From Marinomonas foliarum (lineage in GTDB: Bacteria; Pseudomonadota; Gammaproteobacteria; Pseudomonadales; Marinomonadaceae), in assembly GCF_003337275.1 (NCBI RefSeq), contig NZ_QPJQ01000026.1:1-64000 (forward strand): a DNA stretch of 64,000 nucleotides, in the 5' to 3' direction. The position numbers and the translations under genes are program-made. Position 1 is the stretch's first letter, and every line of letters begins with the position of its first letter. Below the pieces are notes generated by a model. It did no database searches, had not been told where the DNA came from, and saw nothing but the letters and a program-made list of their open reading frames with translations. This document shows, piece by piece, positions 1-64,000 of this stretch.

Positions 1-1
1 A

Positions 2-61
2 AACTGGCAGCCAATAGGTGATGTGGAATTAAATCCAGAGCAACACAAAGACGCTGCTTAA
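2..61 (+). CDS. 3' end of an unidentified protein (partial)
   Basis: An open frame runs in from the left edge and stops with TAA at 59-61, giving 19 C-terminal residues that end ELNPEQHKDAA. The gene starts outside the window and the piece is too short to assign to a family. It converges on the truncated regulator fragment on the other strand, with 16 bases between their stop codons. A real gene end is plausible, but chance openness cannot be excluded. Confidence 0.3.
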   Translation, partial: NWQPIGDVELNPEQHKDAA

Positions 62-77
62 TTATTTTAGGCGACAA

Positions 78-365
78 CTACCTTGAAAGACGCCGAAGGT
101 GTTTATCAGCAGCATGAAATATTGATTCAAAATCAACAGGAGAAACTAATGTTTCTTGATAACTCTCTATTGCATCAACCGTTTGGCGTCTCAACCACTC
201 GATATAGGGAGTGCTCCTAGCTTTTGGGTATGAACAAAGAAGAATAACTCGATCAAAGGAAAAATTCGCCAAAGTAGACGATATAGGTGCATCTAATGGC
301 ATATCAGAGATAGCAGCCCTTAAATCTGTATCACCAACCCATGAAAAAAGTACTTTTTCCGCCAC
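78..365 (-). pseudogene. N-terminal fragment of an RtcR-like sigma-54 regulator (CARF-like domain)
   Basis: This 95-residue frame has a GTG start at 363-365 preceded by an AGGGA ribosome-binding site. Its N-terminus contains VLFSWVGDTDLRA, then FDRVILLCSYPKA and a P-x-D-F-E segment. That pattern resembles the N-terminal CARF-like sensor domain of large (about 500-residue) sigma-54-dependent regulators related to RtcR. Only the first part of the sensor remains: the AAA+ ATPase and DNA-binding domains are absent and the frame stops at 78. I read it as a remnant truncated by a deletion or rearrangement next to the island boundary. The family assignment is from memory of the motif and is uncertain; a stand-alone small protein cannot be excluded. 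Confidence 0.4.
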
Positions 366-484
366 AAATACATCCCTAATAAAAACAACTGCTTAGTAAT
401 TGTAAAGATTACTACAGTTTCTCGCTCAACACATCATTGGAAAAATAGAGTAAAGGTCACTAATTTCACCAGTGTTTAGTCGCA

Positions 485-528
485 TGGGACATAAATGGGC
501 CAAAGGTGGGACAAAAATGGGCCAAAAT
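485..528 (+). repeat. Four 11-bp phased iterons outside attL
   Basis: TGGGAC or TGGGCC followed by an A-rich tail begins at 485, 496, 507 and 518, so the spacing is exactly 11 bp (one helical turn). The array points toward the tRNA fragment at 594. Related iterons in inverted orientation lie on the other side of that fragment at 760-791. This layout suits arm-type sites for a tyrosine recombinase or excisionase, but no such gene is in the window. Confidence 0.6.
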
Positions 529-536
529 CAGATACA

Positions 537-566
537 AAAAAGCCGAACACTAGGTTCGGCTTTCGT
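537..566 (-). terminator. Relic tRNA-Val terminator
   Basis: Reading leftward, an AGCCGAAC/GTTCGGCT stem is followed by a T run (A run at 536-541 on the plus strand). It lies about 30 bases beyond the displaced tRNA 3' end at 594-641. It was probably the original terminator of the tRNA-Val gene before the island inserted. Confidence 0.65.
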
Positions 567-593
567 AACTTACTGAGTAGTAAGTATAAATTT

Positions 594-641
594 TGGTAGG
601 ACTAAGCAGATTCGAACTGCTGACCTCTACCATGTCAAGGT
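594..641 (-). repeat. attL-like 48-bp direct repeat: displaced 3' part of tRNA-Val
   Basis: This sequence matches 42375-42422 base for base over 48 bp: the CCA end, acceptor 3' strand, T arm, variable region and part of the anticodon arm of tRNA-Val(GAC). Identity stops abruptly on both sides. The rest of the tRNA is absent here, so it is not a functional gene. A duplicated tRNA 3' end on the far side of an accessory block is the hallmark of tyrosine-recombinase integration. Confidence 0.85.
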
Positions 642-714
642 TACTCTGAATATTCCCTTACATGGCAATGAACTACTTTATATAACGTATTCAATGCCTT
701 AGTAAACACACATC

Positions 715-921
715 CTTTGAATCAAAGCAATATAAGGCAATAAAACTCAATATCAGGGGATTTTGGCCCATTTTGATCCCATTTTGGCCCATGACCTCTA
801 CCCTTCGAATCAAAGCATCTCAAATTAGCCCATACTTTCAAGGCAAAAATATCTATAAATACATGGCTTCAATTACTTTGAATCAAAGCATACTTTTGGA
901 CATTTTTTCTGCTTTGATTCG
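715..921. repeat. Repeated CTTTGAATCAAAGCA sites, candidate recombinase arm or Xis sites
   Basis: Copies lie at 715-729, 803-817 (one mismatch, CTTCGAATCAAAGCA) and 876-890 in direct orientation, with an inverted copy at 910-921. The core CTTTGA-A-TCAAAG is itself palindromic. All lie within 300 bp of the tRNA fragment. The 642-999 stretch contains no convincing gene and appears to be a recombination control region. Confidence 0.5.
760..791 (-). repeat. Inverted TGGGCC iterons inside attL
   Basis: Read on the minus strand, TGGGCCAAAA, TGGGATCAAAA and TGGGCCAAAAT begin at 791, 781 and 770. They mirror the four plus-strand iterons at 485-528 around the tRNA fragment at 594-641, making a large inverted arrangement about the presumed crossover site. 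Confidence 0.5.
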
Positions 922-999
922 TAGTAAAATAAGGTTTACGCACAACTATAAGCTTTTAGCATCAGAAAAGAGCTAAAATATATTTAGGAAGATTATTGC

Positions 1000-2391
1000 T
1001 TATTTGTACATAATTTTCTTGATAACCTGCGTAAACGCCTTTTGACTACTCTCTTCATACTCATGCTTAAAATCACAAATAACTTGTTGCCCAGCAACAA
1101 AAACATCTTTTATTAGATTTTCATTGCAAGCAAAAACCCAGCGATTAAGTAGATCTTTACTCTCACTAGCATCAATAAAAGGATGCTTACTATCAAGCAC
1201 CATAAAGTCCGCACGGTTCCCTAAAGCTAACCCTAATGACACATCGCAAGCTTGATTACCGCCTAGCAACGCCTGCTGAAAAAGATGATCGCCAATATGA
1301 TTTTGTGCTGCGCAATGCAAGCGATTACGCTGTTGATCACGCAAGCGTTGACTGTATTCTAAACTACGCAGCTCTTCGATAACCGATAAGCTAACATGAC
1401 TGTCAGAACCAATGCCCCAGCGGCCTTTTGCATTTTCATACGCAACCGCAGGAAAAATACCATCACCGAGATTAGCTTCAGTAGTAGGGCATAATCCCGC
1501 TACCGAATTACTGCTAGCAATTGCGTTTAGCTCACTGTTATCAAGGTGTGTTGCATGCACTAAACACCAACGCTCATCCAAACCGATCTCATTATGTAAC
1601 CATTGAACTGGACGTAGCCCACTCCAATTAAGACAGTCCTGTACTTCCTTTTGTTGCTCAGCAATATGAATATGAATTGGCATAGATTTATTAAGGCTCT
1701 CTAACACAGTCTCAATCTGTTCTTTCGTTACGGCTCGCAAGGAATGAAAGCAAATGCCAAGTTTGTGTCTAACATCATTAGACCTATCCCCTGATATGGC
1801 CTTTTCACAGGCATGATGAAGCGCTAAATAGGAATCGCAAGAATGAATAAAACGCACCTGGCCAGCATTGGGTATTTGCCCCCCAAAACCTGAATGAGAG
1901 TACAGTACAGGTAATAAAGTAATTCCAATACCTGATTGATCAGCAGCCTGTAATAATTGCATAGCCATTTCTGCAGGCTGTTGGTAGGCATTCCCACCAA
2001 CTCCATGATGCAAATAATGAAATTCCCCAACCTGTGAATAGCCTGCTTTTAGCATGTCGATATAAAGCTGTGTAGCAATAACTTGCACATCATTTGGCGT
2101 AAGCTTTTGTACAACTTTATACATTAAGTCACGCCAACTCCAAAAACTATCACTGGGGTTTAAGCTAACTTCGGCAACACCAGCCATTACCCTCTGAAAA
2201 GCATGAGAATGTAAATTGGCAAGTGTTGGCAAAACTGGACCAGATAAAAGAACATCTTGATTTTGCTCCTTACTATCAGGAGCGATATCGTAAATAAGGC
2301 CATTTTGTATAGTAAAACGAACATTATGCGCCCAACCTTGAGGTAACAAAGCGCGCTTTGCAAAATATCCTTGTCTATAAGAATTCTGCAT
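1000..2391 (-). CDS. hutF: Formimidoylglutamate deiminase (HutF-like amidohydrolase)
   Basis: At 463 residues this matches the family length of N-formimino-L-glutamate deiminase, which releases ammonia to give N-formylglutamate in histidine breakdown. It is a cytosolic zinc-dependent amidohydrolase. Visible motifs are LHSHAFQR (about 60-67), CFHSLRA (about 214), HIHIAEQ (about 240) and a GSDSHVSLS loop carrying the metal-site Asp near residue 330. No other hut gene (hutH, hutU, hutI, hutG) lies nearby. Upstream on the same strand is a TRAP transporter, separated by 328 bp. The start has an AAGGA box about 11 bases upstream. The specific activity could differ within the amidohydrolase superfamily, but the resemblance to HutF runs the full length. 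Confidence 0.8.
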   Translation of the reverse strand: MQNSYRQGYFAKRALLPQGWAHNVRFTIQNGLIYDIAPDSKEQNQDVLLSGPVLPTLANLHSHAFQRVMAGVAEVSLNPSDSFWSWRDLMYKVVQKLTPNDVQVIATQLYIDMLKAGYSQVGEFHYLHHGVGGNAYQQPAEMAMQLLQAADQSGIGITLLPVLYSHSGFGGQIPNAGQVRFIHSCDSYLALHHACEKAISGDRSNDVRHKLGICFHSLRAVTKEQIETVLESLNKSMPIHIHIAEQQKEVQDCLNWSGLRPVQWLHNEIGLDERWCLVHATHLDNSELNAIASSNSVAGLCPTTEANLGDGIFPAVAYENAKGRWGIGSDSHVSLSVIEELRSLEYSQRLRDQQRNRLHCAAQNHIGDHLFQQALLGGNQACDVSLGLALGNRADFMVLDSKHPFIDASESKDLLNRWVFACNENLIKDVFVAGQQVICDFKHEYEESSQKAFTQVIKKIMYK

Positions 2392-2641
2392 TACAATTGG
2401 ATCCTTGTTAAATTAATAGTAAAAAGAACTCTCTGCTTAAATATATAAACCTACTCGACGAGTACTATTTAGAAAACTTATCTAAGTAGTTTTAAAATAA
2501 AACATATAGAATCTCATTTAAACCGATCATCTAATTTTAGAAGTAAAAAGGATAAACTTAAACTGAAAAGTTAGGCCGTTACATTCATAACGACATTTCA
2601 TTTAAAACAATTATTCGCTTGAATATTTTCATATCGTAAAC

Positions 2642-2670
2642 ACCTTCCAATCTTTCAAAGATTGGAAGGT
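2642..2670. terminator. Perfect 14-bp inverted repeat between TRAP operon and hutF
   Basis: ACCTTCCAATCTTT and its exact complement are separated by one base, giving a near-continuous hairpin just after the end of the TRAP gene (leftward transcription). The following T run is weak (GTTT), so it could be a terminator or an mRNA-stabilising hairpin. I see no gene elsewhere in 2392-2719. Confidence 0.45.
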
Positions 2671-2719
2671 TTAATAAGCCATATTAAAATATGTTTAATC
2701 AATATTAGAAATAGAGTTC

Positions 2720-4954
2720 CTAAGAACCTAAAGAAAGCTGACGATTACCGGTAATATAGTTACGGGAAAGTATGGTTATCACAATAACCGAAGATAGAGC
2801 GATTAACCAAGGATTGTTACCTACCAAAACTAACCCTGCGATGGTAAGTACTCGCTTCTGAAATGTACTTAATTCCGAATTAAAAAAACCTATATAAGCC
2901 GCAGACAAAGCAACAATACACAAAATGCCACTAAACATAGCGAGTGCAAATTCAACCACATCAAAGTTAAGAAAAAGCAAGCTTGGAGCATAGATAAACA
3001 TGAAAGGTACTAAGGCTTTCCCCATAGACAGTCTAAATGCTGTTACACCAGTCCTCATTGGTTCAGAGCCAGCAATCCCAGCGCCCGCATAAGCTGCTAA
3101 TGCAACTGGGGGAGTAACGTCAGCCAAAACGCCGTAATAAAATATGAAAAAGTGAGAGGCTAATATAGCAACCCCAAAATCATCTAAGGCGGGAGCTACA
3201 ATGGACGCAAGGATTATATAAGTTGGCGTAGTAGGTATACCAGCCCCCATCAAAATACACGCAATGGCTACTAAGACCAGCGCAAAAAACAATATCACAC
3301 CAGATTGATCAAGTAGACCGAAAGGTATTAAAGCTGAGAACCAAATTCCTAAATCTGTTGCTAGCCCAACAATAGCGCCAGAAAACTTAAAGCCTAGACC
3401 CGTAAGCGTTGTTACACCTAATAAAAAGCCAACGCATGCACAGGCAGCTGTAATAGCAATGGATTGTTTTGCACCTTCCTCTAAACCCTGCACTAATTTT
3501 TTAGGAGTTAAAACACTGTCTGCATCGAGTCTAGTAAATCCCAATGGTTTTAAAAATAATGGAATATATGAGCAAACAACCGTCAATATAATGCCCCAGA
3601 ATGCCGCTAAAAATGGAGTAAACTGCATTAATAGCATGGAAATCATTACGATCAATGGAATCATTTGGTGCCAATGACGGGCAATGACATTGGATAGCCT
3701 TGGAATATCTTCAGCTGGCATACCTTTCAATCCTAAGCGCCTGGCTTCAAAATGAACCATACACAAGGCTGCTAAGTAATGAAATGCGGCAGGGATAATT
3801 GCAACAAGTATGAGTTCATTATAGGGGACACCAAGCATTTCAGACATTACAAACGCTGAAGCCCCCATAATTGGAGGAGTAATCTGCCCTCCGCAAGAGG
3901 AAGCGGCCTCTGTTGCTGCAGCGAATCTGCCGCTAAACCCATATTTCTTCATCATTGGAATGGTAAAAGCTCCTGTGGTAACCGTATTCGCCACTGGAGA
4001 GCCTGATATCATGCCAAAGAATCCTGATGAAACAACAGATACTTTAGCTGGTCCGCCAACATAACGCCCGGACAACACCGAGGCTAGGTCGATAAATAAT
4101 TTCCCGAGGCCCGAAGCTTGAGCAAGAACACCAAATAAAACAAAATGAAAAACATAGGTAGCGACAACACCGATGGCAATACCATAAATACCTTCGGTCC
4201 CCAAATATAGGTGCTCAACCAAGCGGATAATATCATACCCGCGATGCGCCATCATTCCAGGTAGCGATTGACCAAAAATGGCATACAATAAAGATACTAC
4301 GCCAATGATAGATAATGACTCTCCCATTGTACGTCTAGCGGCTTCCAGCACCAATAAAATAGCCATCCCCCCCATGATGTATTCTTGTGGTTGCGGGAAG
4401 CCAATATTTGTTACGAAAATGTCTTGAAAAAAGAAGACAAGATATCCAGAAAAACTTGCGCCCATAATTGCCAATAGCCAATCTAGCACGCCAACACTAT
4501 CTCTTTTACCTTTCAAAAAAGAAAGAGGTAAAGCAGACACAGAAATAATGATAGTAAATAAGTAAATACCATACATCTGCCAAGTATCTATTTGTCCAGA
4601 TAAGGCTGTTGCAAGTTGATTACCGATAAACAAATAAAACACACCATAAGCAAAACCCAACACCATACTCAATGGCTTATTTTTTGGCTCCCTGCGCGGA
4701 AAAACAAGAAATAACAATCCCATGATAAAAGTAAGATGTGTTGCTCTATGCGATATTTCATTCAATAAACCAAACCCTGATGTATAAACATGAAACAAAC
4801 TTAATACAACACATGTCACAGTTATGAATAGCTTCAAAAAACCTCTCGAATTACGAAAATTACTTTCACTATCGTATTTTTTAACTAGGTTATCGAGCTC
4901 TTCTTGACTCAATATAGCTTCATTGTCATTTGTTTTTTCATGAGATTTATTCAT
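2720..4954 (-). CDS. TRAP transporter fused 4TM/12TM permease (TAXI type)
   Basis: This 744-residue, highly hydrophobic inner-membrane protein combines the small (DctQ-like, 4-helix) and large (DctM-like, 12-helix) TRAP permease subunits in one chain, as is usual for TAXI-type TRAP systems. A soluble N-terminus of about 40 residues is followed by roughly sixteen membrane segments. Glycine/proline-rich signatures such as GGQITPPIMGASAF and ADVTPPVALAAYAG are typical of the large TRAP subunit. It is the last gene of a three-gene operon: binding protein, DUF1850 protein, permease, with 8-bp overlap to the DUF1850 gene. The substrate is not evident; TAXI systems often carry dicarboxylates or amino acids. 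A shared motif upstream suggests control by the IclR regulator at 13774. Confidence 0.9.
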   Translation of the reverse strand: MNKSHEKTNDNEAILSQEELDNLVKKYDSESNFRNSRGFLKLFITVTCVVLSLFHVYTSGFGLLNEISHRATHLTFIMGLLFLVFPRREPKNKPLSMVLGFAYGVFYLFIGNQLATALSGQIDTWQMYGIYLFTIIISVSALPLSFLKGKRDSVGVLDWLLAIMGASFSGYLVFFFQDIFVTNIGFPQPQEYIMGGMAILLVLEAARRTMGESLSIIGVVSLLYAIFGQSLPGMMAHRGYDIIRLVEHLYLGTEGIYGIAIGVVATYVFHFVLFGVLAQASGLGKLFIDLASVLSGRYVGGPAKVSVVSSGFFGMISGSPVANTVTTGAFTIPMMKKYGFSGRFAAATEAASSCGGQITPPIMGASAFVMSEMLGVPYNELILVAIIPAAFHYLAALCMVHFEARRLGLKGMPAEDIPRLSNVIARHWHQMIPLIVMISMLLMQFTPFLAAFWGIILTVVCSYIPLFLKPLGFTRLDADSVLTPKKLVQGLEEGAKQSIAITAACACVGFLLGVTTLTGLGFKFSGAIVGLATDLGIWFSALIPFGLLDQSGVILFFALVLVAIACILMGAGIPTTPTYIILASIVAPALDDFGVAILASHFFIFYYGVLADVTPPVALAAYAGAGIAGSEPMRTGVTAFRLSMGKALVPFMFIYAPSLLFLNFDVVEFALAMFSGILCIVALSAAYIGFFNSELSTFQKRVLTIAGLVLVGNNPWLIALSSVIVITILSRNYITGNRQLSLGS

Positions 4955-5432
4955 TTTCTATCACCGTCTTCATGCCTGATTCACAGGATTTTATTGGGAC
5001 AATATGAAGGCCAATATCAGACCATTGATTAAGGTTCACCATAACATCCGCTGTATGAAGCCTATTCTGAAACCTACTATCCGTTCGAACAATAAGGTCG
5101 TGGATTGCTCGATTAAGCTTTAAAATAAACTCACCATTTTTAGACTCAAAGGAATAAGCGTCAGGTTCATTCACCAGCGATGGTAACCCTTGTCCGTGCG
5201 CTAAAAAATGTTCGGCCGTCTGAAGAATAGACAGCTGTCCTCCTTTAGAAATAACAACATATTTATCAATAACAGGAGTAAGAGAAACGGAATGGATGAA
5301 CGTTAAGTCAAAGCTATCATCACGCAATTCAATACATTCTAAAAATTTCTCGCTTCTAGTTTGGCTAATACTTAACGCAGTCCCAAATGAAGGAAAAGAG
5401 GTCGCAAAAGATGCGACCCCCACCCCAAGCAA
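4947..5432 (-). CDS. DUF1850 domain protein of TRAP-TAXI operon
   Basis: DUF1850 proteins are small partners encoded between TAXI binding proteins and fused TRAP permeases; their role is unknown. The recognisable region, including FDLTFIHSVSLTPV and several Trp/Leu-rich strands, occupies most of the chain. The open frame extends well into the binding-protein gene, but no ATG occurs near the end of that gene. I chose TTG at 5430-5432, 7 bases after the upstream stop; GTG at 5423 or ATT at 5438 are alternatives. The N-terminus LLGVGVASFATSFPSFGTA looks like a signal or anchor segment, suggesting an exported protein. It overlaps the permease start by 8 bp, implying translational coupling. Confidence 0.7.
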   Translation of the reverse strand: MLGVGVASFATSFPSFGTALSISQTRSEKFLECIELRDDSFDLTFIHSVSLTPVIDKYVVISKGGQLSILQTAEHFLAHGQGLPSLVNEPDAYSFESKNGEFILKLNRAIHDLIVRTDSRFQNRLHTADVMVNLNQWSDIGLHIVPIKSCESGMKTVIENE

Positions 5433-5439
5433 AGAAATC

Positions 5440-6408
5440 TTATTTAATAAGGCCTTTTTCACGATAATAACGCTCAGCACCTGGGTGTATAGGAATAGAG
5501 ATAGACTCCAAAGCGGTTTTAAGGGTAATTTCTTTACCTTTAACATGCACTTTTGCCAAAGTATCTGTATTTTCATACAAAGCTTTGGTCACTGCATAAG
5601 CTACGTCATCGGATAATTCCGAATGTGTAGCCCAAATAGCGCGAACCGCAATAGTCTCAATATCCTTATCGATTCCTTTATAAGTACCTGCTGGCAAAAT
5701 TACTTTTGCATAATATGGCTGACTTTTACGCAATTTTTCAATTGGAGCGCCAGATAACGGAATGATATTCACATCATGGCTATTAGACAGCTCAACAATA
5801 GAGGAAGTTGGGGAACCTGCCGTGATTAAAGACGCGCTTAAGTTACCGTCTTTTATCTTCTCTGCAGATTGAGAGAACGAAGAATAATCTTCTTTTACAT
5901 CACTACGTTCCATACCGTAAGCGGCAAGCAGATCGCCCAGTAACTGCCATTGGCCTGAGCCTGGTGACCCTGAACTAACTGACTTACCTTTCAAATCAGA
6001 AAAGCTTTTAATATCAGGTTGTGATACTAGTTGAACTGTTTCTGGGTAAAGTGCGCCTAACGCACGTAAATTTTTAATGGCTTTTCCATCAAACTGACTT
6101 TTACCGTTATAGGCTGCATCTAGCACATCCGCCGCTACAAAAGCAGACTCAATGCCTCCACGTCCTAACAAAGTCGCGTTTGCAACAGAAGCGTTACCAG
6201 TTTCTGCTGTTGCAGATATTTTTTTATCTCCCAAATCGGAGTTATTAGATATAACCTGCGCAAGCATCCCCCCAAGAGGATAATACGTGCCTCCTGTACC
6301 GCCGGTAGCAATCCCGAAAAACACACGATCTTGAGCCATCACACTGCCAGAAGCTAAACCTAAGCCTAACCCTACAGATACTAATAATGTACCTATTTTA
6401 TTTTTCAT
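5440..6408 (-). CDS. TAXI family TRAP substrate-binding protein
   Basis: This 322-residue periplasmic binding protein has a clear Sec signal peptide: KNKIG, a hydrophobic glycine-rich core and VMAQD cleavage near residue 25. The mature start RVFFGIATGGTGGTYYPLGG is the typical TAXI family opening. It captures an unknown substrate for the fused TRAP permease downstream. An AAAGGA box precedes the ATG. The promoter region 6409-6610 is AT-rich and contains an AGTACCTATACGAA motif at 6591-6604 that recurs beside the IclR gene, so regulation by that factor is likely. Confidence 0.9.
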   Translation of the reverse strand: MKNKIGTLLVSVGLGLGLASGSVMAQDRVFFGIATGGTGGTYYPLGGMLAQVISNNSDLGDKKISATAETGNASVANATLLGRGGIESAFVAADVLDAAYNGKSQFDGKAIKNLRALGALYPETVQLVSQPDIKSFSDLKGKSVSSGSPGSGQWQLLGDLLAAYGMERSDVKEDYSSFSQSAEKIKDGNLSASLITAGSPTSSIVELSNSHDVNIIPLSGAPIEKLRKSQPYYAKVILPAGTYKGIDKDIETIAVRAIWATHSELSDDVAYAVTKALYENTDTLAKVHVKGKEITLKTALESISIPIHPGAERYYREKGLIK

Positions 6409-6590
6409 AATTACATTCCTTTTTGTATTTTATATTAAAAAGAAAATCCTCATTGGGACTATCGATTTCTTACAACAACGACATAACACTAAAAATGATC
6501 ATCTTTTAATGTATTAGATTTTTTTGCAAAAAACATCACAAACTCAAAAATCTACAAATTTCATACGACATAATACAAATATAAAAAAAA

Positions 6591-6604
6591 AGTACCTATA
6601 CGAA
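6591..6604. promoter_or_regulatory. Candidate IclR operator upstream of TAXI operon
   Basis: AGTACCTATACGAA occurs here and, with one mismatch, at 13734-13747 in the IclR/purU intergenic region. Both copies follow an ATAATACAAA stretch. The shared 14-mer ahead of two transcription units suggests one regulator, most simply the IclR protein encoded at 13774. Confidence 0.5.
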
Positions 6605-6672
6605 GAAAAGAAAGCAGCAGCTACCCTGCTACTTTCTTTTAACAACAAAATAGATCAGTAAAGTGATTTACT

Positions 6673-6699
6673 TAAAAAAAGCAATATCCGCTTTTTTTA
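6673..6699 (-). terminator. Terminator after mgd operon
   Basis: Just past the last gene of the purU-mgd operon, AAAAAAGC and GCTTTTTTT pair around an ATATCC-type loop, followed by T residues in the leftward direction. A second hairpin (GAAAG-AGCAG / CTGCT-CTTTC) lies at 6608-6640. Together they separate this operon from the TAXI operon. Confidence 0.6.
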
Positions 6700-6715
6700 A
6701 TAGGATATAAACCAT

Positions 6716-7306
6716 TCAGACAAACTCTGACGCAGCATCTGCCAAGGCTTCCCATAAATATTGAGAGCTGGCCAAGTCAGAAAGTAAGAGAAAATACTCC
6801 TTCCCCTTCCCTTCCTGTCTGGTCACTATCGCATTGGTCCGAGCAACTGACGTTTGAGCAATGCTACCGATTGGAAATACACTACGCCTTAAATCAACAC
6901 CGCACACTTTAGAAAACATGGTTGCCGTTTGCTCACCTTTAAATAAGAAGCAAGCATGACTGTGTTGACAAAATAAACGGTACACATCATCTAAGCCTTT
7001 TGCACCAAGCTCTAGCGTTTCAATTAATTCATGGTGAGTATTCTCAATATCTACCAGCCAAAATTCGGATTTACTTAAGCGCAATACGACAAGACTCTCG
7101 TCAAAAAGCAGCGATTGATTTGGCTCACTAGGAATAGGCAAACCTTGCGACGTCAAAAAGTTCTCTACGCCCATCCCCCTAAAGCCAACTCTCGAATGTA
7201 CGGTGCAATCTTGACTTTTAATACTGGCGTTAGATAACCCAGAATGAGTTAAATCAAGCATATTTTTGCGTAAGCTAGGCACTGAACTTAAATTAAAAGA
7301 TTCCAT
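6716..7306 (-). CDS. mgdD: N-methylglutamate dehydrogenase / sarcosine oxidase gamma subunit (MgdD, SoxG-like)
   Basis: This 196-residue protein resembles the gamma subunit of heterotetrameric sarcosine oxidase, a small GcvT-like fold that helps bind folate-linked products. Visible family features include SRVGFRGMGVENFL near the N-terminus, FWLVD in the middle and a CGVDLR segment near residue 135. It is the last of four subunit genes and its ATG overlaps the stop of the alpha subunit (TAATG). I name it MgdD rather than SoxG because gmaS and mgsABC, the partner enzymes of the N-methylglutamate pathway, lie in the same island. Sarcosine as substrate remains possible. Gamma subunits diverge quickly, so the assignment leans on position. 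Confidence 0.7.
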   Translation of the reverse strand: MESFNLSSVPSLRKNMLDLTHSGLSNASIKSQDCTVHSRVGFRGMGVENFLTSQGLPIPSEPNQSLLFDESLVVLRLSKSEFWLVDIENTHHELIETLELGAKGLDDVYRLFCQHSHACFLFKGEQTATMFSKVCGVDLRRSVFPIGSIAQTSVARTNAIVTRQEGKGKEYFLLLSDLASSQYLWEALADAASEFV

Positions 7307-10224
7307 TACAACACCTCCTGACGAGCATTGTTTGCATCATAAAAAGGGAGTTTAACGACTTCTGCCATGACGACTTCACCCTTATCAACTCGAATAGGGA
7401 ATGTTGAACCGACTTCTTGCTGATCGATTCCAACAAATGCCATGCCGATATTTGCCCCCATCGTACTGGAATATTCTGAAGAGGTAATATTGCCCGTAAT
7501 GGCGCAATCTACTTGGCTGGCATTGGCCAAGACTAAATGACCCTCTTTAGGTCGTGTTGCCTGCGAATCTAATTTAAAACCAACCAATTTTCGAGTCTGT
7601 TTTCGTGCCATAACAATGTCGACAGATCGACTGCCGACAAAAAACGGCTTCTTACGATTAATCGCCCAATTTAAAGAAAGCTCACCTGGATGCGACATGC
7701 CATCTGTATCTTGGCTTACAATAATATGGCCTTTTTCCAAACGCAGTAATCGCTGAGTTTCGACACCAAATGGTTTCATTTCAAACTCTTTCCCAGCATC
7801 CATTAACCGATCCCAAATACCCTCACCAAACAAGCTAGGCATGTGTATTTCATATCCTAATTCTCCGACAAACCCGACTCTCAATAATCGCACAGGCACA
7901 CCGTCTATCGTGCCTTCTTTATAGGCTAGATAAGGAAAGGCCTCGTTTGAAAAGTCCACATCAAAACAGACCTTACTCAGCACTTTTCTAGCAAGAGGAC
8001 CTGCCACGTTGACGGCAGAAAAAGCGGATGTGACGTTGGCAATATCGACTTTTAAGCGCCATTGCGCGTTCCATTTTGTCATTTCACGATACACAGCATC
8101 CACTCCACTGGTGGTTGCCGTAACGTAGAAATGATCTTCAGCGATACGACAGGCAACGCCATCATCCACAACCACACCCTGCTCATTCGTTAAAACGGCA
8201 TAGCGTGTTTTGCCAATTGGCTGTTTCAAAAATCCAAAAGTATAAATACGGTTAACAAATTCAGCCGCATCTGGACCTCGAACTTCTAGGCCACCCAAGG
8301 TACTGACATCAATCATACCAACCGCATTACGAACCATTTCTGCTTCTTGCTGAATCAACTTGTCGCGATTAACAGGATCACCGTAATACGCTGGGCGACG
8401 CCAAATGCCAGCTGGGATCATATGAGCACCCAGTTCTAAATGACGCTGATGCATTGGCGTATATTTGTGAGGGCTAAATATACGACCCGCAATATGGGCT
8501 AATTTTTCTGGAACAAATGGTGGTCTGGCTGTTGTTACACCCGTTTCAGTCACGGTTCGGTTCGTTGCCTCTGCGACCAATCGAGCCGTCGGTAATGCCG
8601 AGTGACGACCTTGAGATGGCCCCATTCCAACCGTAGAAAATCGTTTGACTAACTGCACATCCCGATAACCTAGGCGAGTGGCATTGACGATGTCTTTAGC
8701 CTGTAGATCTTCATCAAAGTCGACAAAATCTTTGCCTTTAGGGTGTTTAAAGATAGGCCAAGGAAAGTTCGTCTGCTTAACACAAGACACCACTTCAGGC
8801 TCACTACTTGGGATCCCCAATGATGTTAAGCTTTTGTATGCCGCTAACTCACCATCACGGATCACGGCATCTAATTCATGAACACCATTTGCAGACCCTG
8901 CCACATAGAGATTTTTAGGCAAATTAGTCAGTGAAAAACGCGCACTGTCATCGTTATAGCTAAGTTTCGCCCCAGCCTGACAAAGCAATTGGTAAACCGG
9001 CATATAACCTGCGGACATACACAACAAGTCGCAAGGAATCGTTACGCCACCAGCAGAAACCTGTCCTTTCCCTGTGATGTCATGCACTTGAACAGCAGAT
9101 AAGCGCTTCTTATCAGAGCTAGGCAAGGCTTCATAAACAGTCGCATTTAAGCGTATCTTTATGCCTTGTTCTGCCACGGCTTTTTGTAAGGCCTCATCCG
9201 CTCCGTTGGGACGCATATCAACAATGACAGGGACTTGCACACCATTCCTAACTAACTCAAGAGCACATAGATACCCATCATCATTGCCTGTCAGCACTAC
9301 TGCTTTGTTTGCGGGTTTAATCGCATATTGAGACATAAGTCGCATCGCTGCACTCGACATCACCACACCTGGCACATCGTTATTACGAAAGACAACATGT
9401 TGTTCAAACGCTCCAGACGCGACGATGCATTGCTTGGCTCGCGCTTTATACATGCGATTGCCCTGAATAATGGGCAAGTAATTATCGGTAAACCAACCAT
9501 TACAGGTTGCGTTATTCAATATCGTGATGTTTGAGTGATTTACAACACTCTCTGTAAGCTGAGTTCTTAACTCGTTAGCACGTACTCCTTCTACATCAAA
9601 ACGATGGTAGGTCAGAGCGCCCCCTAATATAGGATTTTCATCAACCAATAACACACTTGCGCCTGCATCAGCGGCTTTCAATGCTGCAGCGAGACCAGCA
9701 GGACCGGCACCTATTACGGCAACATCATGAAATAAATAGGCTTTATCATGGTAAACAGGCTTAAAGGTGAGATCGGCAAAGCCTAATCCTGCTTTTTTAC
9801 GTATAAAGGGTTCCCATTTATCCCAGATTCCAATTGGCTTATAAAATGCGCGGTAATAAAATCCCACTGGCATAAACCGTCCTGCATAGGACAATTTTGC
9901 ATCCTTATCATTTTCAAGAGAGCCGTTATAGTTTTGCCCAACAACCTCCAAATCAGCACGAATAAAGTGTTTGTCAGCTAATACATTCGGCTCGCTTTTG
10001 AGCTGAACTAACGTATTGGCATCTTGACCCGCCATGGTTAATGGACCGCGTGGTCGATGGTATTTAAATGAGCGCGACATTAGCCACTGATCATTGGCGA
10101 TCAAGGCACTGGCTATCGTATCGCCTTCCACGCCTTGGTAACGCTGCCCCTCAAACATGAAGTTGATCGTTTTGTCGCGTTTAATGTATAAGCCTAATGG
10201 GGCTGGTAGTCGATTTATGCTCAT
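7306..10224 (-). CDS. mgdC: N-methylglutamate dehydrogenase / sarcosine oxidase alpha subunit (MgdC, SoxA-like)
   Basis: At 972 residues this is a full-length alpha subunit. An N-terminal ferredoxin-like domain (FKYHRPRG at about 53-60) is followed by a dinucleotide-binding fold with VIGAGPAGLAAALKAADAG (about 170-190), a second nucleotide-binding region near 315, and from about residue 580 a GcvT/aminomethyltransferase-type domain that binds tetrahydrofolate. In the complex it channels the methyl-derived C1 unit from the FAD subunit to THF, giving 5,10-methylene-THF. The ATG overlaps the delta subunit stop by 4 bp and the end overlaps the gamma subunit, so the four genes are tightly coupled. 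FolD and PurU, encoded upstream in the same operon, would use the methylene-THF. Confidence 0.85.
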   Translation of the reverse strand: MSINRLPAPLGLYIKRDKTINFMFEGQRYQGVEGDTIASALIANDQWLMSRSFKYHRPRGPLTMAGQDANTLVQLKSEPNVLADKHFIRADLEVVGQNYNGSLENDKDAKLSYAGRFMPVGFYYRAFYKPIGIWDKWEPFIRKKAGLGFADLTFKPVYHDKAYLFHDVAVIGAGPAGLAAALKAADAGASVLLVDENPILGGALTYHRFDVEGVRANELRTQLTESVVNHSNITILNNATCNGWFTDNYLPIIQGNRMYKARAKQCIVASGAFEQHVVFRNNDVPGVVMSSAAMRLMSQYAIKPANKAVVLTGNDDGYLCALELVRNGVQVPVIVDMRPNGADEALQKAVAEQGIKIRLNATVYEALPSSDKKRLSAVQVHDITGKGQVSAGGVTIPCDLLCMSAGYMPVYQLLCQAGAKLSYNDDSARFSLTNLPKNLYVAGSANGVHELDAVIRDGELAAYKSLTSLGIPSSEPEVVSCVKQTNFPWPIFKHPKGKDFVDFDEDLQAKDIVNATRLGYRDVQLVKRFSTVGMGPSQGRHSALPTARLVAEATNRTVTETGVTTARPPFVPEKLAHIAGRIFSPHKYTPMHQRHLELGAHMIPAGIWRRPAYYGDPVNRDKLIQQEAEMVRNAVGMIDVSTLGGLEVRGPDAAEFVNRIYTFGFLKQPIGKTRYAVLTNEQGVVVDDGVACRIAEDHFYVTATTSGVDAVYREMTKWNAQWRLKVDIANVTSAFSAVNVAGPLARKVLSKVCFDVDFSNEAFPYLAYKEGTIDGVPVRLLRVGFVGELGYEIHMPSLFGEGIWDRLMDAGKEFEMKPFGVETQRLLRLEKGHIIVSQDTDGMSHPGELSLNWAINRKKPFFVGSRSVDIVMARKQTRKLVGFKLDSQATRPKEGHLVLANASQVDCAITGNITSSEYSSTMGANIGMAFVGIDQQEVGSTFPIRVDKGEVVMAEVVKLPFYDANNARQEVL

Positions 10225-10532
10225 ACAGTTTTCTCCTCAGCTGATTCCGGTGCGCTTTCAAACTCAACTCGTTTGTTAAACAGCTCAGATGGATCATAGG
10301 TTTTAAGAATTTCATCACTAGCAGTATGGCGTTCTGCAATAAACCAATAGCCAGAAGGCGAGTGAAACCACCACTCTGTCACCACTCGAATGGTATTTTC
10401 AGAATAAAAAACATACTCAGCCCACTCTTTATCCGAACAGGTTAAAGCGTTAGGCATGGCTTTCACTTCACCACCATAAACAAATTCGCTTATATTTCTT
10501 GGCCCATTTAACGGGCAGTTCATAATTTTCAT
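10221..10532 (-). CDS. mgdB: N-methylglutamate dehydrogenase / sarcosine oxidase delta subunit (MgdB, SoxD-like)
   Basis: The gene encodes 103 residues from the ATG at 10532, which has GGAGG five bases upstream; the longer open frame has no such signal. The conserved core NCPLNGPRNISEFVYGGE and EWWFHSPSGYWFIAER identify the small delta subunit. In classical SoxD a zinc ion is held by C-x2-C near the start and by His and Cys in an HxxGC motif. Here the second Cys is Asn (CPLNG) and the later Cys is Gly (HSPSG), so only one Cys and one His remain and zinc binding is probably lost. I recall the same variant in relatives from methylated-amine clusters, which supports the Mgd reading. It overlaps mgdC by 4 bp. 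Confidence 0.75.
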   Translation of the reverse strand: MKIMNCPLNGPRNISEFVYGGEVKAMPNALTCSDKEWAEYVFYSENTIRVVTEWWFHSPSGYWFIAERHTASDEILKTYDPSELFNKRVEFESAPESAEEKTV

Positions 10533-10557
10533 ATTGCCTCCTATTCTAGGAAATCTC

Positions 10558-11805
10558 TTAGTGACTAGCTGCTGTGGCGCCCATTTCATTCACTTGACGA
10601 AACTCATCAAAACGATCCATGGAAAATGGCGCAATTAACTCTGGCACTTTGCCGCCACTTGCCACTAGCTCAGCCATTGATTTCCCGCAAATAGGGGTTG
10701 ATTTGAATCCCCATGTCCCCCAACCGGCATCAAGGTAATAATTCTCAACAGGGCTTAAGCCCATGATAGGGCTGTAATCAGAGGTCATATCAGTAATGCC
10801 GGCCCATTGGCGCATCAATTTCAGGTTCGTCATGAAAGGGAACATTTCAACCGCACTTGCCAATAAGCTTTCTTTTAAATCAAGAGTCGAGCGTGTGTTA
10901 TAAAGTGGATAAGGATCAGATCCGCCACCAAATACAATTTCGCCTCGTCCGGTTTGCTGTACATAACAATGCAATGCAGATGAGCTAACCAATGGATCAA
11001 GAAAAGGTTTGACAGGTTGAGTCACCATGGCTTGAAGAGGGTAAGTGGTAATCGGCATTTTGATGCCCGCCATGGCCGCAACAATTGAGCTATGACCTGC
11101 CACGGCCTGAACAATACAACCGCAAGTGACGGTACCTCGGTTGGTTTTGACCCCTGTCGCCTTACCATTTTCGACAATAACATCCGTGACTTCAGTCAAT
11201 TGATGAAGCTCAACACCACGTTGAGTGGCCCCTTTTGCATAACCCCAAGCAACAGCGTCGTGACGCGCCGTCGCGCCATCAATGTGCCACAAGCCCGCCA
11301 AAATAGGCATATCAGCTGGATTCATATTCAAAGTTGGCACAAGTTCTTTAATTTGTTGAGGGTCAATTAGCTCAGTCTTACCGCCAAAATGTGTATTCAC
11401 TTCTGTACGCTGACGGAATGATCGAACCGTCGAATCTGTGTGCGCCAGTGTCAATTGTCCACGAGAGGAATACATGATATTGAAGTCAAACTCATTCGAA
11501 AGCCCTTTAAACATATCAACGGACTCTTTATAAAACTTAACCCCTTCAGAGGTAAGATAATTAGAGCGAATCACCGCTGTATTCCGTGCTGTATTACCAC
11601 CACCAAGATAACCTTTTTCTAAAATAGCGACGTTAGTAATACCGTGGTATTTGGCTAGGTAATAAGCCGTTGCGACACCGTGTCCGCCCCCACCAATAAT
11701 GACAACATCGTAATGTTTTTTAAGTTCCGTAGGGGACGGTAAATCAACATCATTTTCAAATGGGTAGTCGTTTTTTAAACCGTATTTAAGTAGTGAAAAA
11801 GGCAT
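10558..11805 (-). CDS. mgdA: N-methylglutamate dehydrogenase / sarcosine oxidase beta subunit (MgdA, SoxB-like)
   Basis: This is a 415-residue FAD-dependent amine oxidase of the DAO family, the subunit that oxidises the N-methyl group. The FAD-binding motif VVIIGGGGHGVATAYYLAKY spans about residues 34-53; EKGYLGGGNTARN (about 62-74) fits the covalent-flavin region of SoxB, and the GWGTWGFKSTP region closes the active site near the C-terminus. An AAGGAG box precedes the ATG. It is followed by mgdB, mgdC and mgdD. If this is Mgd, the substrate is N-methylglutamate, giving glutamate and a C1 unit on THF. Motifs alone do not separate it from sarcosine or dimethylglycine oxidases; the context decides. 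Confidence 0.8.
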   Translation of the reverse strand: MPFSLLKYGLKNDYPFENDVDLPSPTELKKHYDVVIIGGGGHGVATAYYLAKYHGITNVAILEKGYLGGGNTARNTAVIRSNYLTSEGVKFYKESVDMFKGLSNEFDFNIMYSSRGQLTLAHTDSTVRSFRQRTEVNTHFGGKTELIDPQQIKELVPTLNMNPADMPILAGLWHIDGATARHDAVAWGYAKGATQRGVELHQLTEVTDVIVENGKATGVKTNRGTVTCGCIVQAVAGHSSIVAAMAGIKMPITTYPLQAMVTQPVKPFLDPLVSSSALHCYVQQTGRGEIVFGGGSDPYPLYNTRSTLDLKESLLASAVEMFPFMTNLKLMRQWAGITDMTSDYSPIMGLSPVENYYLDAGWGTWGFKSTPICGKSMAELVASGGKVPELIAPFSMDRFDEFRQVNEMGATAASH

Positions 11806-11849
11806 TTATCAGCTCCTTAGAAAATATAAATTCGTATTCGACTAAACAC

Positions 11850-12710
11850 CTAGTTGAGTTGGTGCTGAGCGGCGGTTAAGGTGTTCTGCATAAGACAAGC
11901 AATGGTCATAGGGCCAACGCCACCAGGAACAGGTGTTATTGCGGATACTTTTGGAAATACAGCACTATAGTCGACATCCCCAACTAATTTTCTTTTGCCT
12001 GCTGATGAGATTTGATTGATACCAACATCTATGACGACTGCGCCGGGCTTTACCCAGTTTTCTTTAACAATAAGAGGTTGACCAACAGCAGCGACTAGAA
12101 TGTCCGCACTACGACAGATCTCTTCAATATTTTGTGTACGAGAGTGCACAATCGTCACAGTACAATGGGATTGCAGGAGCAAATTGGCAATTGGCTTTCC
12201 TACAATATTAGAACGACCTATCACTACGGCATGCTTACCCGATAAACCATCAATATGTCGTTTCAGCATGATCATGCAACCCAATGGCGTACATGGCACA
12301 AGGACTTGTTGCCCCGTCACTAGCTTACCCACATTTTCCGGATGAAAACCATCGACGTCTTTTGAAGGTGAAATGGCTTCAATCACTCGGCTTTCAGATA
12401 AATGTGCAGGCAAAGGGAGCTGCACCAAGATGCCATGCACTGAGTTGTCTCGATTTAACTGATCAATTAATTCATCCAACTGCTGTTGCGTCGTTTCTTC
12501 TGGTAAATAATGCGCGATGGATTGAAGACCCGCCTGCTCTGAGCGTTTGATTTTATTGCGAACATACACGCTACTTGCAGGATCTTCACCGACTAAAACA
12601 ACCGCTAATCCAGGCGTCACCTTGTATTTAAGTTTAAAAGCAGACACTTCTTTCGCCACGTTTTGGACAATTTCATCGGCAAGCTCTTTGCCATCAATCA
12701 TAACTGTCAT
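11850..12710 (-). CDS. folD: Methylene-THF dehydrogenase / methenyl-THF cyclohydrolase
   Basis: FolD interconverts 5,10-methylene-THF, 5,10-methenyl-THF and 10-formyl-THF, using NADP. The 286-residue length is standard. Visible signatures are [16 protein letters not shown], with the catalytic Lys near 54-58, GILVQLPLP near 95, [12 protein letters not shown] near 120, the nucleotide-binding [11 protein letters not shown] near 165 and [11 protein letters not shown] near the C-terminus. It sits between purU and mgdA in one operon, so it is probably a dedicated copy for oxidising the C1 unit released from N-methyl groups, distinct from a housekeeping folD elsewhere in the genome. GGAG lies 6 bases before the ATG. 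Confidence 0.95.
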
Positions 12711-12730
12711 GATGCTCTCCCCTCATCGGA

Positions 12731-13585
12731 CTACTTAAAAACCACTGTTTTATTGCCATACATGAACACTCGATGCTCAAGATGCATTCGAACCGCCGTC
12801 GCCAATGCCACTGTCTCGGTATCTCGACCGATTGCGACTAACCGTTCAGGAGAATAAGTATGATCCACAGGTTGAACGGACTGCGCTATGATTGGCCCTT
12901 CATCCAGATCCGATGTGACATAGTGTGCTGTAGCCCCAATGAGTTTAACCCCGCGTTGATGAGCTTGATGATATGGCTTGGCACCTTTAAACCCAGGTAA
13001 AAAGGAATGATGGATATTGATTGCGCGCCCATGTAATTTTTTACAAAGTGCATCTGATAAAATCTGCATATAACGAGCTAAAACCACTAAGTCCGTATTG
13101 GTTTCAGTAATGATGTCCAATAACGCCGCTTCTTGTTCAGCTTTGTTCTCTTTATTGACTGGTAAATGCACAAAACGAATGCCTTCCCGCTCAACCATAG
13201 GCCTTAAATCTCTATGATTTGACACTACCGCTGTAATGTCCATGGGTAACTCACCTTTGCGGTGACGGTATAAAAGGTCATCAAGACAGTGATCAAACTT
13301 ACTGACCATCAGCAATACTTTTACAGGTTGGTTCTTATCTAAAATCTCCCAGTCCATATTGAAACGGGCAACCTGTGCATCAAAGTCCTCTCGAATTGAC
13401 ACAATAGTCTGAGCATTGCCTTCTATTCGACACTCGGCGCGCATAAAAAAGCGACTGCTTTCTTCATCATCAAATTGATGCATTTCAGAAATATAGCAAT
13501 CATGCTCTGCAAGATAAGAAGACACCGCTGCCACAATGCCACTTGTAGCATCGCAGGAAGCCTTTAAAACGAACTCTTTAGACAT
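12731..13585 (-). CDS. purU: Formyltetrahydrofolate deformylase
   Basis: PurU hydrolyses 10-formyl-THF to formate and THF. The 284-residue protein has an N-terminal ACT domain (about 1-80) with FFMRAECRIE, and a C-terminal formyltransferase-type hydrolase with AVVSNHRDLRPMV, LARYMQILSD, INIHHSFLPGFKGAKPYHQA and the catalytic Asp in TSDLDEGPII. I chose the ATG at 13585, which has GAGG nine bases upstream; the longer frame begins at TTG. As first gene of the operon with folD and mgdABCD, it would regenerate THF and export the methyl carbon as formate. The divergent IclR gene shares its promoter region. Confidence 0.95.
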   Translation of the reverse strand: MSKEFVLKASCDATSGIVAAVSSYLAEHDCYISEMHQFDDEESSRFFMRAECRIEGNAQTIVSIREDFDAQVARFNMDWEILDKNQPVKVLLMVSKFDHCLDDLLYRHRKGELPMDITAVVSNHRDLRPMVEREGIRFVHLPVNKENKAEQEAALLDIITETNTDLVVLARYMQILSDALCKKLHGRAINIHHSFLPGFKGAKPYHQAHQRGVKLIGATAHYVTSDLDEGPIIAQSVQPVDHTYSPERLVAIGRDTETVALATAVRMHLEHRVFMYGNKTVVFK

Positions 13586-13733
13586 ATCACTAAACCTCAA
13601 ATATAAAAGAATTATTCATATACAAATTAAAAAGTTTTATTTTTACGCTTTAAAAATCAGTTACATTCAAATATATTAAATTTAATTATTTTTGAAAGTA
13701 AAACAGCCAAAATTTTTAAAATAATACAAAATT

Positions 13734-13747
13734 AGTACGTATACGAA
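13734..13747. promoter_or_regulatory. Candidate IclR operator in purU/IclR intergenic region
   Basis: AGTACGTATACGAA lies 27 bases before the IclR start codon and upstream of purU. It matches 6591-6604 with one mismatch, and both follow ATAATACAAA. Its position suits autoregulation and control of the purU-folD-mgd operon. Confidence 0.5.
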
Positions 13748-13773
13748 AAAATCAATCATATATGGAATAAAAG

Positions 13774-14529
13774 ATGACAAAAAACACTGAATATCACGTT
13801 CCTGCGTTATCTCGAGGACTGCAAATAATTGAGATGTTTGATAAAGAAAGAAGAGTATTAAACACACAAGATTTTGCTGACAACCTAGGAGTGAGCGCAT
13901 CCTCCACTTATCGTATAGTTCAAACCTTATTGGATATGGGTTATCTAAAGAAAGTCACCCGGAATGCTTACGAGCTTGGACCTCAAGTCGTTTCTCGTGG
14001 CTTTGCTTTTTTGGCTGGCAAAGATTTAGTCGATATCGCAGCACCTCATTTAAACGAGCTAAGAGACAGAACCTCTATTTCATGTCATCTAGGAATACGC
14101 GACGGATTAGAAACAGTTTATATTTATCGATCTCAAGCCTCTCAACGCTTATCGGTGAATATCCCGCTGGGGTCACGCTTGCCTTGCCATACAAATGCAA
14201 TGGGGCGAGTGCTACTGCAACAACTCAGTGATATTGAGCTCAATGCCATGTATCAAACCCAGCAATTGGACTCCTATCCAGGCCCTTATCCTCAATCATT
14301 CCCTGAATTAAAAGCGCTTTTGAAAAAAGAATGGGATCAAGGCTATTCAAGCAACCGATCTGATAATGCAACCGCCATTGCTGTACCAATAACCAATTAT
14401 TTAGGCAAAACTATAGCGGCTATCAACATATCTGGTGCCGACCAAGTCATGAATAACCAAGAACAATTTGAAGCCGCGAAAGAGGAATTACTCAATACAG
14501 CAAAAGCCATTTCACAGTTAACACCCTAA
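13774..14529 (+). CDS. IclR family transcriptional regulator
   Basis: The 251-residue protein has the usual IclR layout: an N-terminal winged helix (about 8-75) with ALSRGLQIIEMF and GVSASSTYRIVQTLLDMGYL as the helix-turn-helix, then a GAF-like effector domain with the LPCHTNAMGRVLL and YSSNRSDNATAIAVPI signatures. It is divergent from purU-folD-mgdABCD and upstream of the convergent gabD-BCCT operon. It probably senses a pathway metabolite and controls the adjacent operons. A motif shared between its own promoter region and that of the TAXI operon at 6.4 kb suggests a wider regulon. The effector is not evident from sequence. Confidence 0.9.
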   Translation: MTKNTEYHVPALSRGLQIIEMFDKERRVLNTQDFADNLGVSASSTYRIVQTLLDMGYLKKVTRNAYELGPQVVSRGFAFLAGKDLVDIAAPHLNELRDRTSISCHLGIRDGLETVYIYRSQASQRLSVNIPLGSRLPCHTNAMGRVLLQQLSDIELNAMYQTQQLDSYPGPYPQSFPELKALLKKEWDQGYSSNRSDNATAIAVPITNYLGKTIAAINISGADQVMNNQEQFEAAKEELLNTAKAISQLTP

Positions 14530-14533
14530 AAAA

Positions 14534-14567
14534 TGGGCATCTCTGAAAATAAATTCAGAAATGCCCA
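14534..14567. terminator. Bidirectional terminator between IclR gene and gabD
   Basis: TGGGCATCTCTGAA pairs with TTCAGAAATGCCCA around a six-base AT loop. It lies between the convergent IclR and aldehyde dehydrogenase genes and is flanked by an A run on the left, suiting termination from the right-hand operon as well. Confidence 0.75.
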
Positions 14568-14601
14568 CCTTATTCAGATGTTATTAAAGCAACAACATTA
14601 A

Positions 14602-16065
14602 TTAGATATCACCTAGACATAAATATTTGATTTCTAAGTAATCTTCTAGGCCATATTTCGAACCTTCACGCCCTTGGCCGGATTCCTTTACGCCACCAAA
14701 TGGAATCATCTCAGAACTGATAGCCGTTTCATTAATACCAACCATTCCGTACTCTAGAGCCTCCCCAACTCTCCAAATGCGTGAATGGTCTTTTGTGTAC
14801 ATATAAGCAGCAAGTCCAAACTCAGTATCATTCGCCATAGCAACCGCTTCTTTTTCTGTACTGAACTTAAATACTGGAGCGACCGGACCAAATACCTCTT
14901 CCTTAGCAAGGCGCATGGAAGTATTCATATCCCTAAGCACGGTCGGCTGAAAGAAATAATCGCCATTATCGGCAACACTTCCACCAATACAAATTTTCGC
15001 CCCCTGACTCATTGCGTCATTCACCAAAGAGACGACACCAGCCACCGCCTTTCTAGTAATCAAAGGCCCCATTGTACTTTCAGAAGATACGCCATCGCCT
15101 AATACGAACTCTGATACACGAGCAGTGAAACGACTTATAAACTCTTCGTAAATAGAATCCTGAACTAAAATACGATTGGCACAAATACAGGTTTGACCAG
15201 CATTACGGAACTTCGCTACCAACGCACCTTCAATGGCTTTATCCAAGTCTGCGTCTTCAAATATTAAGACTGGCGCATTACCACCAAGCTCCATAGACGT
15301 TTTTTTAACTGTCTTAGCGGATTGCTCCATTAACAATTTACCAACCACGGTAGAACCAGTGAATGTGATTTTTTTCACAGTAGGATTCGAAGTTAGTTCT
15401 GCACCAATGGCTTTAGCATCAGTTCCGACAACCACATTAAAAACGCCAGCTGGAATACCTGCACGATCCGCTAATTGGGCTAGAGCTAACGCAGAAAGCG
15501 GTGTTTCTGATGCAGGTTTTAAAACAATCGTGCAACCTGCAGCCAGAGCAGGAGCAACCTTACGAGTAATCATGGCATTAGGAAAGTTCCAAGGTGTAAT
15601 CGCTCCGACAACACCTACTGGCTGCTTTATCACTAAAGAACGTCTATCCGCAGTCGTATTAGGGAGAACATCGCCATAAATACGCTTTGCCTCTTCTGCA
15701 AACCACTCAATATAAGAGGCGCCATAAACCACTTCACCACGGGACTCCGAGATAACTTTTCCCTGCTCGAATGTCATGATTAAGGCAAGATCCTCTTGAT
15801 TCTCAATAACAAGATCAAACCAGCGACGTAAAAGAGAAGAACGCTGTTTTGCCGGCATCACTTTCCATTTCTCAAAAGCAGCTTGCGCCGCTTCAATGGC
15901 ATGTAATGTTTCTTTAGCCCCTAAATCCGCAACATTCGCAATAACCTCTCCGACAGCAGGGTTAAACACCTCAAAGGTTTTCCCGTTCTTATCATTAATC
16001 CATTGACCATTTATAAACCCTGCGTGCTTAAGTAACGAAAGGTCATTTAACTTTTGCTCTAACAT
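14602..16065 (-). CDS. gabD: Succinate-semialdehyde dehydrogenase (GabD-like)
   Basis: This 487-residue NAD(P)-dependent aldehyde dehydrogenase closely follows the GabD pattern: FINGQWI at the N-terminus, AITPWNFPNAMITRKVAPAL near 150-170, FTGSTVVGK near 235, the catalytic Glu in MELGGNAP near 260, the catalytic Cys in GQTCICANR near 290 and EVFGPVAPVF near 390. It oxidises succinate semialdehyde to succinate. It lies downstream of the BCCT transporter on the same strand, 37 bp apart, so the two form an operon. In the trigonelline pathway described in Acinetobacter baylyi, succinate semialdehyde is the carbon product and a dedicated dehydrogenase feeds it to the TCA cycle; this gene fits that role. 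Confidence 0.85.
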   Translation of the reverse strand: MLEQKLNDLSLLKHAGFINGQWINDKNGKTFEVFNPAVGEVIANVADLGAKETLHAIEAAQAAFEKWKVMPAKQRSSLLRRWFDLVIENQEDLALIMTFEQGKVISESRGEVVYGASYIEWFAEEAKRIYGDVLPNTTADRRSLVIKQPVGVVGAITPWNFPNAMITRKVAPALAAGCTIVLKPASETPLSALALAQLADRAGIPAGVFNVVVGTDAKAIGAELTSNPTVKKITFTGSTVVGKLLMEQSAKTVKKTSMELGGNAPVLIFEDADLDKAIEGALVAKFRNAGQTCICANRILVQDSIYEEFISRFTARVSEFVLGDGVSSESTMGPLITRKAVAGVVSLVNDAMSQGAKICIGGSVADNGDYFFQPTVLRDMNTSMRLAKEEVFGPVAPVFKFSTEKEAVAMANDTEFGLAAYMYTKDHSRIWRVGEALEYGMVGINETAISSEMIPFGGVKESGQGREGSKYGLEDYLEIKYLCLGDI

Positions 16066-16102
16066 ACGTGCTCCATCGAAAAATTCTCTCCAGCCTATTT
16101 AC

Positions 16103-17740
16103 TCAGTTTAAAGTAAGTACTTCATTTGGAGAGGTAGAGTTTGATTTAGATTGATCTTTTGCTTGAGGTTCACTACCGGCAAGATCCTCTTGGTTATAAC
16201 AAATGCCATTTGCTTCATCACGCAACCCTTTCACCAGTGCCCAACACATAAATAATAAGACCACAGAGAAAGGTAACGCAGCGACAATCGAAGCTGTTTT
16301 AAGTGAGTCAAGCCCTCCTGCTATCAACAAAATAGCGGAAACAGCACCTAGTCCAAGTCCCCAAATAACACGTAAAAATCTAGGTGGATTTTTATCACCC
16401 AGTGAAATAATCGTACAAATCACCAAGGTTCCAGAATCCGCAGAAGTAACAAACCAAGTAACAATAAGAAACGTAGCAAGACCCGCTACAAGATTTGTTA
16501 AAGACGGTACGTTAATCGCTTCAATAGTGCTGTACAGTGCCAACGTCATATTTTCATTTACAATACCTGCCAAACTACCATCACCAAATATTTGAATATT
16601 TAATGCCGTTCCGCCAAAGACAATAATCCAAACGAAACCGCCTAGAGGAGGAATTATCAAAGCTGTTAACATAAACTGACGTATGGTGCGTCCACGGGAG
16701 ATACGAGCAATAAACATCCCAACCAATGGACCCCAAGATAACCACCAGCCCCAATAGAAGATTGTCCACCAGCTCTGCCATTGGCGACTAGGGTCCGTAT
16801 CAACCCAAAAGCCCATTGGAATAAAGTGAGTAAAATAATCACCCAGACTAGAAACCGTCATTTTTAGCAAAAATACTGTAGGACCAGCCAAAACAAAAAA
16901 ACCAACAAGTAAAACACTTAAGCGAATATTCCAAATACTCAATATTCGAATACCTTTCCCCACCCCAGAAATGGCCGAAATAGTAGCTACAATAGAGACA
17001 ATGGCAATTAATATGATTTGCGTCGTTGATGAAATTTCTATATCAAAAAGGTAATTCAAGCCTGCATTCATTTGTGACACACCTAGCCCTAACGTGGTGG
17101 CCGTTCCAAAAAGTGTGCTAAAGATGGCTAGAAAATCAACGGCATGTCCAATTGGTCCATAAATTTTATCACCTAGTAATGGATATAACCCTGAGCGGAC
17201 AGTGAGTGGTAAACCTCTTCGATAACAAAAATAGGCTAAACAAAGACCAACTAAGATGTAGATAGCCCAACCATGAACCCCCCAATGGAACATGGTGATA
17301 CGCAGTGCAATTTGCGCCGCTTCCACTGTATTAGGCTGTACATGCTCCATGTCTAAAAATGGATTCCCTTGAAGGTAGGTAATGGGTTCCGCGATACTCC
17401 AGAATAATAACCCTGTACCAATGGCACAACTGAATAGCATGGAGAACCAAGCGATGAAGCCAAATTCCGGCTTTTCATCGTCCTTACCTAAGCGAATATT
17501 GCCATAGCGACTCAAGGCAACCCAGATAGAGAAAAATAGTACAAAGCAAACAACAGCGATGTAATACCAACTCAGATTGCTTTGGATCCAAACATTGATT
17601 CCGTTTGCTATATTATTGGATAGCTCTACATTTAAAATTGAAAAAAGTACGAATGCCCCAACCATAAAAATGGAACCGTAGGACATGATGTTATACATTT
17701 TCTGGTGATTTTTTTTGTTTTCTGTACTGCTTGGTTTCAT
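16103..17740 (-). CDS. BCCT family betaine/carnitine/choline transporter
   Basis: The 545-residue protein has twelve predicted membrane helices and clear BCCT signatures: LLFWSIAEPITYLQGNP, MFHWGVHGWAIYI, and the tryptophan-rich segment FYWGWWLSWGPLVGMFIARIS that lines the substrate site, followed by TSADSGT. Charged tails lie at both ends; the C-terminal tail is short, so it may not be osmotically gated. BCCT carriers take up zwitterionic quaternary ammonium compounds with sodium or protons. Trigonelline and homarine are such zwitterions, so it may import the substrate of the neighbouring tgn-like cluster, though glycine betaine is equally possible. AGGAG precedes the ATG. The 17741-17961 stretch upstream shows no gene. 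Confidence 0.9.
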   Translation of the reverse strand: MKPSSTENKKNHQKMYNIMSYGSIFMVGAFVLFSILNVELSNNIANGINVWIQSNLSWYYIAVVCFVLFFSIWVALSRYGNIRLGKDDEKPEFGFIAWFSMLFSCAIGTGLLFWSIAEPITYLQGNPFLDMEHVQPNTVEAAQIALRITMFHWGVHGWAIYILVGLCLAYFCYRRGLPLTVRSGLYPLLGDKIYGPIGHAVDFLAIFSTLFGTATTLGLGVSQMNAGLNYLFDIEISSTTQIILIAIVSIVATISAISGVGKGIRILSIWNIRLSVLLVGFFVLAGPTVFLLKMTVSSLGDYFTHFIPMGFWVDTDPSRQWQSWWTIFYWGWWLSWGPLVGMFIARISRGRTIRQFMLTALIIPPLGGFVWIIVFGGTALNIQIFGDGSLAGIVNENMTLALYSTIEAINVPSLTNLVAGLATFLIVTWFVTSADSGTLVICTIISLGDKNPPRFLRVIWGLGLGAVSAILLIAGGLDSLKTASIVAALPFSVVLLFMCWALVKGLRDEANGICYNQEDLAGSEPQAKDQSKSNSTSPNEVLTLN

Positions 17741-17961
17741 TACAACTCCTAAGCATAAGCCTTCAAATATATTATTTGAGTTTATTTTTATTGGTTTAGG
17801 CTGTTACAGCGCTTCTCTTTAAAAAATCTATACAAACCAGTAATTTAGAAATAGTTTGCTTAAGTACACAGACTCACCGCAATTGGAATCAGGTAAAAAC
17901 ATCCCCATCCGCTTACTAATGTGCAGATTCTAGATAATTAAAAGGCACGGATAACCTGTAT

Positions 17962-19452
17962 TTATCGCATTACAAAAGGGTTCCCCATAGGCTCGCTTGA
18001 GGTACTGATCCAAGTGGTACGAACTCTAATGTAATCTTGAATGGCTTGAATGCCCGCTTCTCGTCCATAACCCGACTGGTTAATACCACCAAAAGGCGCC
18101 ATGGGCGAAACCGCTCGATACGTATTAACCCAGCAAATGCCTGACTTAATTTGCTGTGATACACGCATTGCGCGTGCTAAATTTTCAGTGAAGACACCTG
18201 ATCCAAGACCAAACTCAGAGTCATTCGCCAACACAATTGCCTCTTCTTCCATGTCAAAGCATGCTATTGATAAAACAGGGCCAAACAGTTCAACATGTAA
18301 TGTTTCAATATCGTAAGTTGGGCATTCAACAATGGTTGGGGCAAAGTAATAATTAGACCCTAAGTCTTTTAAACGCGTTCCACCAGCTAGAATTAGACCG
18401 CCTTGATTTTTGGCTTTTTCTAACGCTCGCTCAATGCCTTCCAATTGTTCCAATGTACATAAAGGACCTATGTGACTAGTCGCATCCAACGGATTTCCAA
18501 CCACAATGGCAGCCGTTTTTTCTAACAAGCGAGCCAAAATTTTGGGGTAAATCTCGCGCTGAACATAGACCCGAGAACCGGCAACACATGACTGACCAGA
18601 AGCGCCAAAATTGCCCGCGATAATACCGTTCGCTGCACTTTCGATATTGGCATCGTCAAAAACTAGGATTGGAGATTTCCCCCCCAACTCTAAAGAAGTC
18701 ACGGCAAAGTTGTTCGCTGTATTTCTGACCACATGTTTGGCTGTTTCAGGACCACCCGTAAAAGCAAGACGATCAATATCTGGATGAGAAGTCAACGCAA
18801 TCGCACAACCTTCAGCATCACCGGTAATAACAGAGACAACACCACTCGGAAATCCTGCTTTTTCAATCAACTTAGCAAATTCTAAAATAGCAATTGGAGC
18901 AATTTCAGATGCCTTGATTATCACCGTACAACCAGCCGCTAATGCAGGAGCCAGTTTTGTTGCGGTGAGGAACATTTGCGCATTCCAGGGTACAACGGCA
19001 GCCACAACGCCAATCGGTTCAGGCTTAGTAAAGACATGCATGTCCGGCTTATCAATCGGTAAAGTATGCCCTTCTATTTTGTCAGCTAAACCAGCGTAGT
19101 AACGGTAATATCCTGCCACGTATTTGGCTTGGCTTTTAGTTTCTGCTGCCAATTTACCACTGTCTGTGGTTTCTATTTCACCTAACACTTCCGAATGCTG
19201 CTCTAACAGATCAGCCAATTTATGCATTAAAACGCCACGCTGTGTCGGACTTAATCCGCCCCATTCTTTCTTAGAAAGTGCATGGCGTGCAGCTTTAACG
19301 GCACGATCAACATCTTCGGCTTCAGCCATAGCAAAGGTTGCCCAAGCTTCACCTGTCGCAGGATTCGTGGTTGTCATTAAACGGGCGCTGGCGCCATCAG
19401 TCCAGACACCATCAATGAGCAACTTATAATGCGGTAACTTATTATTAGACAT
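17962..19452 (-). CDS. tgnC: Aldehyde dehydrogenase of tgn-like cluster (TgnC-like)
   Basis: A 496-residue aldehyde dehydrogenase with the catalytic Glu in LELGGKSP (about 268) and Cys in GQSCVAGSR (about 302), plus VVPWNAQMFLTATKLAPAL near 155. It is the last gene of an operon that also encodes a luciferase-type monooxygenase, flavin reductase, alpha/beta hydrolase and AA_synth protein, 11 bp after the monooxygenase gene. In the A. baylyi trigonelline pathway, TgnC oxidises the ring-opened lactone (MFMB) to the substituted succinate MFMS; this gene occupies the matching position. It is clearly different from the GabD-like enzyme at 14602. By sequence alone it is a general aldehyde dehydrogenase; the name rests on context. 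Confidence 0.65.
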   Translation of the reverse strand: MSNNKLPHYKLLIDGVWTDGASARLMTTTNPATGEAWATFAMAEAEDVDRAVKAARHALSKKEWGGLSPTQRGVLMHKLADLLEQHSEVLGEIETTDSGKLAAETKSQAKYVAGYYRYYAGLADKIEGHTLPIDKPDMHVFTKPEPIGVVAAVVPWNAQMFLTATKLAPALAAGCTVIIKASEIAPIAILEFAKLIEKAGFPSGVVSVITGDAEGCAIALTSHPDIDRLAFTGGPETAKHVVRNTANNFAVTSLELGGKSPILVFDDANIESAANGIIAGNFGASGQSCVAGSRVYVQREIYPKILARLLEKTAAIVVGNPLDATSHIGPLCTLEQLEGIERALEKAKNQGGLILAGGTRLKDLGSNYYFAPTIVECPTYDIETLHVELFGPVLSIACFDMEEEAIVLANDSEFGLGSGVFTENLARAMRVSQQIKSGICWVNTYRAVSPMAPFGGINQSGYGREAGIQAIQDYIRVRTTWISTSSEPMGNPFVMR

Positions 19453-19463
19453 GGACCTGTTCC

Positions 19464-20498
19464 TTAATTAAAAGCGGGCATTACTTCATCAATAAAGCGG
19501 CGTAAGGACGTTTCTTTTTCTTCGCGACTCATACCGGAATCAGACCAGTATGCAAACTCATCATAGCCAAGCGCTTCATAGTGCTTAAGACGTTCAATAA
19601 TCTGTTTTGACGTGCCTATCATAAGATCATTTTTAATCGTTTCTTTTTTATAGAACGGGTGATTGTCAATTTCCTCTTGAGTAAGAGATTGAATCAGACC
19701 TTGATTAATTGGACGTTCATTCTTAAACCATGCGCCAAAATAACAATAGAATTCATGTAGCTTAGTCGCTGCTTTGTCTGCATCTGCATCATCTTTCGCA
19801 ACGTATGCATGCTGCAAAATCATTATTTTGGTACGACGATCAAACTTAGCGCAGGCTTCATTGTATTTTTCAATTAACCCTTCAACTTCTTCTAAGCCTT
19901 GCCATAAAGGAGTCACTTGCACATTGCAATCATGGCTAATAGCAAATTCATGGCTATTGATATCACGCGCAGCAATCCAAATTGGAGGTCCACCTTCTGT
20001 TAATGGTTTTGGTGATGACGTGGTTTTAGGAAAGTTATAATGTTTGCTTTCTTGAATGTGATCGCCCTTCCATAGCCCTTTAATGGCAGGCACCATTTCT
20101 CGTAAGCATTCACCAGCACCCCAAGCATCCATGCCACCTGATACCATACGCTCATATTCGAAAGAATAAGCACCGCGAGCAATGCCTAATTCAAGACGAC
20201 CTTTGGTTATTATGTCTGTCATGGCCGCTTCGCCCGCAAGCTTAATTGGGTGCCAATATGGCGCAACAACGGTACCTGTGCCCAAGCGTATGTTCTTAGT
20301 CTGATGAGAGATATCAATTAAATTCAAAAATGGATTGGGCGCTATAGTAAAGTCCATCCCATGATGTTCTCCCGTCCAAACGGTTGTCATACCACCTTCG
20401 TCGGCCATTTTACAAAGTGACATAAATTCATCATAAAGATCTTTCTGGCGTTGTTGTTCGTCTACTCGCTCCATGTGAGCAAAAAGTGAAAATTTCAT
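19464..20498 (-). CDS. tgnA: Luciferase-like flavin monooxygenase, oxygenase component (TgnA-like)
   Basis: The 344-residue protein is a bacterial-luciferase-type (LLM) FMNH2-dependent monooxygenase: MKFSLFAHMER at the start, TVWTGEHHGMDFTIAPNP (about 39-56), GTGTVVAPYWHPIKLAGE (about 73-90) and LELGIARGAYSFE (about 102). Such enzymes need reduced flavin from a partner reductase, which is encoded directly upstream with a 4-bp ATGA overlap. With the hydrolase and aldehyde dehydrogenase beside it, the best match is TgnA, which opens the pyridinium ring of trigonelline between C5 and C6. Other N-methylpyridinium compounds such as homarine are possible substrates. AGGAG precedes the ATG. Confidence 0.7.
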   Translation of the reverse strand: MKFSLFAHMERVDEQQRQKDLYDEFMSLCKMADEGGMTTVWTGEHHGMDFTIAPNPFLNLIDISHQTKNIRLGTGTVVAPYWHPIKLAGEAAMTDIITKGRLELGIARGAYSFEYERMVSGGMDAWGAGECLREMVPAIKGLWKGDHIQESKHYNFPKTTSSPKPLTEGGPPIWIAARDINSHEFAISHDCNVQVTPLWQGLEEVEGLIEKYNEACAKFDRRTKIMILQHAYVAKDDADADKAATKLHEFYCYFGAWFKNERPINQGLIQSLTQEEIDNHPFYKKETIKNDLMIGTSKQIIERLKHYEALGYDEFAYWSDSGMSREEKETSLRRFIDEVMPAFN

Positions 20499-21403
20499 CG
20501 TACATCTCCTTCCAATTCATTACCGACATATAAACGGAAAACACCATTACGCTTTTCATGAACGAAGCGCGTGACCATGGACGAAAGGTCCGATGAAGCA
20601 AAAACAGCGCCAGAAAGTTCATCTATCGCAACATATTCATAACCTTCAATCTCTTTCTCTGTCATGCTCTCTGCACGATAGAAGGCAACAAAGTTTCCAG
20701 AAACAGACTTTTCATAGACAGAAAACACCTGCCCTACTTCTGCCTCTATACCTAAAGAAACAAGCATATTCTTTAAAGTTTGAAGAGATGAAATATCCGC
20801 CTGCATCTTGCCTTGAGGCAAACTGAATCCTTTATCAGTTTTTTTCAGTAATAGCTTTTCATTGCATTCAACCAAAGCCCCCACTTGCGCATATTGCTCG
20901 TGTGTGATTTCTTCAGCTTTATGCTCCATACCTAAGCTAAAATAACCGCCTTTTGCATAACCGAGTCCGAACTTTTCATTGCTTGAGAATTGCTCCACCT
21001 TCCCCATCAGCAACAAATGATCTCCAGCCTCAACTTTTTGAAAAGAAGAACAAGAAAAATGTGCTACCGCCCCATCAATGAGAGGTGTTCCAAATTCATC
21101 TGCATGCCACTCAACTTCAGCAAAACGATCGCCTTTAGAGCCAGCAAAGGTATTTGAAGCATGTTGCTGATCTTCAGCTAAAACACTAACAGCGAAGTGA
21201 TCACAAGATTCAAAAATGTCATAACTCGATAAACGCATCGCAGGACAAACCAACAACAAAGGTGGATCCATAGATACAGAAGTAAATGAGTTAGCAGTGA
21301 AGCCTACTTTCTCTCCGGTTTTACTTACTGCCGTAACAACGGTTACTCCAGTCATAAACGAACCAAAAGCATTACGTAGTTCTCGTACGTCAAAATTACT
21401 CAT
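20495..21403 (-). CDS. tgnB: Flavin reductase with C-terminal Nudix-like domain (TgnB-like)
   Basis: The start is the ATG at 21403, preceded by GAGGAG; this gives 302 residues. Residues 1 to about 160 form an FMN-dependent flavin reductase domain of the HpaC/RutF type (RNAFGSFMTGVTVVTAV, GFTANSFTSVSMDPPLL, VSVLAEDQQ). Residues about 170-300 resemble a Nudix fold (YAQVGALVECNEKLLL, FSLPQGKM), but the Glu-rich catalytic Nudix box is replaced by SLQTLKNMLVSLG, so hydrolase activity is unlikely. The protein should supply FMNH2 to the monooxygenase next to it. Ordinary flavin reductases are only about 170 residues, so the extra domain is notable. It overlaps the hydrolase gene by 8 bp and the oxygenase gene by 4 bp. 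Confidence 0.7.
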   Translation of the reverse strand: MSNFDVRELRNAFGSFMTGVTVVTAVSKTGEKVGFTANSFTSVSMDPPLLLVCPAMRLSSYDIFESCDHFAVSVLAEDQQHASNTFAGSKGDRFAEVEWHADEFGTPLIDGAVAHFSCSSFQKVEAGDHLLLMGKVEQFSSNEKFGLGYAKGGYFSLGMEHKAEEITHEQYAQVGALVECNEKLLLKKTDKGFSLPQGKMQADISSLQTLKNMLVSLGIEAEVGQVFSVYEKSVSGNFVAFYRAESMTEKEIEGYEYVAIDELSGAVFASSDLSSMVTRFVHEKRNGVFRLYVGNELEGDVR

Positions 21404-22229
21404 AAGACATCTCCTCTGATTGATTAAAACAGCGAGACGCAAAATCAATCATAATAGGGTTTATTTCATTTGAATGAGTCAATGGCGCCATATGTTTTGC
21501 GTTTTCAACAATATACGACTGACCTTGGGGACTAATTCCAGCCATATTCTCCGACATAGAAGGCAATGAGTTTGGATCATTTCGACTAGTAATAAACATC
21601 GTCGGCACATCAAGCGCATGTAAATCACTTTCTGCCGGTCCATCATTTAAACAAAAAACCTCGTAGGCTTGTCGGTAACCATCTAATGGAGCTTGGCTCA
21701 ACCACTGACAACACAAATCCGCATAAATCACATCATTACCCTGCACAGGGTAATCAAACCAACGAGCTACCGGGCCAGTTACATTTTGAGCAGTAATATC
21801 ATTCTTGATTTGCTGAACTCTCGCCAAAACTGCTTTTTTAGCCTCGATAGATCGGCGATAAACGGAGTTAAGCGCTATCACTCCAGCACAAAGTTCTGAA
21901 TAACGAATAGCGAAATTAAGCGCAATCATCGAGCCCATAGAGTGCCCCGCAATCACAACAGAGGACTTCAACTCTGTTTTTATCCAGCGGGCAATTACAT
22001 CTGTATATTTAGAGATATCAGTACATTCTTTCATCAGACTACTCTCTCCATGACCAGGCATATCGACAGCATAGACGGTATAGTTTTTAGACAAGGCTTC
22101 AAATTGATTAACCCAAGCTTCTAGCCTAAGACCTACACCATGAATAAGAACAAGAGATGGGCCTTGTCCTAATTTTACATAGGACAGACCTGACGGAGAT
22201 TTAAACCGCTGCAGGGTTTTCAATATCAT
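21396..22229 (-). CDS. tgnD: Alpha/beta hydrolase of tgn-like cluster (TgnD-like)
   Basis: This 277-residue alpha/beta-fold hydrolase has the oxyanion-hole motif LIHGVGLRLEAW (about 28-39), the nucleophile elbow GHSMGS near residue 95, an Asp in SRNDPN near 213 and the catalytic His in AKHMAPL near 245. In the A. baylyi trigonelline pathway a hydrolase splits MFMS into methylamine, formate, CO2 and succinate semialdehyde. This gene sits in the matching operon position between reductase and AA_synth genes, and AGGAG precedes its ATG. It overlaps the AA_synth gene by 29 bp. Motifs cannot fix the substrate, so the name is from context. Confidence 0.65.
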   Translation of the reverse strand: MILKTLQRFKSPSGLSYVKLGQGPSLVLIHGVGLRLEAWVNQFEALSKNYTVYAVDMPGHGESSLMKECTDISKYTDVIARWIKTELKSSVVIAGHSMGSMIALNFAIRYSELCAGVIALNSVYRRSIEAKKAVLARVQQIKNDITAQNVTGPVARWFDYPVQGNDVIYADLCCQWLSQAPLDGYRQAYEVFCLNDGPAESDLHALDVPTMFITSRNDPNSLPSMSENMAGISPQGQSYIVENAKHMAPLTHSNEINPIMIDFASRCFNQSEEMSYE

Positions 22230-22800
22230 GCCCTAGCTCCTTCAGCTCCTGGTAACGATCCCCAATACGATGATGTGGTCTACCGCCTGTTGCGCCACCT
22301 AACACAACTACAACTTCATCAGCACTTGGGGCATCATTAATGTTGAATTGGAGTGTTAAATAGTGAGATCGCTTGCCGCCATCGTTTTTGTCCATCATTG
22401 GAACAGAGATAGGCGCATTTGCTGGACCGCGAGTATTAGTAAAAGATAGGAAGGATTTCGCTTCTACCGCTTCCCTATAGAAATTCCCAAAGTGCAAGGT
22501 ATGAATCAGAGCAGAAGCATGCTCTATCTCACCATTTAAACCAACAAGAGCGGCCTTACCAAAGGCTTCTATCTTGTCTGCGCCACCAGCCAACTCACAA
22601 ATTCTATCGGTTAATAGCTTGCCAAGTTGTGGGCCGTACTCCAAAACGATCGGTTTTAAATCTTCAACATACCTTCCAGACCATGGGTTTTTAATGACTG
22701 CGGCAACGGCAAACATTCGAAGAGACTTATCCGCTTCTTTAAAACCTTCAACTAGTGTCTCTTCTTCAAAACTAACGATTTTGCGAATTTCTAAAGACAT
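22201..22800 (-). CDS. AA_synth (DUF1185) family protein
   Basis: At 199 residues, starting at the ATG at 22800 which has AGGA six bases upstream, this belongs to the amino-acid-synthesis / DUF1185 family: IRKIVSFEEETLVEG near the start, VIKNPWSGRYVEDL near residue 37 and the C-terminal VVVLGGATGGRPHHRIGDR. Family members often sit in operons with two-component flavin monooxygenases, but their biochemical role is not established. The A. baylyi trigonelline work reported that a conserved hypothetical protein assists the late step; this could be its counterpart, which I cannot verify. It is the first gene of the leftward operon, facing the GntR gene across a palindromic operator. Confidence 0.75.
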   Translation of the reverse strand: MSLEIRKIVSFEEETLVEGFKEADKSLRMFAVAAVIKNPWSGRYVEDLKPIVLEYGPQLGKLLTDRICELAGGADKIEAFGKAALVGLNGEIEHASALIHTLHFGNFYREAVEAKSFLSFTNTRGPANAPISVPMMDKNDGGKRSHYLTLQFNINDAPSADEVVVVLGGATGGRPHHRIGDRYQELKELGHDIENPAAV

Positions 22801-22830
22801 ACTCATTCCTACAATAAAAATATTTATTTG

Positions 22831-22850
22831 TCATATGGTATACCATATGA
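22831..22850. promoter_or_regulatory. Perfect 20-bp palindromic GntR operator (divergent promoter)
   Basis: TCATATGGTATACCATATGA is a perfect palindrome in the divergent region between the AA_synth gene and the GntR gene. The core TGGTATACCA is typical of FadR/VanR-type GntR operators. A second perfect palindrome with the core ATATGGTATACCATAT lies at 24523-24544 before the ABC transporter, indicating one regulator for both. Confidence 0.8.
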
Positions 22851-22942
22851 CACAATATTAAACATACTATCCTACTGGGTGCAATAGGAAATATGCTACT
22901 ATTTCGAAATAATTGATTAAGGCATTATTAGAGGAATATCTA

Positions 22943-23605
22943 ATGCAGAAAGTTGAGCGCCCAAAGACATTAAAGGAAAGTGCACTTGAATCTTTACGAG
23001 GAGCCATTACAAGTAATCTACTAAAACCAGGAGACAGATTAGTAGAGAGAACCCTATGTGAAAGTATGGGCGTAAGTAGAACAGTTGTTAGAGAATGTAT
23101 TCGACACCTAGAAAGTGAAAGGCTCGTTGTGGGGATACCAAACTCCGGCTTTATCGTTGCCTCAATCAGCGATGCAGAAGTAAAAGAAATTTATGAAATC
23201 CGTACCTTACTTGAATGCTCAGCAGTGAAAGCCTGTAGCCAAAAAGCCACACCAGACGTCATTAAACAACTCTATAAACTACACGATGAAATCGCACACC
23301 ATTTGCTTAATGATGATGTGAAAACAAGCTTAAATATTACAAAAGACTATTACGAGCTCATTTTTAAAACCGCTGAAAAACACGTTTCTTGGGATCTGGT
23401 TGAACAACTCAACTCTCGAATTTCTCGATTAAGAGCCCTAACGCTCAGCTCAACAGGCCGAAAAACATCAGGACCAAAAGACTTATTCGACATCATCAAA
23501 GCACTGGAAAAAAAGGATTCTGAGCAAGCAGGAGAAATTTGTGCTCGCCATTTACAAGAAGCTTATGAAATCGCCATGCAAACTGACCAAGGAATAGAAA
23601 AATGA
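22943..23605 (+). CDS. GntR family transcriptional regulator (FCD type)
   Basis: The start at 22943 has GAGGA seven bases upstream and gives 220 residues; an earlier in-frame ATG at 22913 lacks a ribosome-binding site. The winged helix covers about 10-75, with PGDRLVERTLCESMGVSRTVVRECIRHLESERLV as recognisable pieces (given here as overlapping family features near residues 30-60). The FCD effector domain follows, with EIYEIRTLLECSA and a histidine-bearing CARHLQEA near the C-terminus. It is divergent from the tgn-like operon and upstream of the CMD gene (4-bp overlap). The two palindromes at 22831 and 24523 are its likely operators, so it should control both catabolic and uptake genes, with a pathway compound as inducer. 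Confidence 0.85.
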   Translation: MQKVERPKTLKESALESLRGAITSNLLKPGDRLVERTLCESMGVSRTVVRECIRHLESERLVVGIPNSGFIVASISDAEVKEIYEIRTLLECSAVKACSQKATPDVIKQLYKLHDEIAHHLLNDDVKTSLNITKDYYELIFKTAEKHVSWDLVEQLNSRISRLRALTLSSTGRKTSGPKDLFDIIKALEKKDSEQAGEICARHLQEAYEIAMQTDQGIEK

Positions 23606-23982
23606 ATAAAGAGTTATTTGAACTAGGAATAAGTAAACGCAAAGAAACATTAGGCTCAGAGTACGTTGAGAACAACCTAACGAAAGCCGATGGGTTTAAT
23701 CGTCCCTTTCAAGAAGCAATGACAGAATGGTGCTGGGGATTTGGTTGGGGAGACGAAACCATCGAAGCAAAAACTCGCTCAATGATGAACTTATCAATGA
23801 TTGCTGCCCTAGGAAAAATGGAAGAGTGGGAACTGCATCTCAAGGGTGCCATTAACAATGGTGTTAGTGTTGAAGAAATACGCGCAATTATTCATGTTAT
23901 TGCTATCTATTGTGGCGTACCACAAGGCGTTGAATGTTTCCGAATAGCACGAGCGGTACTTACTGAACAAGGCCTACTTTAA
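23602..23982 (+). CDS. Carboxymuconolactone decarboxylase-like protein
   Basis: The 126-residue, all-helical protein resembles the PcaC / carboxymuconolactone decarboxylase family: RPFQEAMTEWCWGFGWG (about 33-49), RSMMNLSMIAALG (about 59-71), ELHLKGAINNGVSVEEI (about 77-93) and IAIYCGVPQGVE (about 101-112). Its ATG overlaps the GntR stop by 4 bp, so regulator and enzyme are co-expressed. It lacks the CxxC of AhpD-type peroxidases. A decarboxylation step is part of the trigonelline route, but the described pathway does not need a CMD enzyme that I recall, so its role here is open. Confidence 0.8.
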   Translation: MNKELFELGISKRKETLGSEYVENNLTKADGFNRPFQEAMTEWCWGFGWGDETIEAKTRSMMNLSMIAALGKMEEWELHLKGAINNGVSVEEIRAIIHVIAIYCGVPQGVECFRIARAVLTEQGLL

Positions 23983-24008
23983 CATGTAATCAATAAGAGG
24001 AAAAATAT

Positions 24009-24302
24009 ATGAAAGGATACTGGGTTGCATTTGTAAACGTTAATGATAAAGCAAAATACCAAGATTATTTAGGGCTAGCTCCAGCCGCACTACAAAAGTA
24101 TGGTGCTAAACTGCTTTCCCGAGGTGAAGATATTACCGTCATCGAAGGCTTTAATACTCCACCAGATAGAGCGGTAGTATTTGAATTCGAAAGTTATGAT
24201 ATCGCATTACAGTGTTACCACTCACCAGAATATCAAGAAGCAAAAAAACATCGAAGTGACTGCGCAAGCGCAAACATACTTATTATGAATGGACTCAAAT
24301 AG
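24009..24302 (+). CDS. DUF1330 family small protein
   Basis: This 97-residue ferredoxin-like-fold protein begins KGYWVAFVNVND and contains RGEDITVIEGFN and VVFEFESYDIALQCYHSPEYQ, the usual DUF1330 pattern. The family is related to dimeric alpha/beta-barrel proteins and has no firm function. A GAGGA box precedes the ATG, and the gene follows the CMD gene by 26 bp in the same operon, closed by the hairpin at 24333-24366. Its place within the GntR-controlled block suggests a role in catabolism of the same substrate. Confidence 0.75.
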   Translation: MKGYWVAFVNVNDKAKYQDYLGLAPAALQKYGAKLLSRGEDITVIEGFNTPPDRAVVFEFESYDIALQCYHSPEYQEAKKHRSDCASANILIMNGLK

Positions 24303-24332
24303 AACCCTAATTTTTTAGGGAGTCTTATACAA

Positions 24333-24370
24333 TTTGGTAGAACCTTACCGTCAGCTTTCTACCAAATATT
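24333..24370 (+). terminator. Terminator after GntR-CMD-DUF1330 operon
   Basis: TTTGGTAGAA pairs with TTCTACCAAA, followed by TATTTCT. A smaller CCCTAA/TTAGGG hairpin lies just before it at 24305-24320. The rest of 24371-24656 holds no gene I can support, only AT-rich leader and the operator at 24523. Confidence 0.6.
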
Positions 24371-24522
24371 TCTGTATTTCTTTATCCTTAATAAATAATA
24401 ACCTTCTCTGAAGTAGCTGAATAACGTCTCAAAACGTACTTTTTCATCCGATTTAATACTGCGTATATAAGCAATTATTTCCTCTGCGAAGAATCTAAAA
24501 AAAAGCAAAAATATACTTGCAT

Positions 24523-24544
24523 ATAATATGGTATACCATATTAT
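24523..24544. promoter_or_regulatory. Perfect 22-bp palindromic GntR operator upstream of ABC importer
   Basis: A perfect 22-bp palindrome centred on GTA|TAC shares the core ATATGGTATACCATAT with the operator at 22831-22850. A TATAAT hexamer at 24522-24527 overlaps its left arm, so repressor binding would block that -10 box; no good -35 is visible. It lies 113 bases before the binding-protein start. Confidence 0.75.
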
Positions 24545-24656
24545 CGATAGATAAGGTTGTTTTTTGCTCAATAAAAAAATCAGTGTTTTAAATACAATCT
24601 TGTCGCCAAAAACACAAAAAATTGGTGTGTAAAAATTCACAAGAGGAACAAAATTG

Positions 24657-25676
24657 ATGAAAACTAAATTAAAAAATGTAGTCATTGCTGCACTCTGCAC
24701 GGCAGGTGTTGCCAATGTTTATGCTCAGGAATCTATCAACTTTGTAAGCTGGGGGGGGTCTACTCAAGACGCTCAAACAGAAGCGTGGGCACTCCCGTTC
24801 ACTGGTGAAACAGGCATCAAAGTTATTCAAGATGGTCCAACAGATTACGGCAAACTAAAAGCGATGGTTGAAAGTGGTAATGTTCAGTGGGACATCGTCG
24901 ATGTTGAAGCTGACTTTGCTTATCGTGCAGCAGCAGAAGGACTTCTTGAGCCTTTAGACTTTTCAGTCATCGATAAGTCAAATATAGATCCTCGTTTCGT
25001 CTCCGATTATGGTATTGGCTCTTTCTATTTCTCATTTGTCTTAGCCTACAACAAGAGCAAACTCCCTTCTGGAGAACCCCAAAATTGGAACGCCCTATTT
25101 GACACAAAAACCTACCCAGGCAAGCGAGCTTTATACAAATGGCCAAGCCCTGGCGTATTAGAGTTAGCGTTATTAGCCGATGGTGTTCCTGCAGCCAACC
25201 TATATCCTCTTGATCTAGAGCGAGCCTTTAAAAAATTAGACACTATTAAGAAAGACATCGTTTGGTGGGGCGGTGGTGCTCAATCGCAACAATTACTTGC
25301 CTCTGGTGAAGTGGCTCTTGGTCAATTCTGGAATGGACGAATATTCTCTCTTCAAGCCGATGGTTTACCTGTTGGTATTAGTTGGAAACAGAACCTAGTT
25401 ATGTCTGATTTTCTAGTCATTCCGAAAGGCGCGAAAAACAAAGGGGCTGCAATGAAGTTCCTAGCATACTCATCTAGCGCCCAAGGACAGGCAGATTTTG
25501 CGACAATAACAGCGTATTCACCTATCAACACAGGCAGTGAAGAGTTGTTAGATGAAGGTTTAGCAGCCTACTTACCAACTAATTATACTAATGATCAAGT
25601 TTCCCTAGATTACCGCTATTGGGCAGAAAATGGTCCTGAAATCGCTCAACGATGGAATAATTGGCTATTAAAATAA
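24657..25676 (+). CDS. ABC transporter substrate-binding protein (PotD/polyamine type)
   Basis: Translation most likely begins at the ATG at 24657, after an AGAGGA box, rather than the adjacent TTG; this gives 339 residues. The N-terminus (KTKLKNVVIAALCTAGVANVYAQ) is a Sec signal peptide cut after VYA. The mature start SINFVSWGGSTQDAQTEAW is characteristic of periplasmic binding proteins of the spermidine/putrescine and related cation/betaine class. Aromatic residues near WWGGGAQSQ and FWNGRIF may shape the ligand pocket. It leads an operon with two permeases and an ATPase, controlled by the palindrome at 24523. A zwitterionic N-methylpyridinium ligand would fit the context. Confidence 0.9.
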   Translation: MKTKLKNVVIAALCTAGVANVYAQESINFVSWGGSTQDAQTEAWALPFTGETGIKVIQDGPTDYGKLKAMVESGNVQWDIVDVEADFAYRAAAEGLLEPLDFSVIDKSNIDPRFVSDYGIGSFYFSFVLAYNKSKLPSGEPQNWNALFDTKTYPGKRALYKWPSPGVLELALLADGVPAANLYPLDLERAFKKLDTIKKDIVWWGGGAQSQQLLASGEVALGQFWNGRIFSLQADGLPVGISWKQNLVMSDFLVIPKGAKNKGAAMKFLAYSSSAQGQADFATITAYSPINTGSEELLDEGLAAYLPTNYTNDQVSLDYRYWAENGPEIAQRWNNWLLK

Positions 25677-25755
25677 TGCCTATTCCGTCGTTCTGATTTA
25701 CTTTTTTTAGGATGGTGTTCACACACCATCCTCTTATATTTAGGGGACTTTCACG

Positions 25756-26607
25756 ATGTTTATGATTTCTTCTAGAAAGAAATGGAACAACGTCACTCTT
25801 TTATTTCCAATAATCCTGTTCTTGTTTCTCTTCTTTATAATACCTTTAGCAAGTTTGCTTCTACGCAGCTTGACCGAGCCAACGTTTGGGCTGCAAAACT
25901 TTGAGCAGTTGTTAGCCACATCAACTTACGTACAGGTTCTATTCAATACCTTCCTTGTTGCTACCTTAGTGACCGTAATTTCGTTGTTAATAGGGTTTCC
26001 TTTAGCTTGGTGTATCACCTTAATGCCTAAAGGATGGGGACGTTTTTTAATCAGCATTATCTTACTGTCCATGTGGACTAGCTTATTGGCAAGAACCTAT
26101 TCATGGCTGGTTTTACTGCAATCATCGGGCATTATTAATAAAACATTGATGGCGATTGGCATAATCAACCAGCCTCTAGAGATGGTGCACAACCTAACAG
26201 GCGTCATCATTGGCATGAGTTACATAATGGTTCCTTTTATTGTTCTGCCCTTACAGGCTTGTATGTCTGCGATTGATCCTATGGTTTTACAAGCGGCATC
26301 CATTTGTGGAGCTTCTGCTCGAACCGTCTTTTTCCGTATTTTTTTACCTTTATGTAAACCAGGACTTTTCTCTGGTGCACTAATGGTATTTGTTATGTCA
26401 CTAGGCTACTACGTAACTCCAGCGCTACTGGGTGGTGTTAGAGATATGATGCTGCCTGAATTTATCGTTCAGCAAATACAGAATTTCTTGAACTGGGGTA
26501 TGGCAAGTGCATCAGCCGTTCTACTGATTCTTATTACTCTCGTTCTGTTTTACCTCTATTTAAAAGTACAAACAGACTCACCCGTTTCGTCGAACACAGG
26601 AGCCTAA
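25756..26607 (+). CDS. ABC transporter permease (PotB type)
   Basis: This 283-residue inner-membrane permease has about six helices; the first is LLFPIILFLFLFFIIPLASL near residue 14. The coupling-loop (EAA) region is represented by VLQAASICGASARTVFFRIFLPLCKPG (about 178-204). It forms the translocation pore with the next permease and docks the ATPase. The gene begins 79 bp after the binding protein and a GGGGA box precedes the ATG. Confidence 0.9.
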   Translation: MFMISSRKKWNNVTLLFPIILFLFLFFIIPLASLLLRSLTEPTFGLQNFEQLLATSTYVQVLFNTFLVATLVTVISLLIGFPLAWCITLMPKGWGRFLISIILLSMWTSLLARTYSWLVLLQSSGIINKTLMAIGIINQPLEMVHNLTGVIIGMSYIMVPFIVLPLQACMSAIDPMVLQAASICGASARTVFFRIFLPLCKPGLFSGALMVFVMSLGYYVTPALLGGVRDMMLPEFIVQQIQNFLNWGMASASAVLLILITLVLFYLYLKVQTDSPVSSNTGA

Positions 26608-26609
26608 CT

Positions 26610-27416
26610 ATGCTACTTTCACACGGTTCACTTGGATGGAAGCTTAAATCATCTCTTTATATCATTACGGGGGTTATTGCCGCTTTTTTAGCATTGCCTA
26701 TTTTTTTTATAATGGCCTTATCCTTTGGTTCGTCTCAGTGGCTTGTGTTTCCACCACCATCTTGGACACTAAAATGGTACGAACGCTTTTTTGATAACTC
26801 ACAATGGATTGAGTCAGCAATAACAAGCTTACAAGTTGCCAGTCTGACGTCTATCATTGCCACATTGCTCGCCATCCCCGCCTCTTTCGCGCTGGTACGA
26901 GGTCAATTCCGAGGAAGAGATTATTTATATACTTTCTTCACTCTACCAATGGTGGTGCCGGTTGTTATTATTGCGGTTGCAGTCTACGGAACCTTTCTTA
27001 ATTTAGGACTCACTGGGACCTTGTTCGCCTTTGTTGCCAGTCACGTCATAATTGCATTGCCTTTTGCTATTATTTCAATCATTAACTCCCTTCGACTTTT
27101 TGATAAATCCATTGAAGATGCGGCTGTAATCTGTGGCGCTCATCGCATTCAAGCGATTATCAAAGTGACGTTTCCTGCCATTAAACCGGGGGTTATTTCC
27201 GCTGCACTGTTCTCATTTTTGGTGTCATGGGACGAAGTAGTTATTAGTGTAATGATGGCCAGCCCAAACTTACAAACGCTTCCAGTCAAAATGTGGTCAA
27301 CCCTTCGACAGGACCTGACTCCGGTTATTGCCGTCGCATCGACACTTCTTATTTTACTTTCATTGTTAATTATGATCATTGCCAGCTTTGTTCGTAAACA
27401 AAGTAATCACCACTAG
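26610..27416 (+). CDS. ABC transporter permease (PotC type)
   Basis: The second permease subunit, 268 residues with about six helices. The coupling loop IEDAAVICGAHRIQAIIKVTFPAIKPG (split here: IEDAAVICGAHR, then IIKVTFPAIKPG) lies at about 169-195 and contacts the ATPase. It begins 2 bases after the stop of the first permease, showing tight operon structure. Family pattern follows PotC/YdcU-like permeases of polyamine-class importers. Confidence 0.9.
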   Translation: MLLSHGSLGWKLKSSLYIITGVIAAFLALPIFFIMALSFGSSQWLVFPPPSWTLKWYERFFDNSQWIESAITSLQVASLTSIIATLLAIPASFALVRGQFRGRDYLYTFFTLPMVVPVVIIAVAVYGTFLNLGLTGTLFAFVASHVIIALPFAIISIINSLRLFDKSIEDAAVICGAHRIQAIIKVTFPAIKPGVISAALFSFLVSWDEVVISVMMASPNLQTLPVKMWSTLRQDLTPVIAVASTLLILLSLLIMIIASFVRKQSNHH

Positions 27417-27426
27417 GAGACATATT

Positions 27427-28569
27427 ATGAGCTTACAGACAAACACGATGACTCAATCCCCTTTAGTTTGTTTACGAGAATTAAATAAAGAATATGGCAA
27501 CTTTACTGCTGTAGACCATATCAATTTGGACATTAGAAAAGGCGAATTTTTAACCTTTTTAGGATCTAGCGGTTCGGGTAAAAGCACGACACTTTCCATG
27601 ATTGCAGGCTTTGAAACACCGACATCAGGCGAAATATTACTGAATGATGCTTCCCTTATTAACATTCCCTCGCATAAGCGAGGTATTGGCATGGTCTTTC
27701 AACATTACTCTTTATTCCCGCATATGAGCGTGCGAGACAACATTGGCTTTCCACTCGATATTCGCAAAGTAGCAAAAGATGAACGCGACAAAAAAGTGGA
27801 TGAAATATTACAACTAGTACAACTTGAAGCTTTTGCAGATCGCCGTCCATCTATGCTATCTGGTGGACAAAAACAACGTGTTGCCATTGCCCGAGCTTTG
27901 GTCTACGAGCCTGAAATACTATTAATGGATGAGCCATTAGGCGCTCTTGATAAAAAGCTAAGGGAAGATTTGCAAGATGAACTTCGCTTATTACATAAAA
28001 GACTTGGCATTACGATTGTCTATGTCACTCATGACCAAGATGAGGCTATGCGCCTATCTGAACGAATTGCCATTTTTAAAGAGGGTGAAATCGTTGGTTT
28101 AGGTACAGGTAAAGATTTATATCGTAAACCACCAAATGCATTCGTCGCTTCGTTTTTAGGAAACTCAAATTTCTTAAAAATCAATGTGACTGGTGCAGCT
28201 TCTGCACAACTAGATAAACATCACATTATATTGGACGATTTACATGTGATGCCAATAAACCAACAAGCACTACTAATGATTCGACCAGAAAATCTACAAA
28301 TACTCACCCCAGAACAAGCTAAAAATGAGGCTTTAATAAACGGATTTAATCAAATATCTGGAACAGTCAATGAATCTGTTTTTCTTGGAGAAAGCCTTAC
28401 TTGCAGTATCACGATCCCATCCGGTGAACAATTAATCAGTAAGAACATCGCAACTGAGCAGCCTGATTTAGAACCGGGCTCAACTGTTTTCATTCGATGG
28501 AATAGCAAGCATAGCTCTCTGTATTCAAAATGGGAGCAAAGTGATATTAATAAGAATTCAGCCCAATAA
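27427..28569 (+). CDS. ABC transporter ATP-binding protein (PotA type)
   Basis: The chosen ATG at 27427 has AGGAG upstream; the longer open frame runs back into the permease gene. The 380-residue protein has the Walker A motif GSSGSGKST (about 51), Q-loop region VFQHYSLFPHMSV, signature LSGGQKQRVAIARAL (about 144), Walker B EILLMDEPLGALD (about 166) and switch His in YVTHDQDEA. A C-terminal TOBE domain (from about 260) with LMIRPENLQIL resembles regulatory domains of PotA-like ATPases. It powers the importer encoded upstream and is the last gene before the terminator at 28598. Confidence 0.95.
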   Translation: MSLQTNTMTQSPLVCLRELNKEYGNFTAVDHINLDIRKGEFLTFLGSSGSGKSTTLSMIAGFETPTSGEILLNDASLINIPSHKRGIGMVFQHYSLFPHMSVRDNIGFPLDIRKVAKDERDKKVDEILQLVQLEAFADRRPSMLSGGQKQRVAIARALVYEPEILLMDEPLGALDKKLREDLQDELRLLHKRLGITIVYVTHDQDEAMRLSERIAIFKEGEIVGLGTGKDLYRKPPNAFVASFLGNSNFLKINVTGAASAQLDKHHIILDDLHVMPINQQALLMIRPENLQILTPEQAKNEALINGFNQISGTVNESVFLGESLTCSITIPSGEQLISKNIATEQPDLEPGSTVFIRWNSKHSSLYSKWEQSDINKNSAQ

Positions 28570-28597
28570 TCCTCAAAAGTATAATTAGTCACCTTAG

Positions 28598-28622
28598 GGG
28601 AATGGAATATACATTCCCTTTT
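28598..28622 (+). terminator. Terminator after ABC importer operon
   Basis: GGGAATG pairs with CATTCCC around a seven-base loop and is followed by TTTT, 29 bases after the ATPase stop codon. Confidence 0.75.
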
Positions 28623-28707
28623 ATATGCTAAAAGTCTTTCAATAAATACATTACTAATGCTTTATAAAGGCTGGGGGATTGAAAGGAATTTGAGGGGAAT
28701 AAATAAT

Positions 28708-28731
28708 AAAAGGCCCCTTTCGGGGCCTTTA
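28708..28731 (-). terminator. Terminator after amtB
   Basis: AAAGGCCCC and GGGGCCTTT form a strong stem; in the leftward direction it is followed by TTTTATTATT. It closes the amtB transcript. Confidence 0.8.
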
Positions 28732-28773
28732 GGTCACGCTATCGGGGGGCGCGACATACAGTAGCGTAAAACA

Positions 28774-30033
28774 CTACTTATTGGCTTCTACACCAAACTC
28801 TGGGTAAGCATGCATACCACACTCATGCATATCCATTCCCTCTAATTCTTCCTCTTCGCTTGCACGAAGACCCATAATTTTCTTAATAATCCACAAAGAA
28901 ATAATGGTCATCACAAACATCCAAATAAAGGTACAAATCATGCCGGTGAATTGACCGAAAAAAGTCGCGTCATCGTTTGATATCAGAACAGCAAAGATGC
29001 CCCAAATACCTGCTGAACCATGAACAGAAATGGCTCCAACTGGATCATCAATTTTCAATTTATCCATTGCTAAAACAGAAAGCACAACAACAATACCGCC
29101 AACCGCACCAATCAATGATGACATAGCCGCTGAAGGCGCAAGTGGTTCAGCGGTAATAGCCACTAGGCCTGCTAACGCACCATTAATTGTCATTGTTAAA
29201 TCAGTCTTACCAAATAAGAAACGCGCAAAAAGAGCCGCTGCAATCATTCCTGTTGCAGCTGCCGCATTGGTATTAACAAAAATTTTGGCAACCGCGTTGG
29301 CCTCTTCAACATTGGATATTTTTAGTTCTGAGCCACCATTAAAACCAAACCATCCCATCCAAAGAATAAACATACCTAATGTAGCAAGTGGCAAGTTAGC
29401 ACCTGGAATAGCACGAACTTCTCCGTTCTTCCCATAACGACCTTTACGAGGGCCAACCATAATTACAGCCGCCAACGCTGCAGAGGCGCCAGCCATATGC
29501 ACAACAACTGATCCCGCAAAATCCTGGAAGCCCAATTGATCTAGAAAGCCACCGCCCCATTTCCAATACCCTTCTACAGGATAGATAACTGCAACCATTA
29601 CCACAGCAAAAACTAGGAAAGGCCATAAACGCATCCTTTCTGCAACAGCGCCGGATACAATCGACATTGTTGCAGCGGCAAAAACAGCTTGGAAAATAAA
29701 GTCAGCCATAGACGAATAATACGGAGCGTCATCAGAGCCTCCTATGACAGCATCGACAACATTATCGTCTCCCAAGAAAAAGTTAATGCCGGGAATATAG
29801 GCACTAATAGGATCAACTGGATACATGATGTTGTAGCCAACACATAGATAAACAAAGCACGCAATACCATAAAGTAGTGCGTTTTTATTTAATATCTCCA
29901 CTGTATTTTTACCACGAACAAGCCCGGCTTCTAACATTGCAAAACCAGCGGCCATCCACATTACTAGCGCAGCACACATCAGGAAATAAAATGTATCCAG
30001 CGCATAGCTAACTTCAATTACCATATTGCCCAT
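28774..30033 (-). CDS. amtB: Ammonium / methylammonium transporter (Amt family)
   Basis: The ATG at 30033 with an upstream GGAG gives 419 residues; the longer frame begins at TTG. Eleven or so membrane helices and the Amt pore signatures are visible: the conserved Asp-Phe-Ala-Gly before GSVVVHMAGASAALAA with the first pore His, FGFNGGS, and SVHGSAGIWG with the second His. The C-terminal tail is cytoplasmic and acidic (EEEELEG). It lies downstream of gmaS-mgsABC on the same strand but is separated by a terminator. No glnK accompanies it. In this setting it may take up methylammonium or recapture ammonium and methylamine released inside the cell. Confidence 0.9.
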   Translation of the reverse strand: MGNMVIEVSYALDTFYFLMCAALVMWMAAGFAMLEAGLVRGKNTVEILNKNALLYGIACFVYLCVGYNIMYPVDPISAYIPGINFFLGDDNVVDAVIGGSDDAPYYSSMADFIFQAVFAAATMSIVSGAVAERMRLWPFLVFAVVMVAVIYPVEGYWKWGGGFLDQLGFQDFAGSVVVHMAGASAALAAVIMVGPRKGRYGKNGEVRAIPGANLPLATLGMFILWMGWFGFNGGSELKISNVEEANAVAKIFVNTNAAAATGMIAAALFARFLFGKTDLTMTINGALAGLVAITAEPLAPSAAMSSLIGAVGGIVVVLSVLAMDKLKIDDPVGAISVHGSAGIWGIFAVLISNDDATFFGQFTGMICTFIWMFVMTIISLWIIKKIMGLRASEEEELEGMDMHECGMHAYPEFGVEANK

Positions 30034-30246
30034 AGATATAAACTCCAAGTTGAGAAAACATAAAATTTACTATCAAGAAAATAAATTTCTTCATAGGACA
30101 ACTTCAAGTTCTAGGCCAACAATATTTAAGATACTGAAAAATAAGAAGTAATTTATTAATATTTGATATATGAAATGAAAGTTTATCTGGGCAAAAGAAC
30201 AACATTAGTAAGGCACTAGAAAGAATCAAAAAAATAAATTTCGCAC

Positions 30247-30275
30247 AAAAAAAAGCCACGTCATAAACGTGGCCA
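30247..30275 (-). terminator. Terminator after gmaS-mgsABC operon
   Basis: GCCACG and CGTGGC form a stem followed, in the leftward direction, by eight T residues. It lies 24 bases after mgsC and isolates the operon from amtB. The remaining 30034-30246 stretch shows no gene and presumably holds the amtB promoter. Confidence 0.85.
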
Positions 30276-30298
30276 AAACTGGGTGACATTCAATTAAT

Positions 30299-31627
30299 TT
30301 AGAATCTTTGACCAGGAATCCAGTTTGTTCCCGCTAAAGGAACTCGCGCCATTGCAGCAGATTCAACTGTCAAAGCAACAAGGTCTTCTGGCTCTAAATT
30401 ACGTAAATCATTCTTACCGCAGGCACGCGCCAATGTTTGTGCCTCAAGCGTTAATACACGAAGATAATTTGCCAAACGGCGACCAGCCTCCACAGGGTCT
30501 AGACGTTTCATTAGTTCAGGATCCTGAGTGGATATACCGGCCGGATCTTTACCTTCTTGGTAATCATCATAAAAACCAGCAGCAGAGCCAATCGCCTTAT
30601 AGTCTTCATCCCATTTAGGATCGTTACATCCTAAAGCAACCAACGCTGCCGTACCTATCGCTACGGCATCTGCGCCTAGCGCCATACACTTCGCAACATC
30701 AGCACCATTTCGGATACCTCCAGAAACAATAAGCTGCACTTTGCGGTGCATACCCATTTCTTGCAATGCTTGAACTGCTTGAGGAATAGCCGCCATCGTT
30801 GGAATACCAACATGCTCGATAAAGACATCTTGCGTTGCCGCTGTGCCACCTTGCATACCATCAACAACAATCACATCTGCGCCAGCTTTTACTGCTAACT
30901 TCACATCATAGTAAGTTCGTGTCGCACCTACTTTAATATAAATAGGTACTTCCCAGTCGGTAATTTCTCGTAACTCTTGAATCTTAATAGCAAGATCATC
31001 AGGCCCAGTCCAATCTGGATGACGGCAAGCTGAACGCTGATCAATACCTTTCGGTAAGTTACGCATTTGAGCAACACGATCTGTGATCTTCTGCCCAAGT
31101 AGCATACCGCCGCCACCAGGTTTAGCGCCTTGACCAAGCACGACTTCAATAGCATCCGCTTTACGCAGATCATCTGGATTCATACCGTAACGAGAAGGCA
31201 GATACTGATAAACCAATTTACTAGATTGACCACGTTCTTCAGGCGTCATGCCGCCATCCCCTGTGGTTGTAGATGTGCCAACAATCGACGCGCCTCGTCC
31301 CAATGCTTCTTTTGCATTCGCCGATAAAGCCCCAAAACTCATCCCTGCTATGGTCACCGGAATATCTAACTTAATGGGTTTCTTGGCGAAGCGATCACCC
31401 AAAATAACTGACGTATTACAAGTCTCACGATAACCTTCTAATGGGTAGCGAGACATACTCGCCCCTAAGAACAAAAGGTCATCAAAATGCGGCACTTTAC
31501 GTTTTGCCCCAAAACCACGGATGTCATAAATACCAGTATTTGCTGCACGGCGAATTTCAGCCATCGTGGCACGATCAAACGTAGCGGACTCTTTTAAGCT
31601 AGGATTGTTGTTTGTATCATTGCTCAT
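30299..31627 (-). CDS. mgsC: N-methylglutamate synthase FMN subunit (MgsC, GltB central domain-like)
   Basis: This 442-residue protein corresponds to the FMN-binding synthase domain of glutamate synthase, encoded separately. Visible features are TIAGMSFGALSANAKEALG (about 90-108), TTTGDGGMTPEER, GAKPGGGGMLLGQKI (about 178-192), IYIKVGATRTYYDVKLAV and VSGGIRNGADVAKCMALGADAV. In the N-methylglutamate pathway it transfers a methylamino group onto 2-oxoglutarate together with MgsA and MgsB. The C-x5-C-x4-C iron-sulfur motif of GltB is missing: DPAGISTQ stands where CPVGxCTQ is expected. It ends the operon gmaS-mgsA-mgsB-mgsC. A stand-alone glutamate synthase is the alternative, but gmaS next door argues for Mgs. 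Confidence 0.85.
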   Translation of the reverse strand: MSNDTNNNPSLKESATFDRATMAEIRRAANTGIYDIRGFGAKRKVPHFDDLLFLGASMSRYPLEGYRETCNTSVILGDRFAKKPIKLDIPVTIAGMSFGALSANAKEALGRGASIVGTSTTTGDGGMTPEERGQSSKLVYQYLPSRYGMNPDDLRKADAIEVVLGQGAKPGGGGMLLGQKITDRVAQMRNLPKGIDQRSACRHPDWTGPDDLAIKIQELREITDWEVPIYIKVGATRTYYDVKLAVKAGADVIVVDGMQGGTAATQDVFIEHVGIPTMAAIPQAVQALQEMGMHRKVQLIVSGGIRNGADVAKCMALGADAVAIGTAALVALGCNDPKWDEDYKAIGSAAGFYDDYQEGKDPAGISTQDPELMKRLDPVEAGRRLANYLRVLTLEAQTLARACGKNDLRNLEPEDLVALTVESAAMARVPLAGTNWIPGQRF

Positions 31628-31647
31628 AGTAAAAACCTCTCAGAAAA

Positions 31648-32331
31648 TTAGTAAGCCGATGCATTGTCAACTTTGAAGGTGTAAAGCTGGCGAGCTGATC
31701 CATAGCGCTTAAAATCAAGAGGATTTTCATCCACTCCCGCTTTCTCTAATAAACCTTTCAACTCAGCAACATGCTCGCTTCGCATTTCTTTTTCAATGCA
31801 ATCTGCCCCAAGGGATTTAACCGTCCCTTTTACATAGATATGCACTTCATACAAAGAGTCACCTAATGCCTCACCCGCATCTCCACACACAACAAGTGAT
31901 CCAGATTGCCCCATAAAACAACTCATGTGACCGATACTGCCTTTAACAACAATGTCGACGCCTTTCATCGAAATACCACAACGAGCACCCGCATTGCCTT
32001 CGATAACCAAAAGCCCACCATGCGCCGTTGCTCCGGCAGCTTGAGACGCATCACCTTTGATACGCACAACGCCTGACATCATATTTTCAGCAACCCCCTG
32101 CCCTGCATTTCCATGAACCGTGATATTGGCGGTTTTATTCATCCCTGCGCAGAAGTAACCTGCATGCCCATGAATATCAACCGAGATATCCGCGTCCAAC
32201 CCAACAGCAATGTTGTGATTACCTTTAGGGTTGGTCACAACCCATTCTTTTTCAGTTAAATTATCTTTGCACTCATGTAAGGCTTTATTTAAATCTCGTA
32301 CAGATTGAGCGGCTAAATCGACAGTCATCAT
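31648..32331 (-). CDS. mgsB: N-methylglutamate synthase GXGXG subunit (MgsB)
   Basis: The 227-residue protein is a free-standing glutamate-synthase C-terminal (GXGXG beta-helix) domain: HGHAGYFCAGMNKTANITVHGNAGQGVAENM, shown in pieces here, followed by repeats of G-x-A-G and G-D-A (VIEGNAGARCGIS, VVCGDAGEALGDS). It is a structural subunit of the split synthase. The start is ATG at 32331, nine bases after AGGAG; a second ATG follows immediately. It lies between mgsA and mgsC with 18-20 bp gaps. Confidence 0.85.
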   Translation of the reverse strand: MMTVDLAAQSVRDLNKALHECKDNLTEKEWVVTNPKGNHNIAVGLDADISVDIHGHAGYFCAGMNKTANITVHGNAGQGVAENMMSGVVRIKGDASQAAGATAHGGLLVIEGNAGARCGISMKGVDIVVKGSIGHMSCFMGQSGSLVVCGDAGEALGDSLYEVHIYVKGTVKSLGADCIEKEMRSEHVAELKGLLEKAGVDENPLDFKRYGSARQLYTFKVDNASAY

Positions 32332-32349
32332 TTTCAAATTCTCCTAAAA

Positions 32350-33249
32350 CTATTTACGTTCCCAAATGTAGAAAGTAGCGGGCTCTGGCTCCCAAACTTT
32401 GGCATTTTCGATACCAGGTAAGGTAACCAAAGCTTGGTACTCTGATGCCATTGCAACGTAATCATCTGTTTCAGCAAGCACCGCAGGTTTACAAGCAATT
32501 GGGTCACGCATAACAGCAAAGCCGTCTTTAGTACCAATAGTAAAAGTAAAAAATCCATCAAGATCTTTCAGTGCATTTTCCAAGGCCTCTTTTAATGTAT
32601 CACCTTGGTTAAGACGCCAAGTTAAATAGCCAGCCGCCACTTCGGAATCGTTTTCCGTTTCAAACGTAATGCCTTCGCGTTTTAGTTTATCTCGCAGACG
32701 ATTGTGATTTGACAGCGATCCATTATGGACAAGACACAAATCAGAACCCGTCGAAAAAGGGTGGCTACCTTCCATGGTTACTGCAGACTCTGTCGCCATA
32801 CGAGTATGGCCAATGATATGACTGCCCTTCATTCCACTTAGGTTAAATTTCGAAGCAATATTTTCAGGCAACCCAACTTCTTTTAGAATTTCAATAGAAG
32901 AGCCTGCACTCAAAATCAAAACATCAGGATAAAGCTCATCCAGCGCGCTACGGGCAGAACTCTCATCCGTGTTAATTTTTAGCACTGCGACATTCGCGTT
33001 TTGCATCCATTTGATTTCACAACCTAATGACGCTGATAGCTTGTCACTCAGCTTTTCCCAGCTAAAGGCTTCATCAGGATGTCTTAATGTTAACTTGACC
33101 CAACCTTCACCAACTTCATCACCATAAATGGCAAAACCTGCACTATCTGGACCACGATCTGTCATTGAAATGAGCATTGGCTCAAACAACTCACCCAAAT
33201 TTTTTTCAAACTTATCGTTTTTTAAATAAAGCCCAACAATTCCACACAT
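32350..33249 (-). CDS. mgsA: N-methylglutamate synthase amidotransferase subunit (MgsA)
   Basis: A 299-residue class-II glutamine amidotransferase. MCGIVGLYL at the N-terminus exposes the nucleophilic Cys2 once Met is removed; TDRGPDSAGFAIYG (about 31), IGHTRMATES (about 146), HPFSTGSDLCLVHNGSLSNH (about 163) and ENDSEVAAGYL (about 199) are the usual class-II motifs. In the N-methylglutamate pathway the substrate is gamma-glutamylmethylamide made by GmaS, from which methylamine is released and passed to MgsC. It follows gmaS by 42 bp. Confidence 0.85.
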   Translation of the reverse strand: MCGIVGLYLKNDKFEKNLGELFEPMLISMTDRGPDSAGFAIYGDEVGEGWVKLTLRHPDEAFSWEKLSDKLSASLGCEIKWMQNANVAVLKINTDESSARSALDELYPDVLILSAGSSIEILKEVGLPENIASKFNLSGMKGSHIIGHTRMATESAVTMEGSHPFSTGSDLCLVHNGSLSNHNRLRDKLKREGITFETENDSEVAAGYLTWRLNQGDTLKEALENALKDLDGFFTFTIGTKDGFAVMRDPIACKPAVLAETDDYVAMASEYQALVTLPGIENAKVWEPEPATFYIWERK

Positions 33250-33291
33250 AGTAGAAACCTCAATATATTTTTAAAACTTAACATTGGATAA

Positions 33292-34626
33292 TTAAAAGAA
33301 CTCGGCATATTTTTCGACTTCCCAAGAAGATACTTGGCGAGAATACTCATTCCATTCGGCACGTTTCACTTTAATAAATTCCGCGACAAGGTTTTCCCCC
33401 ATGGCCTCAATAAAAACAGAATCCTTTTCTAATTCATCAAGTGCATCACCAAGGGATTGAGGAAGAATAGAAATATTCTTGGCAATAATATCTTCTAGAG
33501 AAAGATCATAAAGATTGATGTTCATCGGTTCGCCTGGATCAAGCTCACGTTCTATACCGTCTAGGCCCGCAGCAATTAAAGCGGAATGAACAAGATAAGG
33601 ATTGCACCCAGAATCAGGTAGTCGAAACTCCAAACGACCATACGGCACACGAACCAAAGCTGAACGATTGTTATCGCCGTAGCACACGTAAGCTGGTGCC
33701 CAGGTCGCACCTGAACTATTGCCACCAACAACTAAACGCTTATATGAATTCACTGTCGGAGCGGCAAACGCACAAATCGCTTTGGCGTGCGCCAGAATAC
33801 CCGCCGTAAAGTGATACGCTAATTTTGAAAGGCCCATGCCATTTTTATCACTGTCATCGTTGAATAAGTTCTTACCAGACTCATCTGTGATAGATAAATG
33901 GAAATGCATGCCATTGCCTGTTTTATCTGGGGCAGGTTTTGGCATAAATGAACAGATCATCCCCATATCGTTAGCAATTTCACCAGCTGCCATACGAACA
34001 AATGTGAATCGATCAGCAGACTCTAGCGCATCGCCATAGGTGTAGTTAATTTCAAACTGGCCATTCGCATCTTCGTGATCAATTTGGTAAACATCAAAAT
34101 TTACCGCTTGTAATGACTCGACTAAACGCTCTAGGAACTCACGAGAACGAGAAAGTCCTTTATAGTCATAACAGGGCTTAGCAAGCTTATCGGACTTGTC
34201 CACTGGAAGTAGCTCGCCATACTCGCCTTTTTTGAACAAGTAAAACTCTGGCTCAAGCCCAGTATTTAAAGTCCAACCTTTGTCTTCTAAGCGCTTAATT
34301 TGATTTTTTAGCACGACACGTGAGCAATATGGATGAGGCTCATTATTCACATATCCATCGCAGACCAACCTTGCATAACCTGGCTGCCAAGGGACAATAC
34401 TTAATGTAGAGAGATCACCACGTGCCAAAAAATCAGGACCATGAGGTTCCATAGCAAGACCAGTAACGGCAAAACCTGCAAAGCCAGCCCCCTTTTCGAC
34501 AACATCAAAAATATTCTTTGCAGGCACCGATTTTGTTTTTGCTACGCCATGAATATCCACAAACTGCGCTAAAACATATTTGATATTATTATCTTTAAGA
34601 AAGCCTTCTACTGCATCTGATTGCAT
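33292..34626 (-). CDS. gmaS: Gamma-glutamylmethylamide synthetase (GmaS)
   Basis: The 444-residue protein is a glutamine-synthetase superfamily member: [15 protein letters not shown] at the N-terminus, [15 protein letters not shown] (about 117-131), [17 protein letters not shown] (about 185), [12 protein letters not shown] (about 241), [15 protein letters not shown] and [13 protein letters not shown]. GmaS ligates methylamine to glutamate with ATP. Adjacent mgsABC distinguishes it from a normal glutamine synthetase, which would be longer in the GlnA type and not linked to these genes. AGGAG precedes the ATG. A candidate sigma-54 promoter lies at 34817-34831, and CTATAGGAA repeats just downstream of it suggest a repressor, probably the divergent XRE-cupin protein. 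Confidence 0.85.
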
Positions 34627-34786
34627 TGCTGATCTCCTAACTTATGGTGAACGTAATGTGTGTTCTTGTTGATGAACCAAACAACCAAAGCAAAATATCC
34701 AAAAATCTCACTAATACTGTTAGTAATAACCCTTTATAATCTTGCCTGAGTCGATATCGCATCAGATAAAAACCCCATAATATTCT

Positions 34787-34862
34787 CTATAGGAATTTTT
34801 ATTTCCCTATAGGAAAGCAACATGCCTGCCAAAAATTGATTTTTAGGAATTTTTTTTTCCTA
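34787..34862. promoter_or_regulatory. Candidate operator repeats between gmaS and XRE-cupin gene
   Basis: CTATAGGAA occurs at 34787-34795 and 34807-34815, 20 bp apart; the second is inside the palindrome TTTCCCTATAGGAAA. A related TAGGAA-N7-TTCCTA inverted repeat lies at 34844-34862. The elements flank the predicted sigma-54 promoter in the divergent region and are good candidates for binding by the XRE-cupin regulator. Confidence 0.5.
34817..34831 (-). promoter_or_regulatory. Candidate sigma-54 promoter for gmaS-mgsABC
   Basis: On the minus strand TGGCAGGCATGTTGC matches the -24/-12 consensus TGGCAC-N5-TTGC with one mismatch and correct GG-to-GC spacing. It would give a leader of about 180 nt to gmaS, consistent with nitrogen control. 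Confidence 0.5.
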
Positions 34863-34946
34863 GCAGTGTAAGATAATGATTTTTATGGTCTAAAATTACT
34901 TAAAGAACGGAATAACCATTGCAAAGAGACAAGAAGGCCAATAACA

Positions 34947-35600
34947 ATGAAGAAAAATGCACCATCCAGGCACGCCAATGCGCTAAATGAGGGCGAGATC
35001 ATTCAAACAAGAGACACGTCCCCTAAATTAAAGCTTGAGGAATACATTGCGATGCACGTAAGACGCAAACGTGTAGCACAAGATTTAAAAATCACTGACG
35101 TCGCACGTATAGCAAAATTAAGCCAAGGAATGGTGAGTAAAATAGAAAATGCACAAGTATCGACGAGCCTTGATACGCTTAGCCGTCTTTGCGACGCTAT
35201 TGGCTTATCAATCTCACAGTTATTTGCCGACTATGACCGCCCTGAAGGCGGTGCTCTACTTACTAAATCTGGACAGGGCATGGAAGTGGTACGTAGAGGA
35301 ACAGAAAAAGGCCATACCTATCAGCTGCTGAGCTATAGTCGTGGCAAAAAGCAGCTCTATGAACCTTTCTTAATTACTATGGATGATGCAAGTGAGGTTT
35401 TTCCTACTTTCTCTCACCCTGGACAAGAGTTTATACACTTACTGGAAGGCCAAATACTTTATCGTCACGGCAACCACTTATATAACATGCAGGCGGGAGA
35501 CTCTTTATCATTTGACGCTGAAATTCCTCATGGTCCAGAGGTGCTTGAACAAGTCCCCATTAAACTATTGTCGTTCATCATGCATGAAAATAAAAATTAG
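34947..35600 (+). CDS. XRE family regulator with cupin domain
   Basis: The 217-residue protein has an XRE/SinR-type helix-turn-helix at about 35-90 (DLKITDVARIAKLSQGMVSK, NAQVSTSLDTLSRLCDAIGL) and a C-terminal cupin_2 effector domain with HPGQEFIHLLEGQILYRHG and MQAGDSLSFDAEIPHGPE. It is divergent from gmaS-mgsABC over a 320-bp region that contains repeated CTATAGGAA elements. Regulators of this architecture often sit beside glutamine-synthetase-like catabolic genes (for example PuuR). It most likely represses or activates gmaS-mgsABC in response to a methylamine-derived metabolite. Confidence 0.85.
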   Translation: MKKNAPSRHANALNEGEIIQTRDTSPKLKLEEYIAMHVRRKRVAQDLKITDVARIAKLSQGMVSKIENAQVSTSLDTLSRLCDAIGLSISQLFADYDRPEGGALLTKSGQGMEVVRRGTEKGHTYQLLSYSRGKKQLYEPFLITMDDASEVFPTFSHPGQEFIHLLEGQILYRHGNHLYNMQAGDSLSFDAEIPHGPEVLEQVPIKLLSFIMHENKN

Positions 35601-35690
35601 TAATCTATATATTACTGAATAAAAGATACGAGCCAACTACTAATTATGCATTCTTACAAAAACAGCCGGCTAAAATTTTTTATACAAATA

Positions 35691-35800
35691 AGATACAACA
35701 ATAAAGACCAAACACTAGGTTCGGCCTTTATAATTTACACGTTCTAATTAATAAAATTAGTAGATATAAAATTGGAAAGACTAAGAAAAATCAGTCTACT
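35691..35800 (-). repeat. Degenerate copy of the attL-side tRNA terminator and tRNA 3' end
   Basis: AGATACAA at 35691, AACACTAGGTTCGGC at 35711-35725 (15-bp identity to 546-560), CTTT..TTTAC, then TTGG..AGACTAAG at 35772-35785 follow the same order as 530-610 at the left end. The tRNA-like part is decayed. It may be a fossil attachment site marking a junction between two successive insertions. No gene is evident in 35601-35989 otherwise. Confidence 0.45.
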
Positions 35801-35989
35801 AATTCCTCATAAAATATAATAAAAAACTACCGGTAACGCCTTAAGTATATCGAGAATTTAATGAGTTATTTTTACTCTACTGAGATTACCTCGCTCAAAA
35901 AAAGTAATTTATAGCTGTCAATATTTTCATTAGTATGATTTATAAATAACTCATCCATCTAAATATAAAAAATAATAAACAGCTATTTA

Positions 35990-36667
35990 CTAAGGAAGTC
36001 TAGATAATATGCTATCCAATGGTTTTAAATGGTTCTCAAGAGCATCAACAACCCTGGATACATCCCTCTTCAATAAAGAGTCAAGTATTTCTGTATGTTC
36101 TTTTATAATCAAGTGAATACGCTCAGGCTCTATACTAAGCGCAGTATAAGCAACACGGATTTTTCTATTTTGTATTGCCTCATACATATCCATGAGTACG
36201 GGATTATTAACTGCTGCAACCATAGATCCATGAAAAGCCACATCCATAAAAATATGTTGATAGAAATCAATTTCATTCAAATCGTCTTTATAAGCTTCAT
36301 AACGCTCTATCATTGACTCATGACAATCTATCATCTTTACAGGTACTACTATATTTTCTTCACAAATCCTTTTTGCAGCATGTTTTTCTATTAACCTTCT
36401 AGTTTCATATATATTTATTATTTCAGTTCCTGTGACCTGTCTGACACGAGCACCTTTTCTCGGAATCAAATCAATAAATCTCTCAGCCTCTAACTTGACA
36501 AAAGCTTCGCGAACAGGTGTTCTTGAGAACCCTGTTTCATTAGTTATAGTTTCTTCTTCTATAAAATCGCCACTATTAATTTCGCCTTTTATAATTTTAT
36601 CTCTTAAATATGTATAAACCTTATCTTTTATAGGAGGATTATTCACTTTTACCTTTTTAAAATTCAT
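35990..36667 (-). CDS. GntR family transcriptional regulator (FCD type)
   Basis: The 225-residue protein has an N-terminal winged helix (about 12-75; GDFIEEETITNETGFSRTPVREAF in two pieces around residue 40) and a C-terminal FCD effector domain (DFYQHIFMDVAFHGSMV, IIKEHTEILDSLLKRD, ALENHLKPL) whose histidines could bind a metal-chelated carboxylate. It is the last gene of the leftward aldolase-amidase-TRAP-RraA operon, 61 bp after the RraA-like gene and behind a hairpin at 36693-36718 that may reduce its expression. The 11-bp-phased GTATAC array at 41994-42033, upstream of the first gene, is its likely operator. Confidence 0.85.
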   Translation of the reverse strand: MNFKKVKVNNPPIKDKVYTYLRDKIIKGEINSGDFIEEETITNETGFSRTPVREAFVKLEAERFIDLIPRKGARVRQVTGTEIINIYETRRLIEKHAAKRICEENIVVPVKMIDCHESMIERYEAYKDDLNEIDFYQHIFMDVAFHGSMVAAVNNPVLMDMYEAIQNRKIRVAYTALSIEPERIHLIIKEHTEILDSLLKRDVSRVVDALENHLKPLDSILSRLP

Positions 36668-36692
36668 TTATTTTTCCAAAAAATTTAAAATT

Positions 36693-36718
36693 AGCCACAA
36701 CTAAATATAGTTGTGGCT
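36693..36718 (-). terminator. Intercistronic hairpin between RraA-like gene and GntR gene
   Basis: AGCCACAAC pairs with GTTGTGGCT around an eight-base AT loop; in the leftward direction it is followed by AT-rich sequence with several T residues. It probably attenuates transcription into the regulator gene. Confidence 0.5.
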
Positions 36719-36728
36719 TTAATAATTA

Positions 36729-37376
36729 TTAATTAAAAAACTTTTCAGCCCCAGAGAATTCAGACACTTTCCCTCCGGCTAATATTTTTGAGCGTGCAGG
36801 AATCTCTGCATTCTCTTTACTCTTCAATAACTCACCTAGCCCAACAGCATCGCTTGGGGAAATAAATGCAACACCATCAGAGTCTGCAAATACCACGTCT
36901 CCGGGGTTCACGACAGTACCGCAAATACTAACTGGAACATTTATAGCTCCTTCAATCCCACTAATTCTAGTAGTTAAAGGGCTAAACCCCCTTGATAATG
37001 TTGGAAAATCATACTCTTGGGTTTCATCATAATCATTTACACAACCATCAATTACAGCCCCAACTGCACCTCTCACTTTTGCAGTATAGGCAACAAGTCC
37101 GCCAAAACAAGATCTCTGGACATCGCCACTTTGATCAATAACTAATACATCTCCTGGACGAAGAAGATCGGCAGCAACATGAACAGCTGTTGAATCAAGG
37201 TGTGGGATTCTAACGGTGACAGCGGTTCCGACAAACTTTAATGGTCGCTTATTAGGAACTAATCCTAAAGCAAAACCATGATCTCTTAAATGCCCTAGAG
37301 TTGACACGCATGTCCCCTTAAGCTCGTCTAATATTGACTGATCTACTTGTTTAGGCATAGATGATTTTAAAAACAT
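36729..37376 (-). CDS. RraA-like / HMG-CHA aldolase family protein
   Basis: The 215-residue protein belongs to the RraA-like family, which includes 4-hydroxy-4-methyl-2-oxoglutarate / oxaloacetate-decarboxylating aldolases. Recognisable parts are GTAVTVRI (about 50), LLRPGDVLVIDQSGD (about 71), GGLVAYTAKVRGAVGAVIDGCVNDYDE (about 92-118, in pieces) and VVNPGDVVFADSDGVAFI (about 155). In active aldolases an Arg follows DGxx (DGxxRD); here it is Asn (DGCVND), so catalysis may be changed or lost. AAAGGAG precedes the ATG. It follows the TRAP large subunit by 12 bp and lies in one operon with a second, HpaI-type aldolase. Confidence 0.75.
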   Translation of the reverse strand: MFLKSSMPKQVDQSILDELKGTCVSTLGHLRDHGFALGLVPNKRPLKFVGTAVTVRIPHLDSTAVHVAADLLRPGDVLVIDQSGDVQRSCFGGLVAYTAKVRGAVGAVIDGCVNDYDETQEYDFPTLSRGFSPLTTRISGIEGAINVPVSICGTVVNPGDVVFADSDGVAFISPSDAVGLGELLKSKENAEIPARSKILAGGKVSEFSGAEKFFN

Positions 37377-37388
37377 ATTAACTCTCCT

Positions 37389-38720
37389 TTAATTAATTCC
37401 TGAATATTCTGGTAAAAAAGTAGCAATTCCTGGTATGAAAATAATGATTGCAACGACAAAAAGGTCTGCAATAATAAATGGAATAACACCTCGAAACGCC
37501 GTTGATATACCAACCTCCTTTACAGTTCCAGAATAAACAAAGATATTCATTCCTACAGGAGGAGTAATAAGTGCCATTTCGGCTACTTTAACTATCAAAA
37601 TCGCTAGCCATACACCATCAAATCCATAGCTAGTTAAAATTTGATGTAATAGAGGGGCTGCAACAAGAATCATCGAAATGCCATCTAAGAACATACCAAG
37701 TGGTAAAAGTAAAAGAAGACATAAAATTAAAACCATATAGGGTGGAATAGCTGATGCTGTCACGCTTTGAACTAAAGCCGAAGACGCACCTGATATAGCT
37801 AAAAAGTAGGTAAAAACACTTGCCCCCGCAATTAGAAGAAACGTCATTGATGTTAGCCCTATTGACTCACTTAATGACTCTTTTAACATGCTCGAAATAT
37901 CAGATACCTTTACACGTAAAAAAAAGACAATAAGCGATGTAAGCGCACCAAATGATGCAGCTTCAGTTGGGGTAGCTATCCCCATATATATGGTTCCAAT
38001 AGAGACTATAAATATTACAAAAAGATACAGGCATCCTATTATATCAACAGAGTTTTCTTTAACTTTAAGTATGGTATCTTTATTACCATCAATTAATCTC
38101 TTACGTTTATGAAATGTAGCTAAAATAACTATCGTTACCGCATAAGCTAGTATAGTTAGCAGTCCTGGGCCAATACCAGAAAGTAATAATCGACCTATTG
38201 ATTCCCCAGTAACGACACCATAAAGCACAAGAACAATGGATGGAGGGATTAGTACTCCTAATGTTCCTCCTGCGCATACAACGCCAGCTGCAAGAGTTGA
38301 TTTTTGACCTGACTCCACAATTGCATCTGTAGAGACACGAGCCATTGTCGCCACCGTCGCGACACTTGAACCGGTAACGGCGGCAAATAACCCTGAACCA
38401 GCCAATGAAGAGAGAGCGGAACCACCGGGTAATCGCTTTAACAATCGCGAGGCTAAATCAAAACCGGCCTGAGCAAGACCTGCTCTTACTGCAAGTACCC
38501 CCATTAGTATAAAAAGCGGAATAATAACTAAAGAGTAGTTATAAGCAACCGCATAAGGCGCACCGGAAATAGTTGACATAGCCGTACCAGAAGAGCGGAT
38601 AATGGAAATACCAACAAGTCCAGACAACATTAATGCTAGACCTACATGAAATCTGATGCCGAGTAATACTATAAATATAGTAATAGTCACACCTAAAGAT
38701 AATATATTATCAGGCGCCAT
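37389..38720 (-). CDS. dctM: TRAP transporter large permease (DctM type)
   Basis: The 443-residue, twelve-helix membrane protein has DctM features: GVLAVRAGLAQAGFDLASRLLKRLPGG (in pieces about 72-98), AAVTGSSVATVATMARV, GTLGVLIPPSIVLVLYGVVTGES and MALITPPVGMNIFVYSG near the C-terminus. With the small subunit (10-bp overlap upstream) and the periplasmic lipoprotein it forms a sodium-driven importer of an organic acid. Substrate unknown; the aldolases beside it suggest a hydroxy-oxo acid or a precursor. Confidence 0.9.
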   Translation of the reverse strand: MAPDNILSLGVTITIFIVLLGIRFHVGLALMLSGLVGISIIRSSGTAMSTISGAPYAVAYNYSLVIIPLFILMGVLAVRAGLAQAGFDLASRLLKRLPGGSALSSLAGSGLFAAVTGSSVATVATMARVSTDAIVESGQKSTLAAGVVCAGGTLGVLIPPSIVLVLYGVVTGESIGRLLLSGIGPGLLTILAYAVTIVILATFHKRKRLIDGNKDTILKVKENSVDIIGCLYLFVIFIVSIGTIYMGIATPTEAASFGALTSLIVFFLRVKVSDISSMLKESLSESIGLTSMTFLLIAGASVFTYFLAISGASSALVQSVTASAIPPYMVLILCLLLLLPLGMFLDGISMILVAAPLLHQILTSYGFDGVWLAILIVKVAEMALITPPVGMNIFVYSGTVKEVGISTAFRGVIPFIIADLFVVAIIIFIPGIATFLPEYSGIN

Positions 38721-39294
38721 ACTCTCCCCCTTCCTTTTTCACATTAGACCTATCTAAAGACTTATTATTAATAGAAACTTCAGTATTAATATTTTTTTTA
38801 TAGACTTTATTTTTAAGGTTCAGCATCTCTATCGTTGACTTAACAACCAAAACAAAAAAATACAATATAAATGAAAAAAACAATACTATTTTTGTTGGCC
38901 AAGTACTAATTCTTAAAACACCATTAGTCGTCTCACTTCTATCTATAGAAGTGAGAACGTCATTAAAAAGCCCCCAAGACACTATCAATGAAATAATTAA
39001 GAAAAGAGTCAATCTAATTATAGAAAAAATAAATTTACTTTTATCTTTCAGACCTCTTTCAACCAAATCCACTGATACATGACGCCCCTCTATTTCAGCT
39101 AATGCGAGACCAAGAAAAGCTACTGTAACCAATAAAAGCGAAGACAGATCAACGGTACCAAGTATTGACTTTCCAAATACATTTCTGGATACAACATCTA
39201 AAACAGTAATACCCAAAATAAAAATCAAACAGATACCAGATAATACAGTCAGGCAAGACATAACACTTTTCAAAAAGTGCTGAAATCTATGCAT
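38710..39294 (-). CDS. dctQ: TRAP transporter small permease (DctQ type)
   Basis: This 194-residue protein has four membrane helices and the typical small-subunit pattern DVVSRNVFGKSILGTVDLSSLLLV followed by GLALAEIEGRHVSVDLV (the first quoted span covers two adjacent pieces near residue 32-55). The long, charged C-terminal tail (about 155-194) is unusual. It overlaps the DctM gene by 10 bp and follows the binding protein by 1 bp; AGGAGG precedes the ATG. Confidence 0.85.
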   Translation of the reverse strand: MHRFQHFLKSVMSCLTVLSGICLIFILGITVLDVVSRNVFGKSILGTVDLSSLLLVTVAFLGLALAEIEGRHVSVDLVERGLKDKSKFIFSIIRLTLFLIISLIVSWGLFNDVLTSIDRSETTNGVLRISTWPTKIVLFFSFILYFFVLVVKSTIEMLNLKNKVYKKNINTEVSINNKSLDRSNVKKEGGEYGA

Positions 39295-39295
39295 A

Positions 39296-40375
39296 CTAAC
39301 CTCCTAAACACGAATCTATTGGGCTAATATATTTAGATTTATCTTCCTCTTCTTTTATAATATTTCTATAGCTATTAATGACTAACTGAGATTTATAGCC
39401 ACGAGAGTTATAACGATCAACCCAATCTTTATCAGCACTTACTTTAGCTTTCCAATCAGCAACACTTTCATTTGAGAATTCAGTAATTTTTACATCCGAC
39501 TCTTTAAGCTGAGAACATGCAACTTGTCCGGCAGCATCCATCTCCTCAAGACCATAAGAAATACTATTTTTTGAAGCTTGCATAACGGCGTTTTGATATT
39601 TTTCTGGCATCGAATCAAATACACCTTTATTTATAACAACAATGGAACTTGAATAGGCACCAATACCTGGGTTAACAAGATATGGTGTTATGGGAGCAAG
39701 TCCAAACGTAGGTAAATTTGCCAAAGCAAGCGCAGAATAACCATCCACTATTCCTCGTGACATAGACTCATAAATATCAGTTGCTGTCATAGAGACAGGG
39801 TTAACATTTTCAGCCATCAGAACTTCTGAAGTCAGCCCACCAGATCGAATAGACCGACCACTAAGTTGCGAAGGGGTGCTAGCTGGTTCTTTTAAACCGA
39901 TGAGGACTGACCCAAGAGGTAAAGGGAATAAAAGCTTTACGCCATTTTCATCAAAATCACGTTTGAATTCGCTATTTTCCTGATACAAACGTTCTATGGC
40001 TTTCATTTGTGTTTCAGGGTTATTGGTTTCAAAAGGTAGCTCGACAACAGTAAACATTGGCAACCCGGAAGTTGCATATATTGAACCTATTTGTGCGATG
40101 TCAGCTCTGCCATCGACAGTGGCCGAAAGCGAATCATCGGCTTTGGCGAGGCTCTGACTATAATGAAACTCTACTTTTACACCTCCTTCTGTTAAGCGCT
40201 CCACTTCTTTAGCCCAACGCTGAACAGTTTTAGATTGATCAGATGTTGAAGTTGTATAAGTACTGTATTGGAGAACATAATTAGATTTATCTTCTTCACT
40301 GCACCCACTTAATGTTGCTACAGCTGTAGCAAGAGCTGACATTTTTACTATCTTTCCTATATTTAACGATTTCAT
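39296..40375 (-). CDS. dctP: TRAP transporter substrate-binding lipoprotein (DctP type)
   Basis: The 359-residue DctP-family protein carries a lipobox (TLSGC near residue 24), so it is probably membrane-anchored rather than free in the periplasm. Family features include VERLTEGGVKVEFHYSQSL (about 62), AGLDI-like region GRADIAQIGSIYATSGLP, RSIRSGG with the ligand-binding Arg near 170, and IVDGYSALALANL near 210. It feeds the DctQM permease. The gene is 53 bp after the amidase gene in the same operon. Confidence 0.85.
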   Translation of the reverse strand: MKSLNIGKIVKMSALATAVATLSGCSEEDKSNYVLQYSTYTTSTSDQSKTVQRWAKEVERLTEGGVKVEFHYSQSLAKADDSLSATVDGRADIAQIGSIYATSGLPMFTVVELPFETNNPETQMKAIERLYQENSEFKRDFDENGVKLLFPLPLGSVLIGLKEPASTPSQLSGRSIRSGGLTSEVLMAENVNPVSMTATDIYESMSRGIVDGYSALALANLPTFGLAPITPYLVNPGIGAYSSSIVVINKGVFDSMPEKYQNAVMQASKNSISYGLEEMDAAGQVACSQLKESDVKITEFSNESVADWKAKVSADKDWVDRYNSRGYKSQLVINSYRNIIKEEEDKSKYISPIDSCLGG

Positions 40376-40428
40376 TAACTTGTTCCTTTTGAATATTTTA
40401 TTTTTTAATTATTTATCTTTAATCTATT

Positions 40429-41223
40429 TTATTTTCCAACTACTTTATAACGTCGTAGTGTCAAAGCAGGGTTGATTTTACGAACATTTCCTAATCTTTC
40501 ATTAGACAATTCAGCTAAAGCCACACCAGAATTTTCACCCACTGACGCAAGAGTAATTCCCATAGGGTCTATGATTGCACTATTACCTACACCATTAGGA
40601 GCACTTTGGTCTGCAGCTAATATAAACACTGTATTTTCAATAGCTCTTGCTCTAATCAACGTATTCCAGTGGTATTCTTTTAAAGGTCCGGGAATCCATT
40701 CAGCAGGAAGAGCAATAATATCAGCGCCAGAGTCAACTAATGCCCGAGTAACCTCAGGAAAACGCAAGTCGTAACATGTTTGCATGCCAATGTTCATTCC
40801 CTCCACAGAAAGTAATGACCCATTATTAGGCTCTGCTGCAATGACCTTATCAGACTCGCGATAACCAAATGCATCGTAGAGGTGTACTTTTCGGTATAAA
40901 GCTGACACTTCACCTTTTTCTATACCTATAAGAGTATTGTGAATACGATCCTCGCTCGCCTTTTCATTAATTCCGAAAACAATGGCGACATTTAGCTCTA
41001 GGGATAAGCTAGCAATCTTTGTTACACTTGGGCCACCAAGCAACTCCGCATTTTCTACAAACCTGTCATCCATTGTTGAAACCGTATAGATAGCATATTC
41101 GGGGAGTACAATTAGTCGCGCTCCCTTTTTATGAGCTTCACGGACTAAAGCCTCGATTGAATTTAAGTTTTCCTCTTTATTATCATTAGGTGCATATTGA
41201 GCAACGGCTGTAATAAAACTCAT
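40429..41223 (-). CDS. Carbon-nitrogen hydrolase (nitrilase superfamily amidase)
   Basis: The 264-residue protein shows the Glu-Lys-Cys triad of the nitrilase superfamily: LPEYAIY (Glu, about 41), YRKVHLYDAFGYRESD (Lys, about 109) and GMQTCYDLRFPEVTRAL (Cys, about 147). YDLRFPE is usual in omega-amidase / Nit2-type and deaminated-glutathione amidase enzymes, which hydrolyse amides of dicarboxylates. Its ATG overlaps the aldolase stop by 4 bp and GGAGGAG precedes it. Together with the two aldolases this suggests breakdown of an amide-bearing oxo or hydroxy acid, but the substrate is not evident. Confidence 0.85.
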   Translation of the reverse strand: MSFITAVAQYAPNDNKEENLNSIEALVREAHKKGARLIVLPEYAIYTVSTMDDRFVENAELLGGPSVTKIASLSLELNVAIVFGINEKASEDRIHNTLIGIEKGEVSALYRKVHLYDAFGYRESDKVIAAEPNNGSLLSVEGMNIGMQTCYDLRFPEVTRALVDSGADIIALPAEWIPGPLKEYHWNTLIRARAIENTVFILAADQSAPNGVGNSAIIDPMGITLASVGENSGVALAELSNERLGNVRKINPALTLRRYKVVGK

Positions 41224-41963
41224 TTTTTCTCCTCCAAACCAAATTTTTTGAACTTATCTAAAGCATTAGTAAATCCTTGAAGCAATGCACCATATTGCAT
41301 ATTTAAAATAACAACAGCAGCATTCTCTTCTATTGCAAGACGTTGTTCAGCCTCACTCCATGCAGGTAGAATCCATGGTTTATTAACTTTCTGAGCTGCT
41401 CTAGCTAGGTATCTGATATCATCAAGATCTTCTTCGGTGACACTATAAGCTCCTCTTTCTCGGCGAAGACTCAAGTCTGATGGGCCAATAAATATTCCAT
41501 CAACACAGTCTAAAGCTAAGATTTCATCAATAGAATCAAACGCAGAGCCATCTTCAATCATTGGAAAACACTGGTACTCTGAATCTTGCTCTTTCACCCA
41601 CTCGTCTGTGAAACCTACATAATTGGAAGTTCTCCCACCAGCAAAACTACGATCCCCTAATGGTGGGAACTTTGCATAACCACATACTCGAGCAGCATGT
41701 TCAGCAGACTCTATGTGCGGAATCGCTACCGCATTCGCACCAAAATCTAAGGCTTGCTGAATAGGACCACGCTCAGGTCCAAGCACCTTAACTATAACTT
41801 TCATACCTCGAGATCTAATAAATGGAATGATCCAATCCATAGCAGCAAGATCAAACAACCCATGCTCTACATCTAATACTACAATTTCGTACCCTGCTAT
41901 TTTCGCTATATCAACTGCTGCACTTGATGGCTCAGTTAGCCATACACTCGCCTTTAAATTCAT
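41220..41963 (-). CDS. HpcH/HpaI family aldolase
   Basis: At 247 residues this is a class-II, metal-dependent 2-oxo-acid aldolase with a TIM-barrel fold: VVLDVEHGLFDLAAMDW (about 28), the Arg-bearing PERGPIQQALDFGANAVAIPHIES (in two pieces about 63-86), metal ligands in MIEDG and the GIFIGPSDLSLRRE loop near 170. Such enzymes release pyruvate from 4-hydroxy-2-oxo acids. It is the first gene of the seven-gene leftward operon and follows the phased GTATAC array. No strong ribosome-binding site is seen. Substrate specificity cannot be told from motifs. Confidence 0.85.
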   Translation of the reverse strand: MNLKASVWLTEPSSAAVDIAKIAGYEIVVLDVEHGLFDLAAMDWIIPFIRSRGMKVIVKVLGPERGPIQQALDFGANAVAIPHIESAEHAARVCGYAKFPPLGDRSFAGGRTSNYVGFTDEWVKEQDSEYQCFPMIEDGSAFDSIDEILALDCVDGIFIGPSDLSLRRERGAYSVTEEDLDDIRYLARAAQKVNKPWILPAWSEAEQRLAIEENAAVVILNMQYGALLQGFTNALDKFKKFGLEEKK

Positions 41964-41993
41964 TTTATTGCCTTTTTAATTTAATATTTCAAA

Positions 41994-42033
41994 GTATACC
42001 TCATGTATACATAAAGTATACTTTAAAATATAC
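41994..42033. promoter_or_regulatory. Phased GTATAC operator array
   Basis: GTATAC begins at 41994, 42005 and 42016, exactly 11 bp apart, with a fourth ATATAC at 42028. It lies 31 bases upstream of the aldolase start. GTATAC is the core of FadR-type GntR operators, so this is the probable binding region of the GntR protein at 35990. Confidence 0.6.
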
Positions 42034-42044
42034 ACGGCAACTAA

Positions 42045-42176
42045 CGCTGTCAAGAATTTATTTTTGACTTTCCAAAGGTCTTAGTAAGAAAGCACCATCT
42101 ACATAACCAACATCAACTGAAAAAACAACGAATACAGCAAGAACTCGACAAGCTGATCGACGAAGAAGAGAGCTAA
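42045..42176 (+). pseudogene. C-terminal remnant of an unidentified gene
   Basis: A start-less open frame ends with HNQHQLKKQRIQQELDKLIDEEES and TAA at 42174-42176, followed at once by a strong hairpin with a T run. The charged, coiled-coil-like tail plus terminator looks like the surviving end of a real gene. The frame is closed upstream by TAA at 42042-42044. The family is not recognisable. Confidence 0.35.
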
Positions 42177-42190
42177 CCGCTCTCTTTTTT
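42167..42190 (+). terminator. Terminator after gene remnant
   Basis: AGAGAGC pairs with GCTCTCT around TAACC and is followed by TTTTT. The stop codon of the remnant lies in the loop. Confidence 0.7.
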
Positions 42191-42274
42191 ATGCCTGAGC
42201 GAAAATGACAGTAATATCACCAACCTAACAAACACACAAAACATGCCAAAAAGCCGCAAAACACTACCAAAAAA

Positions 42275-42318
42275 CGGATAACAAAGGGTAAGAATTGGAT
42301 AAAGTAAGGATAAACAGA
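42275..42318 (+). repeat. Four 11-bp phased iterons inside attR
   Basis: CGGATAACAAA, GGGTAAGAATT, GGATAAAGTAA and GGATAAACAGA follow one another head to tail at 42275, 42286, 42297 and 42308. They end 56 bases from the tRNA 3' end and parallel the 11-bp iterons near attL, suggesting recombinase arm sites. The rest of 42191-42328 shows nothing else. Confidence 0.45.
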
Positions 42319-42321
42319 CAC

Positions 42322-42352
42322 AAAAAAAGGGCTTACAAATTAACGTAAGCCC
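42322..42352 (-). terminator. Terminator of tRNA-Val
   Basis: GGGCTTAC and GTAAGCCC form an 8-bp stem followed leftward by seven T residues. It differs from the relic terminator at 537-566, as expected if the island brought its own sequence downstream of the tRNA. Confidence 0.8.
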
Positions 42353-42374
42353 TTGATTCTATTACTAAATTAGG

Positions 42375-42451
<77 letters not shown>

Positions 42452-42465
42452 AAAAAGTGTTGGCT

Positions 42466-42493
42466 ATTATACGCAGAGGTTTGCTTTTGACAA
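42466..42493 (-). promoter_or_regulatory. Sigma-70 promoter of tRNA-Val
   Basis: TTGTCA (42488-42493) and TATAAT (42466-42471) are separated by 16 bases, and the -10 box lies 14 bases before the tRNA. The promoter is outside the island. Confidence 0.75.
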
Positions 42494-42533
42494 GCCTTCG
42501 TTGATATTTTTTGAAGCCTTTGTTTTAAAACCA

Positions 42534-42722
42534 TTATTCGACAACAGGGACAAGCAGTTCGTGACCAATGACTTCGTCGATTAATCCGTACGGTACTTTA
42601 TATTTTTTATCTTTAAATCGTACCAGCGCGTAGTCGTAGCACATTTCGATCACGGTGCAGTTTACGATGACGCCGTTGTCGATAACGCGAACTATGTTGT
42701 AATTCCTTAAGGTAATCGCCAC
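42534..42722 (-). CDS. Small conserved-looking hypothetical protein
   Basis: The gene likely starts at GTG 42720-42722, because GGGAGGAG lies directly upstream; the longer frame would begin inside the uvrB end. It gives 62 residues, mostly beta-strand-like (VRVIDNGVIVNCTVIEMCYDYALVRFKD in pieces), with no membrane segment or known motif. It follows uvrB by 19 bp on the same strand, so it may be co-transcribed. I do not recognise a family. Confidence 0.55.
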   Translation of the reverse strand: MAITLRNYNIVRVIDNGVIVNCTVIEMCYDYALVRFKDKKYKVPYGLIDEVIGHELLVPVVE

Positions 42723-42741
42723 TCTTATCTCCTCCCTTTTA

Positions 42742-44766
42742 TCATTCACCGACGTCTTTTAGTTTTTTCTGTAGCTGGCGAATTTGGTCACGGTAGCCTG
42801 CTGCCAGTTCGAATTTCAGCTCTTCTGATGCCTGCATCATTTCTTTCTGCAATTGGATCATGGCTTTACGCACTTGAGCCACGTCTTCCATGCTTTCCAC
42901 TTGGTAATCTTTGGCGGTTTCAGCGACTTTTTTCGTTTTGTTACCACGTTTACCTGCACCTGGGTTGTACGCCCCTTCCATGATATCTTCGACAGATTTC
43001 GTAATACCTGTTGGTGTAATACCATGCTCTTCGTTGTGGGCTTGCTGTTTTTCTCGACGTCGATTCGTTTCACTAATCGCCCGATCCATTGAACCCGTAA
43101 TACGGTCTGCGTATAAAATAGCTTTACCGTTAACATTACGAGCAGCACGACCAATGGTTTGAATAAGTGATTTTTCCGAGCGTAAGAAGCCTTCTTTATC
43201 AGCATCAAGAATCGCCACTAAGCTCACTTCTGGAATGTCCAAACCTTCTCGTAATAAGTTGATACCGACGAGAACATCAAACTCGCCAAGACGTAAATCT
43301 CGAATGATCTCAACACGTTCAACGGTATCAATGTCCGAATGTAAATAACGTACTCGAACACCATGGTCACTTAGGTAATCGCTTAAATCTTCTGCCATAC
43401 GTTTTGTCAGAGTTGTCACCAATACGCGCTCACCAAGAGGTAGTCGTAAGTTTATCTCTGACAATAAATCGTCCACCTGAGTCGCCACTGGTCGAACTTC
43501 TAAAGTTGGATCTATCAAGCCAGTCGGACGCACAATCTGCTCGACTACCCAGTCCTGATGCTCTTCTTCGTATTTTCCAGGCGTGGCTGAGACAAAAATG
43601 GTCTGCGGTTTAATCTGTTCCCACTCTTCAAATCGCATAGGACGGTTATCAAGAGCTGAAGGCAAACGGAAGCCATATTCAACAAGGTTCTCTTTACGTG
43701 ATCTGTCACCTTTGTACATGGCGCCAATCTGCGACACGGTAACGTGGGATTCATCGATAACGAGCAGAGCATTCGCTGGTAAATAATCAAATAACGTTGG
43801 GGGTGGTGAACCTTCTTCTCGGCCCGATAAGTAGCGCGAATAGTTTTCGATGCCGTTGCAGTAGCCAAGCTCTTGCATCATTTCTAGATCGTATCGCGTA
43901 CGCTGATCAAGACGCTGCATTTCCACTAATTTGTTCAGTGATTTTAGCTGTTCAAGGCGCTGATCCAACTCCACTTTAATACGCTCAATCGCCGCTTGCA
44001 CGGTTTCTTTTGGCGTCACGTAGTGAGTTTTCGGGTAAATCGTCACTCGAGGCACTTTGCGAATGGTTTTGTTGGTAAGAGGATCGATCATCGACAAGGC
44101 TTCAATTTCATCATCAAACAATTCGATACGAATTGCAGTATCTTCGGAGTCTGCAGGAAAAACTTCAATCACATCGCCACGAACACGGAAATTACCACGT
44201 TCTAGTACCAAATCGTTGCGACTGTATTGCAGTTCAGCCAAACGACGCAGAACATCACGCTGATCAATACGATCACCACGGTCAAGGTGCAACATCATTT
44301 TTAAATAAGATTGCGGATCACCCAAGCCATAAATCGCCGACACTGTGGCGACGATAATAACGTCATCACGCTCTAGCAAAGCCTTGGTAGCGGACAAACG
44401 CATTTGCTCTATATGCTCGTTGACCGACGCGTCTTTCTCAATAAAAGTATCAGATGCAGCAACGTAGGCTTCTGGCTGGTAATAATCGTAGTAGGAAACA
44501 AAATACTCTACGGCATTATTGGGGAAGAACTCTTTAAATTCGCCATAAAGCTGTGCCGCCAAGGTTTTGTTATGCGCCATTACAATGGTTGGGCGCTTCA
44601 CTTGAGAAATCACATTGGCAATGGTGTAGGTTTTACCTGAACCTGTAACACCAAGCAGTGTTTGATGTGCTAAACCAGCTTCTACGCCACTCACAAGTTT
44701 TTCGATGGCTTTTGGCTGGTCGCCTGCAGGTGAATAAGATGAAACAACTTGAAACTCTTGCGACAC
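42742..44766 (-). CDS. uvrB: Excinuclease ABC subunit B
   Basis: UvrB is the damage-verification helicase of nucleotide excision repair, working with UvrA and UvrC in the cytoplasm. The 674-residue length is standard. Motifs include Walker [11 protein letters not shown] (about 39), the beta-hairpin [11 protein letters not shown] (about 92), DESHVT (about 338), the helicase motifs [14 protein letters not shown] and QTIGRAARN near 500-545, and a C-terminal UVR domain (about 630-670). No LexA box is seen in the 251-bp region upstream (44767-45017), which shows no other gene. Confidence 0.97.
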
Positions 44767-45017
44767 GGATATTTTCCCTAAGCTTTACAATCGACGCAAT
44801 AGATTAACAAATTTTGCTTAAGGCGTCCGATGTTTACGCCTTTATTCTTATTCCTTTAAAACAAAAAAGAACATAAAAAAAGAAAACAACAGAGATTCGT
44901 CTTTACCATCAAAGCCACCATATATAACATAAGGAAATATTCATATTCCTAATAGACACCAGATGGATTCTTGTATTCTTATGACGCCTTTTTCTGCATC
45001 TATCCTGAGAACGCCTC

Positions 45018-46730
45018 ATGAATAAGCTTGAAAAATACTTACCTGCAATGGCTTGGATCAAAGAATATTCAAGAGACAAGCTACAAGCCGATACCATGGC
45101 CAGCTTTATTGCCACTATACTTTTGATTCCACAAAGTATGGGTTATGCCTTGTTAGCAGGGCTGCCCGCTGTAGTGGGTTTATACGCAGGCATCATCCCT
45201 TCTATTTTGTATTCCTTATTCGGTACTAGCCGCACTCTCGCCGTTGGCCCTGTCGCCATAACATCCATGATGACAGCAACGATACTGGCACCATTCGCCA
45301 TAGCTGGAAGCGAGCATTATGTAGCCATTGCAATAATGCTGGCGTTTTTATCTGGTATATTTTTGATATTAATGAGCCTATTAAAAATGGGCTTTTTATC
45401 CAACCTACTCAGCCACCCAGTTATCTCTGGCTTCATTAGCGCCTCAGCCATCTTGATTGCTGTTGGACAGTTCAAACATTTAATAGGTGTTCAAGCTCAA
45501 GGCAACAACCTAATCGAGCTTGGTAAAAGCATGATCTTGCATATTAATGACATTAATCTCCCCACCGTGATTTTAAGCATTATCTCTATCTTTTCCTTAC
45601 TTCTATTCAAGCGCCACCTAACACCTATGTTAAGCAAACTTGGCCTATCAGAGAGCACATCTAATATGCTTGGCAAGTCTGGTCCGGTCATTGTAGTTAT
45701 AACAACCACCAGCTGCGTTGGCGCCTTCTCACTCGATTCGTTAGGCATCAAAATCGTCGGAGATATTAATAACCACTTACCCATTATTCCTGTCGAATAT
45801 TTCACCTTAGACAATATGATTGATCTGCTACCTGGGGCGTTTTTAATAAGCATCGTTGGCTTCGTCGGCTCTGTTTCGGTAGCCCAATCCTTTGCAGCAA
45901 AACGCAAACAAAATATCAACCCAAACCAAGAACTTGTCGGATTAGGTTTAGCAAATTTAGGGGCGGCATTCAGTGGTTCGTTTCCTGTGACAGGCGGTTT
46001 TTCACGCTCAGTCGTCAACGTTAGTGCGGGGGCGACAACCCCAATGGCGGGGATATTAACAGGGCTACTCATGCTTTTTACCCTGCTGTTTTTAACACCG
46101 CTGTTTTATTACCTACCAACAGCCGTATTAGCAAGCTGTATCATCACTTCTATTTTGCAACTTATCGATTTTAAAGAGTTTACTCGGTTATATCATTTTT
46201 CTAAACAGGAAGCCGTGGGACTATTGGCCACTTTCTTTGTTGTACTCTTTATCAGTATGGAGACAGGAATAATCGTTGGCGTTTCTTTGTCGCTACTGTT
46301 TTTTCTTTGGCATACCAGCCACCCACATATTGCTGTAGTCGGTCGCCTTCCGGGAACAGAGCATTTTCGTAACGTTAAGCGCTTTGATGTAGAAACAACA
46401 CCAAGCGTTATAACCGTTCGTATCGATGAAAATCTATTCTTTGCGAATGCAAGAGTACTAGAAGACTATGTCTTAACCCTTGTATCTCAGCACAACGACA
46501 TTAAGCATTTAATTCTTATGTGTAATGCCGTTAATATGATTGATGCTAGTGCATTGGCAAGCCTAGAAGCCATAGATGATAGATTAAAATCAGCGGGAGT
46601 TACCTTGCATTTCTCTGAGATCAAAGGCCCCGTCATGGATAAACTGACAGGCTCAAGTTTAATAAAAAACCTAAGTGGACAAGTTTTTTTGACCCAGCAT
46701 CAGGCGACAAAATCCCTAACTACAAAATAA
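45018..46730 (+). CDS. SulP family anion transporter with STAS domain
   Basis: The 570-residue protein has a twelve-to-fourteen-helix SulP core (LLIPQSMGYALLAGLPAVVGLYAG about 38-61 in two pieces; GAFSGSFPVTGGFSRSVVN-like segment AAFSGSFPVTGGFSRS about 318) and a cytoplasmic STAS domain (about 440-560) with ITVRIDENLFFANA and MIDASALASLEAI. SulP proteins exchange or import sulfate, bicarbonate or other anions; the substrate cannot be told here. It is monocistronic, divergent from uvrB, and closed by the terminator overlapping its stop codon. Confidence 0.92.
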   Translation: MNKLEKYLPAMAWIKEYSRDKLQADTMASFIATILLIPQSMGYALLAGLPAVVGLYAGIIPSILYSLFGTSRTLAVGPVAITSMMTATILAPFAIAGSEHYVAIAIMLAFLSGIFLILMSLLKMGFLSNLLSHPVISGFISASAILIAVGQFKHLIGVQAQGNNLIELGKSMILHINDINLPTVILSIISIFSLLLFKRHLTPMLSKLGLSESTSNMLGKSGPVIVVITTTSCVGAFSLDSLGIKIVGDINNHLPIIPVEYFTLDNMIDLLPGAFLISIVGFVGSVSVAQSFAAKRKQNINPNQELVGLGLANLGAAFSGSFPVTGGFSRSVVNVSAGATTPMAGILTGLLMLFTLLFLTPLFYYLPTAVLASCIITSILQLIDFKEFTRLYHFSKQEAVGLLATFFVVLFISMETGIIVGVSLSLLFFLWHTSHPHIAVVGRLPGTEHFRNVKRFDVETTPSVITVRIDENLFFANARVLEDYVLTLVSQHNDIKHLILMCNAVNMIDASALASLEAIDDRLKSAGVTLHFSEIKGPVMDKLTGSSLIKNLSGQVFLTQHQATKSLTTK

Positions 46731-46754
46731 GCGGACCTCGATCCGCTTATTTTT
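46724..46754. terminator. Terminator between SulP gene and comEA
   Basis: AAAATAAGCGGA pairs with TCCGCTTATTTT around CCTCGA, with T residues after it. The SulP stop codon lies within the left arm. It can serve both convergent genes. Confidence 0.85.
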
Positions 46755-46775
46755 CGGTATTAATAATGCTCCGAA

Positions 46776-47090
46776 CTATTTATCTGAATCACCATCAGCT
46801 GTAGCGACTTGCAGTAACTCTCGATTGCGGTTCAATAGCACACCACCAATCCCTTTTACATTAGATAACTGATCAACAGATTCAAAGCGGCCATTTGCTT
46901 CTCTGTAAGCAACAATCGCCTCTGCTTTCTTAGTGCCAACACCAGACATCACAGCGGTCAGCTGTGCTGCAGTTGCTGTATTAATATCTAAAGGCGTAGC
47001 GGCAAAAAGTGAGAAAGGTGCAAGCACCAATGAAATAACCAGAAGTGTACGGGACACAAAAATACGGAAGGTACGATTAAGATTCGTCAT
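46776..47090 (-). CDS. ComEA family helix-hairpin-helix protein
   Basis: The 104-residue protein has an N-terminal signal peptide (hydrophobic core TLLVISLVLAPFSLF, cut after FAA) and a helix-hairpin-helix DNA-binding domain: LDINTATAAQLTAVMSGVGTKKAEAIVAYR and FESVDQLSNVKGIG (quoted in pieces, residues about 33-84). Such secreted single-HhH proteins resemble the DNA-binding part of ComEA, which takes up DNA in natural transformation, though in many proteobacteria the function is unproven. It is monocistronic. Confidence 0.85.
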   Translation of the reverse strand: MTNLNRTFRIFVSRTLLVISLVLAPFSLFAATPLDINTATAAQLTAVMSGVGTKKAEAIVAYREANGRFESVDQLSNVKGIGGVLLNRNRELLQVATADGDSDK

Positions 47091-47141
47091 ATTAAATTCC
47101 TTTTAAACTCTTTTAATAAAAAAGCGGCATCTTGCCAATAA

Positions 47142-47193
47142 AAAACCACTTATCGAATCAGCGACTAAGCCAAAACAAGTAAGTGGTTTTTAG
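47142..47193 (-). terminator. Terminator after pyrF
   Basis: CCACTTA and TAAGTGG, each flanked by A/T runs, pair around a long (about 30-base) loop. Leftward it ends in TTTTTT. It lies about 45 bases past the pyrF stop. Confidence 0.55.
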
Positions 47194-47236
47194 AGTAAAA
47201 GCTTTTTAATTAGACTTCAACTGTTAACACATCAAT

Positions 47237-47944
47237 TTAAACTATCACACCTAAATCTGTATTAGCTTGGGTCAACACAGCAATAGGGTCACTCGCCTGA
47301 GTAATAGGACGCCCCATTACAAGGTAATGGCTCCCAGCTGCCATTGCTTCTGCTGGTGTCATGATACGTTTCTGATCGCCTTGATCAGAACCATTAGGTC
47401 GAATGCCTGGCGTAACTAGCACAAAGTCTTTGCCTAGGTCAGCAGATAACATACTAGACTCTTGTGCAGAGCAAACAACACCGTCCATGCCGGAAGACTG
47501 AGCCAATGCGGCAAGGCGTTTAACATGTTGTTCTGGCGTGGCATCTACACCAATCTCTACAAGGTCAGATTGATCCATGCTAGTCAGCACTGTCACGGCA
47601 ATTAACAAGGTTTTATTATCTGGCAATTGCTGCAACGCATTAGCAGAAGCCTCCATCATTCGTCGACCGCCAGAGGCGTGTACATTCACCATCCACACTC
47701 CTGCTCTCGCCGCCACACTAACCGCATTCGCTACTGTATTGGGAATATCATGAAATTTCAGATCTAAAAATATGTCAAAGCCCAGTTTGTGTAACTCATC
47801 TAAAATAACAGGACCTGATGTTGTGAACAGCTCTTTGCCGACTTTTACTCGACATTGCTTTGGATCTAGTCGTTTCGCCATCTCGATTGATTGCGCCATG
47901 GTTGGGTAATCTAGGGCAACCACAATAGGGGATTGGCAGCTCAT
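47237..47944 (-). CDS. pyrF: Orotidine-5'-phosphate decarboxylase
   Basis: PyrF makes UMP from OMP in pyrimidine synthesis. The 235-residue TIM-barrel protein shows VALDYPT at the N-terminus, the catalytic Lys/Asp region LDLKFHDIPNTV (about 60), VNVHASGG and the phosphate-binding TPGIRP near 182 with MGRPIT near 215. It follows lapB by 77 bp in the conserved ihfB-lapA-lapB-pyrF order of gammaproteobacteria. Confidence 0.95.
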   Translation of the reverse strand: MSCQSPIVVALDYPTMAQSIEMAKRLDPKQCRVKVGKELFTTSGPVILDELHKLGFDIFLDLKFHDIPNTVANAVSVAARAGVWMVNVHASGGRRMMEASANALQQLPDNKTLLIAVTVLTSMDQSDLVEIGVDATPEQHVKRLAALAQSSGMDGVVCSAQESSMLSADLGKDFVLVTPGIRPNGSDQGDQKRIMTPAEAMAAGSHYLVMGRPITQASDPIAVLTQANTDLGVIV

Positions 47945-48021
47945 TCAGTGTCCTCTTTTTTCAGTTTATCAATATTTCAGTGTTATCTATGTCAGTCGCG
48001 CCTAAATACAAATGCTGCGCT

Positions 48022-49200
48022 CTACTCGCCTTCTAAACCATGAATTGGTTTAACCACACCCCAGTTTTTACAACTTGGACATTGCCAATGTAATTGGTGC
48101 CCTGGGAAGCCGCACTGGCGGCATTGGTATTTAGGCTTTACTTGTACTAGCTGGTCAATAAGCTCAAATAGTACAACTAGGTGTTGCTGGTTATAGCCAT
48201 GAGAATCGGCGAGTTGCAGGCTAATTAATTCCTTAAAGCCTTTAATAGTTGGGTGCAGTCTAAGCTGCTCGACCAAAAACATTTCAGCATAATCTTTATC
48301 TGTTTCCATGTAATGCTGCACAAGCGCCATAATCAATGCAGTAGACGGCTTTTTCTGGTTTTGCTCTTGCAAAAACTTAATGTAACCGCCGCTTCCCCAG
48401 ACCTTCTGGTAGCACTCTTTTAACTTAGGAATAATGATCGAAATAAATTCAGGGTCCTGATCCGCTGCGTGCTTTAGCTCCTTGATCGCATCGCGATAAC
48501 GGCCTTGGCTATTCAATACGTCAGCCGCCCCTATACTGGCTCGGATACAGCTAGAATCTACATCTAGCGCTTTCTTGTAATGTTGAAAAGCGGGTTTCCA
48601 TTGCTCTTTCTTCTGTAGCTCTTGCGCCATTTCACAGTGGAAATGTGCCAAGCGCTTAATTTCTTTTTTATTAGGGCTTTCTTTTATTAGCTCAAGTCCA
48701 ATCTGGATCGCTTTGTCCCAGCTCTGTTCGAATTCGTACAGATCAACCAACAAGGCCAGTATCTTTGGCTGAAATTCACTTTTTCGTGACGTGGATGCCA
48801 TATTCAACAGTAATCGACCCGCCCTATCGAGCAACCCTGCGGACATAAAATCGCTTGCTAGCTCTAACTGCACCATACGCATTTCGCGTTGAGATATTTC
48901 AGGGCGCGCCAATAAGCTTTGATGAATATTAATCGCCTTTTGTATTTCCCCCTTTTTACGGAACAAATTCCCTAATGTAAGGTGAATATCAAAAGTATCA
49001 GAATTGACTTCTAAGGAATCAACAAAGGCGTCAATGGCTTCGGAATGTTGATCATTAAGCAGGTGATTCAGACCGCGAAAGTAGTCTGTTGGAATATTCT
49101 TTTTAGCTTGCTTATTTTTTTTAGTCGGACTTTTTCGCCCCATTGCCCAGCCAACAAAGAGCGCGACAAAAAGAACCAGAAACAATCCTATTTCGGTCAA
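48022..49200 (-). CDS. lapB: Lipopolysaccharide assembly protein B
   Basis: LapB (YciM) adjusts LPS synthesis by promoting FtsH degradation of LpxC. The 392-residue protein has an N-terminal membrane anchor (FLVLFVALFVGWAMG about 7-21), a series of TPR helices (about 40-340) such as YFRGLNHLLNDQHSEAID and IHLTLGNLFRKKGEIQKAI, and a C-terminal rubredoxin-type metal site with CRQCG and CPSCKNWG. It follows lapA by 5 bp. Confidence 0.93.
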   Translation of the reverse strand: MTEIGLFLVLFVALFVGWAMGRKSPTKKNKQAKKNIPTDYFRGLNHLLNDQHSEAIDAFVDSLEVNSDTFDIHLTLGNLFRKKGEIQKAINIHQSLLARPEISQREMRMVQLELASDFMSAGLLDRAGRLLLNMASTSRKSEFQPKILALLVDLYEFEQSWDKAIQIGLELIKESPNKKEIKRLAHFHCEMAQELQKKEQWKPAFQHYKKALDVDSSCIRASIGAADVLNSQGRYRDAIKELKHAADQDPEFISIIIPKLKECYQKVWGSGGYIKFLQEQNQKKPSTALIMALVQHYMETDKDYAEMFLVEQLRLHPTIKGFKELISLQLADSHGYNQQHLVVLFELIDQLVQVKPKYQCRQCGFPGHQLHWQCPSCKNWGVVKPIHGLEGE

Positions 49201-49205
49201 CGCAA

Positions 49206-49529
49206 TTACTCCTTCCCTACAGAAAGCTCTTTAGTAATAGAAGCTTTACGTAAGGCATCTACTTCATCACGCGCTTTTTCGTATCGACGAGTCAATACTC
49301 TGATTTGACGCTCACTGCGTAAATAAGCAACTGAACTCACAAATAGAGCCACACACGCTCCAGCAGTGAAAGACAAAATAGTATAGAGAGCAACACTCAG
49401 CTCTGGGCCTTGCCAAAAGACAAGGTCAAGATGAATCAATTGCGGGTTACGGATGGCAAAAAACACGCCGACAGCGAGAAAAAAAGTAACAAGAACGATG
49501 TAAATAACTCTTTTCAGCCACTTAAGCAT
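49206..49529 (-). CDS. lapA: Lipopolysaccharide assembly protein A
   Basis: The ATG at 49529 (LKWLKRVIY start) is preferred, giving 107 residues; a longer frame starts at 49547. Two membrane helices (about 4-24 and 40-65) and a C-terminal coiled coil (RRYEKARDEVDALRKA) match LapA (DUF1049), partner of LapB in LPS assembly control. It lies between ihfB and lapB. Confidence 0.88.
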   Translation of the reverse strand: MLKWLKRVIYIVLVTFFLAVGVFFAIRNPQLIHLDLVFWQGPELSVALYTILSFTAGACVALFVSSVAYLRSERQIRVLTRRYEKARDEVDALRKASITKELSVGKE

Positions 49530-49603
49530 AAAACAACCTACCAACAATAGAATGGCGATATTATGCCGTGATAGCTCAAAGATTTCGAGGCATAAGATGT
49601 AAA

Positions 49604-49912
49604 TTAGTTAAGTTCGTTTATCTCATCACCTTCGGGGAAGTTGACCAACTCTCTCAACTCTTTACCCGGTTTAAAATGCGGCACATACTTCGCACTTAGA
49701 TCAACAGACTCACCCGTTTTAGGGTTTCTGCCAATTCTAGGTGCTCGATAATGTAAAGAAAAACTACCAAAGCCTCTTATCTCTATGCGCTCACCATTTG
49801 CCAAAGAATCAGACATATGTTCAAGCATCGCCTTGATTGCTTGCTCAACATCTTTCACTGGCAAATGAGATTGCTGATCGATTAGTAGCTCTATCAGCTC
49901 AGATTTTGTCAT
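49604..49912 (-). CDS. ihfB: Integration host factor subunit beta
   Basis: IHF-beta is half of the DNA-bending heterodimer IHF. The 102-residue protein has [10 protein letters not shown] at the start, the [20 protein letters not shown] arm region with the intercalating Pro (about 46-65) and [11 protein letters not shown] few extra acidic residues extend the C-terminus. It is first of the ihfB-lapAB-pyrF cluster; rpsA is not in its usual upstream place. The 49913-50119 region shows no gene. Confidence 0.95.
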
Positions 49913-50119
49913 TACTGTCCTCGCGACTATAATTTGATCACACTGTAAGACTAGCTAAATTCAGAAAGAAAGCAATAAGTTAACGTATTTTAAGGCTGTT
50001 TTTACGTATTTAATTCCTAAGAAATAGAGAATATTACGAATGGACAGCTTCCACAACTAGCATAGAAGCTGCCTAGCTTTTATAATATCGCCAATATTTA
50101 CCACATTGGAAGAAATAAA

Positions 50120-50650
50120 ATGAGCTATAACAAGATCCCTGCTGGCAAAGATGCTCCAAACGACATCAACGTAATCATTGAAATTCCAGCTCAAGCGAAC
50201 CCTGTAAAATACGAAGTGGACCATGACATGGACGCGCTTGTTGTTGATCGCTTCATGACGGCACCAATGTTTTACCCAGCAAACTACGGTTATGTGAACA
50301 ACACATTGGCTGACGACGGCGACCCAGTTGACGTTCTAGTTATCACACCTTACCCAGTTGTTCCTGGCTCTGTTATTCGTTGCCGCCCTGTTGGCGTATT
50401 GAACATGTCTGACGAAGCTGGCATGGACGCAAAATTGGTTGCCGTTCCTCACGAAAAACTAAGCAAAGAATACGGTCATATCCAAGATGTGAACGACATT
50501 CCACAATTGCTACGTGATCAGATCGAACATTTCTTCGAAAACTACAAAACCCTTGAAAAAGGCAAGTGGGTAAAAGTAGAAGGTTGGGCGAACGCCGAAG
50601 AAGCGAAAAAAGCCATCGTTGAAGGCGTAGAAGCATACAACGCTCAGTAA
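50120..50650 (+). CDS. ppa: Inorganic pyrophosphatase
   Basis: Ppa splits pyrophosphate released by biosynthetic reactions. The 176-residue family I enzyme has the signature [19 protein letters not shown] (about 56-74) with three metal-binding Asp, the catalytic Tyr/Lys in [16 protein letters not shown], and [12 protein letters not shown] at the N-terminus. It stands alone, with GGAAG before the ATG and a strong terminator after it. Confidence 0.97.
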
Positions 50651-50682
50651 TTCGTTTATTCTAAACGCTTTATTGTAGGCAT

Positions 50683-50712
50683 AAAAAAACCGATCCTGAG
50701 ATCGGTTTTTTT
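50683..50712. terminator. Bidirectional terminator between ppa and trxB
   Basis: AAAAAAACCGATC and GATCGGTTTTTTT pair around CTGA, giving a classic terminator in both directions for the convergent genes. Confidence 0.9.
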
Positions 50713-50729
50713 GTTTAGAACCTTTGACC

Positions 50730-51716
<987 letters not shown>

Positions 51717-51810
51717 TCAAAGATGGTCGGCTAAAAAGACTGTGATGAATTCTAACGAAAATCTGCTGAAATTCTTAGAGAAAAATATTAATTACTAAAA
51801 TAGGGACTAT

Positions 51811-52587
51811 CTATGACTTTTCAAGCGTCTCGCTGTTTTCAATTGCACACGCAGAACATTCAGGGTCCTGAGTTAAACGCATTTCACGCCAGCTTCCCTC
51901 AAAACCATCAAACAGCCTCAACACGCCATGCTTAACCTTTCCACAACCACTTACCAATTTCAACGCCTCAAGGGCCTGATACACACCTAACAAACCCACA
52001 ACAGGAGCGACAATGCCACTTTCGTTGCAGCTTAGCTGCTGATCAGACAATGACGGGTATAAACACTCGTAACAAGGTGTAGATTGTTGATCGTATAAAA
52101 AGCTTACCAACTGCCCTTCCCAACGAATCGCAGCCGCACTGACTAATGGTTTTTTAAGAGACAAACACGCGCGGTTGATAGCTTGCCTAGCAGTAAAATT
52201 ATCCGTGCAATCTAACACCACATCCGCTTGCTCGACTGCTTTTAGTAAAGAAGCGTCCGCTAATTTATGCGTGATCACCTCTACTTTGATCGCCGAATTT
52301 TTGAGAGCAATTTGCTTCGCAGCAGCTTCCACCTTATTCAGGCCAATCTGACTCTCATCATAAAGCACTTGGCGTGGCAGATTACTACTTTCTAGTTGAT
52401 CGCCATCCGCCAAAGCCAGATGACCAACACCAGACGTTGCCAAATAAGTCGCTGCAATATTGCCAAGCCCACCTAAACCAATAACCAACACTTTTGCTTG
52501 GGCAAGATTGAGCTGCCCCTGAATATCAAAATTGGGCAATAATAACTGACGACTATAACGATCTAACTCTAATTCGTTCATTTTCAC
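51811..52587 (-). CDS. moeB: Molybdopterin-synthase adenylyltransferase (MoeB/ThiF family)
   Basis: The 258-residue E1-like enzyme activates the C-terminal glycine of MoaD (or ThiS). ELDRYSRQLLLPNFDIQGQ at the start, the ATP-binding VIGLGGLGNIAATYL (about 35-49), DNFTARQAINRAC (about 128) and two zinc-binding pairs, CYEC and CSAC, are visible. An AUG two codons in is an alternative start. No molybdenum-cofactor genes are adjacent. ThiF cannot be excluded, but the length and the ELxRYSRQ start suit MoeB. Confidence 0.88.
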   Translation of the reverse strand: MKMNELELDRYSRQLLLPNFDIQGQLNLAQAKVLVIGLGGLGNIAATYLATSGVGHLALADGDQLESSNLPRQVLYDESQIGLNKVEAAAKQIALKNSAIKVEVITHKLADASLLKAVEQADVVLDCTDNFTARQAINRACLSLKKPLVSAAAIRWEGQLVSFLYDQQSTPCYECLYPSLSDQQLSCNESGIVAPVVGLLGVYQALEALKLVSGCGKVKHGVLRLFDGFEGSWREMRLTQDPECSACAIENSETLEKS

Positions 52588-52668
52588 CTTACTTTCTTGT
52601 TACTCATCCTGCCCGACTGGTCAATTCTTTGCTAAACTCGCTTTACTATCTTACCCACGAGCACCGAT

Positions 52669-53967
52669 ATGAAGTTTCCAGGCAGACGCAAACTTAAACA
52701 TTACTTTCCCGTTTCACAACCAAAGCCAGTTCTGCCTACGTCAGAAGTTAGACCCGACAAAGACACTTACATTGTTGGCTTGGACGAAACCATTGTCGAT
52801 GTGGTTGCCAATGTATCTGATCAATTTCTAGAAACGTTTAACATCCAAAAAGGCTTATCAAATCTTGTCGACGCTGAGACTGCCTCTGCTATTTACAGCG
52901 AGTTAACGGCACAAAACAGTATCTCAGATCATTTTGCCGGTGGCACTATTGGCAACACCATACACAACTATTCAGTGTTGGCCGATGATAAATCCGTTCT
53001 ACTTGGCGTTATGTCAGCCAACATCACTTTAGGCTCCCCAGCTTACCATTATATCTGCCATACCAGCAGTAAAGTAGACATGAATCACCTGCAAGGTGTA
53101 CCAGGAGACATTGGCCGCGGTATTACGCTAATCACACCAGATGGCGAGCGTACTTTTGCTATCGCGCCAGGAGACATGGACGAACTGAATGTAGAACATA
53201 TTCCAGAGCACATCATCGCAGGTGGTGCAGCATTGGTAACTTGTGCGTACCCATTACGCCATCAAGGCAAACCCATCAAAAAAGCCATGCTAAAAGCTTT
53301 GGAATACGCGCACAATAATCAGGTCCCAACAGTTCTGACATTAGGCACCAAGCACCTAGTAGAAGAAAACAGAGACGAACTACTTGATATCATCAAGAAA
53401 CACGTCAATGTTTTAGCCATGAACGAACTGGAAGCCGAAGCATTAACAGGCTTATCTGATCCTTTGCAAGCCGCCAGTGCAATTCTAGATTATGTCGATA
53501 TTGTATTGCTGACAGCTGGCCCAGATGGCATGTATTTATGTGGCCACACTGATGATGAGCTAAAACGCGAGACTACCAACCCGATTAAATCTGGCAGCTT
53601 AGCCGATTTCAATCGTTGGGAATTCAGCCGCCCAATGTTACGAGAAGCCTGTAAACAGCCTGTAAAAGTCTTTTCTCACATTGACCCTTATATGGGTGGA
53701 CCTGAAAAAATTCGCAATACCAATGGCGTTGGAGATGGCGCTCTATCCGCTTTGCTGCATGACATTTCAGCCAATCACTTTCACAAAGAAGTGATTCCAA
53801 ACTCTAGCAAGCATTTAGCACCGTTTTTGGCTTACTCATCTTTCGCGCAAATCTGCAAATATTCAAACCGTGTGAGTTACGAAATACTTGCTCAAAATGC
53901 ATCACGTTTATCCAAAGGGTTACCTGAACGAGAAGACAGCTTAGAAGAAGCTTATTGGGAAAGATAA
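52669..53967 (+). CDS. gsk: Inosine-guanosine kinase
   Basis: Gsk phosphorylates inosine and guanosine in purine salvage. The 432-residue PfkB-family protein has the long N-terminus FPGRRKLKHYFPVSQ typical of Gsk, GGTIGNTIHNYSVLADD (about 84-100), VNVLAMNELEAEALTG (about 245) and the catalytic NTNGVGDGALSALLHD (about 352-367) with its anion-hole GxGD. It is divergent from moeB and followed by a strong terminator. Confidence 0.93.
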   Translation: MKFPGRRKLKHYFPVSQPKPVLPTSEVRPDKDTYIVGLDETIVDVVANVSDQFLETFNIQKGLSNLVDAETASAIYSELTAQNSISDHFAGGTIGNTIHNYSVLADDKSVLLGVMSANITLGSPAYHYICHTSSKVDMNHLQGVPGDIGRGITLITPDGERTFAIAPGDMDELNVEHIPEHIIAGGAALVTCAYPLRHQGKPIKKAMLKALEYAHNNQVPTVLTLGTKHLVEENRDELLDIIKKHVNVLAMNELEAEALTGLSDPLQAASAILDYVDIVLLTAGPDGMYLCGHTDDELKRETTNPIKSGSLADFNRWEFSRPMLREACKQPVKVFSHIDPYMGGPEKIRNTNGVGDGALSALLHDISANHFHKEVIPNSSKHLAPFLAYSSFAQICKYSNRVSYEILAQNASRLSKGLPEREDSLEEAYWER

Positions 53968-53991
53968 CACCACACTCAGTTTCTTACAGAC

Positions 53992-54024
53992 ATAAAAAAA
54001 CCATGCAATGCATGGTTTTTTATA
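53992..54024. terminator. Bidirectional terminator between gsk and cheW
   Basis: AAAAAAACCATGCA and TGCATGGTTTTTT form a continuous stem with T runs on both strands, between convergent genes. Confidence 0.88.
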
Positions 54025-54066
54025 TTCTTATTAAAGAGAATTGCTCTAAGTAAAGAAGCGGTTCGC

Positions 54067-54576
54067 TTAACTCATCGCTTCGATGCCAAGTGCTTCATTA
54101 CGCTCAAACATTCGATTAAGCTCAAGCAAAATAACCAACTCTTCTTCTTTCTGATAAACACCTTGAATGAACTTCAATGCTTCATCATTACCAACGCTAG
54201 GGCTTTGCTCAATCTCGCCTTGGTACAAATAGAATACTTCTTGAACAGCATCAACCAGCAAGCCAACTTGCTCACCATCGTGCTCAATAATAATGATGCG
54301 AGTATCGTCAGAAATTGTACACTCAGGCAGGCTAAAGCGAACTCGAGTGTCTACAACAGTCACGACATTACCACGTAAATTAACGATACCTAAAACATAA
54401 GAAGGCGCACCTGGAACTGGAGCGATTTCGCTATAACGTAGCACTTCTTTAATCTGCATGACGTTAATACCATAGGTCTCGTCAATCAGCTTAAAAGTTA
54501 GATACTGTAACAACTCACCTTTATTCGATTCAGATAAGGCTTTCCCATTTTCTTTAATAGGCGCTAATTCAGACAT
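54067..54576 (-). CDS. cheW: Chemotaxis coupling protein CheW
   Basis: The 169-residue protein is a single CheW domain: YLTFKLIDETYGINVMQIKEVLR in two pieces (about 25-47), PGAPSYVLGIVNLRGNVVTVVDTR (in pieces about 54-77) and VQEVFYL near 113. CheW links chemoreceptors to CheA. No other chemotaxis gene is adjacent, so it is an orphan copy in this window. It may serve a receptor array or type IV pilus pathway encoded elsewhere. Confidence 0.9.
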   Translation of the reverse strand: MSELAPIKENGKALSESNKGELLQYLTFKLIDETYGINVMQIKEVLRYSEIAPVPGAPSYVLGIVNLRGNVVTVVDTRVRFSLPECTISDDTRIIIIEHDGEQVGLLVDAVQEVFYLYQGEIEQSPSVGNDEALKFIQGVYQKEEELVILLELNRMFERNEALGIEAMS

Positions 54577-54681
54577 GGCTCACATCCATATTCAGTTTAA
54601 TAAGAGTAATGTAGAACTCATCACAAGCTTTGTCTAGTGTAAACAAAATGTGATGAGCCTACGAGCAAAGTTAAGTAACAA

Positions 54682-55545
54682 TTAGTTGTCTTGTTGTATC
54701 CCAACTATTGTCCAATTTCCATTTGCATCAGACATGTTCTTTTCCAAATGCCAAATTTCATTGGTTTCGGAAGTCTGATCACCTTCTTTGATCCAGCCTG
54801 AAAACTGCAAAGAAATAGAAGCGATAGAGCCTACATACTCACCGCGAACAATTTCAACCATCAAGGAAACCACTTCAGTACGAGGCTTATCATTGCCGTA
54901 TGAAGCACGTTCAGTCACCAAAAGGTTGTAAAGCTCAGGGCTCACATAATCTAGAATTTCATCAAAATTATTGTCATCCCAGGCTTTTTGCAAAGTGATG
55001 TAATGGTTTTTCGCTTCAGCAACAAACGCTTGCTCATTAAAACCTGGCGGAAGCTTAATTTCTGGCTGTGAACCAAAGCCACTAATACCAGACATTGGAG
55101 AAGGCTGTACGCCATCACGAGTTGAGTTTGGCATCTCGCGGAACATACCATTAGTACCTGCAGCATCAGCTTGAGCTGCGCGACGTTTTGGCGCGATGAA
55201 GAACTTGTAAACCAAGAAACCAATCAAGGCAAATAGCAAAATATCACCGAAAGAAATGCCGTCAAAAGCACCGCTTCCTAGTAAGGCGGCAAAAATACCA
55301 CCAGCCAATAACCCGCCTAACAAACCGCCGCCCATTCCACCTAAGAATCCAGGTTTTTTAGCGCCAGCCGCCGCATTTGTTGTACCAGCTGTGCTATTTG
55401 TTGCGCTTTTAGGTTTAGAAATAGAAAAGCTTTTACCAAAACTTTTACCACCACCAAACTTCTTCGCATGAACATCTGCACTATAACCGCCAGCGCCGAT
55501 TGCCAAAACAAACGCCATTAACATGGCAAATACTGTTGTTTTCAC
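54682..55545 (-). CDS. Tim44-like domain protein
   Basis: The 287-residue protein has a signal peptide (AMLMAFVLAIGAGGYSADVHA), a low-complexity Gly/Ser/Lys-rich stretch (about 28-65), glycine-rich hydrophobic segments (GFLGGMGGGLLGGLLAGGIFAALLG, in pieces about 65-90; ILLFALIGFLVYKFF about 100-115) and a C-terminal Tim44-like domain (about 155-285; YITLQKAWDDNNFDEILDYVSPELY in pieces). Bacterial members are membrane-associated and of unknown function. It precedes trpS's downstream end by operon: trpS then this gene are not linked; it lies 11 bp downstream of the trpS start region's opposite end, i.e. next gene after trpS on the same strand is this one. Confidence 0.85.
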   Translation of the reverse strand: MKTTVFAMLMAFVLAIGAGGYSADVHAKKFGGGKSFGKSFSISKPKSATNSTAGTTNAAAGAKKPGFLGGMGGGLLGGLLAGGIFAALLGSGAFDGISFGDILLFALIGFLVYKFFIAPKRRAAQADAAGTNGMFREMPNSTRDGVQPSPMSGISGFGSQPEIKLPPGFNEQAFVAEAKNHYITLQKAWDDNNFDEILDYVSPELYNLLVTERASYGNDKPRTEVVSLMVEIVRGEYVGSIASISLQFSGWIKEGDQTSETNEIWHLEKNMSDANGNWTIVGIQQDN

Positions 55546-55556
55546 AAAACTCTCCT

Positions 55557-56564
55557 TTATTTAAAATTGACCAAACCAACGGCATTGCGTAGGTCTGAAA
55601 TCAGTCCACGTGCACGAGCTCGTGCCTTCTCCGCCCCGGCCTGTAAAATTTCTTCTACATGAGTTGGATTAGCAATTAACTCCAAGTACTTTTCACGTGG
55701 TTCAGATAGTTGACCATTAACCAAAGCAAAAAGTTCCTTCTTTGCCTCTCCCCACGCAATGCCATCTACAAAATTCTGACGCATTTGCGCTGTTTGCTCT
55801 GGAGTAGCGAACGCTTTATAAATATCAAACACAGTCGAATCCTCAGGGTCTTTCGCTTCACCTGGTTCTAACAAGTTTGTTTTGATCTTATTAATACCTT
55901 TTTGCAGTTTTTTCTCGGTATCAAATAATGGAATCGTATTATTGTAACTCTTACTCATCTTACGGCCGTCTAAGCCTTTCAAAATAGAGCCCTCTTCGCC
56001 AACAACCGCTTCAGGTAATACGAAGTGCTCACCAAATAAATGGTTAAAACGACCCGCAATATCACGGGCCATTTCGATATGCTGAATTTGGTCACGGCCG
56101 ACTGGTACTTTATGCGCATTAAACGCCAAAATATCAGCCGCCATTAATACTGGATAGCAAAACAAGCCCATGGTAATACCAAAGTCTGGGTCTTGCTCAT
56201 TGGCAAGGTTTTCGTCCACTGCGCCTTTATAAGCGTGAGCACGGTTCATCAAACCTTTTGCGGTTACGCAAGTCAGTAGCCAATTTAGTTCGGCAATTTC
56301 AGGAATATCAGACTGACGGTAGAAAGTTGCTTTGTCGGTATCTAAACCACACGCTAGCCAAGTCGCCGCAATTTCTAAACGAGACTGTTTCACACGCTCT
56401 GGATCCTGACACTTGATCAACGCATGATAGTCCGCAAGAAAGAAGTAAGATTCCGTATTTTCTTGACGGCTTGCTTCGATCGCAGGACGAATTGCCCCCA
56501 CATAGTTTCCTAGGTGTGGAGTGCCTGTGGTGGTAACACCGGTTAAAACAATTTCTTTTGCCAT
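55557..56564 (-). CDS. trpS: Tryptophanyl-tRNA synthetase
   Basis: TrpS charges tRNA-Trp. The 335-residue class I synthetase has [18 protein letters not shown] with the HLGN-type HIGH motif (about 8-25), [15 protein letters not shown] (about 145) and the KMSKS loop [11 protein letters not shown] (about 198). ATG lies at 56564. The Tim44-like gene follows 11 bp downstream on the same strand. The 56565-56727 region separates it from recD and shows no gene. Confidence 0.96.
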
Positions 56565-56727
56565 TGCTGCTACTCTTTCCTACTTTACATAATGTCGAAA
56601 TTTGAAATTTTATAGTGTTGAAATGCCGCTTACCCTAACATAAAAAAATCACATCAAGAATCGCACAACAAGATTATTTATTCCTATATTCAATATCTTA
56701 TCCATAATGGATGCGAATAATGAAATA

Positions 56728-58662
56728 TCAATGCCAAAGCTCTCCGATAAGACCAGAATCCCGCTGAATACGCGCACTGCTTGCTGCCCGAATTAATCCG
56801 CTCGATCCCCATAAACTAAAAGACTTTTTCGCCCGAGTAATGCCAGTGTAAAGCAGCTCTTTGGTCAACACTGGCGATGGCGTCAGAGGCAACAGCAAAG
56901 CAACTTGATCAAACTCAGAGCCTTGGGATTTATGTACTGTCATTGCAAACACCACTTCAAATTCACTCAAACGACTCGGCAGCAAGCCGGTAAAAGAGCC
57001 ATCAGACTGCATAAACCAGACTCGAAGACGCTGAAACTCATCAGGCATACAAAGACCGATGTCACCGTTGAACAAGCCCAAGGCGGCATCATTTCGGGTT
57101 AGCATCACCGCTTTTCCTGGATACCAAACATGCGGATCCTTTACTCGTCCACGTTGATAGAAATACTGTTCCAGCTGAGCATTGATCTTCTCGACGCCAA
57201 ACTCACCTTGGCGCACAGCGGTCAAAATCTGATAACGGGAAAACACCTCATAGAGCTTGGTAATATCTAAATTCTGACGTACTGCGTCCCAGTAGTCATC
57301 ATAGCCTTTTGCCAAGGTCGCAATATCGGCTTTGCTCTGTCCATCTTCCGGTACTCGCCACTCTACATCGGTGTAATTAGACTCAAGGCAACGCAACACG
57401 GCAGAGCTGTTACCAGCGTTCATTGCTTTTGCCAAGTGCCCAATACCGCTGTTTGCATCAAACCTATAACTGGTACGCAATAAGGTTAACCCGCGACTCA
57501 TTGGCGGTGCCGACGGATTACCAAACGGCGCCAGATTTTCTCCGGTTAGATGAGCGAGGCGACCCGCCCACTCTGGTTGAAAGTAGACCTCTTCGATGCC
57601 GTAAGATAAATCCCCTAACACACTGCCCGCTTCTACCGAGGCGAGTTGATCTTTATCGCCTAATAAAATGAGTCGAGCGTGTGGTGGCATGGCATCAATC
57701 AACTTTGCCATCATTGGCAAATCCACCATGGACACTTCGTCCACCAGCAACACATCCAAATGCAAAGGGTTTTCTTTATTGTGCTTAAATCGACTGCGCC
57801 CAAAATCACTGCCTAATAAACGATGCAGGGTACTGGCTTGTTCTGGAATGGCAAGTTTAACCTCGTCACTTAATGGCAAATCCGTCTTGGCTTTTGAAAT
57901 GGACTCAGTCAATCGCGCCGCCGCTTTACCGGTTGGTGCGGCCAGCTCGATACGTAACAACTTTCCTTCAGCGAGTGACTGAGCCACCAGCAAGGCCAAC
58001 AAACGTGTCACAGTGGTTGTCTTGCCGGTTCCAGGACCACCACTGATCACAGAGAAAGGCAAGCTTGCCGCATTGGCGACCGCGACTTTTTGCCAATCAA
58101 GCGTATCTGATTGGTTAGGAAAAAGTTGTGCTAACAAACTTGCATCCACAGCAAAAGGCGCAACAGAAAATTGCCCTTTAAGATAATTCAGCACCTGTTG
58201 TTCATATTGATAATAGCGATACAAATACAAACGCGTACCAGCCAAGACCATTGGTCGTTCAGCTAAATTTGTCTCAGTAGACACCAAGCGACTGGCCTGC
58301 AGAAATTCACACCAAGCAGAAACACTGTTCACGCCGCTATGATGCAATACCATTCGTAACTCATCTAATTCCACACCTTCTGGCGGAGTTTGCCAGATAG
58401 TCGCTAGATCGATACAAATATGCCCTGCGCCAAGATACGCACTGCACAAAGCACCAGCGATATGAATCGCGCTATTTTTTTCATCTGGCTTGCCCTCTTT
58501 GGCATGTTGCGCCAGCTGCTCAATCCATTGGCAATCAATCGCTCTTAATACGCCTTTGGCTTGCCAAGCAGACAAACTGAATGGCGTGGATACAGGAGAG
58601 TTTTCCTCAAGCTTTGTTTCATTAAGAGAGTCAAGCAAACCTAGCTGATTAGAAAAGTCCAT
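56728..58662 (-). CDS. recD: Exodeoxyribonuclease V alpha subunit
   Basis: RecD is the fast 5'-3' helicase of RecBCD. The ATG at 58662 (DFSNQLGLLDS start) is preferred, giving 644 residues; it overlaps the recB end by 14 bp. Motifs include Walker A SGGPGTGKTTTVTRLLAL (about 208-225), LLVDEVSMVDLPMMAKL (about 310), LLGDKDQLASVEAGSVLGD (about 336) and the C-terminal MTVHKSQGSEFDQVALLLP and LLYTGITRAKKSFSLWG. Third gene of the recC-recB-recD operon. Confidence 0.95.
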   Translation of the reverse strand: MDFSNQLGLLDSLNETKLEENSPVSTPFSLSAWQAKGVLRAIDCQWIEQLAQHAKEGKPDEKNSAIHIAGALCSAYLGAGHICIDLATIWQTPPEGVELDELRMVLHHSGVNSVSAWCEFLQASRLVSTETNLAERPMVLAGTRLYLYRYYQYEQQVLNYLKGQFSVAPFAVDASLLAQLFPNQSDTLDWQKVAVANAASLPFSVISGGPGTGKTTTVTRLLALLVAQSLAEGKLLRIELAAPTGKAAARLTESISKAKTDLPLSDEVKLAIPEQASTLHRLLGSDFGRSRFKHNKENPLHLDVLLVDEVSMVDLPMMAKLIDAMPPHARLILLGDKDQLASVEAGSVLGDLSYGIEEVYFQPEWAGRLAHLTGENLAPFGNPSAPPMSRGLTLLRTSYRFDANSGIGHLAKAMNAGNSSAVLRCLESNYTDVEWRVPEDGQSKADIATLAKGYDDYWDAVRQNLDITKLYEVFSRYQILTAVRQGEFGVEKINAQLEQYFYQRGRVKDPHVWYPGKAVMLTRNDAALGLFNGDIGLCMPDEFQRLRVWFMQSDGSFTGLLPSRLSEFEVVFAMTVHKSQGSEFDQVALLLPLTPSPVLTKELLYTGITRAKKSFSLWGSSGLIRAASSARIQRDSGLIGELWH

Positions 58663-61600
58663 ATTGTACCGCCTCGTGATTTTCTGGCTTATCACTTTCG
58701 CCGCTAAACAATTTGTCTAAAGCGGTAACATGTTCAAAGGTTAAGCGGCTATGGAATACACCGGTTTGTTGTTCTGGCTGCATACCACGGAGAAACAAAT
58801 ACACCACACCACCAACATGTTTTTCGTAATCGTAATTTGGCAAGCGCTGCTTTAACAGACGATGCAACGCCAAGGTATAAAGCTGATATTGCAAATCGTA
58901 TCTGTGCTCGGCAATGGCATGAACCAATTTCTCTGGCTCGTAATCAGCAAAGTCGTCACCCAAGTAATTGGACTTATAGTCCAACACGTAATAACGACCT
59001 TGGTACTCAAACAACAAATCGATAAAGCCTTTTAGCATGCCTTTTAACGGACGATCCTGAATCATAGGCGCAACACGAGACACCTCATCGTACTCACGAG
59101 AAATACGATCCAATTGCAAGGCATTCATGCCTGTCACCGGAATAAAAAACTCCATTTCCTTACGACAAGCTGATGGTGCCAAACTTCCTAAACTCATTCC
59201 CGCCATTAGCTCAGTATTGACGATGTCTGGCAGCCATTCGCTCAATACATCTTGCCATTCATCAAACCCCTGACGCTCGTAAAAATCAGCCATTAACTTA
59301 TGGTGACTGGTTTTTAATAAATCGTTAAAGCTCGGGTTGCTCGACACATCATGAAGCGCTTTGCCTTCCAATGTGTCATGCAAGAATGTTCCCGGCTTGG
59401 CGCCTTTGGGGAAAGTGAAGCGATTTTGCTCTGGCGCTTCTTGACTGTCTTTTACATCAACGTCTTCCGCCAATGGATCAAGCAAGCGTGTGGTTTCATC
59501 CAAGCCAGGCACACTTTCGTCGTGTTGCTCTTTGTCTTCTACCACCAGCGAGGAATAACTTCCCACCCACCAATCTCGTTCCACGCGTCCGGTAAAGGTT
59601 CTTGCATGAGGCTCGGTCAATTGCGCCTGTGCCATCTTAAAGCGCGGCAAACGCGGTGGTTCCTCGGGCAATTCCAGCAAGCCCATTTGCCCATCTTGAT
59701 AACGCTCACAAAGACGTTCGATACTTGGGTACAAATCCCCTGCCTCAAGCGCCTCACCTTCACCAATCAAGGCCCCAACACCGCTAAGGTGAACATCTGA
59801 CACAGCGCCACGAGACTTATTCGAGCTTTTGCCCACTTCCATCGAGCCAATAAAACACGCCTCTTTAGAACGAGTTAACGCCACATAAGCCAAGCGAATT
59901 TCCGCCGCGTAGAGTTCTTCTTTATGAAGCTCGGTTTGCGTTTCATCGGGATCAATAGCAATCCACAATTGCTGTTGCGCATCGTGATACAAAGCCGATT
60001 TTTCTTGATCTCGATACGGCGTAAAAGCAAATGGCAAATACACGATTGGGTATTCCAAGCCCTTACTTTTGTGAATGGTGACAATTCGTACCAGTTCCGC
60101 ATCCGTTTCGAGGCGGATCTTTTGTTCGTCACTGTTGCCATTCGGATTTTGAATCGCCAACCTGAGGTAACGTAAAACCCCTTCTTTAGAATCCAACTCA
60201 AGGGATTTTTGCTGTAACTTTTCGGTTAAATGCAAAAAGTCGGTTAAGCGGCGCTCGCCACCGGTATGGCTTAGCATGTTCGCCGCCAACGCCACGTCCT
60301 GCATAAACTCACGCAACATGGGTAACAAGCCTTGTTTGTCCCAGATTTCTAGATAATCACGGAAAGCTTGTCCCCACTTTTCGTACACCACGTCGTCGTG
60401 ATTCAGTGTATCCAAGTCTTCTAGTGACCAATCTACCAAGCTGGTTGCCAAGGCGGAGCGCAGTTTACTTTCTTGTCCATTGGATAAAATCGCCGTCAGC
60501 ACGATCAATAGCTCTCGCGACTCGACGGTTTCGAACACCGAACCTTTGTCGCTCAAATACACACTGGCAATGCCACGCTGACGCAATGCGTCTTTTAATG
60601 CATTGGCTTGACTAAAGTTGGTTACCAACAAGGCAACGTCTTTTGGCCGCACGCCTTTGCCATCAAGCAACGCCTGTCCTTGCTGGCCTTCCAGTAAGAT
60701 TTCATGGAGATGCGCTGCGCAAGATTCCGCCAGGGTTTGACGATATTCTTTTGCCGACACGGGCTCATCACTGCGTTGATACAAAAACTGCAACGCGGCT
60801 TGGGTTTGACCTTGTCGAGAAAAACCACTGGCAACGCCACGGTCTTGCACTTCCACGAAAGGAATCCCCGCCACTCGAAAGGGTTCCGCTTGCGTAGTAA
60901 AAAGCCCATTAACAGACTGAATCATGGCCGCAGAAGAGCGATAATTGGTCGCCAAAGAGTACACAGCATCGACACGTTTTTTGGCCGCCAAATAGGTATA
61001 AATATCCGCGCCACGAAAGGCATAAATTGCCTGTTTAGGGTCGCCGATCATGATCAATCCAAGCGTATTTTGGTCCACTTGCGCTGACGCATAAATCGTC
61101 GAGAAAATCCGATATTGCACCGCATCCGTGTCTTGGAACTCATCGATCAGAGCAATCGGATAAAGATGACGAATGCGTTCGGCTAATTTACCCGCTTCAT
61201 CTTGCGTTAGCGCCACATCGAGAGAGGTCAGCAAGTCTGTGAACGTCAGAGATTGTGTGCTGCGCTTCCAGCGTTTCATGCGCTCTTGAGTTTGTTGCCA
61301 AAGTTGAGTCAGCAATACCGCTTTTAATCGCCCCGCATCAGGAAAGCTTTCCCGCAAAGACTGCACCAAGCCAAAAAATTCGTGCGCAGGCAAATCGCCA
61401 CCTTTACTCAATCGGCTAGCGTGCTCGTTGGTATCAAATTTTTCGAGGCTTTTGTCTAATTCAAAACGCGAGGAACGCGCCCATTGCGTCATAGCCTCAA
61501 TATCTTTCGAGGGGTCTTTGCGCCAAAAAGTGCGCTTAATACCGCTGCGCTCAAGAGCATCAATAATATCTTGCGACTGACTCAACCACATGGCGCGCAC

Positions 61601-62377
61601 CGCCGCCATGGTTTCTTGTGCCTGACTTAACGCACTTTCCCAGTCGTAATCTGGTACGGCGATTTTGGCGTCAGGCTGATTGTTCAGTAAATATAAGTCT
61701 TTCAACAAGGCGTCTGGATTCGACCAAATCGGCTGAATCAAGGCGGCTTTGGTGTCGTCCATTGGATAAAACACACTACGCCAAACGTCTTTCACTGCCA
61801 TAGACAATGGCGCCAGCTCATCGGTCTCAATGGTTTGTTGGAACAACATGCGGCTTTCAAATGCATTCTGGCTCAGCATGCGCTGACAAAAGCCATGGAT
61901 AGTAAACACCGCCGCTTCGTCCATTTGCTTTTCGGCATACAGCAATTTTTCGATGGCGCCAGCACGTTGCTCGGCTGACATTTGCGCCATCCAATCCGCC
62001 AGAAATACATCGCTGCTTTCGCCCTGCAATAAGGCTTTTCGCGCCGCTCGTATGCGCCCACGAATACGGGCTTTTAGCTCGGCAGTGGCGGCTTCGGTAA
62101 AAGTCACCACCAAGATTTGGTCAACTGTCAGCGGTTTATCTAAATCTCCGCCATCCTCAGATAAAGACGGCCCTGTTGGCACCAGCAAGCGCAAATACAA
62201 GTTGGCAATGGTGTAGGTTTTCCCCGTGCCTGCACTGGCTTCGATTAGACGTTTGCCAAACAAAGGAAAGGTTAAGGCGTTGAGCGGTTCAGGAATCATG
62301 TTTAAGCCTTCTGCAGTTACTGAAGACTGATCAACAGAAGGCTCATTAACAGAAACGGACTCGTTAGAAAGACTCAT
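58649..62377 (-). CDS. recB: Exodeoxyribonuclease V beta subunit
   Basis: RecB supplies the 3'-5' helicase and the nuclease of RecBCD, which degrades and repairs double-strand ends. The 1242-residue protein has Walker [21 protein letters not shown] (about 43-62), the UvrD-type LIDEFQDTDAVQYRIF (about 411), IGDPKQAIYAFRGADI (about 444), VRIVTIHKSKGLEYPIVYLPF (in pieces, about 765) and the C-terminal nuclease motif VLDYKSNYLGD (about 1155). It overlaps recC by 4 bp. Confidence 0.97.
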   Translation of the reverse strand: MSLSNESVSVNEPSVDQSSVTAEGLNMIPEPLNALTFPLFGKRLIEASAGTGKTYTIANLYLRLLVPTGPSLSEDGGDLDKPLTVDQILVVTFTEAATAELKARIRGRIRAARKALLQGESSDVFLADWMAQMSAEQRAGAIEKLLYAEKQMDEAAVFTIHGFCQRMLSQNAFESRMLFQQTIETDELAPLSMAVKDVWRSVFYPMDDTKAALIQPIWSNPDALLKDLYLLNNQPDAKIAVPDYDWESALSQAQETMAAVRAMWLSQSQDIIDALERSGIKRTFWRKDPSKDIEAMTQWARSSRFELDKSLEKFDTNEHASRLSKGGDLPAHEFFGLVQSLRESFPDAGRLKAVLLTQLWQQTQERMKRWKRSTQSLTFTDLLTSLDVALTQDEAGKLAERIRHLYPIALIDEFQDTDAVQYRIFSTIYASAQVDQNTLGLIMIGDPKQAIYAFRGADIYTYLAAKKRVDAVYSLATNYRSSAAMIQSVNGLFTTQAEPFRVAGIPFVEVQDRGVASGFSRQGQTQAALQFLYQRSDEPVSAKEYRQTLAESCAAHLHEILLEGQQGQALLDGKGVRPKDVALLVTNFSQANALKDALRQRGIASVYLSDKGSVFETVESRELLIVLTAILSNGQESKLRSALATSLVDWSLEDLDTLNHDDVVYEKWGQAFRDYLEIWDKQGLLPMLREFMQDVALAANMLSHTGGERRLTDFLHLTEKLQQKSLELDSKEGVLRYLRLAIQNPNGNSDEQKIRLETDAELVRIVTIHKSKGLEYPIVYLPFAFTPYRDQEKSALYHDAQQQLWIAIDPDETQTELHKEELYAAEIRLAYVALTRSKEACFIGSMEVGKSSNKSRGAVSDVHLSGVGALIGEGEALEAGDLYPSIERLCERYQDGQMGLLELPEEPPRLPRFKMAQAQLTEPHARTFTGRVERDWWVGSYSSLVVEDKEQHDESVPGLDETTRLLDPLAEDVDVKDSQEAPEQNRFTFPKGAKPGTFLHDTLEGKALHDVSSNPSFNDLLKTSHHKLMADFYERQGFDEWQDVLSEWLPDIVNTELMAGMSLGSLAPSACRKEMEFFIPVTGMNALQLDRISREYDEVSRVAPMIQDRPLKGMLKGFIDLLFEYQGRYYVLDYKSNYLGDDFADYEPEKLVHAIAEHRYDLQYQLYTLALHRLLKQRLPNYDYEKHVGGVVYLFLRGMQPEQQTGVFHSRLTFEHVTALDKLFSGESDKPENHEAVQYGLF

Positions 62378-64000
62378 TCCATCACCTCCAAATGACGATG
62401 CATGGGCAACCAGATTTGCTCACACAAAGCGACAAACGCTTCCTTTTGGCGATTTAAATCGGGGAAATAACGCTGCCAATAAGCATCGTCCACCTCACTA
62501 CGAGTAAAGGCGCTGCTGTTGTCTTGGTAAAGCTTCAATGCTTGCTCCCAAGCTGTATCCAAGTCTTCTTGCGCTTTGCTCGAACAATAGCTCTTACACC
62601 ATGCATCCGCACTTTTGGCCGGTAAGGCAATCGGCTGACACAAGCCTTGCTGCAATAACGCCAACATAGTGTTTAGATATTCTTGAGCATCCTTCGGCGG
62701 GATAAGGATAAAACTATGCTGTAGTAACTTGCCGGTTTTGCTCAGATTAATAAGATGATGCTGCTTTGGCGTACCTTGCGCACACAAAGCTAAATGCTCG
62801 ATCCACGCCTGCATTTTTTGATGGGCAGATAAGTCACCAATGCGATAAGACAAACGCGTGGTCGCCGTTGGCAAATCCAACCACGCTTGCAGTACAATAC
62901 TGCCAAGGGTCAAGTTCACTTCAATCGGTTCACACTCTTCCAGCGCATAACCCTGCAGAACAGACAAAAGCTGCTGACATTGCCCACGACTCTGCTCCAA
63001 AGACAATCGACCCAGCGCGCCATAAGGCAAAGCGCCCATAAGAGACAAACGTTCAATAAACTGATCTTCATCGCCTTTTAGCATGGCTTGCAACAAACCT
63101 TCGCGCATCTGATAACCCGCCAAGCCATCCAGTGCGAACGGCTCATCTTCTTTCTCTTCCTCTTCTTGCATACTCAAATAAGCTTTCAATCGACGCTGAG
63201 TAAAGTACCGCGTTGGATGACCAATAAAGCGTGACAACTCGTCCAGAGCAAGATCCAATCTTGGCTGCTCCAAGCCATCCAAGGGTGAAAACTCGGAGTG
63301 CTCATCGTCAATAGGAACGCTAAGCAGAGCTGGCAACCATTGTTCGTCATAGCTGTACAAGCGCTTATCAGATGACTGCGAATTGACTTCTACAGACGAC
63401 TGAGTCGCATAGTAGGCGGCATTAAATGGCTGCAGCGGATGTTCGAGAATCAGTTTTTCTAACAAAGTTTTCTGCGACTCGTCTGGCGCTAATGCCTGAT
63501 CGCCTTCAAACACACAGCTTTGACCTATGTATTCCAACAGCTCACTCACCAAGATAGACGGATTTTTCTCACTGTTGTCTTGAATACTGCGCCCCACATA
63601 ACTGATATAGAAACAATCTCGTGCTGACATCAGTGCTTCAAGGAACAAGTATTTATCGTCTTCCCGTCGGCTTCGGTCGCCACTGCGATATTGCCCAACC
63701 ATCAGGTCAAATCCCATCGGCGCAACACTACGAGGATAATCCCCTTCGTTTAAACCCAAAACACAGATAACCTTAAAAGGCACAGAACGCATGGGCATCA
63801 AGGTACAAAAGTTCACTCGACCTGCTAAGAAGCGCTGACCGCCTTGAGATTCTTGTAACAAAGGAGATAACAGCTGGCGTATCACTTGCTGATCTAATGG
63901 GGAATCAAAATGCGCTTGCTGCCATTGCAGGGTCAAGGCATCAAGCTGCTTAGTCAGTAGGACCTGAAAAGCATCGTCTTCTTCCAATAAAAAGAAACGC
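62374..64000 (-). CDS. recC: Exodeoxyribonuclease V gamma subunit (partial, C-terminal part)
   Basis: The frame stays open to the right edge of the window (RFFLLEEDDAFQ at the edge), so about 541 C-terminal residues are present and the N-terminal half lies outside. RecC recognises Chi and holds the RecBCD complex together. Typical features are GRVNFCTLMPMRSVPFKVICVLGLNEGDYPR (in pieces, near the left third), DRSRREDDKYLFLEALMSAR and LYISYVG-like FYISYVGRSIQDN. It is first of recC-recB-recD. Confidence 0.95.
   Translation of the reverse strand, partial: RFFLLEEDDAFQVLLTKQLDALTLQWQQAHFDSPLDQQVIRQLLSPLLQESQGGQRFLAGRVNFCTLMPMRSVPFKVICVLGLNEGDYPRSVAPMGFDLMVGQYRSGDRSRREDDKYLFLEALMSARDCFYISYVGRSIQDNSEKNPSILVSELLEYIGQSCVFEGDQALAPDESQKTLLEKLILEHPLQPFNAAYYATQSSVEVNSQSSDKRLYSYDEQWLPALLSVPIDDEHSEFSPLDGLEQPRLDLALDELSRFIGHPTRYFTQRRLKAYLSMQEEEEKEDEPFALDGLAGYQMREGLLQAMLKGDEDQFIERLSLMGALPYGALGRLSLEQSRGQCQQLLSVLQGYALEECEPIEVNLTLGSIVLQAWLDLPTATTRLSYRIGDLSAHQKMQAWIEHLALCAQGTPKQHHLINLSKTGKLLQHSFILIPPKDAQEYLNTMLALLQQGLCQPIALPAKSADAWCKSYCSSKAQEDLDTAWEQALKLYQDNSSAFTRSEVDDAYWQRYFPDLNRQKEAFVALCEQIWLPMHRHLEVME

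Follow-up and report, generated by a model that had tools for sequence, protein, structure and literature searches.

Plants and marine plankton contain trigonelline and homarine as nitrogenous solutes, and trigonelline is broken down to succinate semialdehyde and free methylamine. A trigonelline pathway was reportedly described in Acinetobacter baylyi by Perchat et al. in 2018. The accessible part of a 2021 paper states that the ring is opened by TgnA/TgnB (PMC8269262). In A. baylyi the tgn genes share a stretch of ~32 kb with genes of the N-methylglutamate (NMG) methylamine pathway, the whole set being mgsCBA-gmaS, XRE, amt, CMD, SSADH, tgnCBA, hydrolase, AA_synth, GntR, DUF1330, mgd, folD and purU. 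A plasmid of Acinetobacter sp. PK01 (NZ_CP094644.1), in which tgnA, tgnB and tgnC are annotated under these names, carries mgsABC-gmaS, amt, SSADH, tgnCBA, hydrolase, AA_synth, GntR, DUF1330, mgd, folD and purU over ~38 kb; among these blocks lie further genes whose annotation is methylated-amine oxidation. The 25 kb of this plasmid that begin with gmaS and reach into tgnA are found in full, at 97% identity, in the A. junii plasmid CP077416.1 (mgs and mgd lie outside this comparison), the only other of 23 matching records with at least 80% of the stretch covered at one place. An earlier note on a locus of Marinomonas foliarum knew of no described element that packages both gene sets, but A. 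baylyi and the PK01 plasmid have the same neighbours. Here we compare that locus with these systems and find it probable that it is a trigonelline-type (tgn) catabolic module inside an NMG methylamine locus, with the two used jointly.

The window, by which we mean the whole stretch of DNA analysed, consists of bases 1-64,000 of contig NZ_QPJQ01000026.1 from a genome of 4.16 Mb (Table 1). Every gene that the earlier note had listed is an open frame of the family claimed for it, according to the list of open reading frames and matches to family profiles. The motifs GHSMG in the hydrolase and GQSC/LELGG and GQTC/MELGG in the two dehydrogenases, which we take to be catalytic, are intact. Transcription of the core (17962-22806) runs from the AA_synth gene to the dehydrogenase gene, and for the reductase the ribosome-binding site of the start at 21403 is better than that of the longer frame, which opens with TTG at 21448. 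The locus also holds genes beyond that list, namely GntR-FCD, CMD and DUF1330 genes between the core and the importer, and an IclR gene at 13774-14529. No integrase or transposase, our mark of an autonomous mobile element, was found among the genes scanned over 1000-40375.

Table 1. Features of the M. foliarum locus, with positions in the window and the comparison on which each assignment draws.
Feature	Position	Strand	Basis or remark
mgdDCBA-type N-methylglutamate dehydrogenase, SoxG/A/D/B-like	6716-11805	-	Genes at 6716-7306, 7306-10224, 10221-10589, 10558-11805
folD	11850-12710	-	NCBIfam PRK14188, score above cut-off
purU, formyltetrahydrofolate deformylase	12731-13600	-	TIGR00655, score above cut-off
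IclR/PcaR-type regulator accompanying the mgd locus	13774-14529	+	Also there in congeners without tgn
Stretch missing from empty-site congeners G005 and G027	14589-28697		blastn
Succinate-semialdehyde dehydrogenase (SSADH), GabD-like	14602-16065	-	TIGR01780, above cut-off; 57% to the SSADH near tgn in A. baylyi
BCCT carrier, candidate betaine importer	16103-17740	-	TIGR00842, score above cut-off
TgnC-like aldehyde dehydrogenase	17962-19452	-	53% to A. baylyi ortholog
TgnB-like flavin-dependent oxygenase, luciferase-like	19464-20498	-	64% to TgnB of A. baylyi and PK01; tree
TgnA-like flavin reductase	20495-21403	-	Flavin_Reduct; 39% over 299 columns to A. baylyi ortholog
Alpha/beta hydrolase at the tgn hydrolase position	21396-22229	-	32-39% to counterparts; GHSMG
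AA_synth (PF06684/DUF1185) protein, constant operon member	22201-22806	-	65% to A. baylyi
GntR-FCD regulator, divergent from core	22913-23605	+	Family match
CMD-family protein and DUF1330 protein	23602-23982, 24009-24302	+	Family matches
PotDBCA-like ABC importer	24654-28569	+	Family matches; 48-59% to importer of R. etli tgn-type locus
Ammonium transporter	28774-30048	-	TIGR03644
mgsC, mgsB, mgsA (N-methylglutamate synthase)	30299-33249	-	Glutamate-synthase, FwdC-like and amidotransferase type matches
gmaS, gamma-glutamylmethylamide synthetase	33292-34626	-	TIGR03105
XRE-cupin regulator of gmaS locus	34947-35600	+	HTH_3 and Cupin_2; 59% to neighbour of gmaS in PK01

Identity of the core proteins to their A. 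baylyi counterparts ranges from 33% for the hydrolase to 65% for the AA_synth protein (see Table 1 for the others), and the core genes keep the A. baylyi order. Both components of the two-component flavin monooxygenase TgnA/TgnB have their ortholog here, and in the tree the oxygenase clusters with the TgnB rows, apart from paralogs of ~40% identity. TgnC and the hydrolase have counterparts in the same operon, and the nearby SSADH represents the succinate semialdehyde route. Judged by these identities, the shared order and the tgn names given in PK01, the five-gene core at 17962-22806 is orthologous to the tgn operon of Acinetobacter, though diverged from it. The ring-cleavage set, which the earlier note had likened to the A. 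baylyi tgn enzymes, is thereby borne out as tgnABC plus hydrolase, with an SSADH.

A plasmid search with the oxygenase gave 326 records at E≤1e-40, including the Acinetobacter plasmid with named tgnA, tgnB and tgnC, and from a scan of named genomes the best 80 of 576 relatives were kept, A. baylyi DSM 14961 among them. Neighbours in these best 80 of 576 were counted within 10 kb of tgn at identity thresholds set in the script, a number of contigs being cut short. By this count the dehydrogenase accompanies the oxygenase in 80/80 loci, the hydrolase in 79/80, and the AA_synth protein and the reductase in 78/80 each. On the regulator side GntR follows in 74/80, DUF1330 in 61/80 and CMD in 28/80, and 29/80 have an SSADH of at least 45% identity no more than 10 kb from the core. 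The counts for PotB (20/80), PotD (19/80) and BCCT (9/80) make a PotDBCA-like importer and a BCCT carrier both recurrent neighbours of tgn, and the window has both. BCCT comes next after the core in six congeners, and in the R. etli tgn-type locus the importer follows downstream of the dehydrogenase, with one small gene between them. Among 24 PDB matches the hydrolase has a distant one to alpha-(N-acetylaminomethylene)succinic acid hydrolase (3kxp). The model of the AA_synth protein (mean pLDDT 80) matches only the DUF1185 structures 3byq and 2qtp at E≤0.001, from which no function follows; DUF1185 is the subject of PMC2954203, as its accessible part indicates.

In the C1 half of the locus, GmaS scores 649 bits against TIGR03105, where the cut-off is 469.6, and MgsABC, besides their family matches, are 82% (MgsC) and 73% (MgsB and MgsA) identical to the gmaS-linked set of PK01. 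The Mgd subunits match NCBIfam soxG, soxA, soxD and soxB, all four below the curated cut-offs of the sarcosine-oxidase families, and MgdA and MgdC are 79% and 62% identical to those of A. baylyi. A close MgdA, 93-100% conserved, is present in 14 of 48 genomes of the genus, and a sarcosine-oxidase-like paralog at 42-47% in 44 of them, including this genome. On the strength of these similarities, Mgd is distinct from the sarcosine-oxidase-like paralog and the C1 half is a GmaS-Mgs-Mgd NMG locus, in agreement with the gmaS-mgsABC and MgdABCD-type assignment made earlier. The ammonium transporter, 96% identical, also adjoins mgsC in the empty-site congeners G005 and G027.

The combination of the two halves can be compared within the genus, where a search of the 48 genomes found the oxygenase (E≤1e-60) in 11, gmaS (E≤1e-120) in 13 and a close mgdA in 14. 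gmaS is present in 7 of the 11 genomes with the oxygenase vs 6 of the 37 without it (Fisher p 0.0044, relatedness not corrected). Both sets occupy one locus in five of the 11 oxygenase genomes (the window, G044, G009, G019 and G040), and in G023 and G047 the oxygenase and gmaS are on different contigs. In G001, G031, G032 and G038 the core is accompanied by BCCT and SSADH, but gmaS (at E≤1e-120) and a close mgd are both missing, so the core can do without the NMG genes. Conversely, the NMG locus of G002, G005, G010, G023, G027 and G047 is compact, and its interval from IclR to Amt or mgsC contains no tgn genes. When the window is aligned by blastn with G005 and G027 (L126/L127), homology ends at ~14588 and restarts at 28698, with flanks at 85% and 89% identity, and the ~14.1 kb extra in the window comprise SSADH, BCCT, the core, its regulator, CMD, DUF1330 and PotDBCA. 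Within the genus the tgn set is found inside an otherwise conserved NMG locus; the extra ~14.1 kb may have been gained in the window lineage or lost in G005 and G027. In G044 the segment with BCCT and SSADH, about 14545-17940, is missing. Mapped on an rpoB tree built from 19 of the 48 genomes, linkage requires at least four changes; 150 of 500 label shuffles gave a count as low, so that it is not more clustered than under shuffling, and the window is placed among four core-only species.

The NMG genes compared at the DNA level (mgdC, mgdA, folD, purU, IclR, Amt, mgsC, mgsA, gmaS and XRE) are 85-93% identical to those of G044, with rpoB at 87%, and 80-89% identical to those of G005/G027, with rpoB at 86-87%. 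In G003, mgdC, mgdA, folD, purU and IclR reach 85-89% vs 82% for rpoB. The core is 84-86% identical to that of G044 and 81-87% identical to those of G001/G032, whose rpoB is 95-96% identical. As a rule rpoB is a slow gene, yet the identities of the NMG genes and the core are out of step with it, which suggests, with rpoB as the sole baseline gene, that the locus and the core have been exchanged between species.

Linkage of the two halves also recurs in other lineages. Among the seven tgn-bearing Acinetobacter genomes considered (L012-L017 and L019; L018 was left out), gmaS is found in four, the same four that have mgd beside tgn, and gmaS itself lies by the core in at least two (L013 and L015). 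In four Rhodobacterales loci (L046, L047, L049 and L053) an MgsC of 78-79% identity is located no more than 10 kb from tgn. In two of them, L046 and L053, mgsC is followed by a type III synthetase that passes TIGR03105 and is 37-38% identical to the window GmaS, an order unlike that of the window. Across the best 80 of 576 relatives, an MgdA of at least 55% or an MgsC of at least 60% lies within 10 kb in eight loci, and 72 are without. At E≤1e-120 gmaS was found in 7 of 20 named tgn-carrier genomes and in none of 20 others (19 alphaproteobacteria and one uncultured gammaproteobacterium), the latter figure being partly an effect of the threshold, which misses distant copies of the L046 and L053 type. 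The presence of the core in nearly all of the best 80 of 576 loci and the NMG linkage in other lineages make the arrangement more than chance. The pairing of tgn and NMG genes is a recurring partnership, neither a one-off nor new to nature, and the idea that both halves are joined in one island is upheld by the repeated linkage in the genus, in Acinetobacter and in some Rhodobacterales.

It is nevertheless conceivable that the two sets are mere neighbours, with an NMG locus that is there for methylamine from the environment and a tgn module that simply landed in it. Such a history would suit the core-only and NMG-only congeners, the stretches of an Acinetobacter and a Pseudomonas plasmid that have gmaS-mgs without tgn, and the separate regulators of the two halves (GntR-FCD vs IclR and XRE-cupin). 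It would also suit the NMG genes that are as similar as rpoB, or more, to those of rather distant congeners, since by this measure the NMG locus may travel alone. We regard it as distinctly improbable, given that the linkage recurs in Acinetobacter, in the window genus and in some Rhodobacterales with differing gene orders, and that gmaS is enriched in oxygenase carriers. Joint use of the two halves is the reading we prefer; any joint regulation of them would be conjectural.

We observe which genes are present, that their frames are open, that they are orthologous to tgn and NMG genes, that the linkage recurs and that the site is empty in some congeners and filled in others. From this we infer the substrate, the fluxes and the joint use of the halves, following the tgn and N-methylglutamate chemistry known from work on A. 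baylyi and on the NMG pathway. The betaine would enter through the PotDBCA-like importer or the BCCT carrier, and the TgnAB-like monooxygenase would cleave the ring at the C5-C6 bond, so that C6 stays behind as an N-formyl group. The aldehyde would then be oxidised by the TgnC-like dehydrogenase, and the hydrolase, with the AA_synth protein, would release formate, CO2, methylamine and succinate semialdehyde, the four-carbon part passing to succinate via SSADH. Methylamine would be captured by GmaS and converted to N-methylglutamate by MgsABC, from which Mgd would produce glutamate and methylene-tetrahydrofolate, with the C1 unit leaving as formate via FolD and PurU. Ammonium or methylammonium that leaks out may be recaptured by Amt. 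The earlier note had called such a pathway possibly complete to C1 and ammonia; all the genes it lists are indeed present, and the completeness of the route is a prediction from homology.

The identity of the betaine bears closely on this scheme. In a quick tree with SH-aLRT support only, where the placement of long branches is unsure, the oxygenases of the genus make up a single clade on a long stem (0.89). This clade falls within a larger supported one that also holds marine Roseobacter-type sequences, and A. baylyi lies elsewhere. At 157 positions the oxygenase is at least 97% conserved in 86 other rows; the window genus keeps 138 of these and differs at 19. We compared pairwise identities of the window vs eight other loci with those among the others, and the window is a clear outlier for the dehydrogenase (54-56% vs 67-80%), the hydrolase (32-39% vs 49-69%), the reductase (36-43% vs 44-64%) and the oxygenase (59-66% vs 67-83%). 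The gap is weaker for AA_synth (63-68% vs 64-91%), and SSADH is no outlier (53-58% vs 52-67%). Given the long oxygenase branch, the 19 changed positions and the outlying core, the substrate may have shifted.

This divergence would be explained if the core had moved on to a different N-methylpyridinium betaine such as homarine (N-methylpicolinate), and the same chemistry on homarine would lead to an N-formyl-N-methyl-dehydroglutamate skeleton and then to 2-oxoglutarate and methylamine, or directly to N-methylglutamate for Mgd. A role of Mgd in homarine catabolism, for which a 2026 paper is cited in the part of PMC13390433 available to us, fits such a route, as do the four linked loci of the genus besides the window, in which SSADH was not found in the stretches examined. 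However, we consider the shift unlikely. The oxygenase family includes TgnB, and the action of TgnA/TgnB on homarine is judged sterically unlikely in the accessible part of PMC8269262 (2021). SSADH belongs to the module of the window and six congeners, and direct formation of N-methylglutamate would leave gmaS-mgs idle. Furthermore, G003 and G022, which have mgd and no gmaS, show no homolog of the core around mgd in the stretches examined and no member of a ring-opening family among ten neighbouring proteins scanned. A near paralog that might act on a second substrate was not found in the 20 genomes of named loci searched (19 alphaproteobacteria and one uncultured gammaproteobacterium): 19 of these have one oxygenase match at E≤1e-30, and the other has a second match at 28% identity.

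The SSADH and gmaS-mgs in the locus fit the release of succinate semialdehyde and free methylamine. GmaS is needed only where free methylamine is met, and its gene within the joint locus counts for the trigonelline-type reading. A trigonelline-type substrate class is well founded, and trigonelline itself is the likely substrate, though homarine or another N-methylpyridinium betaine may take its place. A rather improbable extension would have the genus branch act on a betaine other than trigonelline, with the window and four genomes that hold it inside the NMG locus keeping ring carbon, methyl carbon and nitrogen, and core-only relatives losing methylamine to their neighbours.

Ring opening is repeatedly coupled to methylamine capture, which suggests that it pays to retain the methyl group and the nitrogen. 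One genus offers a clean comparison of the module only, the NMG locus only and both in one locus, by which methylamine leakage and cross-feeding become directly testable. By title, no paper uniting tgn and NMG genes was found among the matches listed, the key papers on trigonelline and homarine being outside their coverage. Homarine or trigonelline is mentioned in the accessible parts of PMC13390433, PMC8269262, PMC9723723 and PMC12817926.

Among described systems, homarine catabolism (Ferrer-Gonzalez et al. 2026, as cited in the accessible part of PMC13390433) resembles the proposed pathway in its methylated pyridine alkaloid and in the involvement of Mgd, which has thus already been connected in print with a pyridine betaine. 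The NMG loci treated there share GmaS, MgsABC, MgdABCD, the folate genes and the GmaS-Mgs-Mgd route with the window but, in the part of PMC13390433 available, are tied to trimethylamine oxidation and to TmaR, often linked to mgd, and not to a pyridinium ring-opening operon. The PK01 and A. junii sets differ from the window in being plasmid-borne, and PK01 also in its methylated-amine oxidation genes. The A. baylyi tgn locus shares the core order, the divergent GntR and DUF1330 genes, SSADH and CMD nearby, and a position between mgd, folD and purU at one end and gmaS-mgs at the opposite end. The window departs from it in the divergence of its core (33-65% identity), in the order and spacing of the blocks, in the tree position of its oxygenase and in its carriers, with PotDBCA and BCCT in the window and, in the related PK01, a cytosine permease-type carrier after tgnC.

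The AA_synth protein and the oxygenase are the best conserved genes of the operon, with AA_synth 65% identical to its A. baylyi counterpart. Among the best 80 of 576 oxygenase relatives, an AA_synth gene was found within 10 kb in 78 of the tgn-type loci. Two relatives of this family have solved structures (3byq and 2qtp), described as chorismate-mutase-like (PMC2954203). AA_synth is a candidate for a missing enzyme of the pathway. In the TgnA-like reductase of the same operon, the C-terminal part beyond the Flavin_Reduct match has no Pfam match, and the A. baylyi ortholog can be aligned with it.

Locations of the features discussed
Feature	Location	Strand or context
AA_synth (PF06684/DUF1185)	22201-22806	(-)
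TgnA-like flavin reductase	20495-21403	(-)
HutF and TAXI-type TRAP transporter	1000-6408	left of mgd in the window
mgd-folD-purU-IclR loci	L134-L137	genomes G003, G022
Distant cluster	L007:5496-11035	Aminobacter or Agrobacterium fabrum plasmid
Distant cluster	L008:5466-11255	Aminobacter or Agrobacterium fabrum plasmid
Two divergent core copies	L033:4707-9040	Caballeronia pedi
Methylated-nitrogen block	L011:1748-39479	Acinetobacter PK01 plasmid

The mgd-folD-purU-IclR set is present in two congeners, G003 and G022, where genome searches found neither gmaS (E≤1e-120) nor the oxygenase (E≤1e-60). The HutF and TAXI-type TRAP genes, which share 74–82% DNA identity between the window and these genomes, directly adjoin mgd in G022; in G003, roughly 5–10 kb lie between them and the end of the mgd locus where IclR sits.

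More distantly related clusters, on plasmids of Aminobacter and Agrobacterium fabrum, encode oxygenases 39–41% identical to that of the window and use the core's five families, differently ordered and among different neighboring genes; they perhaps carry out ring opening of related heterocycles. Caballeronia pedi possesses two core copies arranged back to back, whose oxygenases share 51% and 63% identity with that of the window, and the AA_synth match of one copy is split into two separate pieces. Finally, the Acinetobacter PK01 plasmid stretch is a methylated-nitrogen catabolic block on a single plasmid, combining gmaS-mgs, tgn and mgd with genes whose annotation is dimethylamine oxidation and with further genes of the aminomethyltransferase type.
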